Of a stretch of DNA of 64,000 bases, positions 1-64,000 are shown in pieces. Position numbers and translations under genes: made by a program. This DNA comes from Microglena sp. YARC (Eukaryota; Chlorophyta; Chlorophyceae; Chlamydomonadales; Chlamydomonadaceae). The notes under the pieces were generated by a model. It was given only the letters and a program-made list of their open reading frames with translations. It searched no databases and was not told where the DNA came from. Position 1 is the stretch's first letter. Each line of letters starts with the position of its first letter. Where the stretch lies: assembly GCA_022414725.1 (NCBI GenBank), contig CM039463.1, positions 84,604,620 through 84,668,619 on the forward strand, given 5' to 3'.

Positions 1-49
1 TCATCATATCATCATATCATATCATATCATCATATCATCATATCATCAT

Positions 50-87
<38 letters not shown>

Positions 88-198
88 ATCATCATATCAT
101 CATATCATCATATTATATCATATCATATCATATTATATCATCATATCATATCATATCATATCATATCATATCATATTACATCATATCATCATATTATT

Positions 199-251
<53 letters not shown>

Positions 252-387
252 ATCATGATCATCGTAGCATCATCATCAGCATCATATTGTCGTCATCATC
301 ATCAGCATCACCATCATCAGCATCAGGGGCACCATCATCATCATCGTCATCATCATTATCATCATCAGCAGCAGCAGCAGCAGCAAA
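1..387. repeat. TCA/ATATCA microsatellite, ending in a CAG run
   Basis: This is almost pure trinucleotide repeat (TCA/ATC) with interspersed ATATC variants, closing with a short GCA run. It directly precedes the first kinase-gene exon and is read as intron sequence. No gene is seen in it; the Met/Leu-rich open frames here are repeat artefacts. Confidence 0.95.
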
Positions 388-419
388 CCATCCCCTGACA
401 TAATGCTTCTCTTACACAG

Positions 420-535
420 GTGTCCTCTCTCATCCAAAAAATTTCTGACGGTCAAACTGAGAAGAAGACGCCTACACAGATCTTGAAACGCTGCATTGAC
501 TTGGTTGTTGCCGACTGTCAAGCCAAATTCGCATG
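420..535 (+). CDS. Kinase gene exon 1 of window: start of GAF domain
   Basis: The exon follows the acceptor TTACACAG and ends before GTATGA. It encodes helix-like sequence including ILKRCIDLVVADCQAKFA. The last two bases (TG) join the first base of the next exon to make a Cys codon, giving FACIQVVS, typical of a GAF first helix and strand. Earlier exons must lie upstream of the window. Confidence 0.7.
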
Positions 536-2766
536 GTATGAGAAATGGGAAATGTATTTCGTAGTCAATCAGGCTTCAGGCTGCTCACTGTCTGGTGCTG
601 GAGAAAATATGGTAGCTATCTACTACACCGCACTCCTGAGTACATAACGTAATCTCACGGGTGTATATGGTTGCAAGATATATCCCCGTTCAACTAATGG
701 CTCAATGGCAGAGCTCCTTGTACGACCTAGGTCCCGGTTTCGAATCCCCACGGATGCGCTTAAGTGTTAACGTTCGCTGTCAACCGCCGTGGTAGCTTTG
801 TCCAGGTAAAGTATCAGCCCGTTCCCTACTGCCGTAAGACGGTGCTCCCTTACCACGCCCCACCAGGCGTTAACACTTATTTTATGACATGTACAGGTCC
901 TCTTCACATGTCATGTAGTGGTGTGGGTAGAGTACAATTTGATGTATGTGTATGTGTATGCGTGTGTGTGCGTACGTGTATGCGTGAGCGTGTGCCACAC
1001 CTGGGAAGTTGATGCTGATAGCCGGGTTTGAGAAGTTACTTTTGAAAGAACCCAGTGGTGCTGCAGCTGATGTGTGTAAGTGATGTATGTGGATGTGCGT
1101 GTATGTGTACCCGTGTGCATGTTCGAGTCTGTATGTGTACGATCCAGTCCATGGGGAGCTAATTAGACTGAAGACACTTGCCCTTGTTATGGGATGTGCC
1201 AATTGTTCAACGGTCGCAAGCATTGCAGTATCACATTTGCACATTGCCTCGTAGCTTTTATTTTCGTGTATTGCTAGCAGCTTCTAGGGAGCTCCCCTGG
1301 CTGGCGCCAAATCTAAAGCAACCTAGTGCACCTGGAAGCTGACACAATTAACTGTCCAACATAGTTGAAATATTGGGGCTTAGCCCAATGGCTGGCTCAA
1401 GGAGCTGCCAAGAAGCTGCTGAGAAAAGGCAAACAAAAAAGTGCTGCAATGCCTTTACTCTCTTCTCTTCTTTTGGGCTACAAGCAGCAGCTTCTAGGCA
1501 GCTCTTCTGCTTGGCTAATGAGCCAAACCTGAAGCAAGCTAGTGCATCTGGAAGCTGTCACTCACAGCTTTCCGAAACTCCTGAAATCATTGGGATTATA
1601 GAAGTGGCTGGCTCAGGCAGCTGCCTAGAAGCTGCTGCTCAAAGCCCCAAAGAAAACACTGCCTTGACTTACTCCTACCGAATCCTATCCAGCATGTGTC
1701 CTGAAAGCTCATGCAGTCCATGAGGTAGCAGTTCATTTTGTCATTAGTCGAATGACCCCCTACCCCTAACCCCTTCCCCCACTCTCCCTAACCCTATCCC
1801 TATCCCTGACCCTCACCCCACTCCCCCCGAACCCCCTACCCCTACCCCCTCACCTGACCCCCCCTTAATCCTTCCAGCATCCAAGTCGTATCTGTAGATT
1901 CTCAACATGCACTGCATGTAACCACGCCGGGAGCTGCTACTACCCCTATCCCCACTCCCCGAACCCCTGCCCCTAACCCCTTTCCCCACTCCCCCCTAAC
2001 CCCTACCTCCTCCCCTCACTCCCCCTAACCCCTTTCCCTAACCCCTCCCCTCACTCCCCCCTAACCCCTATCCCTAGCCCCTCACCTCACTCCCCCCTAA
2101 CCCCTAACCCCTCAACTCACTCGCCCATAATCCTTCCAGCATTAAAGTCGTCTCCGTGGATTCTCAGCATGCACTGCATGTGACCACGCCGGGAGCTGCT
2201 ACTACCCCCTATCCCGAACCCCTCACCCCCCACCCCCCTAACCCCTCCCCCTATCTCCCCCCCCCCCCCCCCCCCCCCCCTCCCCCCTCCCCCCTACCCC
2301 TTACCCCTACCCCTCCCCCCTACCCTCACTCCCCCATAACCCCTTCCCCCCCCCCCCCCCCCCCCCCTTTCCTCAATCCCCCCCTACTCCCTCCCCCTCC
2401 CCCCCCCCCCCCCTCACTCCCCCATATCCCTTATCCCTAACCCCTCACCTCGCCCCCCCATTACTCCTCCAGCATCCAAGTCGTATCCGTGGATTCTCAG
2501 CATGCGCTGCATGTGACCACCTCGGGAGCTGGTAATTTCATCAAGGATGAGCACAGGTTCCAACAGTTAAACAAGAAGGGAGCTCCAGTCGCCGCAAGCA
2601 AGGTCATAGCGTCTAAGGCAGAGTTCTATGAATGGAAAGGGGACACAGAGCCAGAGGTGGTAGACTGGAAGCACCTTGCTGAATCTTTACGTAGGTGTCA
2701 GGGGTGTTGAGGGGTTAGGGGGAGGGGGGTGGGGGTGGGGGCTTTGAGGGGAGTGAGGTGAGGGGG

Positions 2767-2802
<36 letters not shown>

Positions 2803-5800
2803 GGGGGGGAGGGGGGGGGGGGGGGGGGGTAAAGAAGAGAGGGGTAGTAGACTAGAAGCACCTTGCTGAATCTTTACGTAGTTGTCAGGGTTATGGTTGG
2901 GGGTAGGGCTTAGGGGGGAGTGAGGTGAGGTGAGGGGGAGTAGTCTGGAAGCACCTCGCTGAATCCTTAGTATGTGTCAGGGTTAGGGGTCAGGTGTAGG
3001 GGTTTGGGGGTGGGGGTGGGGGGGTAAAGAGGAGGAGGTGGTAGACTGGAAGCACCTCGCTGAATCTTTACGTAGGTGTCAGGGTTAGGGGTTGGGGGGG
3101 TGGGGGGTGGGGGGGTGGGGGGGGAGGGCTTAGGGGGGAGTGAGGTGAGGGGTGGGGGGGTGGGGGGTGGGGGGGGTAAAGAGGAGGAGGTGGTAGACTG
3201 GAAGCACCTCGCTGAATCTTTACGTAGGTGTCAGGGTTAGGGGTTGGGGTGGTGGTGGTGGTGGGGGGGGGGGGGGAGGGCTTAGGGGGGAGTGGGGGGA
3301 GGGGTGGGGTGGTGGTGGGGGGGGGGGGGTAAAGAGGAGGGGGTGGTAGACTGGAAGCACCTCGCTGAATCTTTACGTAGGTGTCAGGGTTAGGGGGAGG
3401 GGGTGGGGGTGGGGGAGGGCTTAGGGGGGAGTAATGGGGATGGGGTAGTAGACTAGGAGCACCTCGCTGAATCTTTACGTAGGTGTCAGGGTTAGGGGTT
3501 GGGGGGGGGGGGGAGGGCTTCTCAGCCATCTAGACACGCCCTAATCAAACAGTCAGCCTCCAAGCATATCTTTTCTCTTCCGCTACAAGCAGGGGGGGGA
3601 GGGCTTAGGGGGGAGTGGGGTGAGGGGTGGGGGGTGGGGGGGGTGGGGGGTCAAGAGGAGGGGGTGGTAGACTGGAAGCACCTCGCTGAATCTTTACGTA
3701 GGTGTCAGGGTTAGGGAGAGGGGGTGGGGGTGGGGGAGGGCTTAGGGGGGAGTAATGGGGATGGGGTAGTAGACTAGGAGCACCTCGCTGAATCTTTACG
3801 TAGGTGTCAGGGTTAGGGGTTGGGGGGGGGGGGGGGAGGGCTTCTCAGCCATCTAGACACGCCCTAATCAAACAGTCAGCCTCCAAGCATATCTTTTCTC
3901 TTCCGCTACAAGCAGTAGCTTCTAGGCAGCTCCATGAGCCAGCCACTGGGCTAAGCCCCAATGTTTCAATAATACTGGAACGATGATTCTGTCAGCTTCT
4001 AGTTGGACTACATTGCGATAGGATTAGCTGGGTAGCAAGCCAGGGGAATTGCCTAGAAGCTGCTGCTCGTAGCAGAAAAGAAAATCTATGCTTGGAGGTT
4101 GACTGTTTGATTAGGGCGTGTCTAGATGGCTGAGAAAATCCCCCCCCCCACCCACACACACACTTCCTCATCAATGATGGCTGACATACTCATCCCAACC
4201 CCTAAACCCTAAACCCTACTTCTACATTATTGAGATACACCAACATTGCGCCAACTTCTTGCAGTGCTGAAAGCACGAATTGCACCAACCTGAAAACACC
4301 AATTGCACCAACCTGAAAACACCAATTGCTCCAACCTGAAAACACCAATTGCACCAACCTGAAAACACCAATTGCACCAACCTAAAAACACCAATTGCAC
4401 CAACTTCTCGCAGAGCTGAAGGCACTATATGCTGTGCCTCTAAAAGTGAAAGGCCAGGCGATAGGGATTCTGACTCTGGGCTTCACGGATAGAGTCGGAA
4501 CTCACTCTCACGAGGTATGGCCGACATACCTCAAACTGATCGGAGCCAACATGACCTCCCGGATCAAGGACACTTGTATACCCAAGTACATGGACATGGT
4601 AAGTGCTACTAGGGTTTAGGGTTCAGCAAGCAGGCACACAAAGCGCCATGCCAGCCATTCCATGAATCCACCTGGGTAGAGGGGGGGGGGCAGGGGGCTG
4701 ACATGTTGCTTGTGTGCCTGCATGGCGGAGCCAGCATGACCTCCCGGATCAAGGATACTTATATACCCAAGTACATGGATATGGTAAGTGCTACTTTTGA
4801 ATTTACGCTGTTTCCTTTTCTTTTAATAACCAGGCCTGTATGTATGTGTGTATGTATGTATGTTACAGTCCTTACAGTCCAGGGGTAGGCCGGGGGGGGT
4901 AGGTCAAATTGGCTAAAGAGACTTGCCCAACCTAATATATGGCCTATTATATGGGTATGGCAAGTGCTGTTTTTTCGTTACCGTATCCAACGCTTTTCTG
5001 TAGTTGAATTTACGCTTCCTTTTCTGGTAATAACCAGGCATGTATATATGTATGTTACAGTCCAGGGGTAGGCCAAACAGGCTAAAGTGACTTGCCCAAC
5101 CCAGGCCTATTATATGTTTATATGGATTTGGCAAGTGCTGTTTTTTCGTTACCGTATCCAACGCAAGTCTCTAGTTGAATTTACGCTACATTTTCAGGTA
5201 AAAGCCAGGCCCAACATATATTTACATGGATATGGTAAGGGCGTTTTTTTGTTACTGTATCCAACGCTAGTCTGCAGTTGAATTTACCCCACATTTTCAG
5301 GTAAAAGCCAGGCCTATTGTGTGGAAATGGCAAGTGCTGTCTATTTGTTACCTTATCCAATGCTAGTCTGCAGTTGAATTTACCCCACATTTTCAGGTAA
5401 AAGCCAGGCCTATTGTATGGAAATGGCAAGTGCTGTCTATTTGTTATCTTATCCAATGCTAGTCTGCAGTTGAATTTACCCCACATTTTCAGGTGAAAGC
5501 CAGGCCTATTGTATGGAAATGGCAATTGCTTTCTATTTGTTACCTTATCCAACGCTAGTCTGCAGTTGAATTTATGCTAGCTTTTCAGATTACCAGGCCT
5601 TTTTCATTACCATACCCGATTTTTCCCCCCTCCTCCCTCCCTCCCACTTCCCTTCACACTACCCCTCCCATCCTCCCTCCACCCTACCTCACACTTCCCC
5701 TCGCACTTCCCTCCACCCTCCCTCACACTTCCCCTCGCACTTCCCCTCCTAGTTTCCCTCCACCTGCCCTCACACTTTCCTTCTACCCTCTCTCACACTT

Positions 5801-8800
5801 CCCCTCCCACTCTCCCTCCACCCTCCCTCACACTTTCTTTCCTAGTTTCCCTCCACCCGCCCTTACACTTTCCTTCAACCCTCTCTCACACTTCCCCTCC
5901 CACTCTCCCTCACACTTCTCCTCCCATCCTCCCTCCACCCTACCCCACACTTCCCCCACCCTACCTCACGCTTCCCCTCCCAATTTCCCTCCACCCTCCC
6001 TCACACTTCCCCCCCCACTCTCCCTCCACCCTCCCTCCCACTACCCCTCCCACTTTTTGTCCGCCCGTCTCAGGTCCAGGACCTGTATGAGGCCCCGGAT
6101 CTGGATTCGTTCGTTCACTACATATTGACTCACTTCCGCGCAGTCCTCACCCACCAGAACAGCACCCACACTTGGTTCCGAATTGCGCTAGCTGCAGACA
6201 AGGCAGCAGTACCAGCAGGAACAATTTTTGACGATGTCACCCAGGTGAGCTTCCCTGCCCCTGCCTCCCTGCTCCTGCCACCCTCCCCCTGCCCTGCTCT
6301 CTGCCCCCTGCCCCTGCCACCCTCCTCCTGCCCTGCTCTCTGCCCCCTGCCCCTGCCTCCCTGCCCCTGCCACCCTCCCCCTGCCCTGCCCTCTGCCCCT
6401 GCCCCTGCCACCCCTCCTCCTGCCCTGCTCTCTGGCCCCTGCCCCTGCCTCCCTGCCCCTGCCACCCTCCCCCTGCCCTGCTCTCTGCCCCCTGCCCCTG
6501 CCTCCCTCCCCTGCCCTGCTCTCTGCCCCCTGCCCCTGCCACCCTCCTCCTGCCCTGCTCTCTGCCCCCTGCCCCTGCCCCCCTGCCCTGCCACCCTCCC
6601 CCTGCCCTGCTCTCTGCCCCCTGCCCCTGCCTCCCTCCCCCTGCCCTGCTCTCTGCCCCCTGCCCCTGCCATCCTCCTCCTGCCCTGCTCTCTGCCCCCT
6701 GCCTCCCTGCCCCTGCTACCCTCCCCCTGCCCTGCTCTCTGCCCCCTGCCCCTGCCTCCCTCCCCCTGCCCTGCTCTCTGCCCCCTGCCCCTGCCATCCT
6801 CCTCCTGCCCTGCTCTCTGCCCCCTGCCTCCCTGCCCCTGCCACCCTCCCCTGCCCTGCTCTCTGCCCCCTGCCCCTGCCTCCCTCCCCCTGCCCTGCTC
6901 TCTGCCCCCTGCCCCTGCCGCCCTCCCCCTGCCCTGCTCTCTGCCCCCTGCCCCTGCCACCAGAACAGCACCCACTCTTGGTTTCCTATTGCGTTAGCTG
7001 CAGGCAAGGCAGCAGTACCAGTAGGAACATTTTCTGACGATGATGATCTGCCCTGCCCATGCCCCTGCCACCCTCCCCTGCCCTGCCCCTTTCCCTGCCT
7101 CCCTGCCCCTACCTACCTCCCCCTGCCCTGCCCCTTTCCCTGCCTCCCTGCCCTGCCCCTGCCTACAAAACAAAACAAGCCTGTCTGGCAAAACCCCAAA
7201 CGTGTGTAGCCCTTCTGAAAGCGCCTAGATGGGACGGGATGGGAAAGATACGCTCATTGCACTGCATCTTTCTCAGGCTACACGTAGCAGCTTCTAGGCA
7301 GCTCCCTTTCCCCATCCTTGGCCCCAGCCAGAGGCTAGCGAGTGGGCCTGGAAGCTACTATGACAGTCACTCCAATAGTCTAATTCAACTGAAAGCTCTG
7401 GGCTTGACCCAATGGCTGGCTCATGGAGCTGCCTGGAAGCTGCCAAGTGCAGCCCAAAAAAGAAACAGTGCGCATTGTCGCGTAGTTTGTAGTATGGGAT
7501 ATGTAGTGTAGTGTATATATAGTGTAGTGTGTAGTGTAGTGTATATATAGTGTAGTGTGTAGTAAAGTGTATATATAGGGAGCGGCAAATAGGTCTATGT
7601 GGGCCCAGCCGATAGATCTATATAGGTCTATATAGGGCAAACTATTCCTATATCTGCCCTATCGGTACGCCAAGGAGGCCTCTGAAAAATCTGGGATTAT
7701 TTTTACATGTCCTGTGCTGCATTTCAGGGTGCCCTGTACCTTCAAAAAAATAAAGGATTTTTGTAAGCATAAAACAAAATCACTTGCGTCGCTTGTTACT
7801 GGCGCGGTCGCGCACCAAACCCAACTATGTAGCTTTCAAACCAACCCAGGCCCAGCACCCCCCTACTCCCATCAACACAATCATCAGTTCATCACCATCA
7901 GCAATCCAGAAAGTCTTTTAAGAGTCTTTAAACTGTCTAATTTGTTTACTTTTTCTTGGTCACTGTGTGCATTTGTGTTTGTGGGTGATCAGTGTGTATG
8001 TGTGGGAAGGTAATGGTGTCAATGTGTCATACACCCACCTGCATGGACATCCACCTACATGTATGTGTGTGTTTGTGGATGGGTGGTGTTTGAGTGTGGG
8101 AAGTTGCTGGTGTCAACGTGTCACACACAGGCATGTACACGCACCTACATGCATGTGTGTACGTGTGTGCCCTTGCATGTGTGTGCGTGTGTCTATGCTT
8201 GTGTGTGTGTCCATGCATGTGGGTTTGCATGGGAGACAAAGCACATGTGTATGTGTGTGTGAATGTGTTAGGATACATGACATCAATGCATGCACGTGTG
8301 TGTGTGTTGGTGTGCTTGTGTGTGTTGGTGTGTGTGCGTTCATGAAGGGAGGTGCGTATGTTTCCTCCTCTCGTTAGTGAGCATCACTATGTCAGACACA
8401 GCTTTCTTGGGTAAGAGCTCAAGGAAAGAAAGACCTTCAACCCTACGAACATCAGTGGAGCACTGGCTGGGTCTACATCCAGGAGCTCGACATGCCTCAG
8501 CCTCCCAGGCCCTGGCTCAGAGTACCCAGTAGCTATCCTCTGGCAGGACCTCATGCCAGTCGTCTTCGGAAAGCTTGCTCGTCTCGAATACTTCGTCCTC
8601 CTCCTGATAAAAATCGCTAGATAACTCATTCTCCGACATATCGCTGGCGTCAAATCCCTCCAGTTCGACCCGGGAGCTCGCCGGGACAAGACTCTTTAGA
8701 CCAGGCTGGACTTCGCCCCCGATATTGAGCGTTACAATGAAGCTGCGGCCTTTACCACGCTGCTTTATGTCGCCAGGAAACGTCACAACGCTTGAGGTCG

Positions 8801-11800
8801 ATGCTATGGGTGCGGCTGATGAACCATCCTGCACAGCTTTGTGCGCAGCGTACGCAACAATCTCTCAACGATTGCTAGGTTTCCAGTCGTTTTTATCTAA
8901 TTCACCCGCAATACCCGTAGGCTGTTTGCCGGTTTCATTCAGTGATACGAAAGCGAATGATACGAAAGCGAATGATACGAAAGCGAATCGCAAGAGGAAG
9001 GAAGCTCAGACGGTGTGTGTACGCACGAGGGCCATGGGAATCTATGTTAATCAAATCAGGCATTGACTTTGATAGATTCATGTGCACATAACTACTTATG
9101 GTCATCAGTGAACTCTGCCTACTTCTGTAGTAAGCCTTAGACAAGGTTCCACACATGGGCTTCTTTGCTTGGCTAGCCATCGTGTAGCCTAAGCCCATGG
9201 GAATCTATGTTAATCATAACAGGTTTTGACTTTGATAGATTCATGTGCACATAACTACTTATGGTCATCAGTGAACTCTGCCTACTTCTGTGGTAAGCCT
9301 TAGAGAAGGTATAGCTCCCAGTAACTAGCTCCGAACCAGTGTTTCGTTTTGGGGCTACTCTCAGTAGCTTCCCGCTAGCTCCAACAGCCAGCCACTGGGT
9401 CAACCCCAAAGCTTGCAGCTGAATTGGAATTCATGTCATGTCAGCTTTCAGACGCACTAGCTAGCTTCAGGGTTTGGCCACAGGACAGGAAAAGGGAGCT
9501 GCCTAGAAGCTGCTATGGGTAACCCCAAAATGAAACTGTGTACGTGAAGTTCTCAGTAAGTGGCTCCAATCCATCAAACTTTTAATATACCGAAATAGCA
9601 ACCATACAATAGCCCTAACAACCCTAAACCCTAAACTCCACTCCGCAGCTGAATTAGCCCCCAAACCCCCCTATACCATAACCTCCACTCTGCAGCTGAA
9701 TTAGCCCTAAACCCCTTAACTATAAACTCCACTCTGCAGCTGAATGAGCCTTAAAAACCCTTAACTATAGACTCCACTCTGCTGCTGAATTAGCCCTAAA
9801 AACCCTAACTATAAACTCCACTCTGCAGCTGAATTAGCCCTAAAAACCCTTAACTATAAAATCCACTCTGCAGCTGAATTAGCCCTAAAACCCCTTAATT
9901 ATAACTCCACTCTGCAGCTGAATTCAGCGACTGGAGCTGGTGCAAAGAAGTCAAGTGGGCAGGGATATGTTTTTAAATCAAAAAGAGGAAATCTTATTCC
10001 TTTTTCTTATTTCTCTCCTGTTTCCCGTCCCAAAACAGGATCCTTATTCCGATTTTTGTCGATTTGGATCATTTTTAATAAATTTCAGTGAAACAACAAA
10101 ACACTTTTTTTATTTTTAGGTTTCTTATTCTGGCAATTTCGGCCTAAACGGGGTCTCGTATTCTGATCGGAATGTATTTCCCGGAAAAAGAAATCCCTGC
10201 AAGTGCGGGTAGCATAGGTTTGAGCATAGGTTTGCTCAAACTAGCCCCACAGGAGTCAGAAGGGGGAGAATTAGTAGCATTCGCATACAGAAGATCTAGG
10301 TTGATTCAGTAGCCGCCCTCAGCCAGCCCCCAAGGAATCAAATTTGCTTCCCTTTGCATTCACCCACTCTGCAGCTGAATTCAGCAACTGGAGCTGCGGC
10401 AGAGAAGTCAAGTGGGGGTAGAATTGGTTTAAGTGAGAGCCTCTGCCTCCCCCCCCCCCTCCCACTACCCCCCCCACCCACCTACCCCCCCCCCCCCCCC
10501 GCCTGCCTACCCCCCCCCCCCCCCCCCCCCACACCACCCACCTACCCACCCCACCCACCTTCCCACCCCACCCCACCCCCACCCACCCACCTACTCCCCC
10601 ACCCCCCAACCACAGGGATTTTTTTTCCTGCTATATATAGCGATCGCTAGTTTTGACCCCGTTTTCGAGAAATTATCGCTACAAAAAAGTAAAAAAAAAA
10701 TCCCCAAATGTCCCCCAAAAGCTACAGAAAGCTATAAAAAGCTGTAAAAAGCACTAAATTGCTGTCCCTGGAGGAGGCCTACAGCCATAAAGCTAGAAAA
10801 AACCCACTTTTAGATTTGAAAAAAAAATCACTGCCCAACCACCCACGTACCCACTCCCCCCCACCCCACACCCCCAACCACCCCCTGCTTACAAACAACA
10901 AAACAACCCCCACTCTGCAGCTGAATTCAGCGACTGGGGCTGGTTCAAAGAAGTCAAGTGGGGGTAGCATAGGCTTGAGCGAAAGCCACAAGATGTTGAG
11001 TGAAGTCCAGGCTGCAGGCGGTATCATGCGATCCTATGCTCCCCTAAAGGGCTCTATCATGAAAGTGTCCATCCAAAACCGGCAGCAGGTGAGCATGAGG
11101 GAAGGTGGTGGTGTGTGTGTGTGGAGGGGGTGGGTGGGGTGGTGAGGGAGGAATGGAGGATGGTGAGGGAGGCAGCAGGTGAGCATGAGGGCAGGTGGTG
11201 GTGTTGTGTGTGGAGGGGGGGGGGGGGGGGGAGGAATGGAGGGTGGTGGGGGGAGGCAGCAGGTGAGCATGCGTGTAAGCAAATGGTAGTTGGTCATTCA
11301 ACCCAGTCGTTTTCAGGATGTTTGCCCACGACAGGCCAGAAATCCAGTTTGTGTATAGTATCATGCCATCAAATGCTCCCCTGATGGGCTCCATCATGAA
11401 AGTGTCCATCCAAAACAGACAACCTTCCTGGCTAATTCAACCCGGTTGTTTACTGGATTTGGGGGGTAATTGGAATTTGGAGTAATTCAACCCGGTTGTT
11501 TACTGGATTTGGGGGGTAATTGGAATTTGGAGTAATTCAACCAGGTCGTTTTCTGGATTTGGGGGCTTCCTTTTTAGCTAATTCAACTAGTCGTTTTCTG
11601 TTTTTTTGACAAAATGTAGGGTATGAAGTATTTACCAATGTGTTTAGGGGGTACAAGGTTTAGTAATTAGTTGGCTTCGGAGGCTAGGGCTAATGTCGAA
11701 CTAAATTAGCCCTATTAGGGCTATTAGCTAAATTAGCCCTAATAGTAGCAACTAATTGAGCTGAACTTAGCCAAAACAATCCAGAAAAAGTGCCGCGCGT

Positions 11801-13032
11801 GCAGGAGAGTATTAGATTATGCATCCTACTGACCTTTGTGGCAATTGTGTATGATCTGACCATCATGGATTCATGATGAAGTAGCTTATAGCAGCGGGAG
11901 CGATCAGAGATTGCTGTATTATTATATCAACACGTTACATTGGAGGGAAATAAGTTTGTAAGCAAGACAGAATATGGCAAAAATCATTGATGTGTCTGTC
12001 CAAACTCTATGCCACAAAAAACATGCCCTGCCCTCTTGAGGCACAAAAACCTTGCTGCGCTGCTTTGCAATGTGTGGGCTCCTCCTCAGTTCCACCTTCT
12101 CCACCCCCACCAAATCTTCCTCACCGAAGTCATCATCATCATGCAGTGTCAAGTACCACTCACGAACCAAGACTTGGGGGGATTGGAAACTGTTGCCATT
12201 CGTGAATGAGAATTACTGAGCGACGCAATGCAAAAAATAGATAGCGATAATATCAGAGGCTTCGACCAATTCGCAGATGACAGAGATATCCTGTACTGCC
12301 TGTCTAAGCTCAAGTCGCTCCTGCCAGACCTGCTACTCGTACCCTTACGCCTCTGTTACCGTCAAGCTTCGTTTCCAGCCACTACGATGTGCCACGACGA
12401 CGTGCTATTTCTCTTCTCTTCACCTCTAGTTAGGGCTAAAATAAGGGATTTATTTTAAAGCTAATTATAATCATCATAATTATCACCTCCATCATCATCA
12501 TATCATCATAATCATCACCATCATCACCACCTCCATCATTACCATCATAATCATCATATCATCATCATCATATCATCACCACCACCATCATCATAATCAT
12601 AATCATCACCTCCATCATCATAATCATATCATCATCATTACCACCACCATCATCATCATAATCACCATCACCACCATCATCATAATCAGAATCATAATCA
12701 TCACCTCCATCACCATCATCATAATCATATCATCACCATCATCATCATCATCGTTGTCAATGGCACTATGCCCTCTGCTATAACCCTCGCCCTCTGCAGG
12801 TCCTCATTCCTACCTTTCAGAAGTTGCTGAACAAGTCAGGTCGCATGAGCCATGACCTATTCAACAACTGTATGAATAAATTATCTATATACATATACAT
12901 TCAACTCACGCCCCACATATATATACCTCACACCCTACTTATGTATGTTTATACACACTCAACTCACGCCCCACATATGTATACCTCACATCCTACATAT
13001 TTGGATATAGATGAGGTCCAAAATCTGTCTCT

Positions 13033-13064
<32 letters not shown>

Positions 13065-13751
13065 CTGGATATAGATATAGATAAACTCAACTCACACCCC
13101 ACATCTTATCCGATGCCCTGTCTAGGTCATCATCCCCGACTTGCAGAAGTTGCTGAACCAGTCTGGTCGGGTGAGCCACGACCTTTTCAACAACCGCCTC
13201 TTCAAGCCACCCACCTCAGTGCTGGTCTTCCCTCTCAGGGTAAGGTGCCTGTTTGGTTCTTACTGGTTGAGTAAAGACAGGTGGCGGAGATGTGTGTGTT
13301 GGGGGGGGGGGGAGGGGGGGGGGGGAGGGCTGGTCTTCCCTCCCAGGGTATGATGTTTGTTTGGTGCAAAGTGGTCAAGTAAGGAGAGGTGGTGGGGGTG
13401 AGGGTGAAGGGAATGGTGGTGGGGGTGGGATTGGTGAGAGTGCTGGTCTTCCCTGTCAGGGTTACATGCCTGTTTGGTACAAAGTGGTCGAGTAAAGACA
13501 GGTGGTGGTGGTGGGGGGAATGGGGGTGGGGGAGGGGGAGTGGTGAGAGTGCTGGTCTTCCCTCCCAGGGTATGATGTTTGTTTGGTGCAAAGTGGTCAA
13601 GTAAAGACAGGTGGTGGAGGGGAGTGGTGGTGGGAGTGGGAGTGGTGAGGGTGGTGGTGGGAGAGGTGAGAGTGCTGGTCTTCCCTCTCAGGGTAACATG
13701 CCTGTTTGGTACAAAGTGGTCGAGTAAAGACAGGTGGTATTGTGTGTGTGT

Positions 13752-13782
<31 letters not shown>

Positions 13783-16700
13783 GGGGGGGGGGGGAGTGGT
13801 GAAAGTGCTGATCTTCCCTCCCAGGGTAAGATGTTTGTCTGGTACTTAGTGGTCGAGTAAAGACAGGTGGTGGGGGTGAGGGTGGTGGGAGTGCGGGTGG
13901 GGGTGATGGGAGTGGTGAAAGTGCTGGTCTTCCCTCCCAGGGTAAGATGATTGTTTGGTGCTAAGTGATTGGGTCAGGACAGGTAGTAGTGGTAAGGGAG
14001 GGTTTAGGGTTCAACTACTCCACTGAACTCAATTCAACTCAACTAAACTCGTCTGAACTCAACTCAATTCAACTCAACTGAACTCAACTGGGCTCAACTC
14101 AACTGGGCTCAACTCAACTCAACTGCTATGCTGCACATTATCCCAGGTGAAGCAAAACGTCTACGGAGCCCTTTACTGCATGTCCAGTGTGCGCTCTGAC
14201 TTCGCAGATATCAACATGCGCTTGAGAGAGGCATCAGACACGTCTTCCCCTCACATCCTGCATCTCCTAAATACCAAGCTCAAAGATGAGTATGAGGTAA
14301 GAACTTGTTAGTCTCATGGATGACTAAGTTGCATTCAGAGATTAGGTGTGGAAGAGCACCTTCCTGGTAGTCTTCAAGATGACCAGACTACACTGAGCAA
14401 TGGACTTAAGAACCTGACACCTTGTGCCCTGGCACGTCTGCCCCCCACATCCTGCATCTCCTTCGTACCAAGCTCAAAGATGACTATGAGGTAAGAACTT
14501 GTTAGTCTCATGGATGACTAAGTTGCATTCAGAGATTAGGTGTGGAAGAACACCTTCCTGGTAGTCTCCAAGATGACCAGACTACACTGAGCAAGGGACT
14601 TCGGAACCTGACACCCTGTGCCCTGGCACGTCTGCCCCCCACATCCTGCATCTCCTTCGTACCAAGCTCGAAGATGAGTATGAGATAACAAGTTCTATGC
14701 AGCGTCGCCTGCGACGCTAAAAATGGCGGAGAGTGATCGCGAGGGAGCGACAGTGACAGGTGGCAACGGAAGCGAGTTAGTTACGAGACCGTTGGCTGAC
14801 GTGTTGGGCTTCATCGCGGTCAGACGGATGGATGGTCGGACAGACAAATGGGTAACACTGGGGGCTCCCGCCCCCCTGAAGGGGGGGCTCCGCCCAAAAC
14901 TTGTTGGTCTCATGGATGACTAAGTTGCATTCAGAGATTAGGTGTGAAAGAACACCTACCTGGTAGTCTTCAAGATGACCAGACTACACTGAGCAAGGGA
15001 CTTTGGAACCTGACACCCTGTGCCCTGGCACGACTGTCCCCCACATCCTGCATCTCCTAAGTAACAAGCTCAGAGATGAGGATGGGGGTAAGCACTTACA
15101 CCAACATGTGCTTGAAAGAGGCGCCAGACACGTCTTCCCCTCACATCCTGCATCTCTTTAGTACCAAGCGCAAATATGCGTATGGGGTAAGCACTTACAC
15201 CAACATGTGCTTGAAAGGGGCGTCAGACACGTCTTCCCCTCACATCCTGCATCTCTTTAGTACCAAGCGCAAATATGCGTATGGGGTAAGCACTCACACC
15301 AGCATGTGCTTGAAAGAGGCGTCAGACACGTCTTCCCCTCACATCCTGCATCTCCCAAGTACCAAGCTCAAAGATGCGTATGAAGTAAGAACTGACACCA
15401 GCATGTGCTAGAGAGAGGCCTCAGACATGTCTTCCCCTCACATCCTGCATCTCTTTAGTACCAAGCGCAAAGATGCGTATGAAGTAAGAACTGACACCAG
15501 CATGTGCTAGAGAGAGGCCTCAGACATGTCTTCCCCTCACATCCTGCATCTCCTAAGTACCAAGCTCAAAGATGCGTATGAGGTACAAAGTTTTGACTCG
15601 ACTAAGGCACGATTAATCGCACAAACACGATTCTCAACCTTTCTCTCCCTCCCCACACCAAAGATCCCCCCCCCCCCCCCACACACACACACACAACCCC
15701 AACCACACACCACACACACCACACACACCTCCTCCCTTGAACAGACTATCTAGATGAGATCCAACGCGGCAGTGGAAATAGTTCCCATGAAAACTGTACT
15801 TGGCATTTGTCTCCCCACCCCACCCCCCCGCTACACACACGCCCTCACACACACACACCACACACACTCACGCACAACCCACCACATTCACCACACACCA
15901 CGCACACACACACACACACACACACACTCCTCCCTTGAGCAGCCGATCAAGATGGGAGCAAACGCCCCGGGCAATATTAGCGCCAGCGGAAACATGACCG
16001 GTGGCAGTGGTATATTCCAGAGCGGAATGTTAGGCAGTGGAGTTTACACAGGCTCCGTGAGCATGGGCTCAGACTTTGGAAGCACTATGAGCAAGGGAGA
16101 TGTATCCTCCTACGCAACTCAGGCGCGCTCGTTCACTGGAGCACTGGTGTCTGGCCTGACTGAGAAGTTGAACGAGAAGCGAATCCGGAGCGCCATGGAG
16201 TTTGGAGTGGTGAGCCGGTTTTGTTTTATTTTTAGCATGAGCTCCGACTTAGGAAGCACTATGAGCAAGGGTGATATATTCTCCTACGCAACTCAGGCGC
16301 GCTCGTTCACTGGAGCACTGGTGTCTGGCCTGACTGAGAAGTTGAACGAGAAGCGAATCGCGCCATGGAGTTTGGAGTGGTGAGCCATGGAGTTTGGAGT
16401 GGTGAGCCCTTTTTATTTTATTTTTAGCATGGGTTTCAACTTTGGAAGCACTATGAACAAGGGTGATATATTCTCCTATGCAACTCAGGCTTTTACTGGA
16501 GCCCTGGTGCCTGGCCTGACTGAGAAGTTGAAAGAGAAGGGAATGCAGAGTGCCACTGAGGTTAGTGTGACTGGCCTGGCCTCTGTGAGTAGGTTGGGTG
16601 GGAATGACAAGGCAAGATGCTGAGAGGCTCGTGAGTATGGGTAAGGCAAGATGTTGGGTGGAAGCGAATCTGGAGCGCCTTGGAGTTGGTGTGGAGAGTA

Positions 16701-19700
16701 GGTCGGGCAGGAGTCAAAGTTCTATGCAGCGTCGCTAGCGACGCTACAAATTGGCAGAGAGTGTTCGCGACGAAGCGACAGGTGGCAATGGAAGCGAGTT
16801 AGTTACGAGATTGTTGGCTGAGGTGTCACACTTTGTCATAGTCAGACGGTCGGTTGGACGGACAAATGGATAACCCTGCGGGCTCCCGCCCCCTTGAAGA
16901 GGTGGGCCTCGGAGTTGGTGTGGAGAGCCCTTTGTCCCGTAGCATTTTGATTGCAGTTTTTTTGGAAGGAAAGGAACCATTGCATTTACGGAACACCATG
17001 GTGCTCAGAGTAGCTTTGGGGGGTGTATGTGTGCTTGTGTGCGTGTTTTGTGGGGTGGGGGTGAGGGTGGGTGGAAGTATGCATGGAAATTATTGGCATG
17101 CGTGGGTAGATGGGGTGGGGGAGTGTGCATGGGTATACAATGAGTGTTTGTGGCTATTAGGTGCTTGTGGGGCAACACAAGGCAACCCAAGTTAGTTGTT
17201 ACAGTCCAGGGGAAGACCAAATAGGCTAAAGGGACTCGTCCAACCATGACAGGAGCAGCTTGTACAAAAACAACTGATGAATTGAACCCCAAACAATCGT
17301 TTACCGACGGGGACCCAAGCTCGTGCTACAGTGAAATTTTGATTCGATGATTCAATGAACTGAACCCTTATGACCCAGAGGCTTTTTCCCGTAATGTATT
17401 ACAATCGTAATATTAGACCCCGTTTTGGCCAAAATTAACGTAATTAGAGACCTAAAAAAACTGTTAGCGACTTTTGAATAAAATCGACAAAACAATGACT
17501 TAAATCAACTAAAATCGTTATCAAGATGCTGTCCTGGGAGGAGGCAAATACAAAAGTGTAATAAGCTTTGCTCTTTCAGATTTGAAAACAATATCACTGT
17601 TACGACTCTAGTGTATCACCCCCAAAACTCTAAGATACATCATTTAGCCTGTGTGCTCTTTATATAGCACCTATGTAAAAGTATTTGTATTTAGCTATGT
17701 AAACTATATATACTATTATATCGTATATCTTACTACGAGTACGATATGCGATATAAAACTGGATTGATTGATGTGGAGTGTGTGGTATGGTCCAGCTGTC
17801 GCTGGATAGTCCAGTTGTAGCCAGAGAGTCGATGATGATTTGGAGGATGGCACTGCTTATTTTGGGGGCTACACATGGCAGCTTCCAGGCAGCTCCATTG
17901 GCCAGCCACTGCGTCAATCCCATAGCTTTCAGCTGCATTATAATGCATGCCACGTCAGCTTCCAGACGCACTACCTAGCTTCAAGCTTGGCCCACGGACG
18001 CAGAAATGGAGCTGCCTAGAAGCTGCTACGCGTAGCCCCAAAAGGAAGCTGTGGAGGATGGTTGAAGGACCCCCCCCCCCCCCCCCCCCCCCGGATTTAG
18101 TGAAGAGGTATTGTCTTGGTTCAGCTATGGCCTGTCTATGACAGCTTAATGTAACAATTGTTTATTTATGTGTAACAGGCAGGGTTATTCAAAGCGCGCG
18201 CTTTTGAGCGCTGGCTTTTTGACTCTGCGCTTTAAGCGAATTTTTGTGCAACCCCCTGTGGGCGCAGCAAGCATTTTTTGCGATTTTTGCACTACTAAGT
18301 GCAGTTTCTTTGTTTTCAAGTGCGCTAAAGCGCTGGCCAATTTGGCCATTTGAAGTACCCTTGTAACAGGGGGTAGCCAATTAGGCTGAAGGGACTTGCC
18401 CAACCTGAAAGAATTGAGAAGTTTTAGATTTTCCGGAGGGGCTGCAAACATTGGGTGATACATTGATGCATGCAGCATCAACCTCACGCCTCAAAATAAG
18501 ACGTACTATTTATGAATTTGTTTATTTATGCAGCATCGCCTTCATCCAACACGTGGATGGATATGTTGGTTTGTAATTGTATGTTGATCTAACTCTTGGT
18601 TGTGTGTGGTTATGTGTTTATCTTGCACGTGGTTGTGTTTGGTTGTATGTGTATCTAACGCGTGGTTTTATGTGGTTGTATGTTGATTTAACACGTGGTT
18701 ATGTGTTGTATGTTGATCTAATTCGTGGTTACATGCGGTGTGTTGATCTAATACCGTGTTATGTGTGGTATGTTGATCTAACACGTGGTTGTACGTGGTT
18801 TTATATTTATTGAAGACGTGGTTGTATGTGTATACAACGTGTTGTATGTGTTTGTATGCTCATTTAACAAGTGGTTGTATGCAGTGGTATGTTGATCTAA
18901 CAGGTGGTTGTATGTTGATCTAAAACGTGGTTGTATGCAGTTGTATGTTAATCTAACACGAGGTTGAACGTAGTTGTACACTGATCTAACACATTGTATG
19001 TGGTTGTATGTTAATTTAACACGTGGTTAAATATTGTTTTATGTTGATCTAAAACGTAGTTGTGTGTGGTTGTATGTTTATTTAACGCGTGGTTGAATAT
19101 TGTTTATGTTGATCTAAAACGTAGTTGTGTGTGGTTGTATGTTTATTTAACACGTGGTTGAATATTGTTTTATGGTGATCTAGAATGTGGTTTTGTGTCT
19201 ATTTAACACGTGGTTGAATGCAGTTGTATGTTGATCACATGTATGTGGTTGTGTGTTGGTCTAACACGTGGTTGAACCTTCTGGAACTGTAGGTACCCCT
19301 GGTCCAGGACCTTCAGATAAAGCACCCGTTAGATGAAGGCGGCTTTGCCAAGGTCTTTCGAGGCCTCTACAGAGGCTTGGTGGTGGGCATCAAGGTAGTC
19401 TGTGATGACGGCAAGAATGAAAAGATGGACATGAAGAATGCGCATGAGATTGCCATTCTCTCCACTGTCAGCCACCCCAATGTGATCCAGGTGAGCTACA
19501 AACTGCCGGCATTTGTTTTTTCTTTTTCGAATTGCCCCACACCGACCACCTCCCCACCACTACCAACACACCAATACCACCACTACCAACACACCAATAC
19601 CCCTACACCACTACCAACACACTAATACCCCTACACCAATACCCCTACACCAATACCAACACACCAGAGGCTTGGTGGTGGGCGTCAAGAGGGTGTGTGA

Positions 19701-20285
19701 TGACGGCAAGAATGAAAAGATGGACCTGTAGAATGCACATGAATTTGCCATTCTATCAACCATCAGCCATCCCAATGTGATCCAGGTGAGCTAGAAAGAA
19801 TATGCGCATACCCTGTCCCCTATGCCTGCGACTGCATGGCAGACTTGCCCTCCATCTGTGTTCAGGTCAATTATCTCTGCCCCCCCCCCCCCCCCCCCAC
19901 ACACCACACACACACATACACACATACACACACACCTACACACACAACACACCTACACACACATACACACACATACACACACACACACACACACACCTAC
20001 ACACACACATACACACACACACACACCTACACACACACACCTACACACACACACACACACACACACACCTACCTACACAAACACACACCTACACACACAC
20101 ACACACACCTACACACACACACACACACCACACACACACACCTACACCTACACCTACACACACACACCTACACACACCTACACACACACACACACATACA
20201 CACACACACATACACACACACCTACACACACACACCTACACACACACACACACCTACACCTACACACACCTACACACACACACAC

Positions 20286-20323
<38 letters not shown>

Positions 20324-23300
20324 TCACACACACACCTACACACGCACACACACACACATACATACCTACATACACACACATGCACACACACAGCCCATGA
20401 CATGAACTAACCTGTGTGAACCCTGTGCCCCAGGCCTACTTCTGCCTGGCAGAATCGCGCTCTATCTGTGTTCAGGTCAATTATCCCCCCCCACACACAC
20501 ATACACACACATACATACCTACATACACACCTACACACACAGCCCATGACATGAACTAACCTGTGTGTACCCTGTGCCCCAGGCCTACATCTGCCTGGCA
20601 GAATTGCGCTTTATCTGTGTTCAGGTCAATTATCCCCCCCCCACACACACATACATACACACACACGCACACACACATACATACATACATACACACATAT
20701 ACACACACAGCCCATGACATGAACTAACATGTGTGTACCCTGTGCCCCAGGCCTTCATCTGCCTGGCAGAATTGCGCTCTATCTGTGTTCAGGTCAATTA
20801 TCCTCCCCCCCACACACACACGCACATACGCACACACACATACATACCTACCTACACACACATACACACACAGCCCATGACATGAACTAACATGTGTGTA
20901 CCCTGTGCCCCAGGCCTTCATCTGCCTGGCAGAATTGCGCTCTATCTGTGTTCAGGTCAATTATCCTCCCCCACCCACACACACGCACATACGCACACAC
21001 ACATACATACCTACATACACACACATACACACACAGCCCATGACATGAACTAACATGTGTGTACCCTGTGCCCCAGGCCTACATCTGCCTGGCAGAATTG
21101 CGCTCTATCTGTGTTCAGGTCAATTATCCCCCCCCACCCACACACACGCACATACGCACACACACATACATACATACACACACCTACACACACAGCCCAT
21201 GACATGAACTAACATGTGTGTACCCTGCGCCCCAGGCCTACATCTGCATGACAGATGTGCCCGTGTATAATCCCATCAACATTAGCCTGGCGAACACGAG
21301 CCCCTAGGTGCTGAGTTCAGTTATTTCTGCCAGCCAATGACGTTAACTAACCTGCAAAAAACCTAAACCTGTTCCCCAGGCTTATATCTGCATGACAGAT
21401 GTTCCAGTGTATGATCCCGTCAACATTAGCATGATGGACACAAGCCCCCAGGTGCTGAGTTCAGTTATTTCTTCCAGCCGATGATGTGAACTAACCTGCA
21501 AAAAGTCTAAACCTGTTCTCCAGGCTTATATCTGCATGACAGATGTGCCAGTGAATGATCTTGTCAACATTAGGATGGCGAACACGAGCCCCCAGGTGCT
21601 GAGTTCAGTTATTTCTTCCAGCCCATGACGTGAACTAACCTGCCAAACCCCTAAACCCCAACCCTGTGCCCCAGGCCTACGTGTGCATGACAGATGTGCC
21701 TGTGTATGATCTCATCAGCGTTAGCATGGCGAACGCGAGCCCCCAGGTGTTGAACAGCCCAGCGTACAAGTATCTGCAGTCAAACTCAGACAAGGTCTGC
21801 CACATTGAGGTGCTAGAGTACTGCGACTTGGGCAACTTATCCACAGCTGTGCAGAGGCACGTCTTCTTCATGGACTCACCTGGCCAGGTAATGAAGATAG
21901 TGACGTTTGAGTACCAGTGTTCAGCAACATGGGGGTTCAGTCCAGGGTTAGCCAATGAATCTAGAGGGACAAGCCCAGGCAAGGTCTGTCACGTTGAGGT
22001 GTTAGAGTGACTTGGGCAACTTATCAGAGATACGTCTTCTTCATGGACTCACCTGGACAGGTAATAAAGATAGTGGCATATAGGAGTATCCGTACTTCAG
22101 GAATATGGGGGGGGGGGGGGAGAGGGGTGAAGAGTGCCAGTATTTCAGCAACATGGGGGTAAATGTGTTGTAACAGCCCAGGGTTGGCCAGTGAGTCTAC
22201 AGCGGTGCAGGGACACGCCCTCCTTCATTGACTCACCTGGACAGGTAATAAAGATAGAGGCATATAGAGTATCCGTACTTCAGGAATATGGGGGGGGGGG
22301 GGGGGGGAAGAGTGCCAGCTATTTCAGCAACATGGGGGGGCGGGGGGGGGGGGGGGATGAAGAGTGCCAGTATTTCAGCAACATGGGGGTAAATGTGTTG
22401 TAACAGCCCAGGGTTGGCCAGTGAGTCTACAGCGGTGCAGGGACACGCCTCCTTCATGGACTCTCCTGGCTAGTAATGATGTTTAAAGTAGCTGTCTTTA
22501 AGAAACATGGGGGGATATGTGTGTTGCGGTCCAGGGTTAGGAAAAATGTTATCATCATCATCTTCATCATCACCACAATCACCACCATCGTCGACGACAT
22601 CATCATCATAATCATCATCATCGTCATCATCATCATCGTCGTCATCATCATCATCATCATCGTCGACCTCATCATCTCATCCCATCCCATCCCATCGTAG
22701 GATACACCTACTCAGCATAAGCCAAGCCAAGCCAAGCTAATCCCATCCCATCCTATCCCTTTATATCTTGTAGGATACATCTACTCAGCAGAAGCCAAGC
22801 TGAACCCTAAACCTTAAACCCATCCCATCCTTCAGGGGCGCTACTCTGTTCGATCCAACCTAAACCCTTAACCCTAAACCCATCCCACCCATCAGGGGCG
22901 CTACTCCTTTCGATCCAACCTAAACCCTTAACCCTAAACCCATTTCATCCTTCAGGGGCGCAACTCCTTTCGATCCAACCTAAACCCTTAACCCTAAACC
23001 CATTCCATCCTTCAGGGGGGCAAATCCTTCCCATCCAACCTAAACCCTAAACCCATCCCATCCTTCAGGGGCGCAACTCTGTTCGATCCAACCTCTCCAG
23101 ATCAGGGCAAACAGATGAATTGTCTCCTTTGAAGGAGAAGGACAAAGACAAGAACGAGGGGGGTAGACTGGTCAACATGCGCCATCTGCTCATTACGCTC
23201 ATTGAGATTGCGTCAGCGCTGGCAGAGATGCATAGGATGGGCATTGTGCATTGCGGTGAGTGGTGTTCTGTACAACATCTCTCTGCTCATTGCACTCATT

Positions 23301-26300
23301 GAGATTGCATCAGCGCTGGCAGAGATGCATAGGATGGGCATTGTGCATTGCGGTGGGTGGTTATGTACAATATCTGTCAGCTCATTAGTCATCACACTCT
23401 TTGAGATTGCATCCGCCCTGGCTTCGATCCGCTGCACTCGATTCCTCTTGTCGATCCGGTAGCTAACACTCTCAACTTATGTATGCCTGGGAAACCCTAA
23501 ACCCTAAACTTCCATCATAGATACATTTAAAATGAGATTTGATTAATTCTCGGCTTTTTTGATGAACCTGTGTGAAGAATCTGATCGCACTCTCTTGCTC
23601 TTTTCCTTCTTGCGGATATCAAGCCTCACAACGTGCTGCCCTGCACCCCACCCCCCACCCCCCCACCTCTACCCCCCCACCTACATCCCCCCCACCTCCA
23701 CCCCCCACCCCTCCCCCACCTCCCCCACCCCTGCAAAACGTGCCCAGGCATCCAATCCCAGTACAATCCAGTCCAGTCAGATAGACCGGAATATCACCTC
23801 AACTCATACAACCAATCAAGAATCTGATTGCACTCTTTTGCTCCTTTCCTGCTCGCAGTTTTTAAGCCTCCCAACGTGCTGCCCTGCAGTTTTTTTTTAA
23901 TCTGTTGTGAAGAATCTGATCGCATTCTTTTGCCCTTTTCCTGCTCGCAGATATTAAGCCTCCCAACGTGCTGTGAGTATTTCAAGAGTCCAGGAGAGAG
24001 GAGGGCATGACTTTTTCTCTTGGGTTGTATGTTTTCAAATCTTCAGGTCCAATTTTGCATGATCTAACTGGTAGTAATTGTACTGGGATTGGTCATGAAG
24101 ATTCCAAACGTGCTGTGAGTATTTCAAGAGTCCAGGAGATAGGAGTGTAGCGTAGTATTGCATAGCATAGTATTAGTTTAGCAGAGTAGTAGTAAAGGAA
24201 GGAGGATAGCATAGCATAGTAGTAGTAGTAGGATAGGATAGCATAGCATAGTAGTAGAAGAGAAAGGAGTACTGTATAGCATAGTAGTAGTAGAGAAAGG
24301 AGTATGGTTAAGCATAGTAGTAGTAGAGAAAGGAGTACTGTACAGCATAGTAGTAGTAGAGAAAGGAGTAAAGTATAGCATAGCATAGTATTTGCAAGAG
24401 TCCAGGAGACAGGAGTATAGTGTAGGATAGTATTTGTATGGCTTAGTATTAGTTTAGCAGAGTAGTAGTAAAGAAAGGAGTAAAGCATAGCATAGAAGTA
24501 GTAGTAGTAGTAGTATAGGATAGCATAGGAGTAGAAAAGAAAGGAGTACTGTACAGCATAGTAGTAGTAATAGTAGAGAAAGGAGTAAAGTATAGCATAG
24601 TATTAGTTTAGCAGAGTAGTAGTAAAGAAAGGAGTAAAGCATAGCATAGAAGTAGTAGTAGGATAGCATAGCATAGAAGTAGAAGAGAAAGGAGTGCTGT
24701 ATAGCATAGTAGTAGTAGTAGTAGTAGTATAGCATAGCATAGTGTTTGCAAGAGTCCTGGAGACAGGAGTATAGTATAGTATTTGTATCGCATAGTATTG
24801 GTAAATCATAGTAGTAGTAGAGAAAGGAGTAGAGCATAGCATGGTCTCATGTGTATTAATATTTAGGTGGAATTTCGCAATATTTTACTGGGATTGATTG
24901 TACTGAGATGGGATAAGATGCCTCCTTGTGTGCTCTGAGTATTTGAAGAGCGCAGGAAAGAGAGTAAGGCATGACTTCCTGTCATGGGTTGTATGTGTTC
25001 AAATATTTGAGGTGATTTTCGCGTTATCTAACTGGGATCAATTGTACTGGGATCGGATAAGCAGCCTCCTTATGTGCTGGGAGTATTTTAAGAGTCTAGG
25101 AGAGACAGGAAGGCGCAACTTCCTATCATAAGTTGTACGTATGGTTTGTATGTGTTCAAATATTGAGGTGGGATCTCAAGACATTCTCATTGGTTGTATG
25201 TGTTTGAATATTGAGGTGATATTCCGTTGTATCTGACTGGACTGGATTGTACTGGGATTTATTGCTTGGGCACGTTTCTGCAGGGGGGGGGGGGGGGGGG
25301 GGGGGGCAATATTATGTTGCTTGGATTAACTCATATGGTGATATGGAGAAACAGAGTCCAGTTATATGCCCCGTTCTGTATATCTACCACAACAGGCAAA
25401 TATGGTAGAGGGACTTCCAACCAACGTCAAACAATCAACAACCTCAAACAAGAACATAAACAACCTCTAACATCATCAAACAATCAACAACCTCAAACAA
25501 CAACATAAACAACCTCTAACATCATCAAACTATCAACAACCTCAAACAAAATAAACAACGTTAACAACCTCGAACATCATCAAACAATCAACAACCTCAA
25601 ACCATCAACACCAAGCCTCCAGAGGCCTACATCATCAGTTTTTTAGCACTTGTTTTCAAGCCTTAGTTCCTAGCACTCGTTTTCTAGCCTACATCATCTG
25701 TTATGTAGCACCAGTTTTCTAGCCTTAGTTCCTGGCGCTCATTTTCTAGCCTACACCATCTGGTTTCTAGCACCACTTTTGTAGCACTCACGTTCTAGCC
25801 TACACCATCTGGTTTCTAGCACCACTTTTGTAGCACTCACGTTCTAGCCTACACCATCTGGCTTCTAGCACCACTTTTGTAGCACTCACGTTCTAGCCTA
25901 CACCATCTGGTTTCTAGCACCACTTTTGTAGCGCTCATTTTCTAGCCTACACCATCTGGTTTCTAGCACCACTTTTGTAGCACTCACGTTCTAGCCTACA
26001 CCATCTGGCTTCTAGCACCACTTTTGTAGCACTCACGTTCTAGCCTACACCATCTGGTTTCTAGCACCACTTTTGTAGCACTCACGTTCTAGCCTACACC
26101 ATCTGGTTTCTAGCACCACTTTTGTAGCACTCACGTTCTAGCCTACACCATCGGGTTTCTAGCACCACTTTTGTAGCACTCACGTTCTAGCCTACCCCAT
26201 TTGGTTTCTAGCACCACTTTTGCAGCACTCACGTTCTAGCCTACACCATCTGGTTTCTAGCACCACTTTTGTAGCACTCATGTTCTCGCCTACATCGTCA

Positions 26301-29300
26301 GGTTTCTAGCACCACTTTTGTAGCCTAAATCTGTATGCCTGCTGCTTGGTGTCCCTGTAGGTTGAAGAGCTCCAACACAGACCCTCGCGGCTTCATTGCC
26401 AAGGTCTCGGACTTTGGGTTGAGCAGGTGTGATTGATTTGGTTTAGGTTAGTTGTGCTCGGACTTCGGGTTGGGAAGGTGTGATTGATTTGGTGTAGGTT
26501 AGTTGTGCTCCCCATTTTGTTGATTCAGGCGTGATTGGTTTGGTTTTGCCTACTGCGGTCGTGTATTATGTGATTGGTTTTGTTTAGTTTAGTTGTGTAT
26601 GATGTGATTGGTTAGGTTTGCATTACGTTGGTTGTGTATGATGTGATTGGTTAGGTTTACATTACGTTGGTTGTGTATGATGTGATTGGTTAGGTTTACT
26701 TTACGTTGGTTGTGTATGATGTGATTGGTTAGGTTTACATTACGTTGGTTGTGTATGATTTATCAGCCCTCAGGCTGCTCACTGTCTGCATGCAGAGTAA
26801 ACCTGAGGAGTACATCCCCTACGTTGTCACTGAAGCGCTCATACACAACAGTGATCTTATGATGATGATGATGATATTGCTGTAATATTGTTATGATGAT
26901 GATGATGATGATGATGATGATGCAGTGACATTCAGTGTTTTTGGCGGAGCCCCCTCTTCAAGGGGGCGGGAGCCCCCATGTTTACCCATTTGTCCGTTTG
27001 ACCGAAATATTTGAAGCCCGACACGTCAGCCAACGGTCGCGTAACTAACTCGCTTCGGCCAGCTCCATCGTTGCCACCTTTCATTCGGTTGCCATCACAC
27101 TCCGCCAATTTTCCGTGTCGCTTGCGTCGCTGCATAGGACTTGTTTATTTCAGATTTCTCTGGGCAAGGTTGTCTAGCTGGGTGGGCTACTCAAGCCTGA
27201 TTTCAGAAAAATGGTCACTGACATTATCATAATGATGGTCATGATGATATTGCTGTGATATTATTATCATGATGATGATCTCATGATTCTTGTGCGCATG
27301 CATGGTTGAGGATGGTGATAGAACAGCCTACTTCCCCTTCCCCCTTCCCCTAACTCCCCTTCAACTTCAAGTATCTGGTGGTTGCTTTTGTGAATGTAGG
27401 GTTGAGGACGATGAGACAATAGCCTACTCCCCCGTCAGTTTCCCCTTCTTCCCCTTTCCCTACTCCCTCTTCTATTTCCCCTTCTTCTCCTTCCCCTACT
27501 TCCCCTTCAACTTCAAGTTTCTGATGGTTGCTTGCGTGTATGCAGGGTGAGGACGATGAGAACAACGCCTACTTCCCTTCAACAGCTGTGGCACGGTGCC
27601 TTACAGTGCCCTCGAAGCGCTCATGCACAACAAAAGTATGATGATGATGATGATGATGATGATGATATTCCTTTTTATAATCTTCGTATTTATTCTCATG
27701 ATGCCCTTATGGTTGCTTGTGTGTACGCAGGGTTGAGGACGATGAGACAGCAGCCTACTTCCCCTTCAACAGCTGTGGCACAGTGCCCTACGTTGCACCT
27801 GAAGCACTTACCAACAGCAAGAAGGTGAACAGCAGTGTGGACGTCTATGCGTACGGCATAATGATGTGGGAGATATACACCGCCAAAAAGCCGTTCAGCA
27901 AAATGAAGCAACAGGACTTGGTGGATCAGGTAATTTGAATTTCCACATGACACACACACACGACACACACAACACACACACACGACACACAACACACACA
28001 CGACACACACAACACACACACACAACACACACACAACACAGACAACACAACACACACACACACACACACAACACACACACAACACACTCACAACACCACA
28101 CAAACACACACACGGCACACACACAACACACACACGATGCAGCTGTGCTGATGTTCCCCCCCTAATGCACCAGAAGACTACGCCGAACAAGCTGTTTTCA
28201 TGAAACCTGAAAATGTTGTTTGTGACACACTAACTAACTAACTATCTAACTAACTAACTAACTAACTAACGGACATTTTAATTGGTGTAATCCCTTCTTT
28301 CAAAATTTTGGAGATTTTTTCATTCGGATAACAAGCTGAATTGTGGTCAAGCGCAACCCCTGAGGCCCTGCCCGGCTATTATATTAATTTTGACACTCTT
28401 TATATTATATCCGTCCATTTGCCGGCACGACGCAGGTTGTGAATGAGGAGAGGCTGTGCTGATTTTCTTCCCCAATGACAAGAAGACTGTGTGGAAGTAG
28501 CTGAATTATGTTGAACCTAAACCCTAAATAGTGCAGCCTCTGAGGCCCTGCCCAGCTACTTATCTCAATTTTACTCGTTTTATTCTATGTATGTCCATCT
28601 GTCCGCACGAAGCAGGTTGTGAGGAGAGGGCTGCGCCCGGTTCTCTTCCTAATGCTCCGGAAAACTGCATGGAAGTAGCTGAATCGTGTTTGCCCTAAAC
28701 CCTAAACCCTGAACAGGGCAGTCTCTGGGGCCCTGCCCGACTACTTCATTCAATTTTACTCGTTTTATTCTATATCTGTCCGCACGACGCAGGTTGTGAG
28801 GAGAGGGCTGCGCCCGGTTCTCTTCCTTGTGCTCAAGAAGACTGCGTGGAAGTGGCTGAATTATGTCGAACCTAAACCCTAAATAGTGCAGCCTCTGAGT
28901 CCCTGCCCGGCTACTTCGCTTAATTGTACTCGCTTCATTATGTATCTGTAAGGGTCGGCTATGTTAAATAATATTAATGAATACATAATATTAAATAATG
29001 AAAGTAATGATAACGCCTGGTGGGGCGTGGTGTCAAGGGAGCCCGTCGAACGCGGGTGGGGAGCGGTCTCCTACCTCAACTGGACAAGCTACCATCGCGG
29101 TTGACAACGACCTGCAACGCCAAGAGCGACTGAAGGGGGAGTCGAACCCCCGACTCTTCATCCTCAAGCAATCTGGTCTACCACTAGACCATTGTATATC
29201 ACTGAAAGGGGCTTAAATACTGAAATATAATATTAGTCGGACAAGCCGTCTCGCCAGAATTTCGAATTTATTTGAAAAACTAGAATTATTGTGACACTGT

Positions 29301-30693
29301 AATAATATTATTTTTTCAAACACTAATATTAATTGCCGTTCCCTATATATCTGTCCATCTGTCCGCACGACGCAGGTTGTGAGGAACGGGCTGCGTCCGA
29401 TTTTCCCCACTAATGCTCCAGAAGACTATGCAAAACTAGCTGAATCCTGTTGGAGCGCAGCCCCAGAGTCCCGGCCCACTTTCGTGGAATGCACGGCCCA
29501 GCTGAATAGAATGATGGACGCCCAATTGGCCGTAGGTAATATTATGAGACGAAGTCATGTTTGCAACTGTGTTGTGTGTGTTTTTTTATAGTCCAGGGGT
29601 AGCCAAAGAGGCTTAAGGGACACACATCAACACGCTAATGGGATATGTGTATGTATGTTACAGTCCAGGGGTGTTCAAATAGGCTTACGCGATTCACATC
29701 TCCCCGCAGATGTCTCAATATATTGCTACCTAATAGATATTGATTGGGTGGGGGGAGGTACTTCCCAGGCAGTACAGTGGGGGCACCAGTTTTGGCAATT
29801 TCACCTTTCAGTATTCCATTATAAAGGGTTTGTTTATAGCTGTCATCGTGTGCACGTACTTTTTATTGGATGTTCACCATTAATGAGCTATTTGCGGTTA
29901 CAGATTGGGCAAACACAAGGTACACCGTGGGTTTAACTTCAAATGCTAATAACTTGTTGACATTTATCAATTTCACATCTGAGTGTACCATTGGGCAGGA
30001 AATTTCAATAGCTTCCACTATATGCACTTGCTCTTTATTGGATGCTTGTCATTATTGAGTTATCCAGCCCATCTCTGGTCTTGATTTGAATTTAATTGTA
30101 ATATGGTTTTCCAGCCAGCCCTAGGCAGACTATAGGTTATTACCCAAGTAACACACAGTGAATATGTAACTAGGAAATGTCGCACAAGCAAAGTGGGGTT
30201 TTGCCAACTTTTTATTTGTTTATTTAAGTTCTGGTTTTTATTTATTTATTTTAGTTCTGGTTTTTATTTATTTATTTTAGTTCTGTTTTTTTATTTATTT
30301 TAGTTCTGGTTTTTTTTTTTTAGTTCTGGTTTTTATTTCACAGTTTTGAACTTACAGGAGCCTGTTCGAGGCCTTTCTGGGGGCGGAAGTCCCCAGAGTC
30401 ACCCCGTTGTCCGATCGTCAGCACGTACACTGGGCTCTGTGTAAACCCTGGATAATTTGGGCGGGGGGGAGGGATATTGTCCAAACTCACTGTGGCGTGC
30501 ATCCACTGAGAAAAAAATCCACTGAGAAAAGAATGACTAAATTGCCAACTCCTCCCTCCCTCCTCCTATCAGAAGAATTATTCCCCTCCATTACCAATCT
30601 ATCTCCCGTAAACACTGAACTGCCAACACCTCCATCCATCCATCCTTCTGTCAGAAAAATGACTTAGTGCAGGTTTCCAACAACAGTTACACA

Positions 30694-30738
<45 letters not shown>

Positions 30739-31275
30739 TGGTTAAGAGCGCGTTGGTGAGCGGGCCTATACCTTCAACTACTTTCCGAAACTTTAATCTG
30801 TGTCTTTCTTTAACTGGTTGGAAACATGCTGTAGCACAACCTTATTATGGTGTGGCCAATACACTGGGCAAAACAGTACTAACGCCCTCACTATGACTAA
30901 CATGTTGAACACCCTCACTATGACTAACATGACTAATACCCTTACTATGACTAACATGACTAACACCCTCACTGTGACTAACATGACTAACACCCTCACT
31001 ATGACTAACATCACTAACACCCTCACTAAGACTAACATCACTAACACCCTCACTGTGGGTGTCCTCAATACACAGCTCAACAAAATGATGGACCTGGGTC
31101 GCATCGATGGTCGGACATGATGGGCAACGGCGGGGCGCGCTCCAGCCAGTCCAATACCGGAGAAAGCCCTGTGAAAGCCCATGCTCGCAGCTCAGTACCA
31201 GCACAAGTGCGCAGCACGGGGCCGACGCATGTGCGTAGCTCAGTACCAGCGACGCCTCCTACAGGCAACAGATAA
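420..31275 (+). CDS. Giant GAF plus TKL protein kinase gene, 18 exons, 5' end outside window
   Basis: This gene-level entry joins exons 420-535, 2473-2690, 4414-4598, 6074-6244, 11011-11088, 12147-12201, 12277-12338, 13126-13239, 14147-14296, 15943-16209, 19293-19490, 21675-21887, 23069-23255, 23951-23972, 26361-26426, 27731-27929, 29376-29535 and 31076-31275. All flanking dinucleotides are AG and GT, and every junction keeps one open frame of about 886 codons to a TAA stop. The first exons give a GAF-like domain (small-ligand or sensory fold); exons 4-9 give a second GAF-like region; exon 10 is a Gly/Ser-rich linker; exons 11-17 give a kinase domain with a Gly-rich loop, HCDIKPPNVL catalytic loop, DFG, APE and CW...RPTF motifs, as in tyrosine-kinase-like kinases. 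The product is probably a signalling Ser/Thr kinase; its ligand and substrate are unknown. Exons 6, 7 and 18 are the least certain. Confidence 0.8.
692..878 (+). mobile_element. tRNA-derived SINE, copy 1
   Basis: The head has a pol III A box (TGGCTCAATGG) and a B box with one extra T (GGTTTCGAATCCC). The D-stem GCTC/GAGC is intact, but no acceptor stem pairs. The body, with TGTCAACCGCCGTGGTAGCT and CACGCCCCACCAGGCGTTA, is shared with the reverse-strand copy at 29011-29194 and, for its tail, with 52018-52086. It is a SINE rather than a tRNA gene. No target duplication could be confirmed by eye. Confidence 0.65.
1273..1428. mobile_element. AGCAGCTTCTAGGCAGCT-type MITE, copy 1
   Basis: The left end AGCAGCTTCTAGGGAGCTC and the right end GAGCTGCCAAGAAGCTGCT are imperfect inverted repeats. 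The interior shares TGGCTGG and a CTGGAAGCTGACAC-like core with the other copies. Confidence 0.7.
1475..1648. mobile_element. AGCAGCTTCTAGGCAGCT-type MITE, copy 2
   Basis: The ends GCAGCAGCTTCTAGGCAGCT and CAGCTGCCTAGAAGCTGCTG form near-perfect inverted repeats. About 170 bp long. It lies close to copy 1 in the same orientation. Confidence 0.75.
1741..2472 (+). repeat. C-rich intron with two decayed copies of the exon 2 acceptor and 5' end
   Basis: The segments at about 1872-1944 and 2136-2206 repeat the exon 2 acceptor (CTTCCAG) and about 65 bases of its coding start, including GATTCTCARCATGC. Between them are CCCCTAACCCC-type repeats and long C runs (a C homopolymer at about 2259-2280). 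The true exon is the third and last copy. Confidence 0.85.
2473..2690 (+). CDS. Kinase gene exon 2: GAF domain core
   Basis: It lies between acceptor CTCCTCCAG and donor GTAGGT. It contributes IQVVSVDSQHALHVTTSGAG and EVVDWKHLAESL, matching the strand-loop-helix part of a GAF fold. The first base completes the Cys codon from exon 1, and the final C joins AG of exon 3 to make Gln. It is uninterrupted, unlike the copies around it. Confidence 0.8.
2691..3835 (+). repeat. G-rich intron with eight extra copies of the exon 2 donor end
   Basis: About 40 bases spanning the exon 2 end and donor (GAATCYTTACGTAGKTGTCA) recur at about 2850, 2942, 3047, 3192, 3349, 3451, 3668 and 3769 (one, near 2970, is diverged). 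They are separated by G homopolymers and a TG run. The donor is kept in most copies. Confidence 0.9.
3522..3593. mobile_element. Truncated left arm of the long-armed MITE
   Basis: These 72 bases match the left arm of the element at 3844-4134, then stop abruptly at a G run. The tandem duplication of the flanking donor repeat appears to have carried along only this arm. Confidence 0.7.
3844..4134. mobile_element. MITE variant with about 85-bp terminal inverted repeats
   Basis: The outer arm begins CTCAGCCATCTAGACACGCC at 3844 and its complement ends at 4134. The arms include the AGCAGCTTCTAGGCAGCT core plus about 60 further outer bases not seen in the shorter family members. The interior carries TTTCAATAATACTGGAACGA, also found in the copy at 43874. 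Confidence 0.8.
4225..4413 (+). repeat. 24-bp tandem array next to the exon 3 acceptor
   Basis: The unit AACACCAATTGCACCAACCT and variants repeat about six times. The first unit is preceded by a diverged copy of the exon 3 acceptor and start (CTTCTTGCAGTGCTGAAAGC at about 4255) and the last runs into the true acceptor. The array arose by duplication of the acceptor region. Confidence 0.8.
4414..4598 (+). CDS. Kinase gene exon 3: GAF C-terminal strands
   Basis: The exon runs from acceptor TTCTCGCAG to donor GTAAGT. It encodes LKALYAVPLKVKGQAIGILT, a classic last-strand GAF signature, then an extension with MTSRIKDTCIPKYMDM. Frame is kept from exon 2 and ends in phase 0. Confidence 0.8.
4599..5600 (+). 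repeat. Decaying copies of the exon 3 end and donor, grading into a 95-bp array
   Basis: A close copy of the exon 3 end (CAGCATGACCTCCCGGATCA to ATGGATATG with GTAAGT) lies at 4731-4790. It is followed by increasingly diverged units ending in ATGG(T/C)AAGTGCTG near 4955, 5127, 5234, 5330, 5426 and 5522. From about 5310 the units are about 95 bp long and very alike. In several the donor GT has become GC. Confidence 0.85.
5601..6073. other. C/T-rich intron filler
   Basis: This is pyrimidine-rich low-complexity sequence with CCCTCC, CACTTCC and similar units up to the exon 4 acceptor. The long Pro/Ser-rich open frame here is a composition artefact. Confidence 0.8.
6074..6244 (+). CDS. Kinase gene exon 4: start of second GAF-like region
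   Basis: The exon lies between CGTCTCAG and GTGAGC and has exactly 57 codons in phase 0. It encodes VQDLYEAPDLDSFVHYILTH and THTWFRIALA, an amphipathic helix and following strand. Frame and phase fit its neighbours. Confidence 0.75.
6245..7165 (+). repeat. CCCTGCC minisatellite enclosing a copy of the exon 4 end
   Basis: From 6245 to 6957 there are about twenty short units of CCCCTGCC, CTCTCTGCC and CTCCTCCTG type. At 6958-7034 a clear copy of the last 75 bases of exon 4 follows (CACCAGAACAGCACCCAC onward) with changes and no donor. More CCCTGCC repeats lie beyond. The long open frames on both strands are repeat artefacts. Confidence 0.85.
7276..7455. mobile_element. AGCAGCTTCTAGGCAGCT-type MITE, copy 3
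   Basis: Left end GGCTACACGTAGCAGCTTCT and right end GCTGCCTGGAAGCTGCCAAG are inverted repeats. The core GACCCAATGGCTGGCTCATG is shared with other copies. The element lies inside the intron after exon 4. Confidence 0.75.
7456..8360. other. Intron with AT and TG repeats
   Basis: Positions 7495-7600 repeat GTGTAGTGTATATATA. Positions 7980-8350 are rich in GTGTGTATG and related motifs. No exon was identified. Confidence 0.75.
8517..8834 (-). CDS. Unrecognised 105-codon open frame, antisense in intron
   Basis: The frame has a balanced, acidic composition (for example ASDMSENELSSDFYQEEDEV) unlike the repeat-derived frames nearby. I do not recognise the family. It could be a piece of another gene carried in by a mobile element or a small nested gene. 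There is no splice or promoter evidence. Confidence 0.25.
   Translation of the reverse strand: MQDGSSAAPIASTSSVVTFPGDIKQRGKGRSFIVTLNIGGEVQPGLKSLVPASSRVELEGFDASDMSENELSSDFYQEEDEVFETSKLSEDDWHEVLPEDSYWVL
9033..9310. repeat. Direct repeat pair of about 115 bp
   Basis: The segments at about 9034-9145 and 9197-9310 are nearly identical (CCATGGGAATCTATGTTAAT to GTAAGCCTTAGA). A triple GATACGAAAGCGAAT repeat lies just upstream at 8943-8985. Confidence 0.8.
9351..9526. mobile_element. AGCAGCTTCTAGGCAGCT-type MITE, copy 4
   Basis: The ends GGGGCTACTCTCAGTAGCTT and GAAGCTGCTATGGGTAACCC are inverted repeats. The core CAGCTTTCAGACGCACTAGC is shared with the copy at 17864. Confidence 0.75.
9600..11010 (+). 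repeat. CTCTGCAGCTGAATT array and C-rich tracts before exon 5
   Basis: A unit of about 60 bp (ACTCCACTCTGCAGCTGAAT plus CCCTAAA-like sequence) repeats about six times at 9620-9930. Longer copies with GCGACTGGAGCTGG and AAGAAGTCAAGTGGG recur at about 9905, 10366 and 10911. Long C runs occupy 10450-10610. The stretch leads into the exon 5 acceptor. Confidence 0.8.
11011..11088 (+). CDS. Kinase gene exon 5
   Basis: The exon runs from acceptor GAAGTCCAG to donor GTGAGC, 26 codons in phase 0. It encodes AAGGIMRSYAPLKGSIMKVS. It matches the pattern of a GAF mid-domain strand pair and is duplicated downstream. Confidence 0.65.
11089..11600 (+). repeat. Copies of the exon 5 donor and a 50-bp array
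   Basis: GGCAGCAGGTGAGCATG recurs at about 11171 and 11256 with G-rich spacers. A diverged copy of the exon body (ATCATGCCATCAAATGCTCC to CATCCAAAAC) lies at about 11357-11424. It is followed by three copies of a 50-bp unit containing CAACCCGGTTGTTTACTGGA. Confidence 0.85.
11601..12146. other. Intron sequence without recognisable feature
   Basis: This is AT-rich, mixed sequence. I see no exon that I can support before the acceptor at 12146. Confidence 0.6.
12147..12201 (+). CDS. Kinase gene exon 6 (tentative)
   Basis: The proposed exon lies between acceptor ATCATGCAG and donor GTGAAT. It encodes CQVPLTNQDLGGLETVAI, like the 'FTxxDLxxLxxxA' helix before the last GAF helix. It starts in phase 0 and leaves one base, which exon 7 completes. 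Support is by motif and phase only. Confidence 0.45.
12277..12338 (+). CDS. Kinase gene exon 7 (tentative)
   Basis: The proposed exon lies between acceptor ATTCGCAG and the weak donor GTACCC. It encodes DRDILYCLSKLKSLLPDLLL, a helical linker that leads into VIIPDLQKLL of exon 8 in frame. Without exons 6 and 7 the flanking exons would still join in frame, so this pair could be optional or wrong. Confidence 0.4.
12465..12760. repeat. ATC/CACCATCAT microsatellite
   Basis: Interrupted trinucleotide repeats of ATC, CAC and TCATA type fill this intron segment. Confidence 0.95.
12790..12870 (+). repeat. Copy of the exon 8 acceptor and first half
   Basis: After TCTGCAG the sequence encodes VLIPTFQKLLNKSGRMSHDL in frame, closely matching exon 8 (VIIPDLQKLLNQSGRVSHDL). 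It then diverges into AT-rich repeats without a donor, so it looks like a decayed partial exon copy. Confidence 0.8.
13126..13239 (+). CDS. Kinase gene exon 8
   Basis: The exon runs from CTGTCTAG to GTAAGG, 38 codons in phase 0. It encodes VIIPDLQKLLNQSGRVSHDL and ends KPPTSVLVFPLR, the entry strand of a GAF C-terminal sheet. Confidence 0.8.
13240..13980 (+). repeat. Six extra copies of the exon 8 donor junction
   Basis: CTGGTCTTCCCTCYCAGGGT and about 40 following intron bases recur at about 13330, 13442, 13551, 13676, 13808 and 13924. They are separated by G- and GGT-rich spacers, including a 27-base G run near 13770. Most copies keep the GGGTA donor context. Confidence 0.9.
14015..14130. 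repeat. AACTC/AACTG pentamer repeat
   Basis: Short AACTCAACTGAACTC-type units lie just before the exon 9 acceptor. Confidence 0.9.
14147..14296 (+). CDS. Kinase gene exon 9: end of second GAF domain
   Basis: The exon runs from TTATCCCAG to GTAAGA, 50 codons in phase 0. VKQNVYGALYCMSSVRSDFA after LVFPLR of exon 8 is a strong GAF signature (strand-turn-strand followed by a helix), ending NTKLKDEYE. Confidence 0.85.
14297..15600 (+). repeat. Eight extra copies of the exon 9 end in two array types
   Basis: First come units of about 195 bp, with exon-9-end copies at about 14446-14490, 14640-14685 and 15042-15087. Then come units of about 99 bp at roughly 15140, 15238, 15338, 15437 and 15536. Each carries CACATCCTGCATCTC, ACCAAGC and usually a GTAAG donor. 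Several encode the same peptide in frame. Confidence 0.9.
14690..14899 (+). mobile_element. Hairpin-ended 210-bp element, copy A
   Basis: It starts AAGTTCTATGCAGCGTCGC. A perfect hairpin AGCGTCGC-CT-GCGACGCT lies near the 5' end, and GGGGGCTCCC...GGGGGGGCTCCGCC lies at the 3' end. Related copies are at 16717-16912 and, reversed, 26938-27142. It interrupts a copy of the exon 9 repeat exactly at the donor, so it inserted after that duplication. Confidence 0.75.
15660..15942. repeat. CA repeats with a copy of the exon 10 acceptor
   Basis: Two C-run/CA tracts lie here. Between them, at about 15730-15775, CTCCCTTGAACAG followed by ACTATCTAGATGAGATCC resembles the true exon 10 acceptor and start at 15930-15960. 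Confidence 0.8.
15943..16209 (+). CDS. Kinase gene exon 10: Gly/Ser-rich linker
   Basis: The exon runs from CTTGAGCAG to GTGAGC, 89 codons in phase 0. The protein is rich in Gly, Ser and Met (SGNMTGGSGIFQSGMLGSGV), then has a helix LVSGLTEKLNEKRIRSAMEF. It links the GAF region to the kinase domain. Confidence 0.75.
16230..16575 (+). repeat. Two large copies of the 3' half of exon 10
   Basis: Copy one (about 16236-16386) and copy two (about 16424-16568) repeat some 140 coding bases of exon 10. Both are preceded by a T-rich tract ending TTTTTAGCATG, a plausible acceptor, and followed by GTGAGC or GTTAGT. Splicing from exon 10 at that acceptor would not keep frame. Confidence 0.9.
16717..16912 (+). 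mobile_element. Hairpin-ended 210-bp element, copy B
   Basis: It has the same start AAGTTCTATGCAGCGTCGC and a perfect hairpin AGCGTCGC-TA-GCGACGCT, then GCGAGTTAGTTACGAGA and the 3' GGGCTCCCGCCCCCTTGAAG motif. The GAGTTGGTGTGGAGAG bases occur on both sides of it, which may be a duplicated flank. Confidence 0.75.
17195..17245. repeat. Dispersed TTACAGTCCAGGGG repeat
   Basis: TTACAGTCCAGGGG(T)AG, then CCAAATAGGCTAAAGG and ACT(T/C)G(C/T)CCAACC, also occurs near 4860, 5055, 18361, 29585, 29655, 31665 and 61150. It is a short interspersed sequence of unknown nature seen in introns and between genes. Confidence 0.75.
17864..18039. mobile_element. AGCAGCTTCTAGGCAGCT-type MITE, copy 5
   Basis: The ends GGGGGCTACACATGGCAGCT and AGCTGCTACGCGTAGCCCC are inverted repeats about 28 bp long. 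The core GTCAGCTTCCAGACGCACTA is typical of the family. Confidence 0.8.
18181..18361 (+). mobile_element. AGGGTA-TTCAAA element, copy 1
   Basis: About 180 bp bounded by AGGGTTATTCAAA and TTTGAAGTACCCT, imperfect 13-bp inverted repeats. The interior is rich in GCGC (TTCAAGTGCGCTAAAGCGCT). A second copy in the opposite orientation is at 32450-32642. Confidence 0.75.
18560..19290. repeat. Diverged tandem array with repeated ACACGTGGTTG
   Basis: Units of roughly 35-60 bp combine AACACGTGGTTGTATG with TTGTATGTTGATCTA. The CACGTG core recurs at least eight times. It fills the intron before exon 11. Confidence 0.85.
19293..19490 (+). CDS. Kinase gene exon 11: kinase N-lobe
   Basis: The exon runs from AACTGTAG to GTGAGC, 66 codons in phase 0. 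It encodes the Gly-rich loop (DEGGFAKVFRGLYRG), the beta-3 Lys in VVGIKVV, the alpha-C helix with AHEIAIL and HPNVIQ. The second Gly of GxGxxG is shifted (EGGFAK), but the fold is otherwise canonical. Confidence 0.9.
19667..19801 (+). pseudogene. Decayed copy of exon 11 with an in-frame stop
   Basis: It repeats about 130 bases from AGAGGCTTGGTGGTGGGC to GTGATCCAG plus GTGAGCTA. The ATG of MDMKNAH is replaced so that CTG TAG ends the frame. It still has a donor and is preceded by ACACCAG. Confidence 0.85.
19802..21674 (+). repeat. Array of nine copies of the exon 12 acceptor region, CA-rich
   Basis: Copies of CCCCAGGCCTACATCTGC and following coding-like bases lie at about 20432, 20578, 20746, 20909, 21073, 21233, 21379 and 21523, with a more diverged one near 19820. 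The outer units (about 165 bp) contain CA/CATA repeats and GCCCATGACATGAACTAAC; the inner three (about 145 bp) retain up to 80 bases of exon 12. The long Thr/His frames here are CA artefacts. Confidence 0.9.
21675..21887 (+). CDS. Kinase gene exon 12: hinge region
   Basis: The exon runs from GTGCCCCAG to GTAATG, 71 codons in phase 0. It encodes AYVCMTDVPVYDLI, an insert ending YKYLQSNSDKVCHIE, then the hinge VLEYCDLGNLSTAV. This fits kinase strands 4-5 and the hinge. Confidence 0.85.
21888..22500 (+). repeat. Three copies of the exon 12 donor end with G runs
   Basis: CTTCATGGACTCACCTGGAC followed by AGGTAATAAAGATAG recurs at about 22040 and 22225, and a shortened form at about 22452. Each is followed by TATTTCAGCAACATGGGGG and G homopolymers. 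Confidence 0.85.
22550..22700. repeat. ATC/GTC microsatellite
   Basis: TCATCATCATC with CGTCGTC interruptions, then CCCATCCCATC units. Confidence 0.95.
22700..23068 (+). repeat. About 60-bp units joining CCCTAAACCC motifs to the exon 13 acceptor
   Basis: Units containing AACCCTAAACCCAT, CCATCCTTCAGGGGCGC and TTCGATCCAACC occur at about 22833, 22893, 22953 and 23013, then the true acceptor at 23068. Each unit carries the acceptor and the first 20-25 bases of exon 13. The CCCTAAA motifs are plant-telomere-like but lie inside the gene. Confidence 0.9.
23069..23255 (+). CDS. Kinase gene exon 13: helix E and start of catalytic loop
   Basis: The exon runs from ATCCTTCAG to GTGAGT. It encodes a charged linker (LSPLKEKDKDKNEGG) and LLITLIEIASALAEMHRMGI then VHC. 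The final G joins exon 14 to make the catalytic Asp codon. Confidence 0.85.
23256..23470 (+). repeat. Two copies of the exon 13 3' end
   Basis: A near-exact copy (about 23282-23360, ending GTGCATTGCGGTGGGT) and a diverged one (about 23380-23436) repeat the helix E coding sequence. The first could encode the same peptide in frame and keeps a donor. Confidence 0.9.
23565..23950 (+). repeat. Two decoy copies of the exon 14 acceptor and micro-exon
   Basis: GAAGAATCTGAT(C/T)GCA, a T/C-rich tract and an acceptor-like end lie at about 23574-23645 (TTGCGGATATCAAGCCTCAC) and 23819-23887 (CGCAGTTTTTAAGCCTCCCA). Both continue AACGTGCTGCCCTGCA instead of the GTGAGT donor. Confidence 0.85.
23951..23972 (+). 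CDS. Kinase gene exon 14: 22-nt micro-exon of the catalytic loop
   Basis: Between TGCTCGCAG and GTGAGT, 22 bases encode most of DIKPPNVL, so the catalytic Asp, the Lys and the metal-binding Asn depend on this exon. With exon 13 it gives HCDIKPPNVL, the kinase HRDxxxxN motif with Cys for Arg. Confidence 0.8.
24090..25150 (+). repeat. Copies of the exon 14 donor side and TAGTAG-rich arrays
   Basis: AACGTGCTGTGAGTATTTCA with AGAGTCCAGGAGA recurs at 24107 and, diverged, near 24932 and 25073. From 24150 to 24845, AGTAGTAGAGAAAGGAGTA and ATAGCATAG units repeat many times. The Leu/Tyr-rich reverse frames here are artefacts. Confidence 0.85.
25280..25620. repeat. G run and AACAACCTCAAACA repeats
   Basis: A G homopolymer of about 22 bases starts at 25285. 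From 25420 to 25610, AATCAACAACCTCAAACAA units repeat. Confidence 0.9.
25625..26335. repeat. 49-bp tandem array, about 13 copies
   Basis: The unit contains CTACACCATCTGGTTTCTAG and CACCACTTTTGTAGCACTCA. Copies from 25748 onward are nearly identical and directly abut, with older diverged units at 25625-25747. The array ends about 25 bases before the exon 15 acceptor. Confidence 0.95.
26361..26426 (+). CDS. Kinase gene exon 15: DFG segment
   Basis: The exon runs from GTCCCTGTAG to GTGTGA. One base completes the Leu codon from exon 14; it then encodes LKSSNTDPRGFIAKVSDFGL and leaves AG for exon 16. It contains the magnesium-binding DFG. Confidence 0.85.
26427..26800 (+). repeat. Copy of the exon 15 donor and a 40-bp array
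   Basis: CTCGGACTTCGGGTTGGGAA followed by GGTGTGATTGATTTGG at about 26456 repeats the exon 15 end. Then GATGTGATTGGTTAGGTTTA plus CATTACGTTGGTTGTGTAT repeats about five times to 26760. Confidence 0.9.
26800..27730 (+). repeat. Copies of the exon 16 acceptor and 5' end
   Basis: GTTGAGGA(C/T)G(A/G)TGA with acceptor-like TGCAG or TGTAG recurs at about 27303, 27398 and 27545 before the true exon at 27731. The third copy extends about 90 bases into the exon (AACAGCTGTGGCACGGTGCC). A more distant piece (CCCTACGTTGTCACTGAAGC) lies at about 26817. ATG/ATC microsatellites separate them. Confidence 0.85.
26938..27142 (-). mobile_element. Hairpin-ended 210-bp element, copy C
   Basis: Read on the reverse strand it matches copies A and B from AGTCCTATGCAGCGACGC to GAGGGGGCTCCGCC, including GCGAGTTAGTTACGCGACCG. 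The 5' hairpin is degraded in this copy. Confidence 0.75.
27731..27929 (+). CDS. Kinase gene exon 16: activation loop and APE segment
   Basis: The exon runs from GTACGCAG to GTAATT. The first base completes Arg; then come VEDDETAAYFPF, CGTVPYVAPEAL (the APE motif), VDVYAYGIMMWEIYT and KKPFSKM. This is TKL kinase subdomains VIII to X. Confidence 0.9.
27945..28135. repeat. CA/ACACAA repeat
   Basis: Dinucleotide CA with ACACGACAC interruptions directly follows exon 16. Confidence 0.95.
28136..28945 (+). repeat. Four decayed copies of exon 17
   Basis: Exon-17-like sequence occurs at about 28136, 28434, 28614 and 28794; the last three include CGCACGA(C/A)GCAGGTTGTGA, the true acceptor context. 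GGGCTGCGCCCGGTTCTCTT parallels GGGCTGCGTCCGATTTTCCC of the exon. CCCTAAACCCTAAA motifs sit inside several copies where the exon reading frame has been lost. Confidence 0.9.
29011..29194 (-). mobile_element. tRNA-derived SINE, copy 2
   Basis: On the reverse strand the head carries A box TGGTCTAGTGG and a perfect B box GGTTCGACTCC in a GGGGG/CCCCC T-arm, and a D-stem GGTC/GACC. The acceptor stem does not pair, so it is not a functional tRNA gene. The body (GTTGTCAACCGCGATGGTAG to CACGCCCCACCAGGCGTTA) matches copy 1. TTCAGT lies on both sides of the head. It has inserted between the decayed copies and true exon 17. Confidence 0.65.
29376..29535 (+). CDS. Kinase gene exon 17: C-lobe end
   Basis: The exon runs from GACGCAG to GTAATA. 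It encodes VVRNGLRPIFPTNAPEDYAK, then AESCWSAAPESRPTF, the subdomain XI signature with the conserved Arg, and AQLNRMMDAQLAV. One base is left for exon 18. Confidence 0.85.
29536..31075. other. Last intron: dispersed repeats, T-rich tract and a 27-bp array
   Basis: TTACAGTCCAGGGG-type repeats lie near 29590 and 29655. TTTAGTTCTGGTTTTTATT repeats occupy 30215-30340, and a CA run lies near 30700. Units of about 27 bp (ACCCTCACTATGACTAACAT) repeat from 30885 to 31055. Confidence 0.75.
31076..31275 (+). CDS. Kinase gene exon 18: C-terminal tail (tentative)
   Basis: It follows AATACACAG and stays open for 65 codons in the phase demanded by exon 17, ending TAA at 31273. The tail is Ser/Pro/Arg-rich with repeated HVRSSVPA-like units. 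A caution: CAGCTCAACAAAATGATGGA at 31073 also resembles the exon 17 sequence for QLNRMMD in another frame, so this may be a partial exon 17 copy and the true end could differ. Confidence 0.45.
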
Positions 31276-31540
31276 TTTGAACACACACACACACACACAT
31301 AGCACCGCCTCCCCCCCTCCACCCATCTAGCCCCCCCCCCCACCACACACAACACACACACCGGCGCATGTGCGTAGCTCAGTACCAGCGACGCCTCCTA
31401 CAGGCAACAGATAATGTGAACACACACATACACATACCACCACCTCCCCCCCTCCACCCATCTAGCTCCCCTCCACCGGCGCATGTGCGTAGCTCAGTAC
31501 CAGCGACGCCGCCAACAGGCAACAGATAATTTGAAGCATC
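31276..31540 (+). repeat. Two extra copies of the coding end and stop codon
   Basis: CGCATGTGCGTAGCTCAGTA to GGCAACAGATAAT recurs at about 31364-31415 and 31480-31533, separated by CA runs and C-rich tracts. The terminal coding units were tandemly copied together with the stop codon. Confidence 0.9.
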
Positions 31541-33443
31541 TGTCTTGGCCCATGCACAGATGTGGAACTGAGAAAGAATGTAGGACACGCCACGCCATCT
31601 GCTCGAGATGCTGTAGATGTTAGAGTGTTGTGTTTACTAAGTGGTTTGTCTGATTTTATGTATGTTACAGTCCAGGGGTAGGCCAAATAGGCTGAAGGGC
31701 TAAAGGGCTGTTAATGTTTATGTGCTTATGTGTGAGAGAGGGGGGAGCAAGATATTAGAGGGCTGTGTTTACTAAGTGGTGTTTATGTGTGTGTTTGTGT
31801 GAGAGAGTGGGGAGCAAGATGTTAGTGTTGTTTTTACAAAGTGGTGTTTATGTGTGTGTTTGTGTGAGAGAGTGTGTGGCTCACAGGAGTTTGAGTGTTG
31901 ATGGCAGTGTTTTTGTTTTCGACGGCACGTCTCCAACTTGTAGCTGCATGGCGACGCATGGGTCTGGCTAAACTATTTGGACCTGCCCCCCCGGACCCCC
32001 GCCCCCCTGGACCCCCCCCTCCCCCAGGGCTTTTCGCTCTGTGGGGTTCGGGGGGGTATTACGTCGCACTGGGGACGCACGGTTTGCAACGCATCGCAAA
32101 AACAAGTGGTAGGTGGCTGATGGAATAACACTGCCACAGGCATGAAGACTGGATAGGAGAGATAAACTCGGACAGGTTACAAGTTGCAGGCTTGACTACA
32201 TCAAGCCTCCGGAGGCATCCACGATGCTTCCTGATCAGGTTCCGGGCTTAGAACTGCGGCACTTACACGCCTCAGTTGTGAGACTGACCTACGGCCAGCT
32301 AGTTCTGACAGTGGCTGTGGAGCGGAGCAAGACCGCAGCTAGCTCACTACCTCCCCGCCATGCCATGCCACCTACCAGCCATTGGTTTGATTTAATCACA
32401 TGGGTTGGTGGGAGGAGAGTCTAAGCCTTGTAACTTGCATCTCCACTTCAGGGTACTTCAAATGGCCAAATTGGCCAGCGCTTTAGCGCACTTGAAAACA
32501 AAAAAACTGCGCTTTGTAGTGCAAAAAGCGCAAAAATTGCTCGCTGCGCCCACAGGGGGTTGCAAAAAACTGCGCTTAGAGCGCAGAGGGGGTCAGAAAT
32601 TCAGTGCTCAAAAGCACAAAAGCGCGCGCTTTGAATTACCCTGCTCCACTTACCCGAGCAAGAGTTAAAGTCAGGAGCTTGATAAGCACTTTGTTAAGCC
32701 ATTGCGGGACAATAACTGTATATAAAGTCAGGAGCTTGATACGCACTTTGATAAGCCATTGCGGGACAATAACTGAATATGAAGTCAGGAGCTTGATAAG
32801 CACCATGATAAGCTATTGCGGCACCATGATAACTCAACAGCCTTCAGACTGATCACCATGTGTGGGCAGAGTAATCATGGACCACAACACGCTACACGCT
32901 CCTGAGTACGGAATGCAGTCACATGGGTAGTACAGGCAGAAATACACTATGCTCCTGAGAGCAGAATGCAATCACATGGGTAGCACAACTACAACGCGCT
33001 ACATGCTCCTGTGAGCGGAATGCAATCATATGGGTAGTACAAGCAGAAATGCACCATGCTTCTGAGAGAAGAATGCAATCACATGCATGGGCAGTACAAG
33101 CACAACTACACCAGATCCTGCGTACAGAATGTAATCATACATGTGGCAGGGTTAAACAGGGTTAATGCTTTGTATAGATAATGATGATGATTGATACAGT
33201 TTCCTTGTGCCCTACTGGCCCCCAAATGTGCCCGCGGCTTGGTGGAATGTGCACGTGCACTAATAATGTTCAGAAGTCCGCCTTGATTATAGTATCATTA
33301 GTGCAGGTGCACCTGTGGCTCCGAGAATTTCGTTACCAACTCCCAATGAGGAGGGACCTCAACCTCGGTGCAGCACCCCTACTATTGGGAGCAGCGGAGT
33401 GCTGAGTTAGAAGGGGGGGCTGGCAGCGGTTGGGTGGTGTGGT

Positions 33444-33477
<34 letters not shown>
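31541..33477. other. Gene-poor interval with tandem repeats
   Basis: A TTACAGTCCAGGGG repeat lies near 31665. GTGTTTATGTGTGTGTTTGTG units lie at 31770-31875. Three copies of a 57-bp unit (AAGTCAGGAGCTTGATAAGC) lie at 32667-32830, and four 62-bp units (GGAATGCARTCACATGGGTA) at 32905-33130. A G run of about 33 bases ends the interval. I see no gene here. Confidence 0.75.
32450..32642 (-). mobile_element. AGGGTA-TTCAAA element, copy 2
   Basis: Bounded by AGGGTACTTCAAA and TTTGAATTACCCT, it is the reverse complement of the 18181-18361 family (AGCGCTTTAGCGCACTTGAA inside). Confidence 0.75.
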
Positions 33478-33479
<2 letters not shown>

Positions 33480-33643
33480 ACAGCAGCTTCCTGCCAGCCC
33501 CATTAGCCGGCGGCCGGGACAAACCCAGAGCTTTGAGCTGCATTGGAATGCCTGTCATGTCGGCTTTTATTCACACTAGCTAGCTTCAGGTTTGGCCCAA
33601 GTACAGGGAGAGGGAGCTGCCTAGAAACTGCTACGTGTAGCCC
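33478..33643. mobile_element. AGCAGCTTCTAGGCAGCT-type MITE, copy 6
   Basis: The left end TACAGCAGCTTCCTGCCAGC abuts a long G run; the right end is GAGCTGCCTAGAAACTGCTA then CGTGTAGCCC. The core GCTTTGAGCTGCATTGGAAT is shared with copies at 9351 and 17864. Confidence 0.75.
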
Positions 33644-33719
33644 AAAAGATAAACAGTAGGTATTGCATGAAAGATTGTGCCATGGTCCCTTGGTTACTGG
33701 GGTGCTATTGTTGTTTTGT

Positions 33720-33860
33720 CTTCGGATTGGATTGGATTGTTACATGGTTTTGCAGCCAACTCAGGATTGGATTGGATTGGATTGTTACATGGTTTTGCAG
33801 CCAACTCAGGATTGGATTGGATTGGATTGTTACATGGTTTTGCAGCCAACTCAGGGCTGC
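33720..33860. repeat. Three tandem 47-bp units
   Basis: GGATTGGATTGTTACATGGT followed by TTTGCAGCCAACTCA repeats three times with identical units. Confidence 0.95.
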
Positions 33861-34397
33861 TGACTGTCTTCCAATGCCAAGCCCCCCCGGTGCGATACCC
33901 AAGGAACCAGGGTTTGTACGGGTTTAAAGACTTGTCCAGGTCAGTCGGTTACTTGGACAATCAGCCTTAAGGCTTCTTACTGTTTGTGCCTGCAGTAAAC
34001 GTGGGTTGTGGATATTGTACTATACGGACACAACACGTTAGCAGTTGGATCATTTGACGTTTGTCTTTTGTCGCGACGCGATTCGCTGGTCGAGTGAATC
34101 CATCAACCCAGGACCAACAAATCGGCGTTCCCCACACCACACCACCTCAACCCAACCCCTGTGTTCCCGGGACTCCGCAGAACCCCCTGCCGACCCCTTG
34201 AACTTGAACTTGGTTACATAGCTTCAGCCAGCAATTTGGCTGCTCGCCGTCTTCGGCAGTAAATAAATAATTACCAGGAAAATGTAAACTCGAACAAAAC
34301 ACTTTTTCCATTTTTTCTTCTTTCCTCTTCTTCTGAACGAAAAACAATTTGGCGGTTGCCGACCCCATGGCAACCGTCAAAACAATTTGGCGGTTGC

Positions 34398-34617
34398 TGT
34401 TATTGTCCGTCGAGTCGGACACTGAGTTGGCATAGCGCACGCGTGGTCCTGTGGCCCCAGGACCCGGGTTGCCTGCCGCCGGGCATAGGCTAGCTATGCC
34501 CGCACGTTGTCTTTGGGAACCTTCCTGAAGACTTCCTTTTCTATATAGCCGCACGAGTTGCGATGATAAGCTATCTGCTCTTCAGTCTTCACTGTGTAAC
34601 AACTCTATCGATTGAAA
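34398..34617 (+). repeat. 5' LTR of element 1
   Basis: It begins TGTTATTGTCCGTCGAGTCG and ends CTATCGATTGAAA. A TATA-like TTCTATATAGCC lies at about 34537, a possible promoter. It differs from the 3' LTR by small changes around the GGGC(C)ATAGGCTAGCTATG palindrome. Confidence 0.9.
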
Positions 34618-34631
34618 GGTTATCGGCTCCT
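34618..34631 (+). other. Putative primer binding site of element 1
   Basis: GGTTATCGGCTCC directly follows the LTR. It differs by one base in its first ten from the complement of the initiator-Met tRNA anticodon loop (GCCCATAACC), the half-tRNA priming site used by Copia of Drosophila. This assignment is inference. Confidence 0.45.
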
Positions 34632-35238
34632 ACCGCTCCCGCAGACAGCGCCCCTGTGCCCGTGCCAAGTGGATCTTCAGCCCTGCACAAGGTGACAGTT
34701 TTTCCCTCAGACTAGCTCGACGGCTTGAGTACTGCTTTTGGCCTGGATTGTCTACGTATTCACGTGAGAAATCTAACCTGCGCTGCCTCGCCTACTGCCC
34801 ACACAACTCTCCCGTTGTCTCTACCATCCGTCACAGACGAAACGTAGACGGCTTGACGCAGTCCAGGAGTCTGAGTAGATCTTTGACGTGAGTTGCACAC
34901 TCATCAGATCACACACATCGTTGCGCAATCCCCACCAGGTTTGCTTGTGCCACGGAGTATCAACCCTGCACACCCTCGAAGACCCCCCCCCCCCCCGCCC
35001 CCCCCCTACCTGTAAATTGCGTCACCCATTCCCCACTTCCTGCTACTATCTCCACCATTACAGACCAACAAGACCCATTTGGTTCCCCCTTTGCTGTCAA
35101 ACACTCCATCACCTCTACCTCCGAACGCACACCAAAGACTGAAGCCCGACAAGCTTCACACCCGGATTAACCACAGGCCGGTTTATTAACCCGGTGTGAA
35201 GACAAGACCCCAAGACCCCCAGCGCCGCGACAGACACC

Positions 35239-37741
35239 ATGGCGACTCCAACCAAGCTCCCTGCACTCATCTTCGACGGCACTCCTGCTGTCCCATGGCA
35301 CAAGTTTGGACCCTTCCTTCTCCGTCACCTCAGGTCCCACCCGGGTGCATCTCCCGTTGCCATTGAAGCAGCGAAGGACGTTGTCCCCGCCGGTGAGCCA
35401 GCAGATGCCGACGGATACCCTCTGGAGGAGTCTCATTACCCGAATGTGGACAATCCCTAAATGCAGCTATTGCGGCTCGTGCTGTTCCCTACCCAATCAA
35501 CATGGTAAAGAACGCTGTTGCACTGAATGAGATCCTCAAGCATTGCTCTGAACCCATCCAACAGGCCATCCTAGCTAACACTAAACGTTGCTGCTAAAAG
35601 CCTACAGGTTCCTCAAGACCTCATATGGAGAAAGGAAACTCTGACCTCGAGACAGGAGCAGTGAGATCCATGTAATAACCTCAGCATGACAGCTACTGAG
35701 CCACTTACAAACATACCTCTCCCGCAGTTATGAGCTCTATACCTTGCTTCCCCAAGTGAATGGGGTCAGCAACACCTCCATCCCTGCATTCCTCAGCATA
35801 ATTGTTCAAGGACTTACACCTCGTCCAGAATACAATGGATTCAGGTTCTCCTTTCACAACTGTGTATGCCCTGATTTTGCCTCCTTTCAGACCCAGATCA
35901 TCAGGTACCAGGTGTCTAACCAGATCTCTGACTCCAGCATCTCCCCAGAAGAGACTGAGCACATGGCAGCTGCTGCTTTCCAAGGCCGCCCAAGAAAGGA
36001 CCGTCTCCCATCTACTCAAATGACATGCTGGAACTGCAATGGCTATGGGCACAACTCAATCACTTGCCCTAGCCCCCTCACAGAGCTGAAGTACAGGCCC
36101 CCATTGTTCTCATCCACATCTGCACGACGAGGATCTTCATCACCCCCCCAGGATGCAGCCAAGAGGTCATCCAGCAAGTCCAAGTCTCCTAGGAGAGACA
36201 GCAGAGCATCTGCCAGAGACACCAGAGGACGTCGTGACAGACGTGGGCACGCCCATGTTGCAGATGATGACTGTTCCACCTCCCAGTCCACAACAGACAA
36301 TGAGGATGAGCACAACTTCATGGCCTTAACTTCTGATGACCCACAGCCCCTCCAGTTTGCTGACTCAAGAGGCAAGTCCAAACCCCTGTCTGACCCACAT
36401 GCTCCCATGGATGACACTGCTTTCTCTGGACCCACACCTGATCCTGCTGCTTGCCATAGTAGGAGAGATGAGTCTATGCCAGCCCTAGTTTCCAGTGATG
36501 GCACCTCTGATGATGATGATGATAAGGGTGCTCATGCCCAGTTCCAGACAGCCCTCCTGACAGAGTGGATTTTAGACTGTGAAGCCCACTCCCACTGCAC
36601 CAGTAACCCGTCCATCTTGCATGACATTCAGGATTTCCCCCAGCCCATTAGTCTCCACCTGGCAGACCTTGGAGCATCACCACTGCTCTGCCTCCAGAAA
36701 GGAAAAGCCAACATCAGGGGTCACCTTGGATCCCTGATCACACTCAACGATGTGCTCCTTGCTCCACCCTTGACTGTGGTCAACATACTCAGTCTGCATG
36801 CAGCACACAAACTCTGCCCCAACCTCCAACTCCATGCATCCAGTCCTGCCGCTACCCTCTCCCTCCCCACTGCCAAGGGCTCCAAGACTATTCTCTTATG
36901 CCCTAAACAGAATGGACTCTACATCACTAGCACCTCTAAGATCCCTCCCTCTTCCCCATACCCCTGTAATACTCTCCCTTCTGTCATCATGATGGTCACC
37001 CAGCAAGACCCCAAGAACATCTGCTACAATGATGATGATGCTGCCAGTTGCACCATTCCCCATGACACTGCCAGCAGCTCCAGCAGCCACCCAGACCTGG
37101 TTCCAGCAAATGGTGAGGATGACATGCCTGACCTTGTTCAAACCATCGTGCCCTCCATTATCCAGTCAGACAATGAGGGGGAATTCTCACCACACCAACA
37201 TGACCTGCTGGAAGATGACTTGTATACCACATCATCCCATGACTTCATCCCAGACACTGATTACTCCACAGCCCCTAGCCAGCAGATGCCCACTGTTCCC
37301 CATGATGAGCTGTGTAATCTGACAGAAGCACAAGCCAGAAGAGAGATGGACATCCTGCTGGACCAAGCCAGAACCAGCTATGAGAGTCCCTATCCTATTG
37401 ATGGACAGGGGTCCTCCACCCAACAGGAGCTATCCCAAGCCCTTAGATTTGACCAATGGATTCCCTCAGCTACTTCTCTCTCTCCTGATCAGCCCCTAGC
37501 CCATGTCAACATGAACACCCACCCAGTCCATTTCCTGAACAACTCTGGCCTCTCCAGGACCAAGTTTGGAACCCTGCTGCATACCCTCAACAATTCCCCT
37601 TCCCCCCTTAGAGCCTTCAGCATCAGACCTAGACAACCTGTCCCTATCCTCATTGCCCAGCTAGCCACCAAGTTCCCTGCCCTTCTAGCTGCTGAAATGT
37701 TCAAGTTCCCCAGCAGACCGATGCACAACAGTCACTTCTGA
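35239..37741 (+). pseudogene. Element 1 Gag with CCHC knuckle and degenerate protease/integrase traces
   Basis: An ATG in good context (CACCATGGCG) opens 73 codons with ALIFDGTPAVPWHKFGP, like a Copia Gag N-terminus. A stop at 35458 and two frame changes follow before a 665-codon open frame from 35744. This frame has a zinc knuckle CWNCNGYGHNSITC (36025-36067) and an SR-rich basic stretch. WILDCEAHSHC (36565-36598) sits where Copia proteases have LDSGA; the catalytic DSG is gone. QSDNEGEF (37162-37188) resembles the integrase SDNGGEF. The rest is not recognised but is shared with element 3. Confidence 0.75.
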
Positions 37742-38104
37742 GTCTGTGGACCCCTCCTCAAGCATGTCAACAGATTGCAACACATGGTACACATATACCC
37801 CACTGTCTCCACAGCTGCCAGGCCCACCATCCAGTGGGCCATATGCCTACAAGCAGCTATGGTCCAAGCACATGCAAGGGTACTGGTTTCCTGGCCCAAG
37901 ATGCTCATGCACCCCATCAGCTGTGTGTATCCTGGGGGCAGAGTAATGTGCGTCAACAACCTCAGCATGCACTGGAGCCCTATGGATTTCACATTCATCA
38001 ACATGCTGGACACCCCAAAAATGTCTAGGAAATCTTTCTCCACCCTCCTGGAGAAACTCCACACCCAACTGGACCTTGATGGATACCCAGCATCTGGTAC
38101 CTAA
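37742..38104 (+). pseudogene. Element 1 downstream conserved segment
   Basis: After the stop, a shifted frame encodes AICLQAAMVQAHARVLVSWP. Element 3 has AICLQTAMADAYALAI at the corresponding place. The function is unknown. Both elements have a stop between this piece and the preceding conserved block. Confidence 0.55.
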
Positions 38105-38789
38105 CTTTATCATAGTTGACATTCTTGTTTTAGCCATGAACACTCTAGGATTAATGTGCTGTTCAGTACTTCCCCATGTACTGCTGTATTCTTGTTCTTT
38201 AGTATCTCTCTCTTAGCTTCTACAGCATGTCTGCTATTCTCTAATTTAGGGTAATCCCAAATTATGGGGGGAATCAGTCCTATCTGACAGACATCCTGGC
38301 AGCCCCACTGGCAGCTACCTGGCAGCTTCTCCTGTGCCTCAGCCTGTCTCCTATGCTGTCCTGACTCTTAAGTATAGTCCATAGCCTCCCATAGTATTAG
38401 TAGTCTACTCTGAGTTACAGCTACCTTATAGATGACTTTGGAAGTATCTCAGCATATCTCTCCATCTGGATTGTTTACATGAGCCAGCGGGGGACGTCTA
38501 CCTAGAAAGAAGTTGCTTACAGCCAGTCAGTCTTTTGTACTCCTAGTTCCTCTCATGCCTCCCCCTGCAGCCTTCCTGGCCCCTAGCAGACACTGACCTA
38601 AAGATCCCTGCCCTCAATGTGCTGCACCCCTTTGGACTGACCCAAATAATTTATTATTTACAGTTCCTCTTGCCAGCCGTTAGCATATCTAAATAGCCCT
38701 GTCAGCCCTTCATACTCCTGTATTTTCTTTATGCCCCTCAGCTAATTCCAGGGATTCTTGTACCCAAGAATACCTTGAATTGGGGGGGA
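38105..38789 (+). other. Element 1 3' non-coding region with hairpin and polypurine tract
   Basis: A hairpin ATTCTTG-TACC-CAAGAAT (38754-38771) is followed by AATTGGGGGGGA (38778-38789) directly before the LTR. Both features recur in element 3. The remainder is T/C-rich without recognisable coding. Confidence 0.8.
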
Positions 38790-39009
38790 TGTTATTGTCC
38801 GTCGAGTCGGACACTGAGTTGGCATAGCGCACGCGTGGTCCTGTGGCCCCAGGACCCGGGTTGCCTGCCGCCGGGCCATAGGCTAGCTATGGCCCGCACG
38901 TGTCTTCGGAACCTTCCTGAAGACTTCCTTTTCTATATAGCCGCACGAGTTGCGATGATAAGCTATCTGCTCTTCAGTCTTCACTGTGTAACAACTCTAT
39001 CGATTGAAA
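38790..39009 (+). repeat. 3' LTR of element 1
   Basis: 220 bp, starting TGTTATTGTCCG and ending ATTGAAA, followed by the GTTGC target duplication. Confidence 0.9.
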
Positions 39010-39118
39010 GTTGCCGACCCCTTGGCAACCGTCAAATCTTCGTGTCAGTAGTGCCGATGTATAATGTGCGAACTCTACTGAGCCACAGTGCTTCACTCCT
39101 GAGTACTGGACGTTACAA

Positions 39119-39200
39119 GTTAGGGGTCGACCGTAGGTATTCGAACCCGCCTCCTCCGTCATTTCAGGAGCTCTGCCACTGAGCCATTCATCGGACGGGG
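39119..39200 (-). mobile_element. tRNA-like SINE head
   Basis: On the reverse strand: A box TGGCTCAGTGG, D-stem GCTC/GAGC and B box GGGTTCGAATA. It resembles the head of the SINE at 692 (GGCTCAATGGCAGAGCTCCT against GGCTCAGTGGCAGAGCTCCT). The shared body is not evident downstream. Confidence 0.5.
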
Positions 39201-41289
39201 ATGAACCGAGGAGCATATAAGTGGATTAGACAGCTTAAAGATTTGTCCAGGTCCAATGATAACCCTAAAAAGTCCAGTCCAAATTATAAAATAATGATCA
39301 GCTCATAAAAATCACTGTTCATTGGTTTTTGGTTTTTGGTTTCAGGGATTCTCACCCAAGCTTATGAGGTGGGTTTCTAAACTTGAACTTGGTTCCATAG
39401 CTCCAGCCAGTAATTAGGCCGCCGTCTTCGGCAGTAAATGAACTGCCAGGGAAATGTACTGGTAGATGACCAAAGACAAGCCTGCTCCACAATATCTGTG
39501 TGTGAGTGTGTGTATGAGTTTGTGTGGGTGGGGTGGGGTGGGGTGGGGTGGGGTGGGGTGGGGTGGGGTCTTTCAACCATCCTTGGAATGTCACAGGGTA
39601 CAGGCGACAAAGCAATGCGGCAAAGAATATGAAACTGTTTCTGGGTTTATTAAGGGTTTTCAAGCACGATATCGTTTGGCACAGTATATTGTACAATACC
39701 GAGTAAGACATACGACATTTCCAGCCAGGCACCTCCAGTCAAGCTCCGCACGGTATAACGGAGTGCGCACGGGGGGACTTGGAACTGGAAGAAGGTGGGT
39801 AGCCCAGAGTTGGCTTAAAAAACCATGCAAGTATGTAAAGATACAATCCGATCCTTGAAGGTTTTGAGGATCATACCGTGAGTACGGGACATAGTGGTCG
39901 AACTGTAACCAGGGTTCAAAACCTACGTTTCATGGTCCCAAATTCCACGTATCGTGTTCCGAAACCTACGTTTACACCGGAAGGGACCATCCAAAGTAAG
40001 AGTTTGCGATGTGGTACGCGATGTTGTAAGCAATCCTGGCTGTCACACCGTCTGCACTACACGATGAGCACCTTGTCGACCTGGTTGTTCAGGAGGACCC
40101 CCAGCTCTGCGTCCTAAGACGCAACCAATATCACAGCCTGAGTCATAAGACGCAACGGACCCACAGCCTGCGTCCTGCGTCGCAATCAACCCTCTGAAGC
40201 TCTCCACGTTGCATAGCAGGACGCAATGGATATAGCGCTTTTGTGTCTGCGTCGCAGGACACATCATCCTGAACAACTCTGCTTGTGCGCTGAGAAACCG
40301 CAGAGAAAAAAACGGAAATAAAATTGAACTGTTTCACGCATACTTAGTTACAGATTGTGCACTACAGAGCTGCATTTGAACCTATTCAACTTTCCAAATC
40401 AGCTGAAGGGCCTAGCTTAATAATCACTAAGGAATTGGAAGACTGCGAGCAGCCTAGAATTGGCTGAAAACCCGTTTTTCAATCCAATCTCTCACTAACG
40501 CGAAAGCCACCACAGGCAACTACAAACCACCTGTTGTTCAGAACAAGCGTTGAGTCCCATCATGGCATGATAGCTTAGGTAAGTAGGCGTGGGATGAAAC
40601 TACCTATCTAAGCTACAACTAGACCAACACAAGTCTTTTAACTATTTTAACTATCTACTGGTAATCTGCTAACGGAAACCAGCGCACAGGGGGGGGGGCA
40701 TGGAATTGGAAGACAGTAAGCAGCCAGTGATTTCTGAAAATCATGTAACCATCCAATCTACCCTACTAGAACTCATATCTTGTGAACTGCTAATCTACCA
40801 TCTGAGCACTCATATCAGAAAAATGACGGGCTCACTTAATACCAAGCCCCACCAGTCATTCTCATTACTTCCAAATCGCTACAAGCATCTAACTAGCCAC
40901 CTGCGGATGTCTTTAAACTGTCTAATTCGCTAACTACCCACAATGGAGAGTTCTAATGTCTAATTCGCCAACTACCCACAATGGAGAGTTGTCTGAAAAT
41001 CGATAAAACAATCCAATCTACACTACTAGTACTCATAGCTTATGAACTACTAGTCTAAAGTTTGAGCATTCATATCATAAACAAATTGCCACTAACATCT
41101 AAGTGCCCACTATAGACCTGGGTGGGTCTTTGAATGGTCTAATTCGCTAAATACCCACAGTGGGCCGTACAAGTCTTTAGAACCCCCCAATCCTGAACTG
41201 TCTGACTCCCTAACTGCCCACCATGGATGAAGTCATTAAACTGTCTAATTAACTAACTGTGCTCCCTAGTTTCCACGGTGGAGGATAGC

Positions 41290-41398
41290 TAGTGCCCACA
41301 AAGCCAGTACCCACAAGCCAGATCTCCTCGGGTTTAGGGTTAAGGTTATAGGGTATAAGAGATCTGGCTTGTGTGTACTGGCTTTGTGGGTACTAGCA
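41290..41398. repeat. Inverted repeat with about 32-bp arms
   Basis: CACAAAGCCAGTACCCACAA with GCCAGATCTC (from about 41297) is mirrored by GAGATCTGGCTTGTGTGTAC with TGGCTTTGTG (to about 41390). About 35 bases with a GGTTTAGGGTTAAGG motif lie between the arms. It could fold as a long hairpin. Confidence 0.85.
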
Positions 41399-41870
41399 TC
41401 CCCCCTCCAGTTTCTACAGGTATCGCATGGGTAGGCCTGGAATTGGAAGACAGTGAGCAGCCAGAAGTTGCCTGAAAAACATCAAATCCAATCCTACCAC
41501 AATGACTTCTTAGGGATTTGGTGGACCTTAGTCCCCAGGTCAGTAGCCCACCTAGACCCAGAACCCCAAGTCCCACATACATTACACCTTCAACTAAAAC
41601 CTAAACCACTTTGAAAACTAGTCCCTGTTTGAAAGGAGAAACTTAACTGGGGGCCAGCTTCCCTAGGGCCCCACACCGAGAACATTAGGCCTGCTAAGCC
41701 CACTGCAGGACCAACACCAAATTCACATATACTGGAATACAGTAGAAAGGTTCCGTAATTCACAAACGGTACAATGGTATGTTACTTCACTATATATACA
41801 AGAAATCATTTCTTGATATTGGACCATATATTTGACCAAGTTTTTTCTTCGGCAAAGGGGACTCCTCTTT

Positions 41871-41997
41871 CGACAGCCTGCACCCTGTTCAGGTTGGCAA
41901 ACCGGTGTCCAAACACCTGTTTATGTACAACATTGCTTAAACGTGTAGGTGTCGAACACCTGTTGAACAACCTGAAGAGGTGCAGGATGCCGTAGGG
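41871..41997. mobile_element. GCAGCCTGCACCCTGTTCAGG inverted-repeat element, copy 1
   Basis: The ends CAGCCTGCACCCTGTTCAGG and CCTGAAGAGGTGCAGGATGC plus CGTAGGG are inverted repeats. The interior has AAACACCTG and its complement. Copies 2 and 3 are at 43527 and 44421. Confidence 0.7.
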
Positions 41998-42061
41998 CCC
42001 CCCAACGGGGTACACAGACAATTACAAAGGCACAACGAACTACACGACTGCGACAATAAAC

Positions 42062-42445
42062 AATTGAGCTAGAAGACTATAGCGCATGTTTGTGCTCAAG
42101 GGGAAGGGGCACATCATCAGTAGCTAGTAGCTAGAAGACTACAACGCATGTTGGTGCTCAAGGGGAAGGGCACACTCTCAGTAGTAGCTAGTAGCTAGAA
42201 GACTACAGCGCATGTTGGTGCTCTAAGGGAAGGGGCACACCATCAGTAGCAGTCTGTAGTAGCTAGTAGCTAGAAGACTACAGCGCATGTTGGTGCTCAA
42301 GGGGAAGAGGCACATCATTAGTGGCAGTAGCTGTCTCTAGTAGACAGTAGCTAGTAGCTAGCCAGCTATGAAGACTGTGGTTTGTGCTCAAGGCAAAGGG
42401 CACCTTCTCAGTATCAGTACCTGTCTATATTAGACAGCAGCTAGT
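42062..42445. repeat. 60-75-bp tandem array, five units
   Basis: Units have TAGCTAGAAGACTACAGCGC and ATGTTGGTGCTCAAGGGGAA then GGGCACA. Unit length grows towards the right by added CTAGTAG repeats. Confidence 0.9.
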
Positions 42446-42951
42446 CAGCCTCCGGTGGACTGGACTTTGAACTCGAAGTAGATATTCCCATGGCGACCAC
42501 ACACTCTCTAACCCACTCCATACCACAAACCCTGGTATCCCATGTCCTTCCAGCTAAAAGCCTAATTTAAAGTTGGTACCCCAAGGCCCTTCATCCAAAT
42601 ATCCCCAAATAATAATAAGGCGAAGGGGCATCTTCTCAGTGCCTCCACTGCCCTCTTAACCTGCTTTGACGAACAACCTTTAGTAGCCAGCACAACATTG
42701 CTGACGAGGTGACACCAATTGATGTGGCTACTAGAAGTCAGCTGAAATTGCTGGCCAGGTGGCTGAGATTGTTGCTGGCTACTTCACTTGGCTGAAATTA
42801 CTGCTAAGGTGGAAGTAAATATAGCGATGCCTAACTGATACAATCTCGGTGCCTCGACAGCCCTCTTGCGCAGCTTTGCCAGATAATGAGGATCGATGTA
42901 TACTGAGAATAACATAGAGGGGGAGGACAAGGCTTCTTATTTGGGCTACGC
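42446..42951. other. No recognisable gene
   Basis: Mixed sequence with several TTGCTGGCNAGGTGGCTGA-like short repeats near 42700-42810. No feature is supportable. Confidence 0.6.
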
Positions 42952-43050
42952 ATGACAGCTTTCAGACAGGCTAGAAGCTGCCTGCCTAGAAGCTGCGTTT
43001 GTCCCAAGGACAGGCAAAGGGAGCTGCCTAGAAGCTGCTGCGCGTAGCTC
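42952..43050. mobile_element. AGCAGCTTCTAGGCAGCT-type MITE, copy 7 (short)
   Basis: GGGCTACGCATGACAGCTTT on the left and AGCTGCTGCGCGTAGCTC on the right are inverted. An internal deletion leaves only about 100 bp, with an inner GAAGCTGCCTGCCTAGAAGC. Confidence 0.75.
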
Positions 43051-43184
43051 AACAAAGAAACGCTGTGTCAGGAATGAGGAATGCAAAACATTTGAGCAGA
43101 CAAACATGACAACTGAATCAGCATATGATAATGACATGTCAGTGAGGCCAATACTGTGAGGCACCCTGTATATAGCCCTACCAC

Positions 43185-43800
43185 TAGTTTGGGGTCAGCG
43201 CGGCCAATTTTGCAAGGCATCACGAATGGGCTATACAAAACATAAGTGCCGCCTCTTGCCTTGGAGTCCTGAGCATTAGTTTGTGGTCAGTGCAGCCAAT
43301 ATTTCAAGGCAGGACGTGACGTCACATACAGCCCCTCCACATGCTGGTGGGGCCAGTCAGGCAGTCGGCTAGGTGAAACACAGCCCCACCACCGACTAGT
43401 GGGGGCTGTCAACTTGAGGAGGGATACTCAGTTAGGAATTCACATACAGCCCCTCCCCAGTGTGAAGAGCATTAGATAGTGATTGGTGGAGCCTGTATTG
43501 CAAGGCAGAACATTTAGTCATATATCCGACTGCAGCCTGCACTTGTTCAGGATGTTAAACACCTGTTCAACACCCATATGTTGAACCTATGATGCACATA
43601 AACAGGTGTTTAACACCCTGCACACAACCTGGACAGGGTGCAGGCTGCCGTAGGGATATAGCCCCACCACATGCTAGTGGGGTCGGTCAAGCTATTTGCT
43701 AGGTGAAATACAGCCCCACAGCCAGTTGGTGGTGGGGCCAGTCAAGCAGTTTGCTGAGTGAAACACAGCCCCCCCGCAGGCTGGTGGGGGCTGTCAATTA
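43185..43800. repeat. Repeated AGCCCC(A)CC hairpin units
   Basis: ACAGCCCCACCAC and CTAGTGGGGGCTGTCAA-like halves recur at about 43340, 43380, 43670, 43705 and 43768. Each can form a short stem. TTGCTAGGTGAAATACAGCC links the units. Confidence 0.75.
43527..43655. mobile_element. GCAGCCTGCACCCTGTTCAGG inverted-repeat element, copy 2
   Basis: The arms are GCAGCCTGCACTTGTTCAGG and CCTGGACAGGGTGCAGGCTG plus CCGTAGGG, with TTAAACACCTGTT and AACAGGTGTTTAA inside. Nearly the whole element is a palindrome. Confidence 0.75.
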
Positions 43801-43873
43801 ACAGGAGCAGTTATGCAGGCGGGAGATTTTTTCAGGGAAAAAGCAGCGCCTCTCCATCATACGCTTCATTTCA

Positions 43874-44043
43874 ACTACAAGCAGCAGCTTCTAGGCAGCT
43901 CCCAGAGCCAGCCTCTGGGCAAACCTTTAAAATTTCAATAATACTGGAATGATGATTGTGTCAGCTTCCAGAGGCACGAAGGTGATACATATTTGGCTGG
44001 GTAGCTAGCCACGGGAGCTACCTAGAAGCTGCTGCTGGTAGCT
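43874..44043. mobile_element. AGCAGCTTCTAGGCAGCT-type MITE, copy 8
   Basis: The ends CTACAAGCAGCAGCTTCTAG and CTAGAAGCTGCTGCTGGTAG are inverted repeats. The interior TTTCAATAATACTGGAATGA matches the long-armed element at 3844. Confidence 0.8.
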
Positions 44044-44420
44044 GAAAAGGAAAGCTATGCTGTCAAGGAGTGAGTTATTGTAAAGCAAAAGAAGTAGTGC
44101 CTGTACATAACACCAGGGTGCTCCTAGTAGCCTTTGGGGTGCTACCAACAGCTGTTTTGGCACCTGGAAGCAACCCCAGCAGCATCTAACACAGCAATGC
44201 CACAACACCCAGGTGCAGAGGGTAGCTTCAAGAAAAGCCTGTCATTGTTAAATTCACATCGCATCGCACGCTTGGCTATGGGATCTTTGAAGCTAGTACT
44301 ATGTCTACCATGGTGACTTTCCCCAGCTGCGGCGTACGGGAGGGTCCCCTTAACACCACTGCCCTCCAGGCTTTGTCTTTTTGTTAGGAGTAAGTGCGGC
44401 CTCCCCAGCGCTTTCAGCAT

Positions 44421-44538
44421 CCCCTACGGCAGCATGCACCCTTCAGGCTGTTACACAGATGTTCAGGGTGTTTAAACACCTTTTCAAGATGTTAGACACC
44501 TCTGTAACAATCTGAACAGGATACAGGCTACTCTAGGG
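44421..44538. mobile_element. GCAGCCTGCACCCTGTTCAGG inverted-repeat element, copy 3
   Basis: CCCTACGGCAGCATGCACCC at the left and AACAGGATACAGGCTACTCT with AGGG at the right are diverged inverted repeats. GTGTTTAAACACC lies in the middle. Confidence 0.7.
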
Positions 44539-44671
44539 ATCATGCCAAAACAAGCAAGCTCGGTGTTTACACGGCCTGCTATATGGTTGGTTGGTGTCAG
44601 TTGGTGTTGGGTGTGCTGCAGAATAAGCGCTGCCTCCAACCCCAGGGGCAGATGCTACAGAGCATCTGCTT

Positions 44672-44831
44672 AGCTACTAGCAGCAGCTCCCTTGACTGGC
44701 TATTCAGCCGAACCTGACGCAATTTAGTGCACCATGATGCTGACACAATCAGCTGTACAGAACTGCTGAAATAGAGCGGTGTAGCCCAGTAGTTGGCTAA
44801 GAGAGCTGCCTAGAAGGTGCTTAGAAAAGCC
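44672..44831. mobile_element. AGCAGCTTCTAGGCAGCT-type MITE, copy 9
   Basis: TAGCTACTAGCAGCAGCTCC and GAGCTGCCTAGAAGGTGCTT are inverted. The core AGTGCACCATGATGCTGACA parallels copy 1. Confidence 0.65.
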
Positions 44832-45001
44832 CGAAGATGATATGCTTGGGATAGCACCTGGTGGGGCCACCACGCACACAACAACTTATCTCGTTCTTCA
44901 CGTATGTTGGAAAGAAACTCCTACGTGTCATATTGAAAGTAAAGTAAGTAGTATAGAGCAAAACGGTGATGCAAGGGGGCAAGTCCCAACTGTATCTTTT
45001 C

Positions 45002-45173
45002 GGGGCTACTTGTAGCAGCTTCGAGGCAGCTTCCTTCCCCTGTGCTGGAGCCCAACCTTACGCTGGATAGTGCATCTGAAAGCTGATAAGACAAGCATTC
45101 CAATGCATCTGCAAGTATTTGGTTTTACCCAATGACTGGCTGTTGGAGCTAGGGGGAACCTGCTGTGAATAGC
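45002..45173. mobile_element. AGCAGCTTCTAGGCAGCT-type MITE, copy 10
   Basis: GGGGCTACTTGTAGCAGCTT at the left pairs with a degraded right end (GGGAACCTGCTGTGAATAGC). The core TAGTGCATCTGAAAGCTGAT is shared with copy 11. Confidence 0.65.
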
Positions 45174-45339
45174 AAAAATGAAACAGTGTTAGTCCCTGGG
45201 ACTTCCTAGGCAAGTATGCAACTCATACAATTCTAAATCATGTCAGCACTACCTTTCCACCTCCTCACAATCTTGCAGCCTTGGCAGGCTATTCCCAGCA
45301 AGGCCGTATCTCTGATCTCATGGTTTCGCTTTCGGATAT

Positions 45340-45690
45340 GAACGGCTGATGTGAACGGCAGTTACTTATTTGCTTCAAACAGTATCCCTTGAGGGGGGAG
45401 GGGACAGACATATCCAGTTCGGCGGATGTGGACGGCAGTCACTAGCTTCCTGAAAACAGAACTCCTCGTAGGGGGAGGACAGACCTGACCAGTGTGGCAG
45501 ATGTGGACAGAAGGTGTGTACGGCAGTCACTAATTTGCTGAAAACCGAACCCTCTCTGGGGAAAGGATAGACCTGACCAGTGCGGCGGATGTGAACGGAG
45601 CATGTGTACGGCAGTAACTTGTTTGCTGAAAACATAAACCCTTTTGGGGGGAGTACAGACCTGTCCACGAAGAGAAAATAACAACAGACA
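45340..45690. repeat. About 85-95-bp tandem array, four units
   Basis: Units contain GGCGGATGTGAACGG, GTACGGCAGTCACTA, TTGCTGAAAAC and a GGGGGA-GACAGACCTG tail, at about 45345, 45420, 45500 and 45590. The reverse-strand frames through it are not recognised as proteins. Confidence 0.85.
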
Positions 45691-45859
45691 AAGCTACTAA
45701 TAAACCTTGCCGATCCAAGCGGAAAGACAGGGTCCACAACTGAAGGCGTCAGACGTGACAGAGCCAATGACTCGGGCCACGGGCAAAATCTGAGGACTAG
45801 GACAGACCTGACGACAAAATGGATCCAAGGGCTACACCCAAAGACAAACTCTGAAAACA

Positions 45860-46095
45860 TTAAGAGACTGGAAGTCAACATGAAGTCATTGGGTGCAAGG
45901 ACTAGGCCAAAGGATCAGCTCTCGTGACCTACATCTGACGGCAAAATGGAGTCACTGTGTCCAGAGGATTAGGTCCGAGGACGAGCTTTTATAACCTACT
46001 GAGACTGGAAGTCAACATGAAGTGGGTGCAAGGACTAGGCCAAAGGACTAGGCCTAAGGCAAGCTATCACGACCTACATCTGACGCCAAACTTTG
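45860..46095. repeat. Direct repeat pair around CTACATCTGACGGCAAA
   Basis: GACTGGAAGTCAACATGAAG, AAGGACTAGGCCAAAGGA and GACCTACATCTGACG occur in the same order at about 45868-45945 and 46007-46090. Confidence 0.8.
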
Positions 46096-46660
46096 AGCAC
46101 GAAGGCTAGTGGAAGTGGCGTGGACGTGTCGCACTAAAGCTCAGTTCAGGGGCACTAAACAGCCAAGGACTAGAACAGCAGACTTGGTCGAACGATAAGA
46201 AGAAACCCAAGGATTAATCAAAAGAATGTATCAATAGCCAAAGAACTAAACCAAAGGAGTGGACGGACGTGTGGAACACAGCCCAAGGACTGGGTCCAAA
46301 CACAATTCGCTAGCCTATGGACATTCCATTGGAGGACACGACACTAATCAAGAAAAAATCTTGAGGCGCGAGGGGTGGAAGAGAGAGGGAAGGATCGCAG
46401 TACGCTCGCCAGAAAGACTGTCAAACGGTTGACATGATAGTTTTGGGGGGTCAGCTCGTGCATCCGAATTTGCACCCCTGGTAGTGACCTGAGATAGAAT
46501 AGGCCAGGCCAGGAGAGATCAGGATAGACCAGGCCAGGATAAGCCACAATAAATACTCGCTAACATTCCCAAACCTACTTTCGCATTCCCACCTAGAGTA
46601 ATATACTACATACATTGTCATATACATTGCCGCCTATACGGGGCGATAACCTGATCACTT
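46095..46660. other. No recognisable gene
   Basis: Mixed sequence downstream of the MAP kinase gene; a short GGCCAGGCCAGGA-type repeat lies at 46500-46545. Confidence 0.6.
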
Positions 46661-46846
46661 TATGACGTGAAGTGACATCATTAAGTCATGAAGTCAAGAC
46701 ATGAAGTGAAGTCATGATGAAGTGAAGTCAAGATGAAGTAGAGTGAAGATGAAGTTAAGTCATGAAGTAAAGTCCAGATGAGGTTAAGTCATGAAGTTAA
46801 TTCATGAAGTAAAGTCAAGATGAAGTTAAGTCAAGATGAAATTAAG
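46660..46846. repeat. AAGTCATGAAGT tandem repeat
   Basis: Units AAGTCATGAAGTNAAGT and AAGTCAAGATGAAGTTAAGT alternate up to the MAP kinase stop codon, so they would form its 3' UTR. Confidence 0.9.
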
Positions 46847-47389
46847 TCATGATGAAGCTTGCTGTTCTTGCAGCTGTAACGGTTGCCCATTGGCAGGGGA
46901 GGAAAAGACCCCACCTCCTTGGTGCACCCCAGAATCAACTGACGCTCCTGGATCAGCATGCTGCTGCAAGTGGGTAGCCATGGCCTGTTGTTGAATAGCC
47001 TGCTGCTGGAGGGCAGATGCTGCCTGCTGTAGGAGCACTGACGTGTTGGAGTCAGCATGATACATCTGCTGCTGCTGCTGTGGGGCATGGGGGTGTGGCA
47101 TGTACATCTGCTGTTGCACCTGGGGATAGGAAGGCATGCCCACTGCAGGGCCCGCAGATAATGCTGCAGCATGGATGCGGCATTGCTGGCATACATCCTG
47201 GAATTGCTGGCAGTGTTTGCACAGACGGGGGTCGTAGGGAGCCGCAGGGTTTACAGCAGCAGAGTTTGCAGGCGCAGCATGGCTGTTGTAAGGACCATAC
47301 TGATCCACGAGCAAGGACATGCTTGCTGCAACTTGCTGCTGTGAGCGGTCAGCATGCAACGCCTGTATCCTGGGGTGGTAGTGCAGGAT
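46847..47389 (-). CDS. MAP kinase exon 5: Cys/Gln-rich tail
   Basis: 180 codons plus TGA after acceptor GTGCAG. It starts ILHYHP, the family's conserved continuation. It then has LCKHCQQFQDVCQQC, a CxxC-x6-CxxC arrangement that could bind metal, followed by Gln runs (QQQQQM) and QQAIQQQAMATHLQQ. The Gln codons are mostly CAG in a near-microsatellite context. Confidence 0.85.
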   Translation of the reverse strand: MLHYHPRIQALHADRSQQQVAASMSLLVDQYGPYNSHAAPANSAAVNPAAPYDPRLCKHCQQFQDVCQQCRIHAAALSAGPAVGMPSYPQVQQQMYMPHPHAPQQQQQMYHADSNTSVLLQQAASALQQQAIQQQAMATHLQQHADPGASVDSGVHQGGGVFSSPANGQPLQLQEQQASS

Positions 47390-50300
47390 CTGCACAGGAG
47401 AGGGTACGGGGAGAAGGGTGTGGGGCTATGGGTATCTGCGTGGGTGACGTGAACTCACAGGCCGAACGCGCTGTGGGGCGGCCTCCAACTCAATTTGGTC
47501 ACACTGCATCTTTCTTAGATTTTGCAACCAATTAAGACTCTAGGCAGATTTCAAACGCTGCATCTTAAGGAACAGCTTCCGGGGTCTTTCAAGGTTCAGA
47601 CAGATGAGAGAGGAGCCAAGAGAAGCTGCTAAGCTAGCCACACTTGCAAATTGTGTGATATTCGCTTCCACCATTCTCCGCCCCCCCCCCCCCCCCCCCC
47701 CCTGCCACACACACCACCACCAGGCCTTCCTCCACTTCCACGCCCACCTTCTCCGCCCCCACCGCCAAGCCCACCCCCACCCCCACCCCCTAGTCCTTCT
47801 CCAACCCCCTCCATCAACGATTGGTCCACACTCCTCACCTCGATGTACACCAGTTGGCGGATATCCGCGTGTGTCAGCTGCCATTTTTCAAACTCAAAGT
47901 GCTCTCCAACTGATACAGGCACATTCTACACAGCATCAGGAGGAGCAGAAAAACCGTGTAAGAGGGGGGGCATTGCCTGCTAGATGAATATGTGCAGATC
48001 AGGAGGCATTCGTAGTCAAGTAGGGCACTGGGGAAAACATCGACAGCATCAGATCAGAGCAATGGCTGTGCGCCAGGTGGGGAAGACCAGTTGAATGGCT
48101 ACGCTCACAGGTGGGGCGGTTCAATAATGGCTTAGCGCCTAGGGAGGGTGGGTCATTGCGGAGTCTACATTATCAGGTAAGGTGCGTCAGTGTAAGGCTT
48201 GCTTGATCAGGTAGTGTGATATGTGCAACCAAATATTTTGAAGGTGGAAAGCACCAGCAGTAAGTCTGCTTCCCTTGCTGTTTGGTCAGTTGGTGCGGGC
48301 CAGTGCCATCTAGGTGAACAGTAAAGGAGGGATGGTACAACTAGCACAGTGAAGGGGTCAGGACCGATCGATCGTCAACACCCTGGTATCCAAACGCAGA
48401 AGTTGTTCCTGCGTTCAGACTCCTGATAGGCTGATCATATATATGAGCAAGAAGTTCAGGGAAAGAAGCTGCTTTACTTACTGATGACCTGATGAGAGCG
48501 CATATGTGTAGATACAGGTCGCTACCAACGGCTCTGCCAACACCACCAACACTATCATTAACACCAACACCAATGCCAACTCCAATACCAACACTACCAC
48601 CAACACCAATGTAATCGCCCATACCACACATTGCGTTCGAGAATCAAGTGCGAACCCGCTGGTCGCTCATCAGAAAAACAGCGTCATCTTCATCTTTCAG
48701 ATCAAACCACATTACCTTCCCGCCGAACCTTCATCAACCAGGTCAGAAAGCATACCCTTCCAACCAAAACATTGTCACATGGGGCATGGAACACAACCTT
48801 GCAACCAAAACTCCATCAACCAGAGCACACCAACACTCCAGGATAGTACAAACCTGGGGAGGCACCGGAAGCGTCCTAAAATATGGATGCGTCAGAGCCT
48901 CTGCAGCGGTTGGCCGGTCTTCGGGATCAAAAGCCAACAGCTGGCTGAGTAGATCTAGACCCTCTGGGTCAACCCCAGGGAACCTCTGAGTCAGACATAC
49001 AGGATCCTTGTGGGGCATCGCCTGGAGGAAATGGCGCGCTTTAAGGTTCCCGATTTTCTGGATGGCCTCATTGGAGGGCTTGCCGGTCAAGTCAGTGATA
49101 ACTTTGATCTGAGAGATGGGATCCCATCCTCGGAAAAGAGGCTGACCAAGAATTAGTTCTGCGTAGATGCAGCCCAAGCTCCAGATGTCCACTGCTTCCG
49201 TGTAGAAGCCATAGAAGCAACCACAGAGCTCTGGGGCACGGTACCATCGTGTAGCGACATAATCAGTCCAACCGATTACAGTGTTTGATGGGGTGTGGGG
49301 GAGTACAGGTCTCGCTAGCCCAAAGTCACACAGCTTCAGTTTGCAGTTGCTGTTTGCAAGGATATTCTTTGGCTTGAGATCCCGGTGGAGCACCCCACAC
49401 TGGTGGACAAAGTTGAGACCTCGGAGCAGCTGATAGAGGAACACCTTGTGGTGATCTGGTGACAAGTCATCGTTGGCACCTATCACAATGTGCAAATCCG
49501 TCTCCTGCAACTCGAAGACCTGCTCGGAGGAGCCAAGTACACAAATTGAAGTGGTAGCGTCAGGGAAAGAAGTATTTCAAGGTGTCCATCGAGGAGCCAG
49601 AGAGCTGAAGAGATGCAGGGGACACGTCTATCAAAGATAAACAATGATCCAGAGGTTGGTGAAAAACCTGCAGATGACTGGATATTGCTGTGGCAAGGGT
49701 GACTTGCGGCCCTGTCTACATGAATCATGTCAGTACACTCCATTCGGCAGTACGCTCTCATATCAACCCAACATACAGCCTCCTGATCAGCTGGACCTTC
49801 AAGCTTGCCCCAGGTGTAAGGTTTCCCACCCAAGCACACAGGCACAAGGATATAAGCATAGCTGCAGGGGAAGTGACTTACCACGAAGATATCTCTGAAG
49901 GTAAGCGGATCAGTCGGGAGAAGGATGTGCTTCAATTCCACTATATCTTGATGTTTAATCAGTCTCAAGAGGGTGATTTCCCTGAGAATGCGAGTGGTAT
50001 CTGCTACATATTCAAATGCATTCAGCATCTTCTTGATGGCCACCCTTTCGCCAGTAAACCTGTCCGTTGCACCGACTACTAGCCCATAGGAACCCTGCAA
50101 CAGTCCAGAGATGGGTTGAGCAACGATAAAGAAAGAAAGCAGTACGCCAAGTCGGCGTGTCTCTAGGAAGCTATCCGGGTGGGACACATTAGTGGGGCAG
50201 ACAGGTAGGTAGGAGAGGAGAGCAACACTTAGAACAGTTGGCAAGTCGGAGGAAAGAATGGCCCACACGGCGAGGCACCCGGTGCACACACAGAGACAGA

Positions 50301-50588
50301 CACAGGCAGAGGAAGGCAGAGAGAGACATCTCGGAATCAAGAGGGAAAGCGAAAGGAGCGCACGAGGAGCATCACTAAACTACTGAACATACATTCACTT
50401 ATACCCGCCCATCGCCCATCCCACCCTTCTACAACCTGTCCCCCATCACGAAGAAATGGAGATCGTGATCGCACCTGCCCAAGGACATCGTGGACTACAT
50501 AGCGAGATCCATCAGCACACCCAGCAAAGAAATTAACGAGTCTAGGATCCTGTGCATGTTCAGGAGACTGCTGCTCGGATGAAGCCAT
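46847..50588 (-). CDS. TDY-type MAP kinase gene, five exons, complete
   Basis: Exons (reverse strand) 50475-50588, 49882-50094, 48854-49519, 47839-47925 and 46847-47389 join with GT-AG introns at codon boundaries into 540 codons plus stop. The kinase domain has GQGSYGLV, VAIKK (Lys near residue 59), HRDLKPKN (residues 154-161), DFG (174-176), the activation motif TDY (194-196), and YVATRWYRAPE. TDY and the post-kinase FEFEKWQLTHADIRQLVYIE segment are hallmarks of plant group D MAP kinases. The product is a cytosolic or nuclear Ser/Thr kinase activated by phosphorylation of the TDY Thr and Tyr. The C-terminal tail is Gln-rich with a CxxC pair. No broken motif is seen. Confidence 0.9.
47390..48853 (-). 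other. MAP kinase introns 3 and 4
   Basis: Intron 4 (47390-47838) has C runs and CACCCCCACC repeats near 47690-47810. Intron 3 (47926-48853) has an ACCAACACCAATGCCAA repeat at 48540-48612. Neither contains a recognisable exon. Confidence 0.8.
47839..47925 (-). CDS. MAP kinase exon 4
   Basis: 29 codons between GTGTAG and GTGAGG. VGEHFEFEKWQLTHADIRQL corresponds to the conserved 'FEFERRRLTKDDVRELIYRE' segment after the group D kinase domain. Confidence 0.9.
48854..49519 (-). CDS. MAP kinase exon 3, main catalytic exon
   Basis: 222 codons between GAGCAG and GTTTGT. It carries VFELQETDLH, the catalytic loop, DFG, TDY, APE, the MAPK insert and the subdomain XI sequence FDPEDRPTAAEALTHPYF. LCGCFYGFYTEAVDIWSLGC matches the group D pattern. 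Confidence 0.97.
49882..50094 (-). CDS. MAP kinase exon 2
   Basis: 71 codons between TTGCAG and GTAAGT. It encodes GSYGLVVGATDRFTGERVAI, the catalytic Lys, helix C (REITLLRLIKH) and LTFRDIFV. Confidence 0.95.
50475..50588 (-). CDS. MAP kinase exon 1
   Basis: It starts at ATG 50588 (MASSEQQSPEHAQD) and ends at VLGQ before donor GTGCGA; 38 codons. LGQ joins GSYGL of exon 2, restoring the Gly-rich loop. The ATG is the first in the frame and the length before the kinase domain is usual for the family. Confidence 0.85.
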
Positions 50589-50696
50589 AGAACCTGTTCA
50601 GTAAGAGCACACGATGCGTGTGAGTGCACGGGGGAAATACCACAAGAGCAAAATCAAAATCAAAAAGGGATCATCAAGGTCAGAACCCCTGGGGAC
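50589..50696. promoter_or_regulatory. Short interval upstream of the MAP kinase start
   Basis: It separates the MAP kinase ATG from a possible divergent exon at 50697. No TATA box or other motif is clear, so a shared promoter is only inferred from position. Confidence 0.25.
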
Positions 50697-50917
50697 ATGA
50701 AATCTTCGTCTTCCCTCTCTATTTCAGCAAAGCGTCAAAAAACAGGCCTCGATCATCAACATCCGACAAGCGCTTTCATTGCGGACCTGGATCCTGGTGG
50801 CGAGAAGCTGCAAAGCCTCCTCTACAGATCCTGGCAGCAAATCACCCTGGAGAGCAGCACGACAACTGATGCGGAGATGGAGACTTGTCGCGCCAGCGGA
50901 AATTCTCTGCGAACAGG
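50697..50917 (+). CDS. Possible first exon of a divergent gene, not recognised
   Basis: It opens with ATG and encodes a basic start (MKSSSSLSISAKRQK), then IADLDPGGEKLQSLLYRSWQ. A donor-like CAGGTAATTC follows at 50915. Composition is protein-like, but I do not recognise the family and found no next exon. Confidence 0.3.
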
Positions 50918-52302
50918 TAATTCAAGGCCGGTGCTTGTCGAGGGCCGTGCCGGAATATATAGGATATATAGCTCGTCAGCCCTAGTTGCTCGAGTAAGCT
51001 AAACCCTGTGCAAGCCCGGCACACTTTTAATTGGGGGAATTAAAACTCCAGCCCAGGTATGGTATATTAAGGGACGCCGCTTCACTGCGCTCTAGCTGCC
51101 TAGCTGGCGCCTGCGCCTGGACAGCCCAGGCACAACCAACCAGTTGATCGGCCAACTCCAAGTAACGAATCAGGGGGCGATCAGAAGGGCGATCGCGTGT
51201 TGGTCGGCACACGCTAGAAACCTTCGGACCGCCAACCCAAATCGCTCCCAAGAGCCCCCTTAATGAAACGAAAAACAGCTGTGCCTCATCATTAACTTCC
51301 GCCACTTCTTCATGAGGCAAACGCCGTACATGTGGCCCTCAAAGCCAGCATTAATGCCTTACTTACCATGTGGTAATGGCAGCGACCACTTGCGCCTGCG
51401 TACTTCCCAGTTCCGCCTGCTTGAAACTGATTTGGAGGTGGCAGGTATTTCATGAGCTCTGCCTCCCAAGCAGGGTTCACAGATTATTCCCATATTTCTT
51501 CCCTTCCTAGCCTTTCCAGCATGGTCCATGCCTCCTTCAATATCCTCATTGCTTCTCCTACCCCACCTTCGTATCGTAAGGCTGCTTCCCCCTTGCTTTC
51601 ATCAGGTTCTGTCGTCCTTGCCCTTTTGTATGAGCCAAATTCGGCTCCACACCTGAGGTCTCAGCTGATTTGAGGGATCCAATGCCAGATCCACCATCAC
51701 ATCCACTTTCCACTTCCATTCAGTCATTCTTCAGCATGCTTTGGTTGTGGGTCATGCTGGGCTTCCCCAAACTGCGTATGGTCCCCACTTGCCCCAACAC
51801 TCTCACTTCTGCATTAGCAAAGACCCCTCAACTGTTACAGATGTTGGGATAACGTGCACACATGTTAGAAAACACCTAGATCGGATTGCTTGGCGTGACT
51901 GCTTGGTGTGATTGCCTGGTATGAATGTATGATTGCTTGGAATTATTGCTTGGTGTGCCTGCAAGTATAACTCATAACATGCATGTAGGCCGTAAAACAA
52001 ATCAACGAAACACACCAGTAGCAGCCCGTTTCCTACCGCTGTAAGACGAGGCTCCTTTAATGCCATGCCCCACAAGGCGTTATCATTGCTTTCTCAGGCA
52101 CATTAGCCTCGTCCATCTCGTTACCACCCCTCAATGGGTAGCGCCTTTGGTACATCAGCCGTACTGCCGATTGGTAGCGCCTGCCAATGGGTAGCGCCTT
52201 TGGTACTTCAGCCGTACTAGTCACGAATCGGATGAGCAAAACGGGTGCGCTGGGGAACCTAAGGGTTCGACCTACAAATAGCATTTGGACCGCACCAACT
52301 GA
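50918..52302. other. No recognisable gene; SINE tail at the end
   Basis: A short frame at 51452 is not recognised. GATTGCTTGGNNTGA repeats occur at 51880-51960. Two GGGTAGCGCCTTTGGTAC repeats lie at about 52135 and 52190. Confidence 0.6.
52018..52086 (+). mobile_element. 3' part of the tRNA-derived SINE, copy 3
   Basis: CAGCCCGTTTCCTACCGCTG, TAAGACGAGGCTCC and GCCCCACAAGGCGTTA match the tail of the copy at 692-878. The head is missing. Confidence 0.65.
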
Positions 52303-52747
52303 TCTATCTATCTATCTATATCTATGTATATAAAGAAATCATGGCCGTGGTCGTGGTAGTCGTGGTGGTCGTGGTGGTGTCATCGCGTAACCGACTTAAC
52401 CGACTTCCCGCCCAGCCATTTCCCGCCCAGCCAATTCCCGCTCAGCCAATTCCCGCTTTTAATCCCTCCTGCTTCAACTTCTGCCTGATTGGCCTCCTGC
52501 GAATTCTGCCTTATGCAACCTTCGCCTCCTGCGTATTCTACCTGTTGCGCATCCTGCCCGATTTTTCCTTTTCCCGCCTGAGTTCATCCACCTGATTTCG
52601 GTAGCGCTACAGTTCGTCTTCCTACAAGCTTTTCCCCCTGCATCTCTGCAAGACCTTTCCCTTGCGTCAAGAGACCTGTCGCTGCGCGCAACGGGAGGTG
52701 ACGTGGTAAGCCAACCTGTCAGAAATGTCCGAATCGCATCCATCCCA

Positions 52748-52857
52748 TGTCACAAACTTGACTGCAAATTCTTCCCACTGCATTGAGAAACATGTCGCTC
52801 CGCATTGTGCCATAGCATGTACGCATCAAAGTTGACCGAATGAAAAATCTCGCTGAG
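52748..52857 (+). repeat. Left partner of a repeat flanking Copia element 2
   Basis: AAATTCTTCCCACTGCATTG and following bases to TCTCGCTGAG recur, diverged, at about 57866-57966 (ACTTCTTCCCACTGCATCAA). It is a repeat internal to element X, beside the LTR insertion site. Confidence 0.8.
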
Positions 52858-53184
52858 TATCAGCTTGAAATCACTCCGGTAGAGTGGACAGTAGATTAAA
52901 GCAGCGGAACAGACGCACCAATCTATACACGGAGACAAGGATAACGTTACAGACACAGGAGACCCATAAAGGGGCACCTGTGGTGAAAGGAGACGGTAGA
53001 CAGGAACCTAACAGGGTACAGATCAGACCGTAGGAGACATAGGTGACAGGAAGCTGCCACTGAGTCATCTCAAGATGACTCAGTCCCACGGGAAGCTGGC
53101 TCAGGAGAGCCGATAGTTCTAAGGGAGTACATAAGTAGTCACCAAGTCATAAAACGCGTGAGAGCACCGCTATACATGCTGATA
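52858..53184 (-). repeat. 3' LTR of element 2
   Basis: 327 bp; by eye identical to the other LTR. It contains ACTGAGTCATCTCAAGATGACTCAGT, a perfect palindrome (26 bp, given here as ACTGAGTCATC and its mirror). Confidence 0.95.
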
Positions 53185-53578
53185 CTCCACCTATGACACA
53201 GGTGACATACAATAGTACTACTCCACCTATGGCACTGGTGACATAGAACTATATGTAACAAATTAAAAAAAAAAAAATCAAAGAACTCCGGAAAAAAAAA
53301 TCGAGAGAAACTTCAAATGAAACCCGAAGGGTGTAAGGGAAGGTATGAAGCAAGGCAAAGAACCAAAATTTGCCAAGTGGATATAAGAGGACAACTAAAT
53401 ATCAAAGTCGGGTAACAACGGTATAGAAAACCCGATCCGGGAATAGGAACCTAATGCCAATCAATGATAACTTAAAGAAACTCTAAATGTAACCAAAGAA
53501 ACCCTAAAATGTAACCAAAAATTCCAGAATACATGTAACCAAAAATTCTAGAATACATGTAACCAAAAAAAAATTGGT

Positions 53579-56317
53579 TTAAGGAGAAGCAGTCATTCCA
53601 AACATGCGAATGAAACGCCAGAACACCATAGGATCAAGGGGCTTGGTGAAGGGGTCAGCACAGTTGTCCTTAGTGTTAACATAGGCAACATCCACCTGGC
53701 CATCCTCCACCAGCTCCTGGATATAGTGATGGATGACATCAATGTGCTTGTTGCGAGGGAGCAGCTGACAGTCATTGGCCCAGCTCAAGGACCCCAAGTT
53801 GTCACCCTGAATGGTGACCAGGTCACAAGGCAGCCCTAGATCAATTCTCAACTTTTTCAACCATTGCACCTCCCTGGCAGTCTGAGACAGGGCCTGATAC
53901 TCAGCCTCACTGGAGCTAACAGCAACAGTGGGTTGCCTTTTGCTCATCCAGTTCACAAGGCAGCCTCCAGCAAGCACAGCATAGCCAGTCTGAGATCTCC
54001 TGTCAGACCCATCATCAGCAAAGGATGAGTCACTAAAGACAGTAAAAGAGAAACCAGGGCTGTGAGTGTAAGTGAGGCCCAGATGGGAATGTTCTCTCAA
54101 ATACAAAAGCAAGCGCTTGGCTGCAGCCCACAGGGGGCAGTGGGTTGAGCAGAAAACCTGGACAGGTAGCTAACAGCAAAAGAAATATCAGGCCTTGTGC
54201 AGGTAGCCAGGTACAGCAAAGCCCCCACAAGAGAGAGGTACTGGCTATTAGAGGCCAGAGGTTCTCCAGGAGGATCAGTGACAGTGCACTTGGCCATGGG
54301 AACTGAAAACTTGGGCTTGGTAGCAGCAGTGAGACCAAACTGCTCCACCAGCTCAACAATGTAGGAGTGCTGGGAGAGGCTGATCTTAACACACCTGCCG
54401 TCAGAATCAAGTGAACAAGTCATGTCCAATGAAAGGAACTGGACAGGTACACCCATTTCCTTGACTTCCCACCCAGCTGCTTCCATAGCCTGGATCAGCA
54501 AGGCATACCTATGCAGCTCACTAAAAGCACAGATAAAGTCATCCACATAGGTCAGAACATAGCTCCACCCACCAGTAGAATCCCTCCTGAAAATACAGAG
54601 CAGGTTCAGCTTTGCACATGGTAAAACCGTGGGCAACCAAAACCTGCTTTACATCTTTGCTCCAAGCCCTGGGTGCCTGCTTCAAACCATAAAGAGATTT
54701 AATCAGCTTGCACACAAGGGGAACATTGTCAGGACCAAGTTCATGAAAGCCCTCAGGCTGGTAACAGAACAGGTCCAGACCAGGTTCCAGCTTGGCATTC
54801 AAGAATGCAGTCTTGATGTCCAGCTGCCTCACAAACATTTTTCTATGAGTGATGGCAGCAAGGAGCACACGAAGACCTGCTTTAGAGGAGACGGGGGCAT
54901 ATACATCATGGTAGTCCAGCCCAGGACGTTGCAGAAAACCACGAACTACAAAACGAGCTTTAAAACGCAAAGAACCATCAGCCCCATGTTTCTTGACAAA
55001 TAACCATCTGCCAGATAGAATCCTCTGCCTAGGAGGCTGTGGAGTGAGGACCCAAGTGCCATGAGCATGGAGGGAGGCCATCTCATCCTTCATAGCCTGC
55101 AGCCAGAGATCTCTGTCAGGGTTGGTAGGTAACATTGCAGCTTTATAAGAGAGTTCAGTAGAGGTAGAGATAAAAGCCCCCACGTACAAGCAGTGTACTT
55201 GTACATGGGCAGCGGGGATATCAGCAGTATCAGCAGTAACCGGTAATAAAGCCCCCAGCGCAGCACTCATGCGTGGTTGAACAAGGCCGGCCTCCTTTGC
55301 CTCTAAATCGTAGAAGCCTGGGTACACTGGAACACCCCAGCCATACGCAGTATCTGACCCGGACCAGTGTTCGAGGTCATCACTCACATCATTTGTGACG
55401 GCCACATCGTCGCAATGCCTGGTCCGGTATAAACCACCAGGTATAGCAGGGGGCGAAGTGATCAACAACTCCCGCGAGCCATCCGAATAGGTGGACGGGG
55501 GGTGGCGACTAGTGGGCAGTGGACCTGTACTAGGTTCCACTATGACCGAGGCTGTCCTAATCCTACGACTTCACCGACGAAACGTGGCGCAGAGGAAGGC
55601 CCGGCGACCCCCTGAGATTCGAATAAATTAGAGCTTGAAGGAACATCAGACTCCCCCTGGCCCAATGCCGCCGCACGCGATGCAGCACCATCATTACCTG
55701 GCCTGGGACGCATCGTCATCCCATGACCAGTAAAGCGGTCAACAATCGGGGTTGGTAAAGGGCCCAGGACACTGTCAGTAGTATCAAGCCCTTTACCGAT
55801 GATAGCGGCAGGGGTGCGAGAAAAATACTGAGATCCATCATAGGGAAAGAGCCCAGGGATACAGTTATAGCTAAACTGTTCATAGAAGAGCACATCACGA
55901 CTCTCTACCACCTGGCGCAACTTCGGAACCCAAACAAAATAACCCTTACTCACCAGAGAATACCCAACCAGTCTACCAGATAACGCCCTTTCGTCAAGCT
56001 TATTGCGCTTCTTCCCATTCACTAAGGTAACATAGCATGGGCACCCGAACACGCGCAATAACGATACATCAGGTAGAACCCCAAAGAACAACTCGTATAG
56101 AGTCTTGTCACCCTGATCGGGCAGCCGGTTACGTAGATAACACACTCGCACTCTGCTGAGCAATGTATACCATCAATAATGCATGCACAGCCCAACCGAT
56201 TCTAACCACGCCTCTATACCACTTAACTAAAAAATCCTTAGCCCTATCAGAACTCAAACACTTGAAACCCAAACTCACGTAGCTAAGGCATACACCTAAG
56301 GGGGGAACCAGGGGCAC
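53579..56317 (-). pseudogene. Element 2 pol: integrase remnant, reverse transcriptase, RNase H
   Basis: In order on the - strand: an integrase remnant (SSDRAKDFL near 56250; then TLYELFFGVLPDVSLLRVFG), Copia RT (RWLFVKKHGADGSLRFKARF, QLDIKTAFLNAKL, LYGLKQAPRAW, catalytic YVDD near 54555) and RNase H (VFSDSSFADD, SSSEAEYQALS, KHIDV, ADPFTKPLDP). Frame changes lie near 55540, 54610 and 54105. The integrase catalytic Glu segment is missing. It cannot make an intact Pol. Confidence 0.9.
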
Positions 56318-57128
56318 AGGAAAACAAAGTTAGCAACCTGTGTCGAACCACGGAACGCACCCAGGGGTCACAAGGAGCCTAAGAGAGAAAAATATCCACC
56401 AAGATATCATGCCAAAGATCCTCCACGGCCGCTGGTCTAGGGCCAGGACGGCGTCCACTTCGGCCTGTAGCATGGGCGAAGTCCGGCGCTGCGAGACCTG
56501 GGATCACAGAAGGTGGGGAAGCGTTAGGGCGAAGGCGAGATTTGAGGTATGGGAAAAAGGAGACGAGGATGAAAGTGCAGCAAGTCGCACCTGGTGCAGA
56601 AGATCGCACCAATGGCAGAAAATCGCAAATCGCAAGGGCAGAATTCGAAAATTTATCGCTAGGATGCGAAGAGCAGAGCCGAGGCATGTAAAGGTCCTAA
56701 TATCCCGCCGTCGATTATCAGTCAATCCCAAGTCCCCCCCTCTATCGCTCGACTCACCCGGTTGGGGGGTAGAGGGAGCAGCACCCGAGTGGTGCTGACC
56801 ATACCCCCCTGCTTCCTACCACCTCCAGAATCTCCAGGCGTAGGTCGTCCTCCTCTGGCGAACCCTACGGCAGTGCCGGCGATCCGCCAGCTTGATTGAA
56901 AAAATTCTCCAGAAGGTAGCACAGAGCCACTAGAGCGCAAGCTCATGCCAGTAGCCAACAGTCGGCTGGGCAGAGCAAAGGGGGGGCACAGACGACGTAG
57001 ACATCAGCAGGGAGCTTGGTCGGCTTGGCAAACTCCGGTATGCAGGCAGAGCCTCAAACACCGGAGAAAGGTTAGCGACGTCAGGGACGCGAGCAGATGA
57101 AGACGGGGTATCTCCACCGATGTCCAGG

Positions 57129-57458
57129 CTAGTCGCCGACTTGAGTCTGCACGTCACAGTCATCTACGACAGACGGGAGGAGGCGACAGACGGCAGGGGA
57201 GGAAAAGGAAGAGAAGATGGAGGAATGACCGGGGGGGGTTACTTCCACGATGGCGGAAGGATCCTCCTCTCCGGCAGCAGAGGCCGCTGGCGCGCAGTCG
57301 TCTAGCCAATCTAGAGGAACCTGCACCCCCGTCGGGAGGATTCGGTCGCATCCATTGCTCACAATGACACTGCGGATCCCACGAGCCCATGAAACACCAT
57401 TTAGTTTGGTAAGTTTCACAAGGCCGGCAGGAGGCCCTCGCGGAAGTTGCATTATCAA
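57129..57458 (-). pseudogene. Element 2 Gag N-terminal fragment
   Basis: It encodes VKLTKLNGVSWARGIRSVIV, like the start of Copia Gag (KLNGxNYxxW). It stops after 109 codons; no CCHC knuckle or protease is seen between here and the integrase remnant. Confidence 0.6.
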
Positions 57459-57476
57459 AGCAGTGGTAGTGATGAG

Positions 57477-57489
57477 GAGCCCAGTAACC
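57477..57489 (-). other. Putative primer binding site of element 2
   Basis: On the - strand GGTTACTGGGCTCC directly follows the LTR. Compared with the initiator-Met anticodon-loop complement GGTTATGGGC it has one inserted C. It matches element 1's site at the same position. Confidence 0.4.
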
Positions 57490-57816
57490 TATCAGCTTGA
57501 AATCACTCCGGTAGAGTGGACAGTAGATTAAAGCAGCGGAACAGACGCACCAATCTATACACGGAGACAAGGATAACGTTACAGACACAGGAGACCCATA
57601 AAGGGGCACCTGTGGTGAAAGGAGACGGTAGACAGGAACCTAACAGGGTACAGATCAGACCGTAGGAGACATAGGTGACAGGAAGCTGCCACTGAGTCAT
57701 CTCAAGATGACTCAGTCCCACGGGAAGCTGGCTCAGGAGAGCCGATAGTTCTAAGGGAGTACATAAGTAGTCACCAAGTCATAAAACGCGTGAGAGCACC
57801 GCTATACATGCTGATA
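57490..57816 (-). repeat. 5' LTR of element 2
   Basis: 327 bp, the same length and apparently the same sequence as the left LTR, followed by CTGAG. Confidence 0.95.
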
Positions 57817-57821
57817 CTGAG

Positions 57822-58442
57822 CATTCTCGCCCTAACTTGACTGAACATCTCAAATCAGCAACTTGACCGCAACTTCTTCCCACTGCATCAAGAAACATGT
57901 CGTCGCTGTGCATTGTGCTATAGCGAGCACGCGGCAAAGTTGAATGGATGAACCTAGCGATGTTTCCAAGTCTCAGATCGAGTTGACTTCGGGAGCAGTT
58001 GCGGTTAACAGGATTGTTCTTCGGCCGAACTGAATACATGCTCGCTAAAAATATGCTTTAGTTATGTAAAGGTTGCTATTGCGCAGGTTCAGCGTTTTCA
58101 GTGGGGTCGACTATCGATCACAGCTGAGGTGGCAGGGAAGCAGGTCCGATGCTTTTAGCGGAGTCGGATGATGCGCAAACGTTGTCGATGCTCTTCGTCC
58201 CGTTTGCCTTTCAGCTATGGCAAAAGCCCACAGCTGAAGTGGAGGGAGGCAGATATGGAGTGTGTGTGCTGGTGGGTGCGTGTATGAGGGAGGGGAGGGA
58301 TGAGAGTGGGGAGAGGGTGGGGGCTGGTGGGATGGCTGGGTAGGGGAAGGGATGGAGTCAGGAAATATGTCAGGAAGAGTAAGGGAGTATGTTTGTGGGC
58401 GGGGGTACATGGTTGGGTGGGGTGGAGATAACTAATGTGTGT

Positions 58443-58473
<31 letters not shown>

Positions 58474-58772
58474 GGGGAAGGGGGGGAGGACGGTGGTGGT
58501 GTTTGTGTGCTTGTGGGTGCACAAGGGAGACCATCGCAAATCCGTCAATGTTTGAAGTTGCATGCACTGCGGAGAAAACCGTTTTGCAACCCAGCCCAAA
58601 AACAGGTGTGGCCAACCGGAGGGAAGGGGGGAGGGGGCGGATAATGGTTTGGTGGTGGTGGTGTGTGAATGGGGGGGGGGGGGCTTCAAGTGTAAACCAT
58701 TATGTAACCAGCTCCCAATAGGTGTGGCCAAAGGCCAAACGGGCACCGTACTATGATTGGGGTGTGTGTGTG

Positions 58773-58807
<35 letters not shown>

Positions 58808-58855
58808 CTTCGTGACAGGAGGCGTGGCCACCGGCCACACGGGCTACCGTACTAG
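57822..58855 (+). repeat. Right part of Helitron-like element X with repeated 3'-end units
   Basis: TG and G runs (58435-58477, 58770-58806) alternate with three GGTGTGGCC-type units at about 58604, 58720 and 58822. The second (GGCCAAAGGCC then GGGCACCGTACTATG) looks like a diverged copy of the third, terminal one. Confidence 0.65.
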
Positions 58856-58857
<2 letters not shown>

Positions 58858-58894
<37 letters not shown>

Positions 58895-60238
58895 ATATAT
58901 ATATACTATTAAAGTTGCGTTGTCCGTCCGTCCGTGCGTCCGGGGCTCAGGGCTTAACTGGCAATGGTTCCGCTTATCTGGCAAGCATTTTCCTGCTGAT
59001 CTGGCTCATTTTCGCCTCAAGTCGTCGACTGCTGATCTGGCACATTTTCACCTCAACCCTCAATTTTCAAACGCTGTACTCTTTCACATCCCCCGACGAT
59101 TTCAAACTCGCATCTTTCAGCTGCTTTCACCTTGCGACTGCGCACAGCGTGCTCTTTGCGCACAGCGATCTGACAATGTCTTGGCCCACACCGCAATGGG
59201 AGCTGTGCTCCCTCAACCAAGCATGTTTGTCTTCAACTATTTCTCCATTCCCAGATTTACACGCGCACTTCTGCAGTCCACTAACTTCGATGTGAGCTCT
59301 TTGCTGACCTAACCTTACTTGCTGCTCTCCCCGTCACAACACTCTCTTCTCCTTCTCCTGCTCTCACTCCTGCTTGCTCGCTGACTGCTTTTCAATCGTG
59401 TGATCGCCAGCTCCTCGCTAAATCTTTCAATCTACACAAGCATGGACCAGCCCTGGGAACCTCAAATCAGCGATAGGCCAAACCTCACTCAGAAGCTACT
59501 CCTCCACAAGTATTACAATTGCTGCCGTTGGATTGAATGCTTCACGCCCTTTTTCACTCTCAACAGGAACAAAGCTCTGACAAGGCGCGCTTAGGGCAGC
59601 CATTGCTTTGCTCTGGGCGGGAATGCGTGCCCTTCTACTCCCTGCCGGCATCAGTGCCTAACAATTTCGTGTGCATATTGTTCCCGGACCTGTCACTGAC
59701 AGCTGCTCCCTGCTTTTTCCCCCTAGCCTTTAATTCCAGCGCGGGCATAGCTGATACCTGACGGGCATCGCATTTTTTCCCGCAGCGATGTGTCTGCTTT
59801 GTACGAAACGAGCGACTTTTTAGTTCACATGAGTGGGTGGGGTGGGAAGGGTCCGCTCGCGAGATGCTGCGCCCAACATGCTCCTTGGATGCTATTTCCC
59901 CTTGCCCTCTAACTTCGGTCAAACCTAAATGGCATCGTCTTGATTCCTACAACGCTGTGTCCGTTTTTCCAGGAATCAAGCTGCTCTTGGGGGGGGGGGC
60001 ATACATGCATGGGGGTGGTTGGTAATGGTGTTGCATGTACATTTGTGTTGTGGCCATCTGCCACTCGAGTGTCAGTGTGATGGGGATGATCATGGCAGTA
60101 GTGCACGATGACATGCCACCTAAAGTGAATGGGGATGGGAAATGAGTGGGTGGGTGACATCCATAAGTCCTTCCGTTGGGGGGTGGGCGGGGGGTAGTTA
60201 AGGGGGCTGCCGTCGGCACGACGGGCTAAATACCCTAG
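58858..60238 (+). mobile_element. Helitron-like element Y
   Basis: It starts TCTATCTATC...TATATATATACTATTAAAG at an A-T site and ends with a perfect hairpin CCGTCG-GCA-CGACGG (60210-60224), then GGCTAAATAC and CTAG followed by T. The end shares ACGGGCTA with element X. About 1.38 kb, with no Rep/helicase coding, so non-autonomous. Confidence 0.6.
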
Positions 60239-60357
60239 TGTTTGCAAACGGCAGGCAGCTCAATAAACTAGCAATGGCAGTCATCTATTCAGCTATTCTC
60301 CGACTCGAAGCGAATTTCAGAGAAGTTGTTTTTCAGTCACGTCACCTCATCTTCCAG

Positions 60358-60467
60358 GTAGATTTAAGTCAAACTGCGCCACGAACCACTTGACGTTTGA
60401 ATTCGGCAGTCATCCCGAAGAAGACTGCCTAGTCATAGCCGGAGGGTGCACAGCCCCAGTTTACGAG
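60358..60467 (+). CDS. Possible exon of an unidentified gene
   Basis: Between acceptor ATCTTCCAG and donor GTAATA, an open segment of 36 codons encodes FEFGSHPEEDCLVIAGGCTA. It reads like real protein, but I do not recognise it and found no partner exon. It may be a captured gene fragment next to the Helitron end. Confidence 0.25.
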
Positions 60468-60929
60468 GTAATACGCAACTGTGTACCAAAGCGAGGAATA
60501 CGAGACACACAATTCGAACAAGAACAGCCACGAGGGCAGCAACAAGGTTCACGAGGGCAGCAACAAGGTTACGAACAACGCGCACCGCACACAAAACAAC
60601 CCTAGCTAGTGACAGCAGGGCTCGACGGGGCTCCCAATCCCCATTTCCAGCGGATCCCCATACCTAACACAAGGGCGGTCACGCCCTTGTTGACCTGGCT
60701 CACAGAGTTAGTCCACACATAGGACGGACTTCTGCCCCCTCCGTTGCACGTCTCCAAGATGTTCCTGACGGTTTCACTACCAATCCTGACCATGCTCCTC
60801 ATGCTGTCCTCTTAATAGCCCTTCATAAATCTCTCATTAGCTGCTGCTCCTTCGTCTAGAGTATTGGTGCGCGACGAGTATAACACAAGTGTAGCAGGCT
60901 AGCAGCCACTGAACACTGTTTCTTTTTTT
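60468..60929. other. No recognisable gene
   Basis: GAGGGCAGCAACAAGGTT is repeated twice near 60535. The rest is mixed sequence. Confidence 0.6.
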
Positions 60930-61084
60930 GCTACACTTAGCAGCTTCCAGGCAGCTCCCTTTCCTTGTCTTTGTGCAAAACCTGAAGCTAGCTAGTGTGT
61001 CTGAAAGCTGATATTACGGGCATTCCTATGCAAATGAGAGCTTTGACTATTGGAGCTGGCTGGAAGCTGCCATGCGTAGCCCCC
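60930..61084. mobile_element. AGCAGCTTCTAGGCAGCT-type MITE, copy 11
   Basis: The ends GCTACACTTAGCAGCTTCCA and GGAAGCTGCCATGCGTAGCC are inverted. The core TAGTGTGTCTGAAAGCTGAT matches copy 10. Confidence 0.8.
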
Positions 61085-61139
61085 AAAAAGAAGCAGTATC
61101 GATGAAAAGAGGCCCACCAACCTGTATGGAATGAAATGT

Positions 61140-61205
61140 ATGTATGATCTTACAGTTCAGGGGTAGGCCCAATAGGCTAAAGGATCTTGTCCGACCTTTA
61201 CAGGA
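61140..61205. repeat. TTACAGTCCAGGGG family, reading TTACAGTTCAGGGG
   Basis: TATGATCTTACAGTTCAGGG then TAGGCCCAATAGGCTAAAGG recurs here as in the kinase introns. Confidence 0.8.
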
Positions 61206-61462
61206 GGGGCTGAAAATGAAAAGGAACTGATGATCTGGAAATACCACTGATGTAATGGAAACAAAATGGGTTGTCTCCTTTTACCACGTAACTTGAGATT
61301 ATGTGAATTTACATACAATAATTGACGTTAATATTATATAAATTCACATTTTACCTCCAAGATGTATGACTAATCTAGTTATAGGAGGGTCTATGTAGTA
61401 CTCCTGTAAAGTCATCAAATTGGGTCGACTCATATTTGTATAAAGGTGTCAAGGACTGCAGC

Positions 61463-61670
61463 TCTAATCGGTCAGACTCGTGTTACACAAGATGAAGATT
61501 CTAGCTAGCTTGGTAGCTAGATGATAAAGGAGATGGCGGCAGAACGACTAGTACTGCGACAGTGGTGCACGCAGCCACAGGTGGCTTCGCCACTGTTCTG
61601 CAAGCGGCAGGGACTCAGACGGGTGGGCACTTTGCCACTCTAGGTACGACGTATAAGTCGTACTAAAACA
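61463..61670 (-). repeat. 3' LTR of element 3
   Basis: It starts TG at 61670 after the polypurine tract. Its end is placed near 61463 because CTTCATCTTGTGTAACACGA then GTCTGACCGATTAGAG parallels the end of element 1's LTR. The end is approximate. Confidence 0.6.
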
Positions 61671-62079
61671 TCCCCCCCAATCCCTGGTATTCTTGTAGAC
61701 AAGAATTCCGGGGATTCACTGGAAAACAAAATCAGAAGAGGGGCAATCTGAAAGAACTAGAGTGTAAAACAATTATGGAACTGTTCTTCATCTGCCAGAG
61801 AGATCCATGATCTGAGAGATGTACTTCCAATCTCAAAACAGGGAAACCAGGTTCTATAAAGTTCACATTCTAAAGGAGCAGGGCCAGTCAACAATTCATC
61901 CAATTAATCCAGTCTGTTTAATCCAAGAAATTCCAAACCAAAGTTAATTTCTTAAAATAAAAGAGGGTAGACTGCCCAGGATCAAATCATTTATCCAGAA
62001 GAGGATAATAACATGAGGCCAATGTCATCACAGGTAAAAGATAAATACATTTACGATGTCCAGATTTGCATATCCAATA

Positions 62080-62715
62080 TCATCCCATGTAATTCAGGAT
62101 GGTACCTAACTTGGATGTCATCCTAACTACCGTATATTGGCCTGGGATAGGGAATCTGGTAGTACCCATCTGACTGCAGTTTCCTGGCGATAAGTGCCAA
62201 GAATCAGTCAAAATCTGTTGGGTCTCACCTGTTTCTCCTGTTTCCCAAAAGGGGAAAGGCGGGTGGGAACATCCCCTGAAGCCAGTAATCCTGATGGGTC
62301 CAAGGCATAACACTGTCAATTTGTCATCCAAGTAGATCAGGAAGGGGCCAGCTTTTTCAATGGCATGGGAGGACAGGAGGACATGAGGCCTGTTGTAGAT
62401 AGCTAATGCATATGCATCCGCCATAGCAGTCTGTAGGCAGATTGCTCATTGCACAGAGGTCTTGAGGTTGGGCTCGGTGGTTGGGTACTTCCAGATGAGC
62501 TCTGCAAGTTCTGATATATGTTTGTTGAGCGGTTGTACCACTGTGGCTGGATGGTAGGGCACATCAGGCAGGGCAGCGGGGTAAGTGGAAGCTTTCAGGT
62601 CATCATTCAGGTGATAGAATTTGCTCAGGAGGTCGGGAAGAGTGGGTCTAGGTATGTGATGACAAGTGCACCTGTGGGGGGGGCGGGGGGGCACCAGTTC
62701 CACCAGAGTTCTCAT
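62080..62715 (-). pseudogene. Element 3 coding remnant
   Basis: The frame 62446-62715 (LPDLLSKFYHLNDDLKAS, then LAELIWKYP) aligns loosely with element 1's FGTLLHTLNNSPSPLRAF and LLAAEMFKFP. After a stop, 62080-62424 continues with FLIYLDDKLTVLCLGPIRI. No known domain is recognised. Confidence 0.5.
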
Positions 62716-63269
62716 TAGGGGTCACAGTAGGCTACATGCCTACTGTTGTTCACAGCAGTCATAGAACTCTTGAGCATGGCAGGGGTAAGCTCACCATCAC
62801 TGCCACTTTCCTTTTCATCCACTTGGATAGTTCCCCACCTGGGGTTGACGGCTCCTTCTGCGTTCACATGTTGATGTGAATGAGTAAATCCAAACTGGGG
62901 CCTGACACTGTGTGTGGGGGTTGTGTGTGTGTAAGGACAGCCTTCCTAGGACATATCCAGCCTCTTGGCGGCATTCAGACCAGTACAGGTATTGACTATT
63001 GAGGTGCATTGGTGGTGTCTTGGTTTTCTTAAGGAGGTTATGGTGGGATAGTGGCAGCAATCTCAGTCTCACTACTAGGTTGGGTTACCATCATGACATA
63101 GGCAAGCAGTACCTGGTCCTGTGGGGGGTCTTCTTGTTCATCTTCGCCAATGTGTTCACTCCATACGGCTGCTCCAGCTGGGTTCAGCTGTTGGATCAGC
63201 TCCTCAGTGTTGAGGTAGGCATCATCCCCAGGCTGGTCGTTATCAGAATGATCATCTCAGGCTCTCTCA

Positions 63270-63655
63270 GAACCCCTGATTCAACGACTCGACGTGGCAC
63301 TCCATGAGTGCCTACTCATGCCGTTGAACTTTAGCAGAGCAGACAGAGTTAGGAATGAGGACATTAGACATAGATGCAACCACAGGGACATTCCCAACAC
63401 CATTTATGAAAATATACTGAGGTTCCTAGGACACATAGCCAGGCGACCTGACTCGCGCATCATGAAGCAAATGCTCTTTGCCACGCACACACCCCTTGCT
63501 GAGGGTCAACCGAGGCAAGGAGGACAGACCATCATTCAAACCCTTAGGGATGATCTCCAAGCCACCAACCTGTCTCCAAATTGGTACCTACAGGCCTAAG
63601 ACAGTACAAGCTGGAGGGCGGACATCAAAGACGCCTTAGACATAGACACATAGAA
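63270..63655 (+). pseudogene. C-terminal fragment of a LINE reverse transcriptase protein
   Basis: RADRVRNEDIRHRCN and NILRFLGHIARRPDSRIMKQ match the usual end of non-LTR retrotransposon ORF2 proteins (the 'RRLRWLGHVxRM' segment). A TAA at 63598 interrupts SPNWYLQA before DSTSWRADIKDAL, which continues the usual motif. The 5' part is absent, as in 5'-truncated LINE insertions. Confidence 0.6.
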
Positions 63656-64000
63656 TGACAATTATAGAAACTAGCACCTTCTGGCTGAGTTTGCCTAGAT
63701 TGGTTTTTTTGTTTGCTTAGATATTCAGATTCTTTTCTGGGCTACAACTGTGCCTTTGAAATTTGTTGCAATCTTTTGAGATGGAATGAGTGTTTTTTGT
63801 GTTACTGAGGGACCCCCTTCCCCCCCCCCCCCCCCCCCCCTTCACTAGATCTTTGTTAGATGGCTTACTGTACTTTCTCAATAACAGGGTTGACTAGATT
63901 ACTTATTCCTAATGCTATTTTTTGTTTTTGATTACTGTGTGGCTGGACCGCAATTAAATAGTGTAACACCGTTTACCAGAGCGAGAGACACGGCTGGAAG
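63656..64000. other. Probable LINE 3' sequence and C run
   Basis: T-rich sequence, then a C homopolymer near 63822-63841. No gene is seen before the window ends. Confidence 0.5.

Follow-up and report, generated by a model that had tools for sequence, protein, structure and literature searches.

The first 31 kb of the window (the whole 64-kb stretch of green algal DNA analysed here) hold one protein-kinase gene on the + strand, whose 5' end lies before the window. We positioned 15 GT-AG exons by eye and by phase, from 420-535 to 29376-29535, and the joined exons give an unbroken frame of 811 residues. Exon 1 of the model (420..535) is followed by exon 2 (2473..2690, with the donor GTAGGT picked by phase), exon 3 (4414..4598), exon 4 (6074..6244), exon 5 (10921..11088), exon 6 (13126..13239), exon 7 (14147..14296) and exon 8 (15943..16209). 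The kinase exons 9, 10 and 11 (19293..19490, 21675..21887 and 23069..23255) precede a 22-nt microexon, exon 12 (23951..23972), exon 13 with the DFG motif (26361..26426), exon 14 with the APE motif (27731..27929) and exon 15 (29376..29535). Pfam placed GAF matches in the N-terminal part of the protein and a protein kinase domain on its C side. Predicted proteins of Volvox, Chlamydomonas eustigma, Haematococcus and Sanguina align with almost the entire protein at 46-51% identity, which makes a chlamydomonad green alga the probable source. EukProt entry P0001 (580 residues) agrees with exons 8-15, and the residues of exon 8 are identical to it from its MGANAP on; beyond exon 8 it carries additional blocks, and it supplies a 3' exon at 31076-31275, ending in TAA, which we included as predicted exon 16. 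Our model therefore has 15 exons plus this predicted one, with 31 junctions (16 acceptors and 15 donors), where an earlier, sequence-only reading had numbered exons up to 18. Introns range from 695 to 4676 bases and total 28,220 bases. Rfam and tRNA scans returned 0 matches. The one DNA relative from viral contigs, a single distant kinase at 23% identity, was not used.

We searched for copies of each junction in its neighborhood. In the main scan, the junction with 60 bases on either side was aligned to 3 kb on each side, with the junction itself masked, and copies crossing the junction by at least 8 bases were counted. We found 61 copies at 21 of the 31 junctions, one to eight per junction, close to the one to nine claimed by the earlier reading. 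A scan with a smaller mask raised the number of junctions to 22 by adding the exon 13 donor, whose 51-base unit is hidden by the 60-base mask and whose copy is not counted among the 61. Copies were found for 10/16 acceptors and 12/15 donors; 14/15 introns are duplicated at one end or both, 8 of them at both. No spanning copy was found for either edge of exon 1, for the acceptors of exons 4, 7, 9, 13 and 16, or for the donors of exons 14 and 15. When the real probes were run against dinucleotide-shuffled flanks (best alignment only), 0/31 junctions gave a copy in each of ten replicates. We conclude that intronic copies of exon edges with their splice sites, as first noted from the sequence, are confirmed as real and lie far above chance. 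The orientation is also as described: acceptor copies all lie upstream of the exon (28/28) and donor copies all downstream (33/33), which follows from the definition of the true exon.

The copies are direct and local. Inverted (reverse-complement) copies were found at 0/31 junctions; they are present at 73 of 400 intron points, where the matches are probably dispersed elements. Within the 64-kb window, 0 HSPs were junction-spanning direct matches with a partner more than 3 kb away, so the window does not show the pattern of introner-like elements, in which one mobile intron sequence, shared between intron ends, recurs at many unrelated sites. Local direct repeats account for 56% of the 28,220 intronic bases and families that include a junction for 42%, and one reading frame survives beside the copies, so the proposal that these introns consist largely of local tandem duplications stands.

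Nine arrays hold at least three listed copies, and 12 of the 21 listed junctions have just one or two. All lie on the + strand. Exon 2 has two copies upstream in its acceptor array (1756..2534) and eight downstream in its donor array (2653..3842). Exon 3 has a single copy at its acceptor (4237..4425) and, in the donor array (4541..5603), one listed copy along with weaker 96-bp units. The exon 4 donor (6151..7157) has one copy, and there the junction itself falls in an alignment gap. The exon 5 acceptor array (9610..10987) contains five listed copies with 45-bp subunits; the donor (11081..11271) has one listed copy with 8 exonic bases. Exon 6 has one copy at its acceptor (12789..13194) and six in its donor array (13218..14001), followed by seven listed copies, in 194- and 99-bp units, in the exon 7 donor array (14212..15592). 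At exon 8 we found one acceptor copy (15675..15965) and, on the donor side (16060..16569), one copy in the main scan and a further one, corresponding to the extra coding sequence in P0001. One copy lies at the exon 9 donor (19370..19797). Exon 10 is flanked by eight acceptor copies (20391..21753) and three donor copies (21781..22513). The exon 11 acceptor array (22795..23094) is made of 60-bp units with CCCTAAA, two copies being listed, and its donor (23185..23422) has a 97-bp unit with one listed copy. The microexon, exon 12, has two acceptor copies (23555..23973) and three donor copies (23951..25140). The exon 13 donor (26406..26507) has one copy of its 51-bp unit, and three copies each make up the acceptor arrays of exon 14 (27261..27808) and exon 15 (28406..29452). 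The telomere-like motif CCCTAAA, considered as a cause of the duplications, occurs 21 times in the first 32 kb of the window versus 4 times in the second, but many of these are inside a few arrays.

We next describe what the copies contain. Identity of the 61 listed copies to their junction is 77-100%, most differing by 5-23%. The exonic part of a copy spans 8 to 143 bases without a fixed endpoint. The AG or GT is kept in 55/61 copies (90%), more than a guess of 0.88 squared would give, though such retention is favored by counting only alignments that span the junction and by the non-independence of copies. In none of the 61 copies are the two splice sites of an exon found together, not even at exon 12 with its 22 bases; conservatively, whole exons would be expected in 2.2 arrays, giving P(0)=0.033. 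We infer that selection against complete extra exons may account for this lack. Tandem exon duplication with mutually exclusive splicing involves whole exons with both splice sites. The kinase gene resembles such cases in its local copies of exonic sequence, and differs from them in that its copies are half-exons.

Exonic and intronic parts of the copies have diverged about equally (88.4% and 87.3% identical). A fixed exon and a free intron would predict more divergence in the intronic part, so that recent origin or homogenization must be assumed. Exonic mismatches amount to 11.4, 9.5 and 14.0% at codon positions 1, 2 and 3. These rates argue that the copies are not strongly kept as protein. 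The excess at position 3 over positions 1 and 2 has a nominal P=0.013, from copies that are not independent, and could reflect either drift of the exon or some constraint on the copies. In exon 15, two of three copies have an arginine codon where the exon encodes N. Relatives have R at this position in 4 of 5 aligned proteins (P0002, P0003, P0004 and P0006), and W in P0008. The arginine-bearing copies thus seem to descend from an older form of the exon.

The earlier reading had described the copies as progressively decayed. This holds for four of the nine arrays with at least three copies, in which identity falls with distance; the rank correlation is positive in the other five. At the exon 6 donor, the first four copies alternate between two types, and at the exon 10 acceptor the five distal copies have common variants missing from the exon, both of which indicate that copies were themselves amplified. 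With several units and higher-order or concerted changes in some of them, the arrays behave as minisatellites rather than as simple series.

One concern is that the arrays are an assembly artefact, produced by misassembled repeats or collapsed haplotypes. The DNA does contain runs of 20-30 G or C, which are hard to sequence, and in the exon 2 donor array two stretches of about 323 bp match each other at 97.5% identity. Most copies, however, differ from their junction by 5-23% and have variants of their own, unlike near-identical haplotypes, and the arrays are different at 22 junctions; for comparable repeats in the lancelet gene PGBD5, re-sequencing spoke for real duplications (PMC3902484). 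We regard an artefact as extremely unlikely.

We scanned 14 homologous proteins for internal repeats by gap-free off-diagonal comparison, taking the best stretch per shift and up to eight best matches per protein. At least three of the 14, all of them EukProt entries, have repeats at exon-edge positions among the matches listed. In P0001, which is the same gene, copies of exon 8 are read as protein. P0013 has four copies of a 24-residue block that ends, by alignment, at the equivalent of the exon 10 donor edge, and P0008 has three blocks that begin at the aligned equivalent of the exon 4 acceptor edge. Judging from these blocks, duplications of this kind seem to have occurred in two other genes. 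In the other 11 homologues, the matches listed include none at an exon-edge position, being low-complexity or weak matches elsewhere. The EukProt entries look like predictions, and transcription of the extra blocks is putative. Annotators should be warned that P0001, P0008 and P0013 hold repeats resembling exon-edge copies read as coding sequence.

These entries bear on the possibility that the copies are functional, acting as alternative half-exons or as decoy splice sites that regulate splicing. Inclusion of such copies in P0001, P0008 and P0013 would fit this explanation, as would the AG or GT kept in 55/61 copies and the somewhat greater difference at third codon positions than at first and second. 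On the other hand, mismatches at positions 1 and 2 are just moderately below those at position 3, 0/61 copies have both splice sites, and the 11 remaining homologues gave no exon-edge repeat among the matches listed. We therefore consider a function for the copies very unlikely. The open 811-residue frame and the relatives' proteins suggest that splicing ignores the copies and uses the inner sites.

Based on these observations, we consider it likely that the introns grew through tandem duplications of DNA of the minisatellite type, tolerated if the added copy does not show in the protein and permanently anchored at exon edges. In such a process, (i) a segment of about 50-300 bases (longer for some spaced copies) straddling a splice junction would be duplicated head to tail, by replication slippage or unequal exchange; (ii) the extra copy would fall on the intron side with one splice site of the exon but not the other; (iii) the spliceosome would pair the innermost acceptor and donor of the exon (exon definition), and the copy would leave with the intron; and (iv) further duplications would multiply the copies, which would then drift. 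Since an exon end cannot be lost, it would serve as a permanent seed, while intronic seeds would come and go, leaving an excess of exon edges among the repeat families.

Whether repeats are in fact anchored on splice junctions, as the sequence-only reading proposed, depends on the level at which the question is asked. A local copy was found at 22/31 junctions (71%) and at 267 of 400 intron points (67%; 62% after low-complexity filtering), so that position by position junctions show no significant excess over introns (P=0.70). The junction set scored 20 hits, versus a mean of 16.2 when it was rotated along the gene (p ~0.11; 0.10-0.61 under other settings). Junctions do exceed exon-interior points, 91 of 202 of which (45%) have a local copy (P=0.011). 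At the level of families the picture is different. Self-BLAST, with partners taken on one strand and units under about 50 bases possibly missed, gave 40 local repeat families, of which we kept 37 after dropping those that start after 31100 or have fewer than 60 bases in the assigned intron. Of these 37, 20 abut or enter an exon, while random placement in introns predicts 2.4-13.6 over six nulls. With up to 80 exonic bases allowed, 4.6 are expected, or 8.6 with doubled detectability, which is our own estimate of the bias from having one conserved partner; the most liberal null (150 exonic bases, doubled detectability) expects 13.6 (P=0.015). Exon edges are over-represented at the family level only. 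The two results are compatible because the exon-adjoining families are the big ones: junction-linked families make up 13,106 of the 17,783 bases in repeat families.

Alternatively, the edges may be irrelevant, with hits as frequent as elsewhere, and the gene may be a 31-kb hotspot of tandem duplication, arising by the same duplication step as above, in which edges were noticed because exons are recognizable. The similar frequencies at junctions and intron points, the rotation result, and the local copies at 91/202 exon-interior points compared with 35/400 random points in the rest of the window (33-64 kb) are all what a hotspot would give. Against it stands the family count, as five of the six nulls expect 2.4-8.6 and the sixth 13.6 exon-abutting families. 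Before filtering, 19 of 40 families touched an edge versus a rotation mean of 10.5, and 0 of 504 rotations scored as high, under a null that is biased because arrays stop at exons. Weighing both sides, we hold the hotspot to be a serious possibility that falls short of probable. We also considered low-complexity tracts as a trigger and rejected them: they exceed 15% of the stretch from exon to nearest copy in 11/21 arrays only, and their share is 31% in junction arrays, 32% in intron outside arrays and 7% in other arrays.

As a control we used a MAPK gene on the - strand at 46847..50588, with five exons by our model, found via Volvox, Haematococcus and other relatives; no other gene was recognized by eye among the listed frames of the window. 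Its four introns are 362-928 bases long. None of its eight junctions has a local copy, which differs from the 22/31 of the kinase gene (Fisher P=0.0004); local copies were found at 8 of 181 of its intron points. With two genes compared, this shows only that junction copying is not universal, and the statement that nearly every intron has this architecture holds for the kinase gene (14/15 introns) and fails for its neighbor.

The presence of the pattern in one of the two genes examined, together with the family excess at exons, could also arise if transcription or splicing directed duplications to junctions, for instance through R-loops or through reverse splicing and reverse transcription. Copies, however, reach 8-143 bases into the exon and across into the intron with no endpoint at the junction, which favors DNA duplication over an RNA route. 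A stop-codon edge, which has no splice site, is likewise triplicated. Targeting of this kind is in our view very improbable.

This edge lies at the end of predicted exon 16. The C-terminal codons and the stop TAA occur three times within 31222..31535 (+ strand), with starts at 31222, 31361 and 31476. Termination hides any copy that follows a stop, so what the copies have in common would be invisibility in the protein and not the splice site. The earlier idea that splicing conceals the copies is thus too narrow: splicing would not be the sole hiding place, if the predicted last exon is right.

The start of predicted exon 16 (31073-31093) matches the interior of exon 15 (29499-29519) at 18/21 bases, with CAG serving as acceptor. 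The 21-mer was chosen after the likeness had been seen, and gave 0 matches in 100 shuffles. Intron 15 is perhaps a candidate for birth by duplication. If this were general, the arrays would record intron gain and not growth, through duplicated exon segments with AG/GT (the Rogers model). Copies at the other junctions contain intronic sequence beside the exon edge, which means that the intron existed before the duplication, and we find intron gain an improbable account of the arrays.

A further reading, which extends the duplication mechanism preferred here, is that exon edges in some genes of this lineage are permanent seeds of an intron-growth engine that occasionally yields new introns, with intron 15 as a candidate. 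Each junction would go on founding arrays of half-exons, and these would fill the intron starting at its ends, as only the exon end can never be lost. The blocks at aligned exon edges in P0013 and P0008 would be edge copying of the same sort in related genes. We offer this reading tentatively and consider it rather doubtful.

Long introns are usually attributed to transposons. Isolated tandem exon duplications had been the only precedent named in the sequence-only reading. That limit does not hold, as the same structure is already known in lancelets under the name "mirage": Adh3, the globins BflGb6 and BflGb9, troponin C and PGBD5 are reported to contain tandem repeats that cross exon-intron boundaries (PMC3087553, PMC3902484). 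As these reports describe them, units are 10-160 bp at 5' or 3' boundaries, AG/GT is kept in many copies, the mRNA is undisturbed, length varies, and changes are concerted within clusters (PMC3087553, PMC3902484); the authors of PMC3087553 propose that mirages lead to new introns. The kinase-gene repeats likewise span boundaries, affect both acceptors and donors and show minisatellite dynamics. In contrast to the one or few boundaries per gene that the lancelet reports describe, 22/31 boundaries and 14/15 introns are affected here, along with a stop-codon edge, and in a green alga. Splicing and haplotype lengths were examined in lancelets, according to the same reports, whereas the kinase gene is known from one sequence alone. 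Set against the lancelet reports, such a density of junction copies within a single gene is unusual.

Intron gain via tandem duplication has been described, including ATP2A1 and potato RdRp (PMC4974935). The potato case, as presented there, crosses an intron-exon border and its copy inherits splice signals, much as here; a new intron arises in those cases, while in the kinase gene introns that already existed become longer, with intron 15 as a possible exception. In a survey covering plants and green algae, repeats with 1-50 bp units were densest in the introns of Chlamydomonas reinhardtii and Volvox carteri, and their frequency was higher close to intron-exon junctions (PMC3887541). Our gene agrees with this in being from a green alga, in having introns as its repeat-densest parts and in having more repeats near intron ends. 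It differs in unit size, the survey's units being 1-50 bp, and the accessible portion of the survey does not report exon sequence within the unit. Median intron lengths in the core-Reinhardtinia are given as 198-343 bases (PMC8226300), compared with 695-4676 bases for the introns here. Among the matches listed in the open-access literature, no title or abstract opening described mirages or repeats across junctions from a green alga.

With 42% of its intron sequence in families of its own junctions, beside a gene with none, the kinase gene offers a natural laboratory for intron growth and exon definition. At the exon 2 donor and the exon 10 acceptor, the spliceosome must pick the innermost of up to nine similar sites.

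Intron 15 of the GAF and protein kinase gene, between exon 15 (29376-29535) and the predicted exon 16, is a candidate for birth by duplication. Inside exon 15, the stretch at 29499-29519 agrees at 18 of 21 bases with the start of the predicted exon (31073-31093), a likeness in which CAG serves as the acceptor. In a shuffled control, the 21-mer, which was picked after the likeness had been seen, gave no match in 100 shuffles. As a separate observation, part of the HCDIKPPNVL kinase motif is encoded by a 22-base microexon, exon 12 (23951-23972).

We counted 21 copies of CCCTAAA in the first 32 kb (1-32000) versus 4 in the second, and 3 versus 2 of TTTAGGG. Many CCCTAAA copies lie within the acceptor arrays (local tandem copies of an exon start and its splice site, upstream of the true exon) of exons 5, 11, and 15. 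Tandem blocks matching exon-edge positions of the gene are also present in two homologues of its product from EukProt, P0013 (residues 353-449) and P0008 (residues 110-195); these are possibly annotation inflation.

A dispersed element of ~150-200 bases (CAGCTTCTAGGCAGCTCC...), present in both orientations, occurs at 1276-1662, 3906-4092, 7260-7471, 9337-9541, 17850-18053, 33473-33657, 43875-45188, and 60909-61097, and by eye resembles a foldback element or a MITE. Related stretches with a tRNA-like T-loop sequence (682-883, 29001-29190, 39131-39202, and 52018-52093) may, judged by eye, be tRNA-derived SINEs; ARAGORN reported no tRNA. Another dispersed element, of ~200 bases, is found in three introns (14687-14900, 16717-16905, and 26937-27145; identity 72-79%).

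Two identical 329-base direct repeats (52858-53186 and 57490-57818) flank minus-strand frames that by eye resemble Copia reverse transcriptase, integrase, and RNase H (53579-56163); together they are probably a recent LTR retrotransposon. A long plus-strand open frame with a CCHC-like motif (35744-37741) resembles, also by eye, a retroelement gag.
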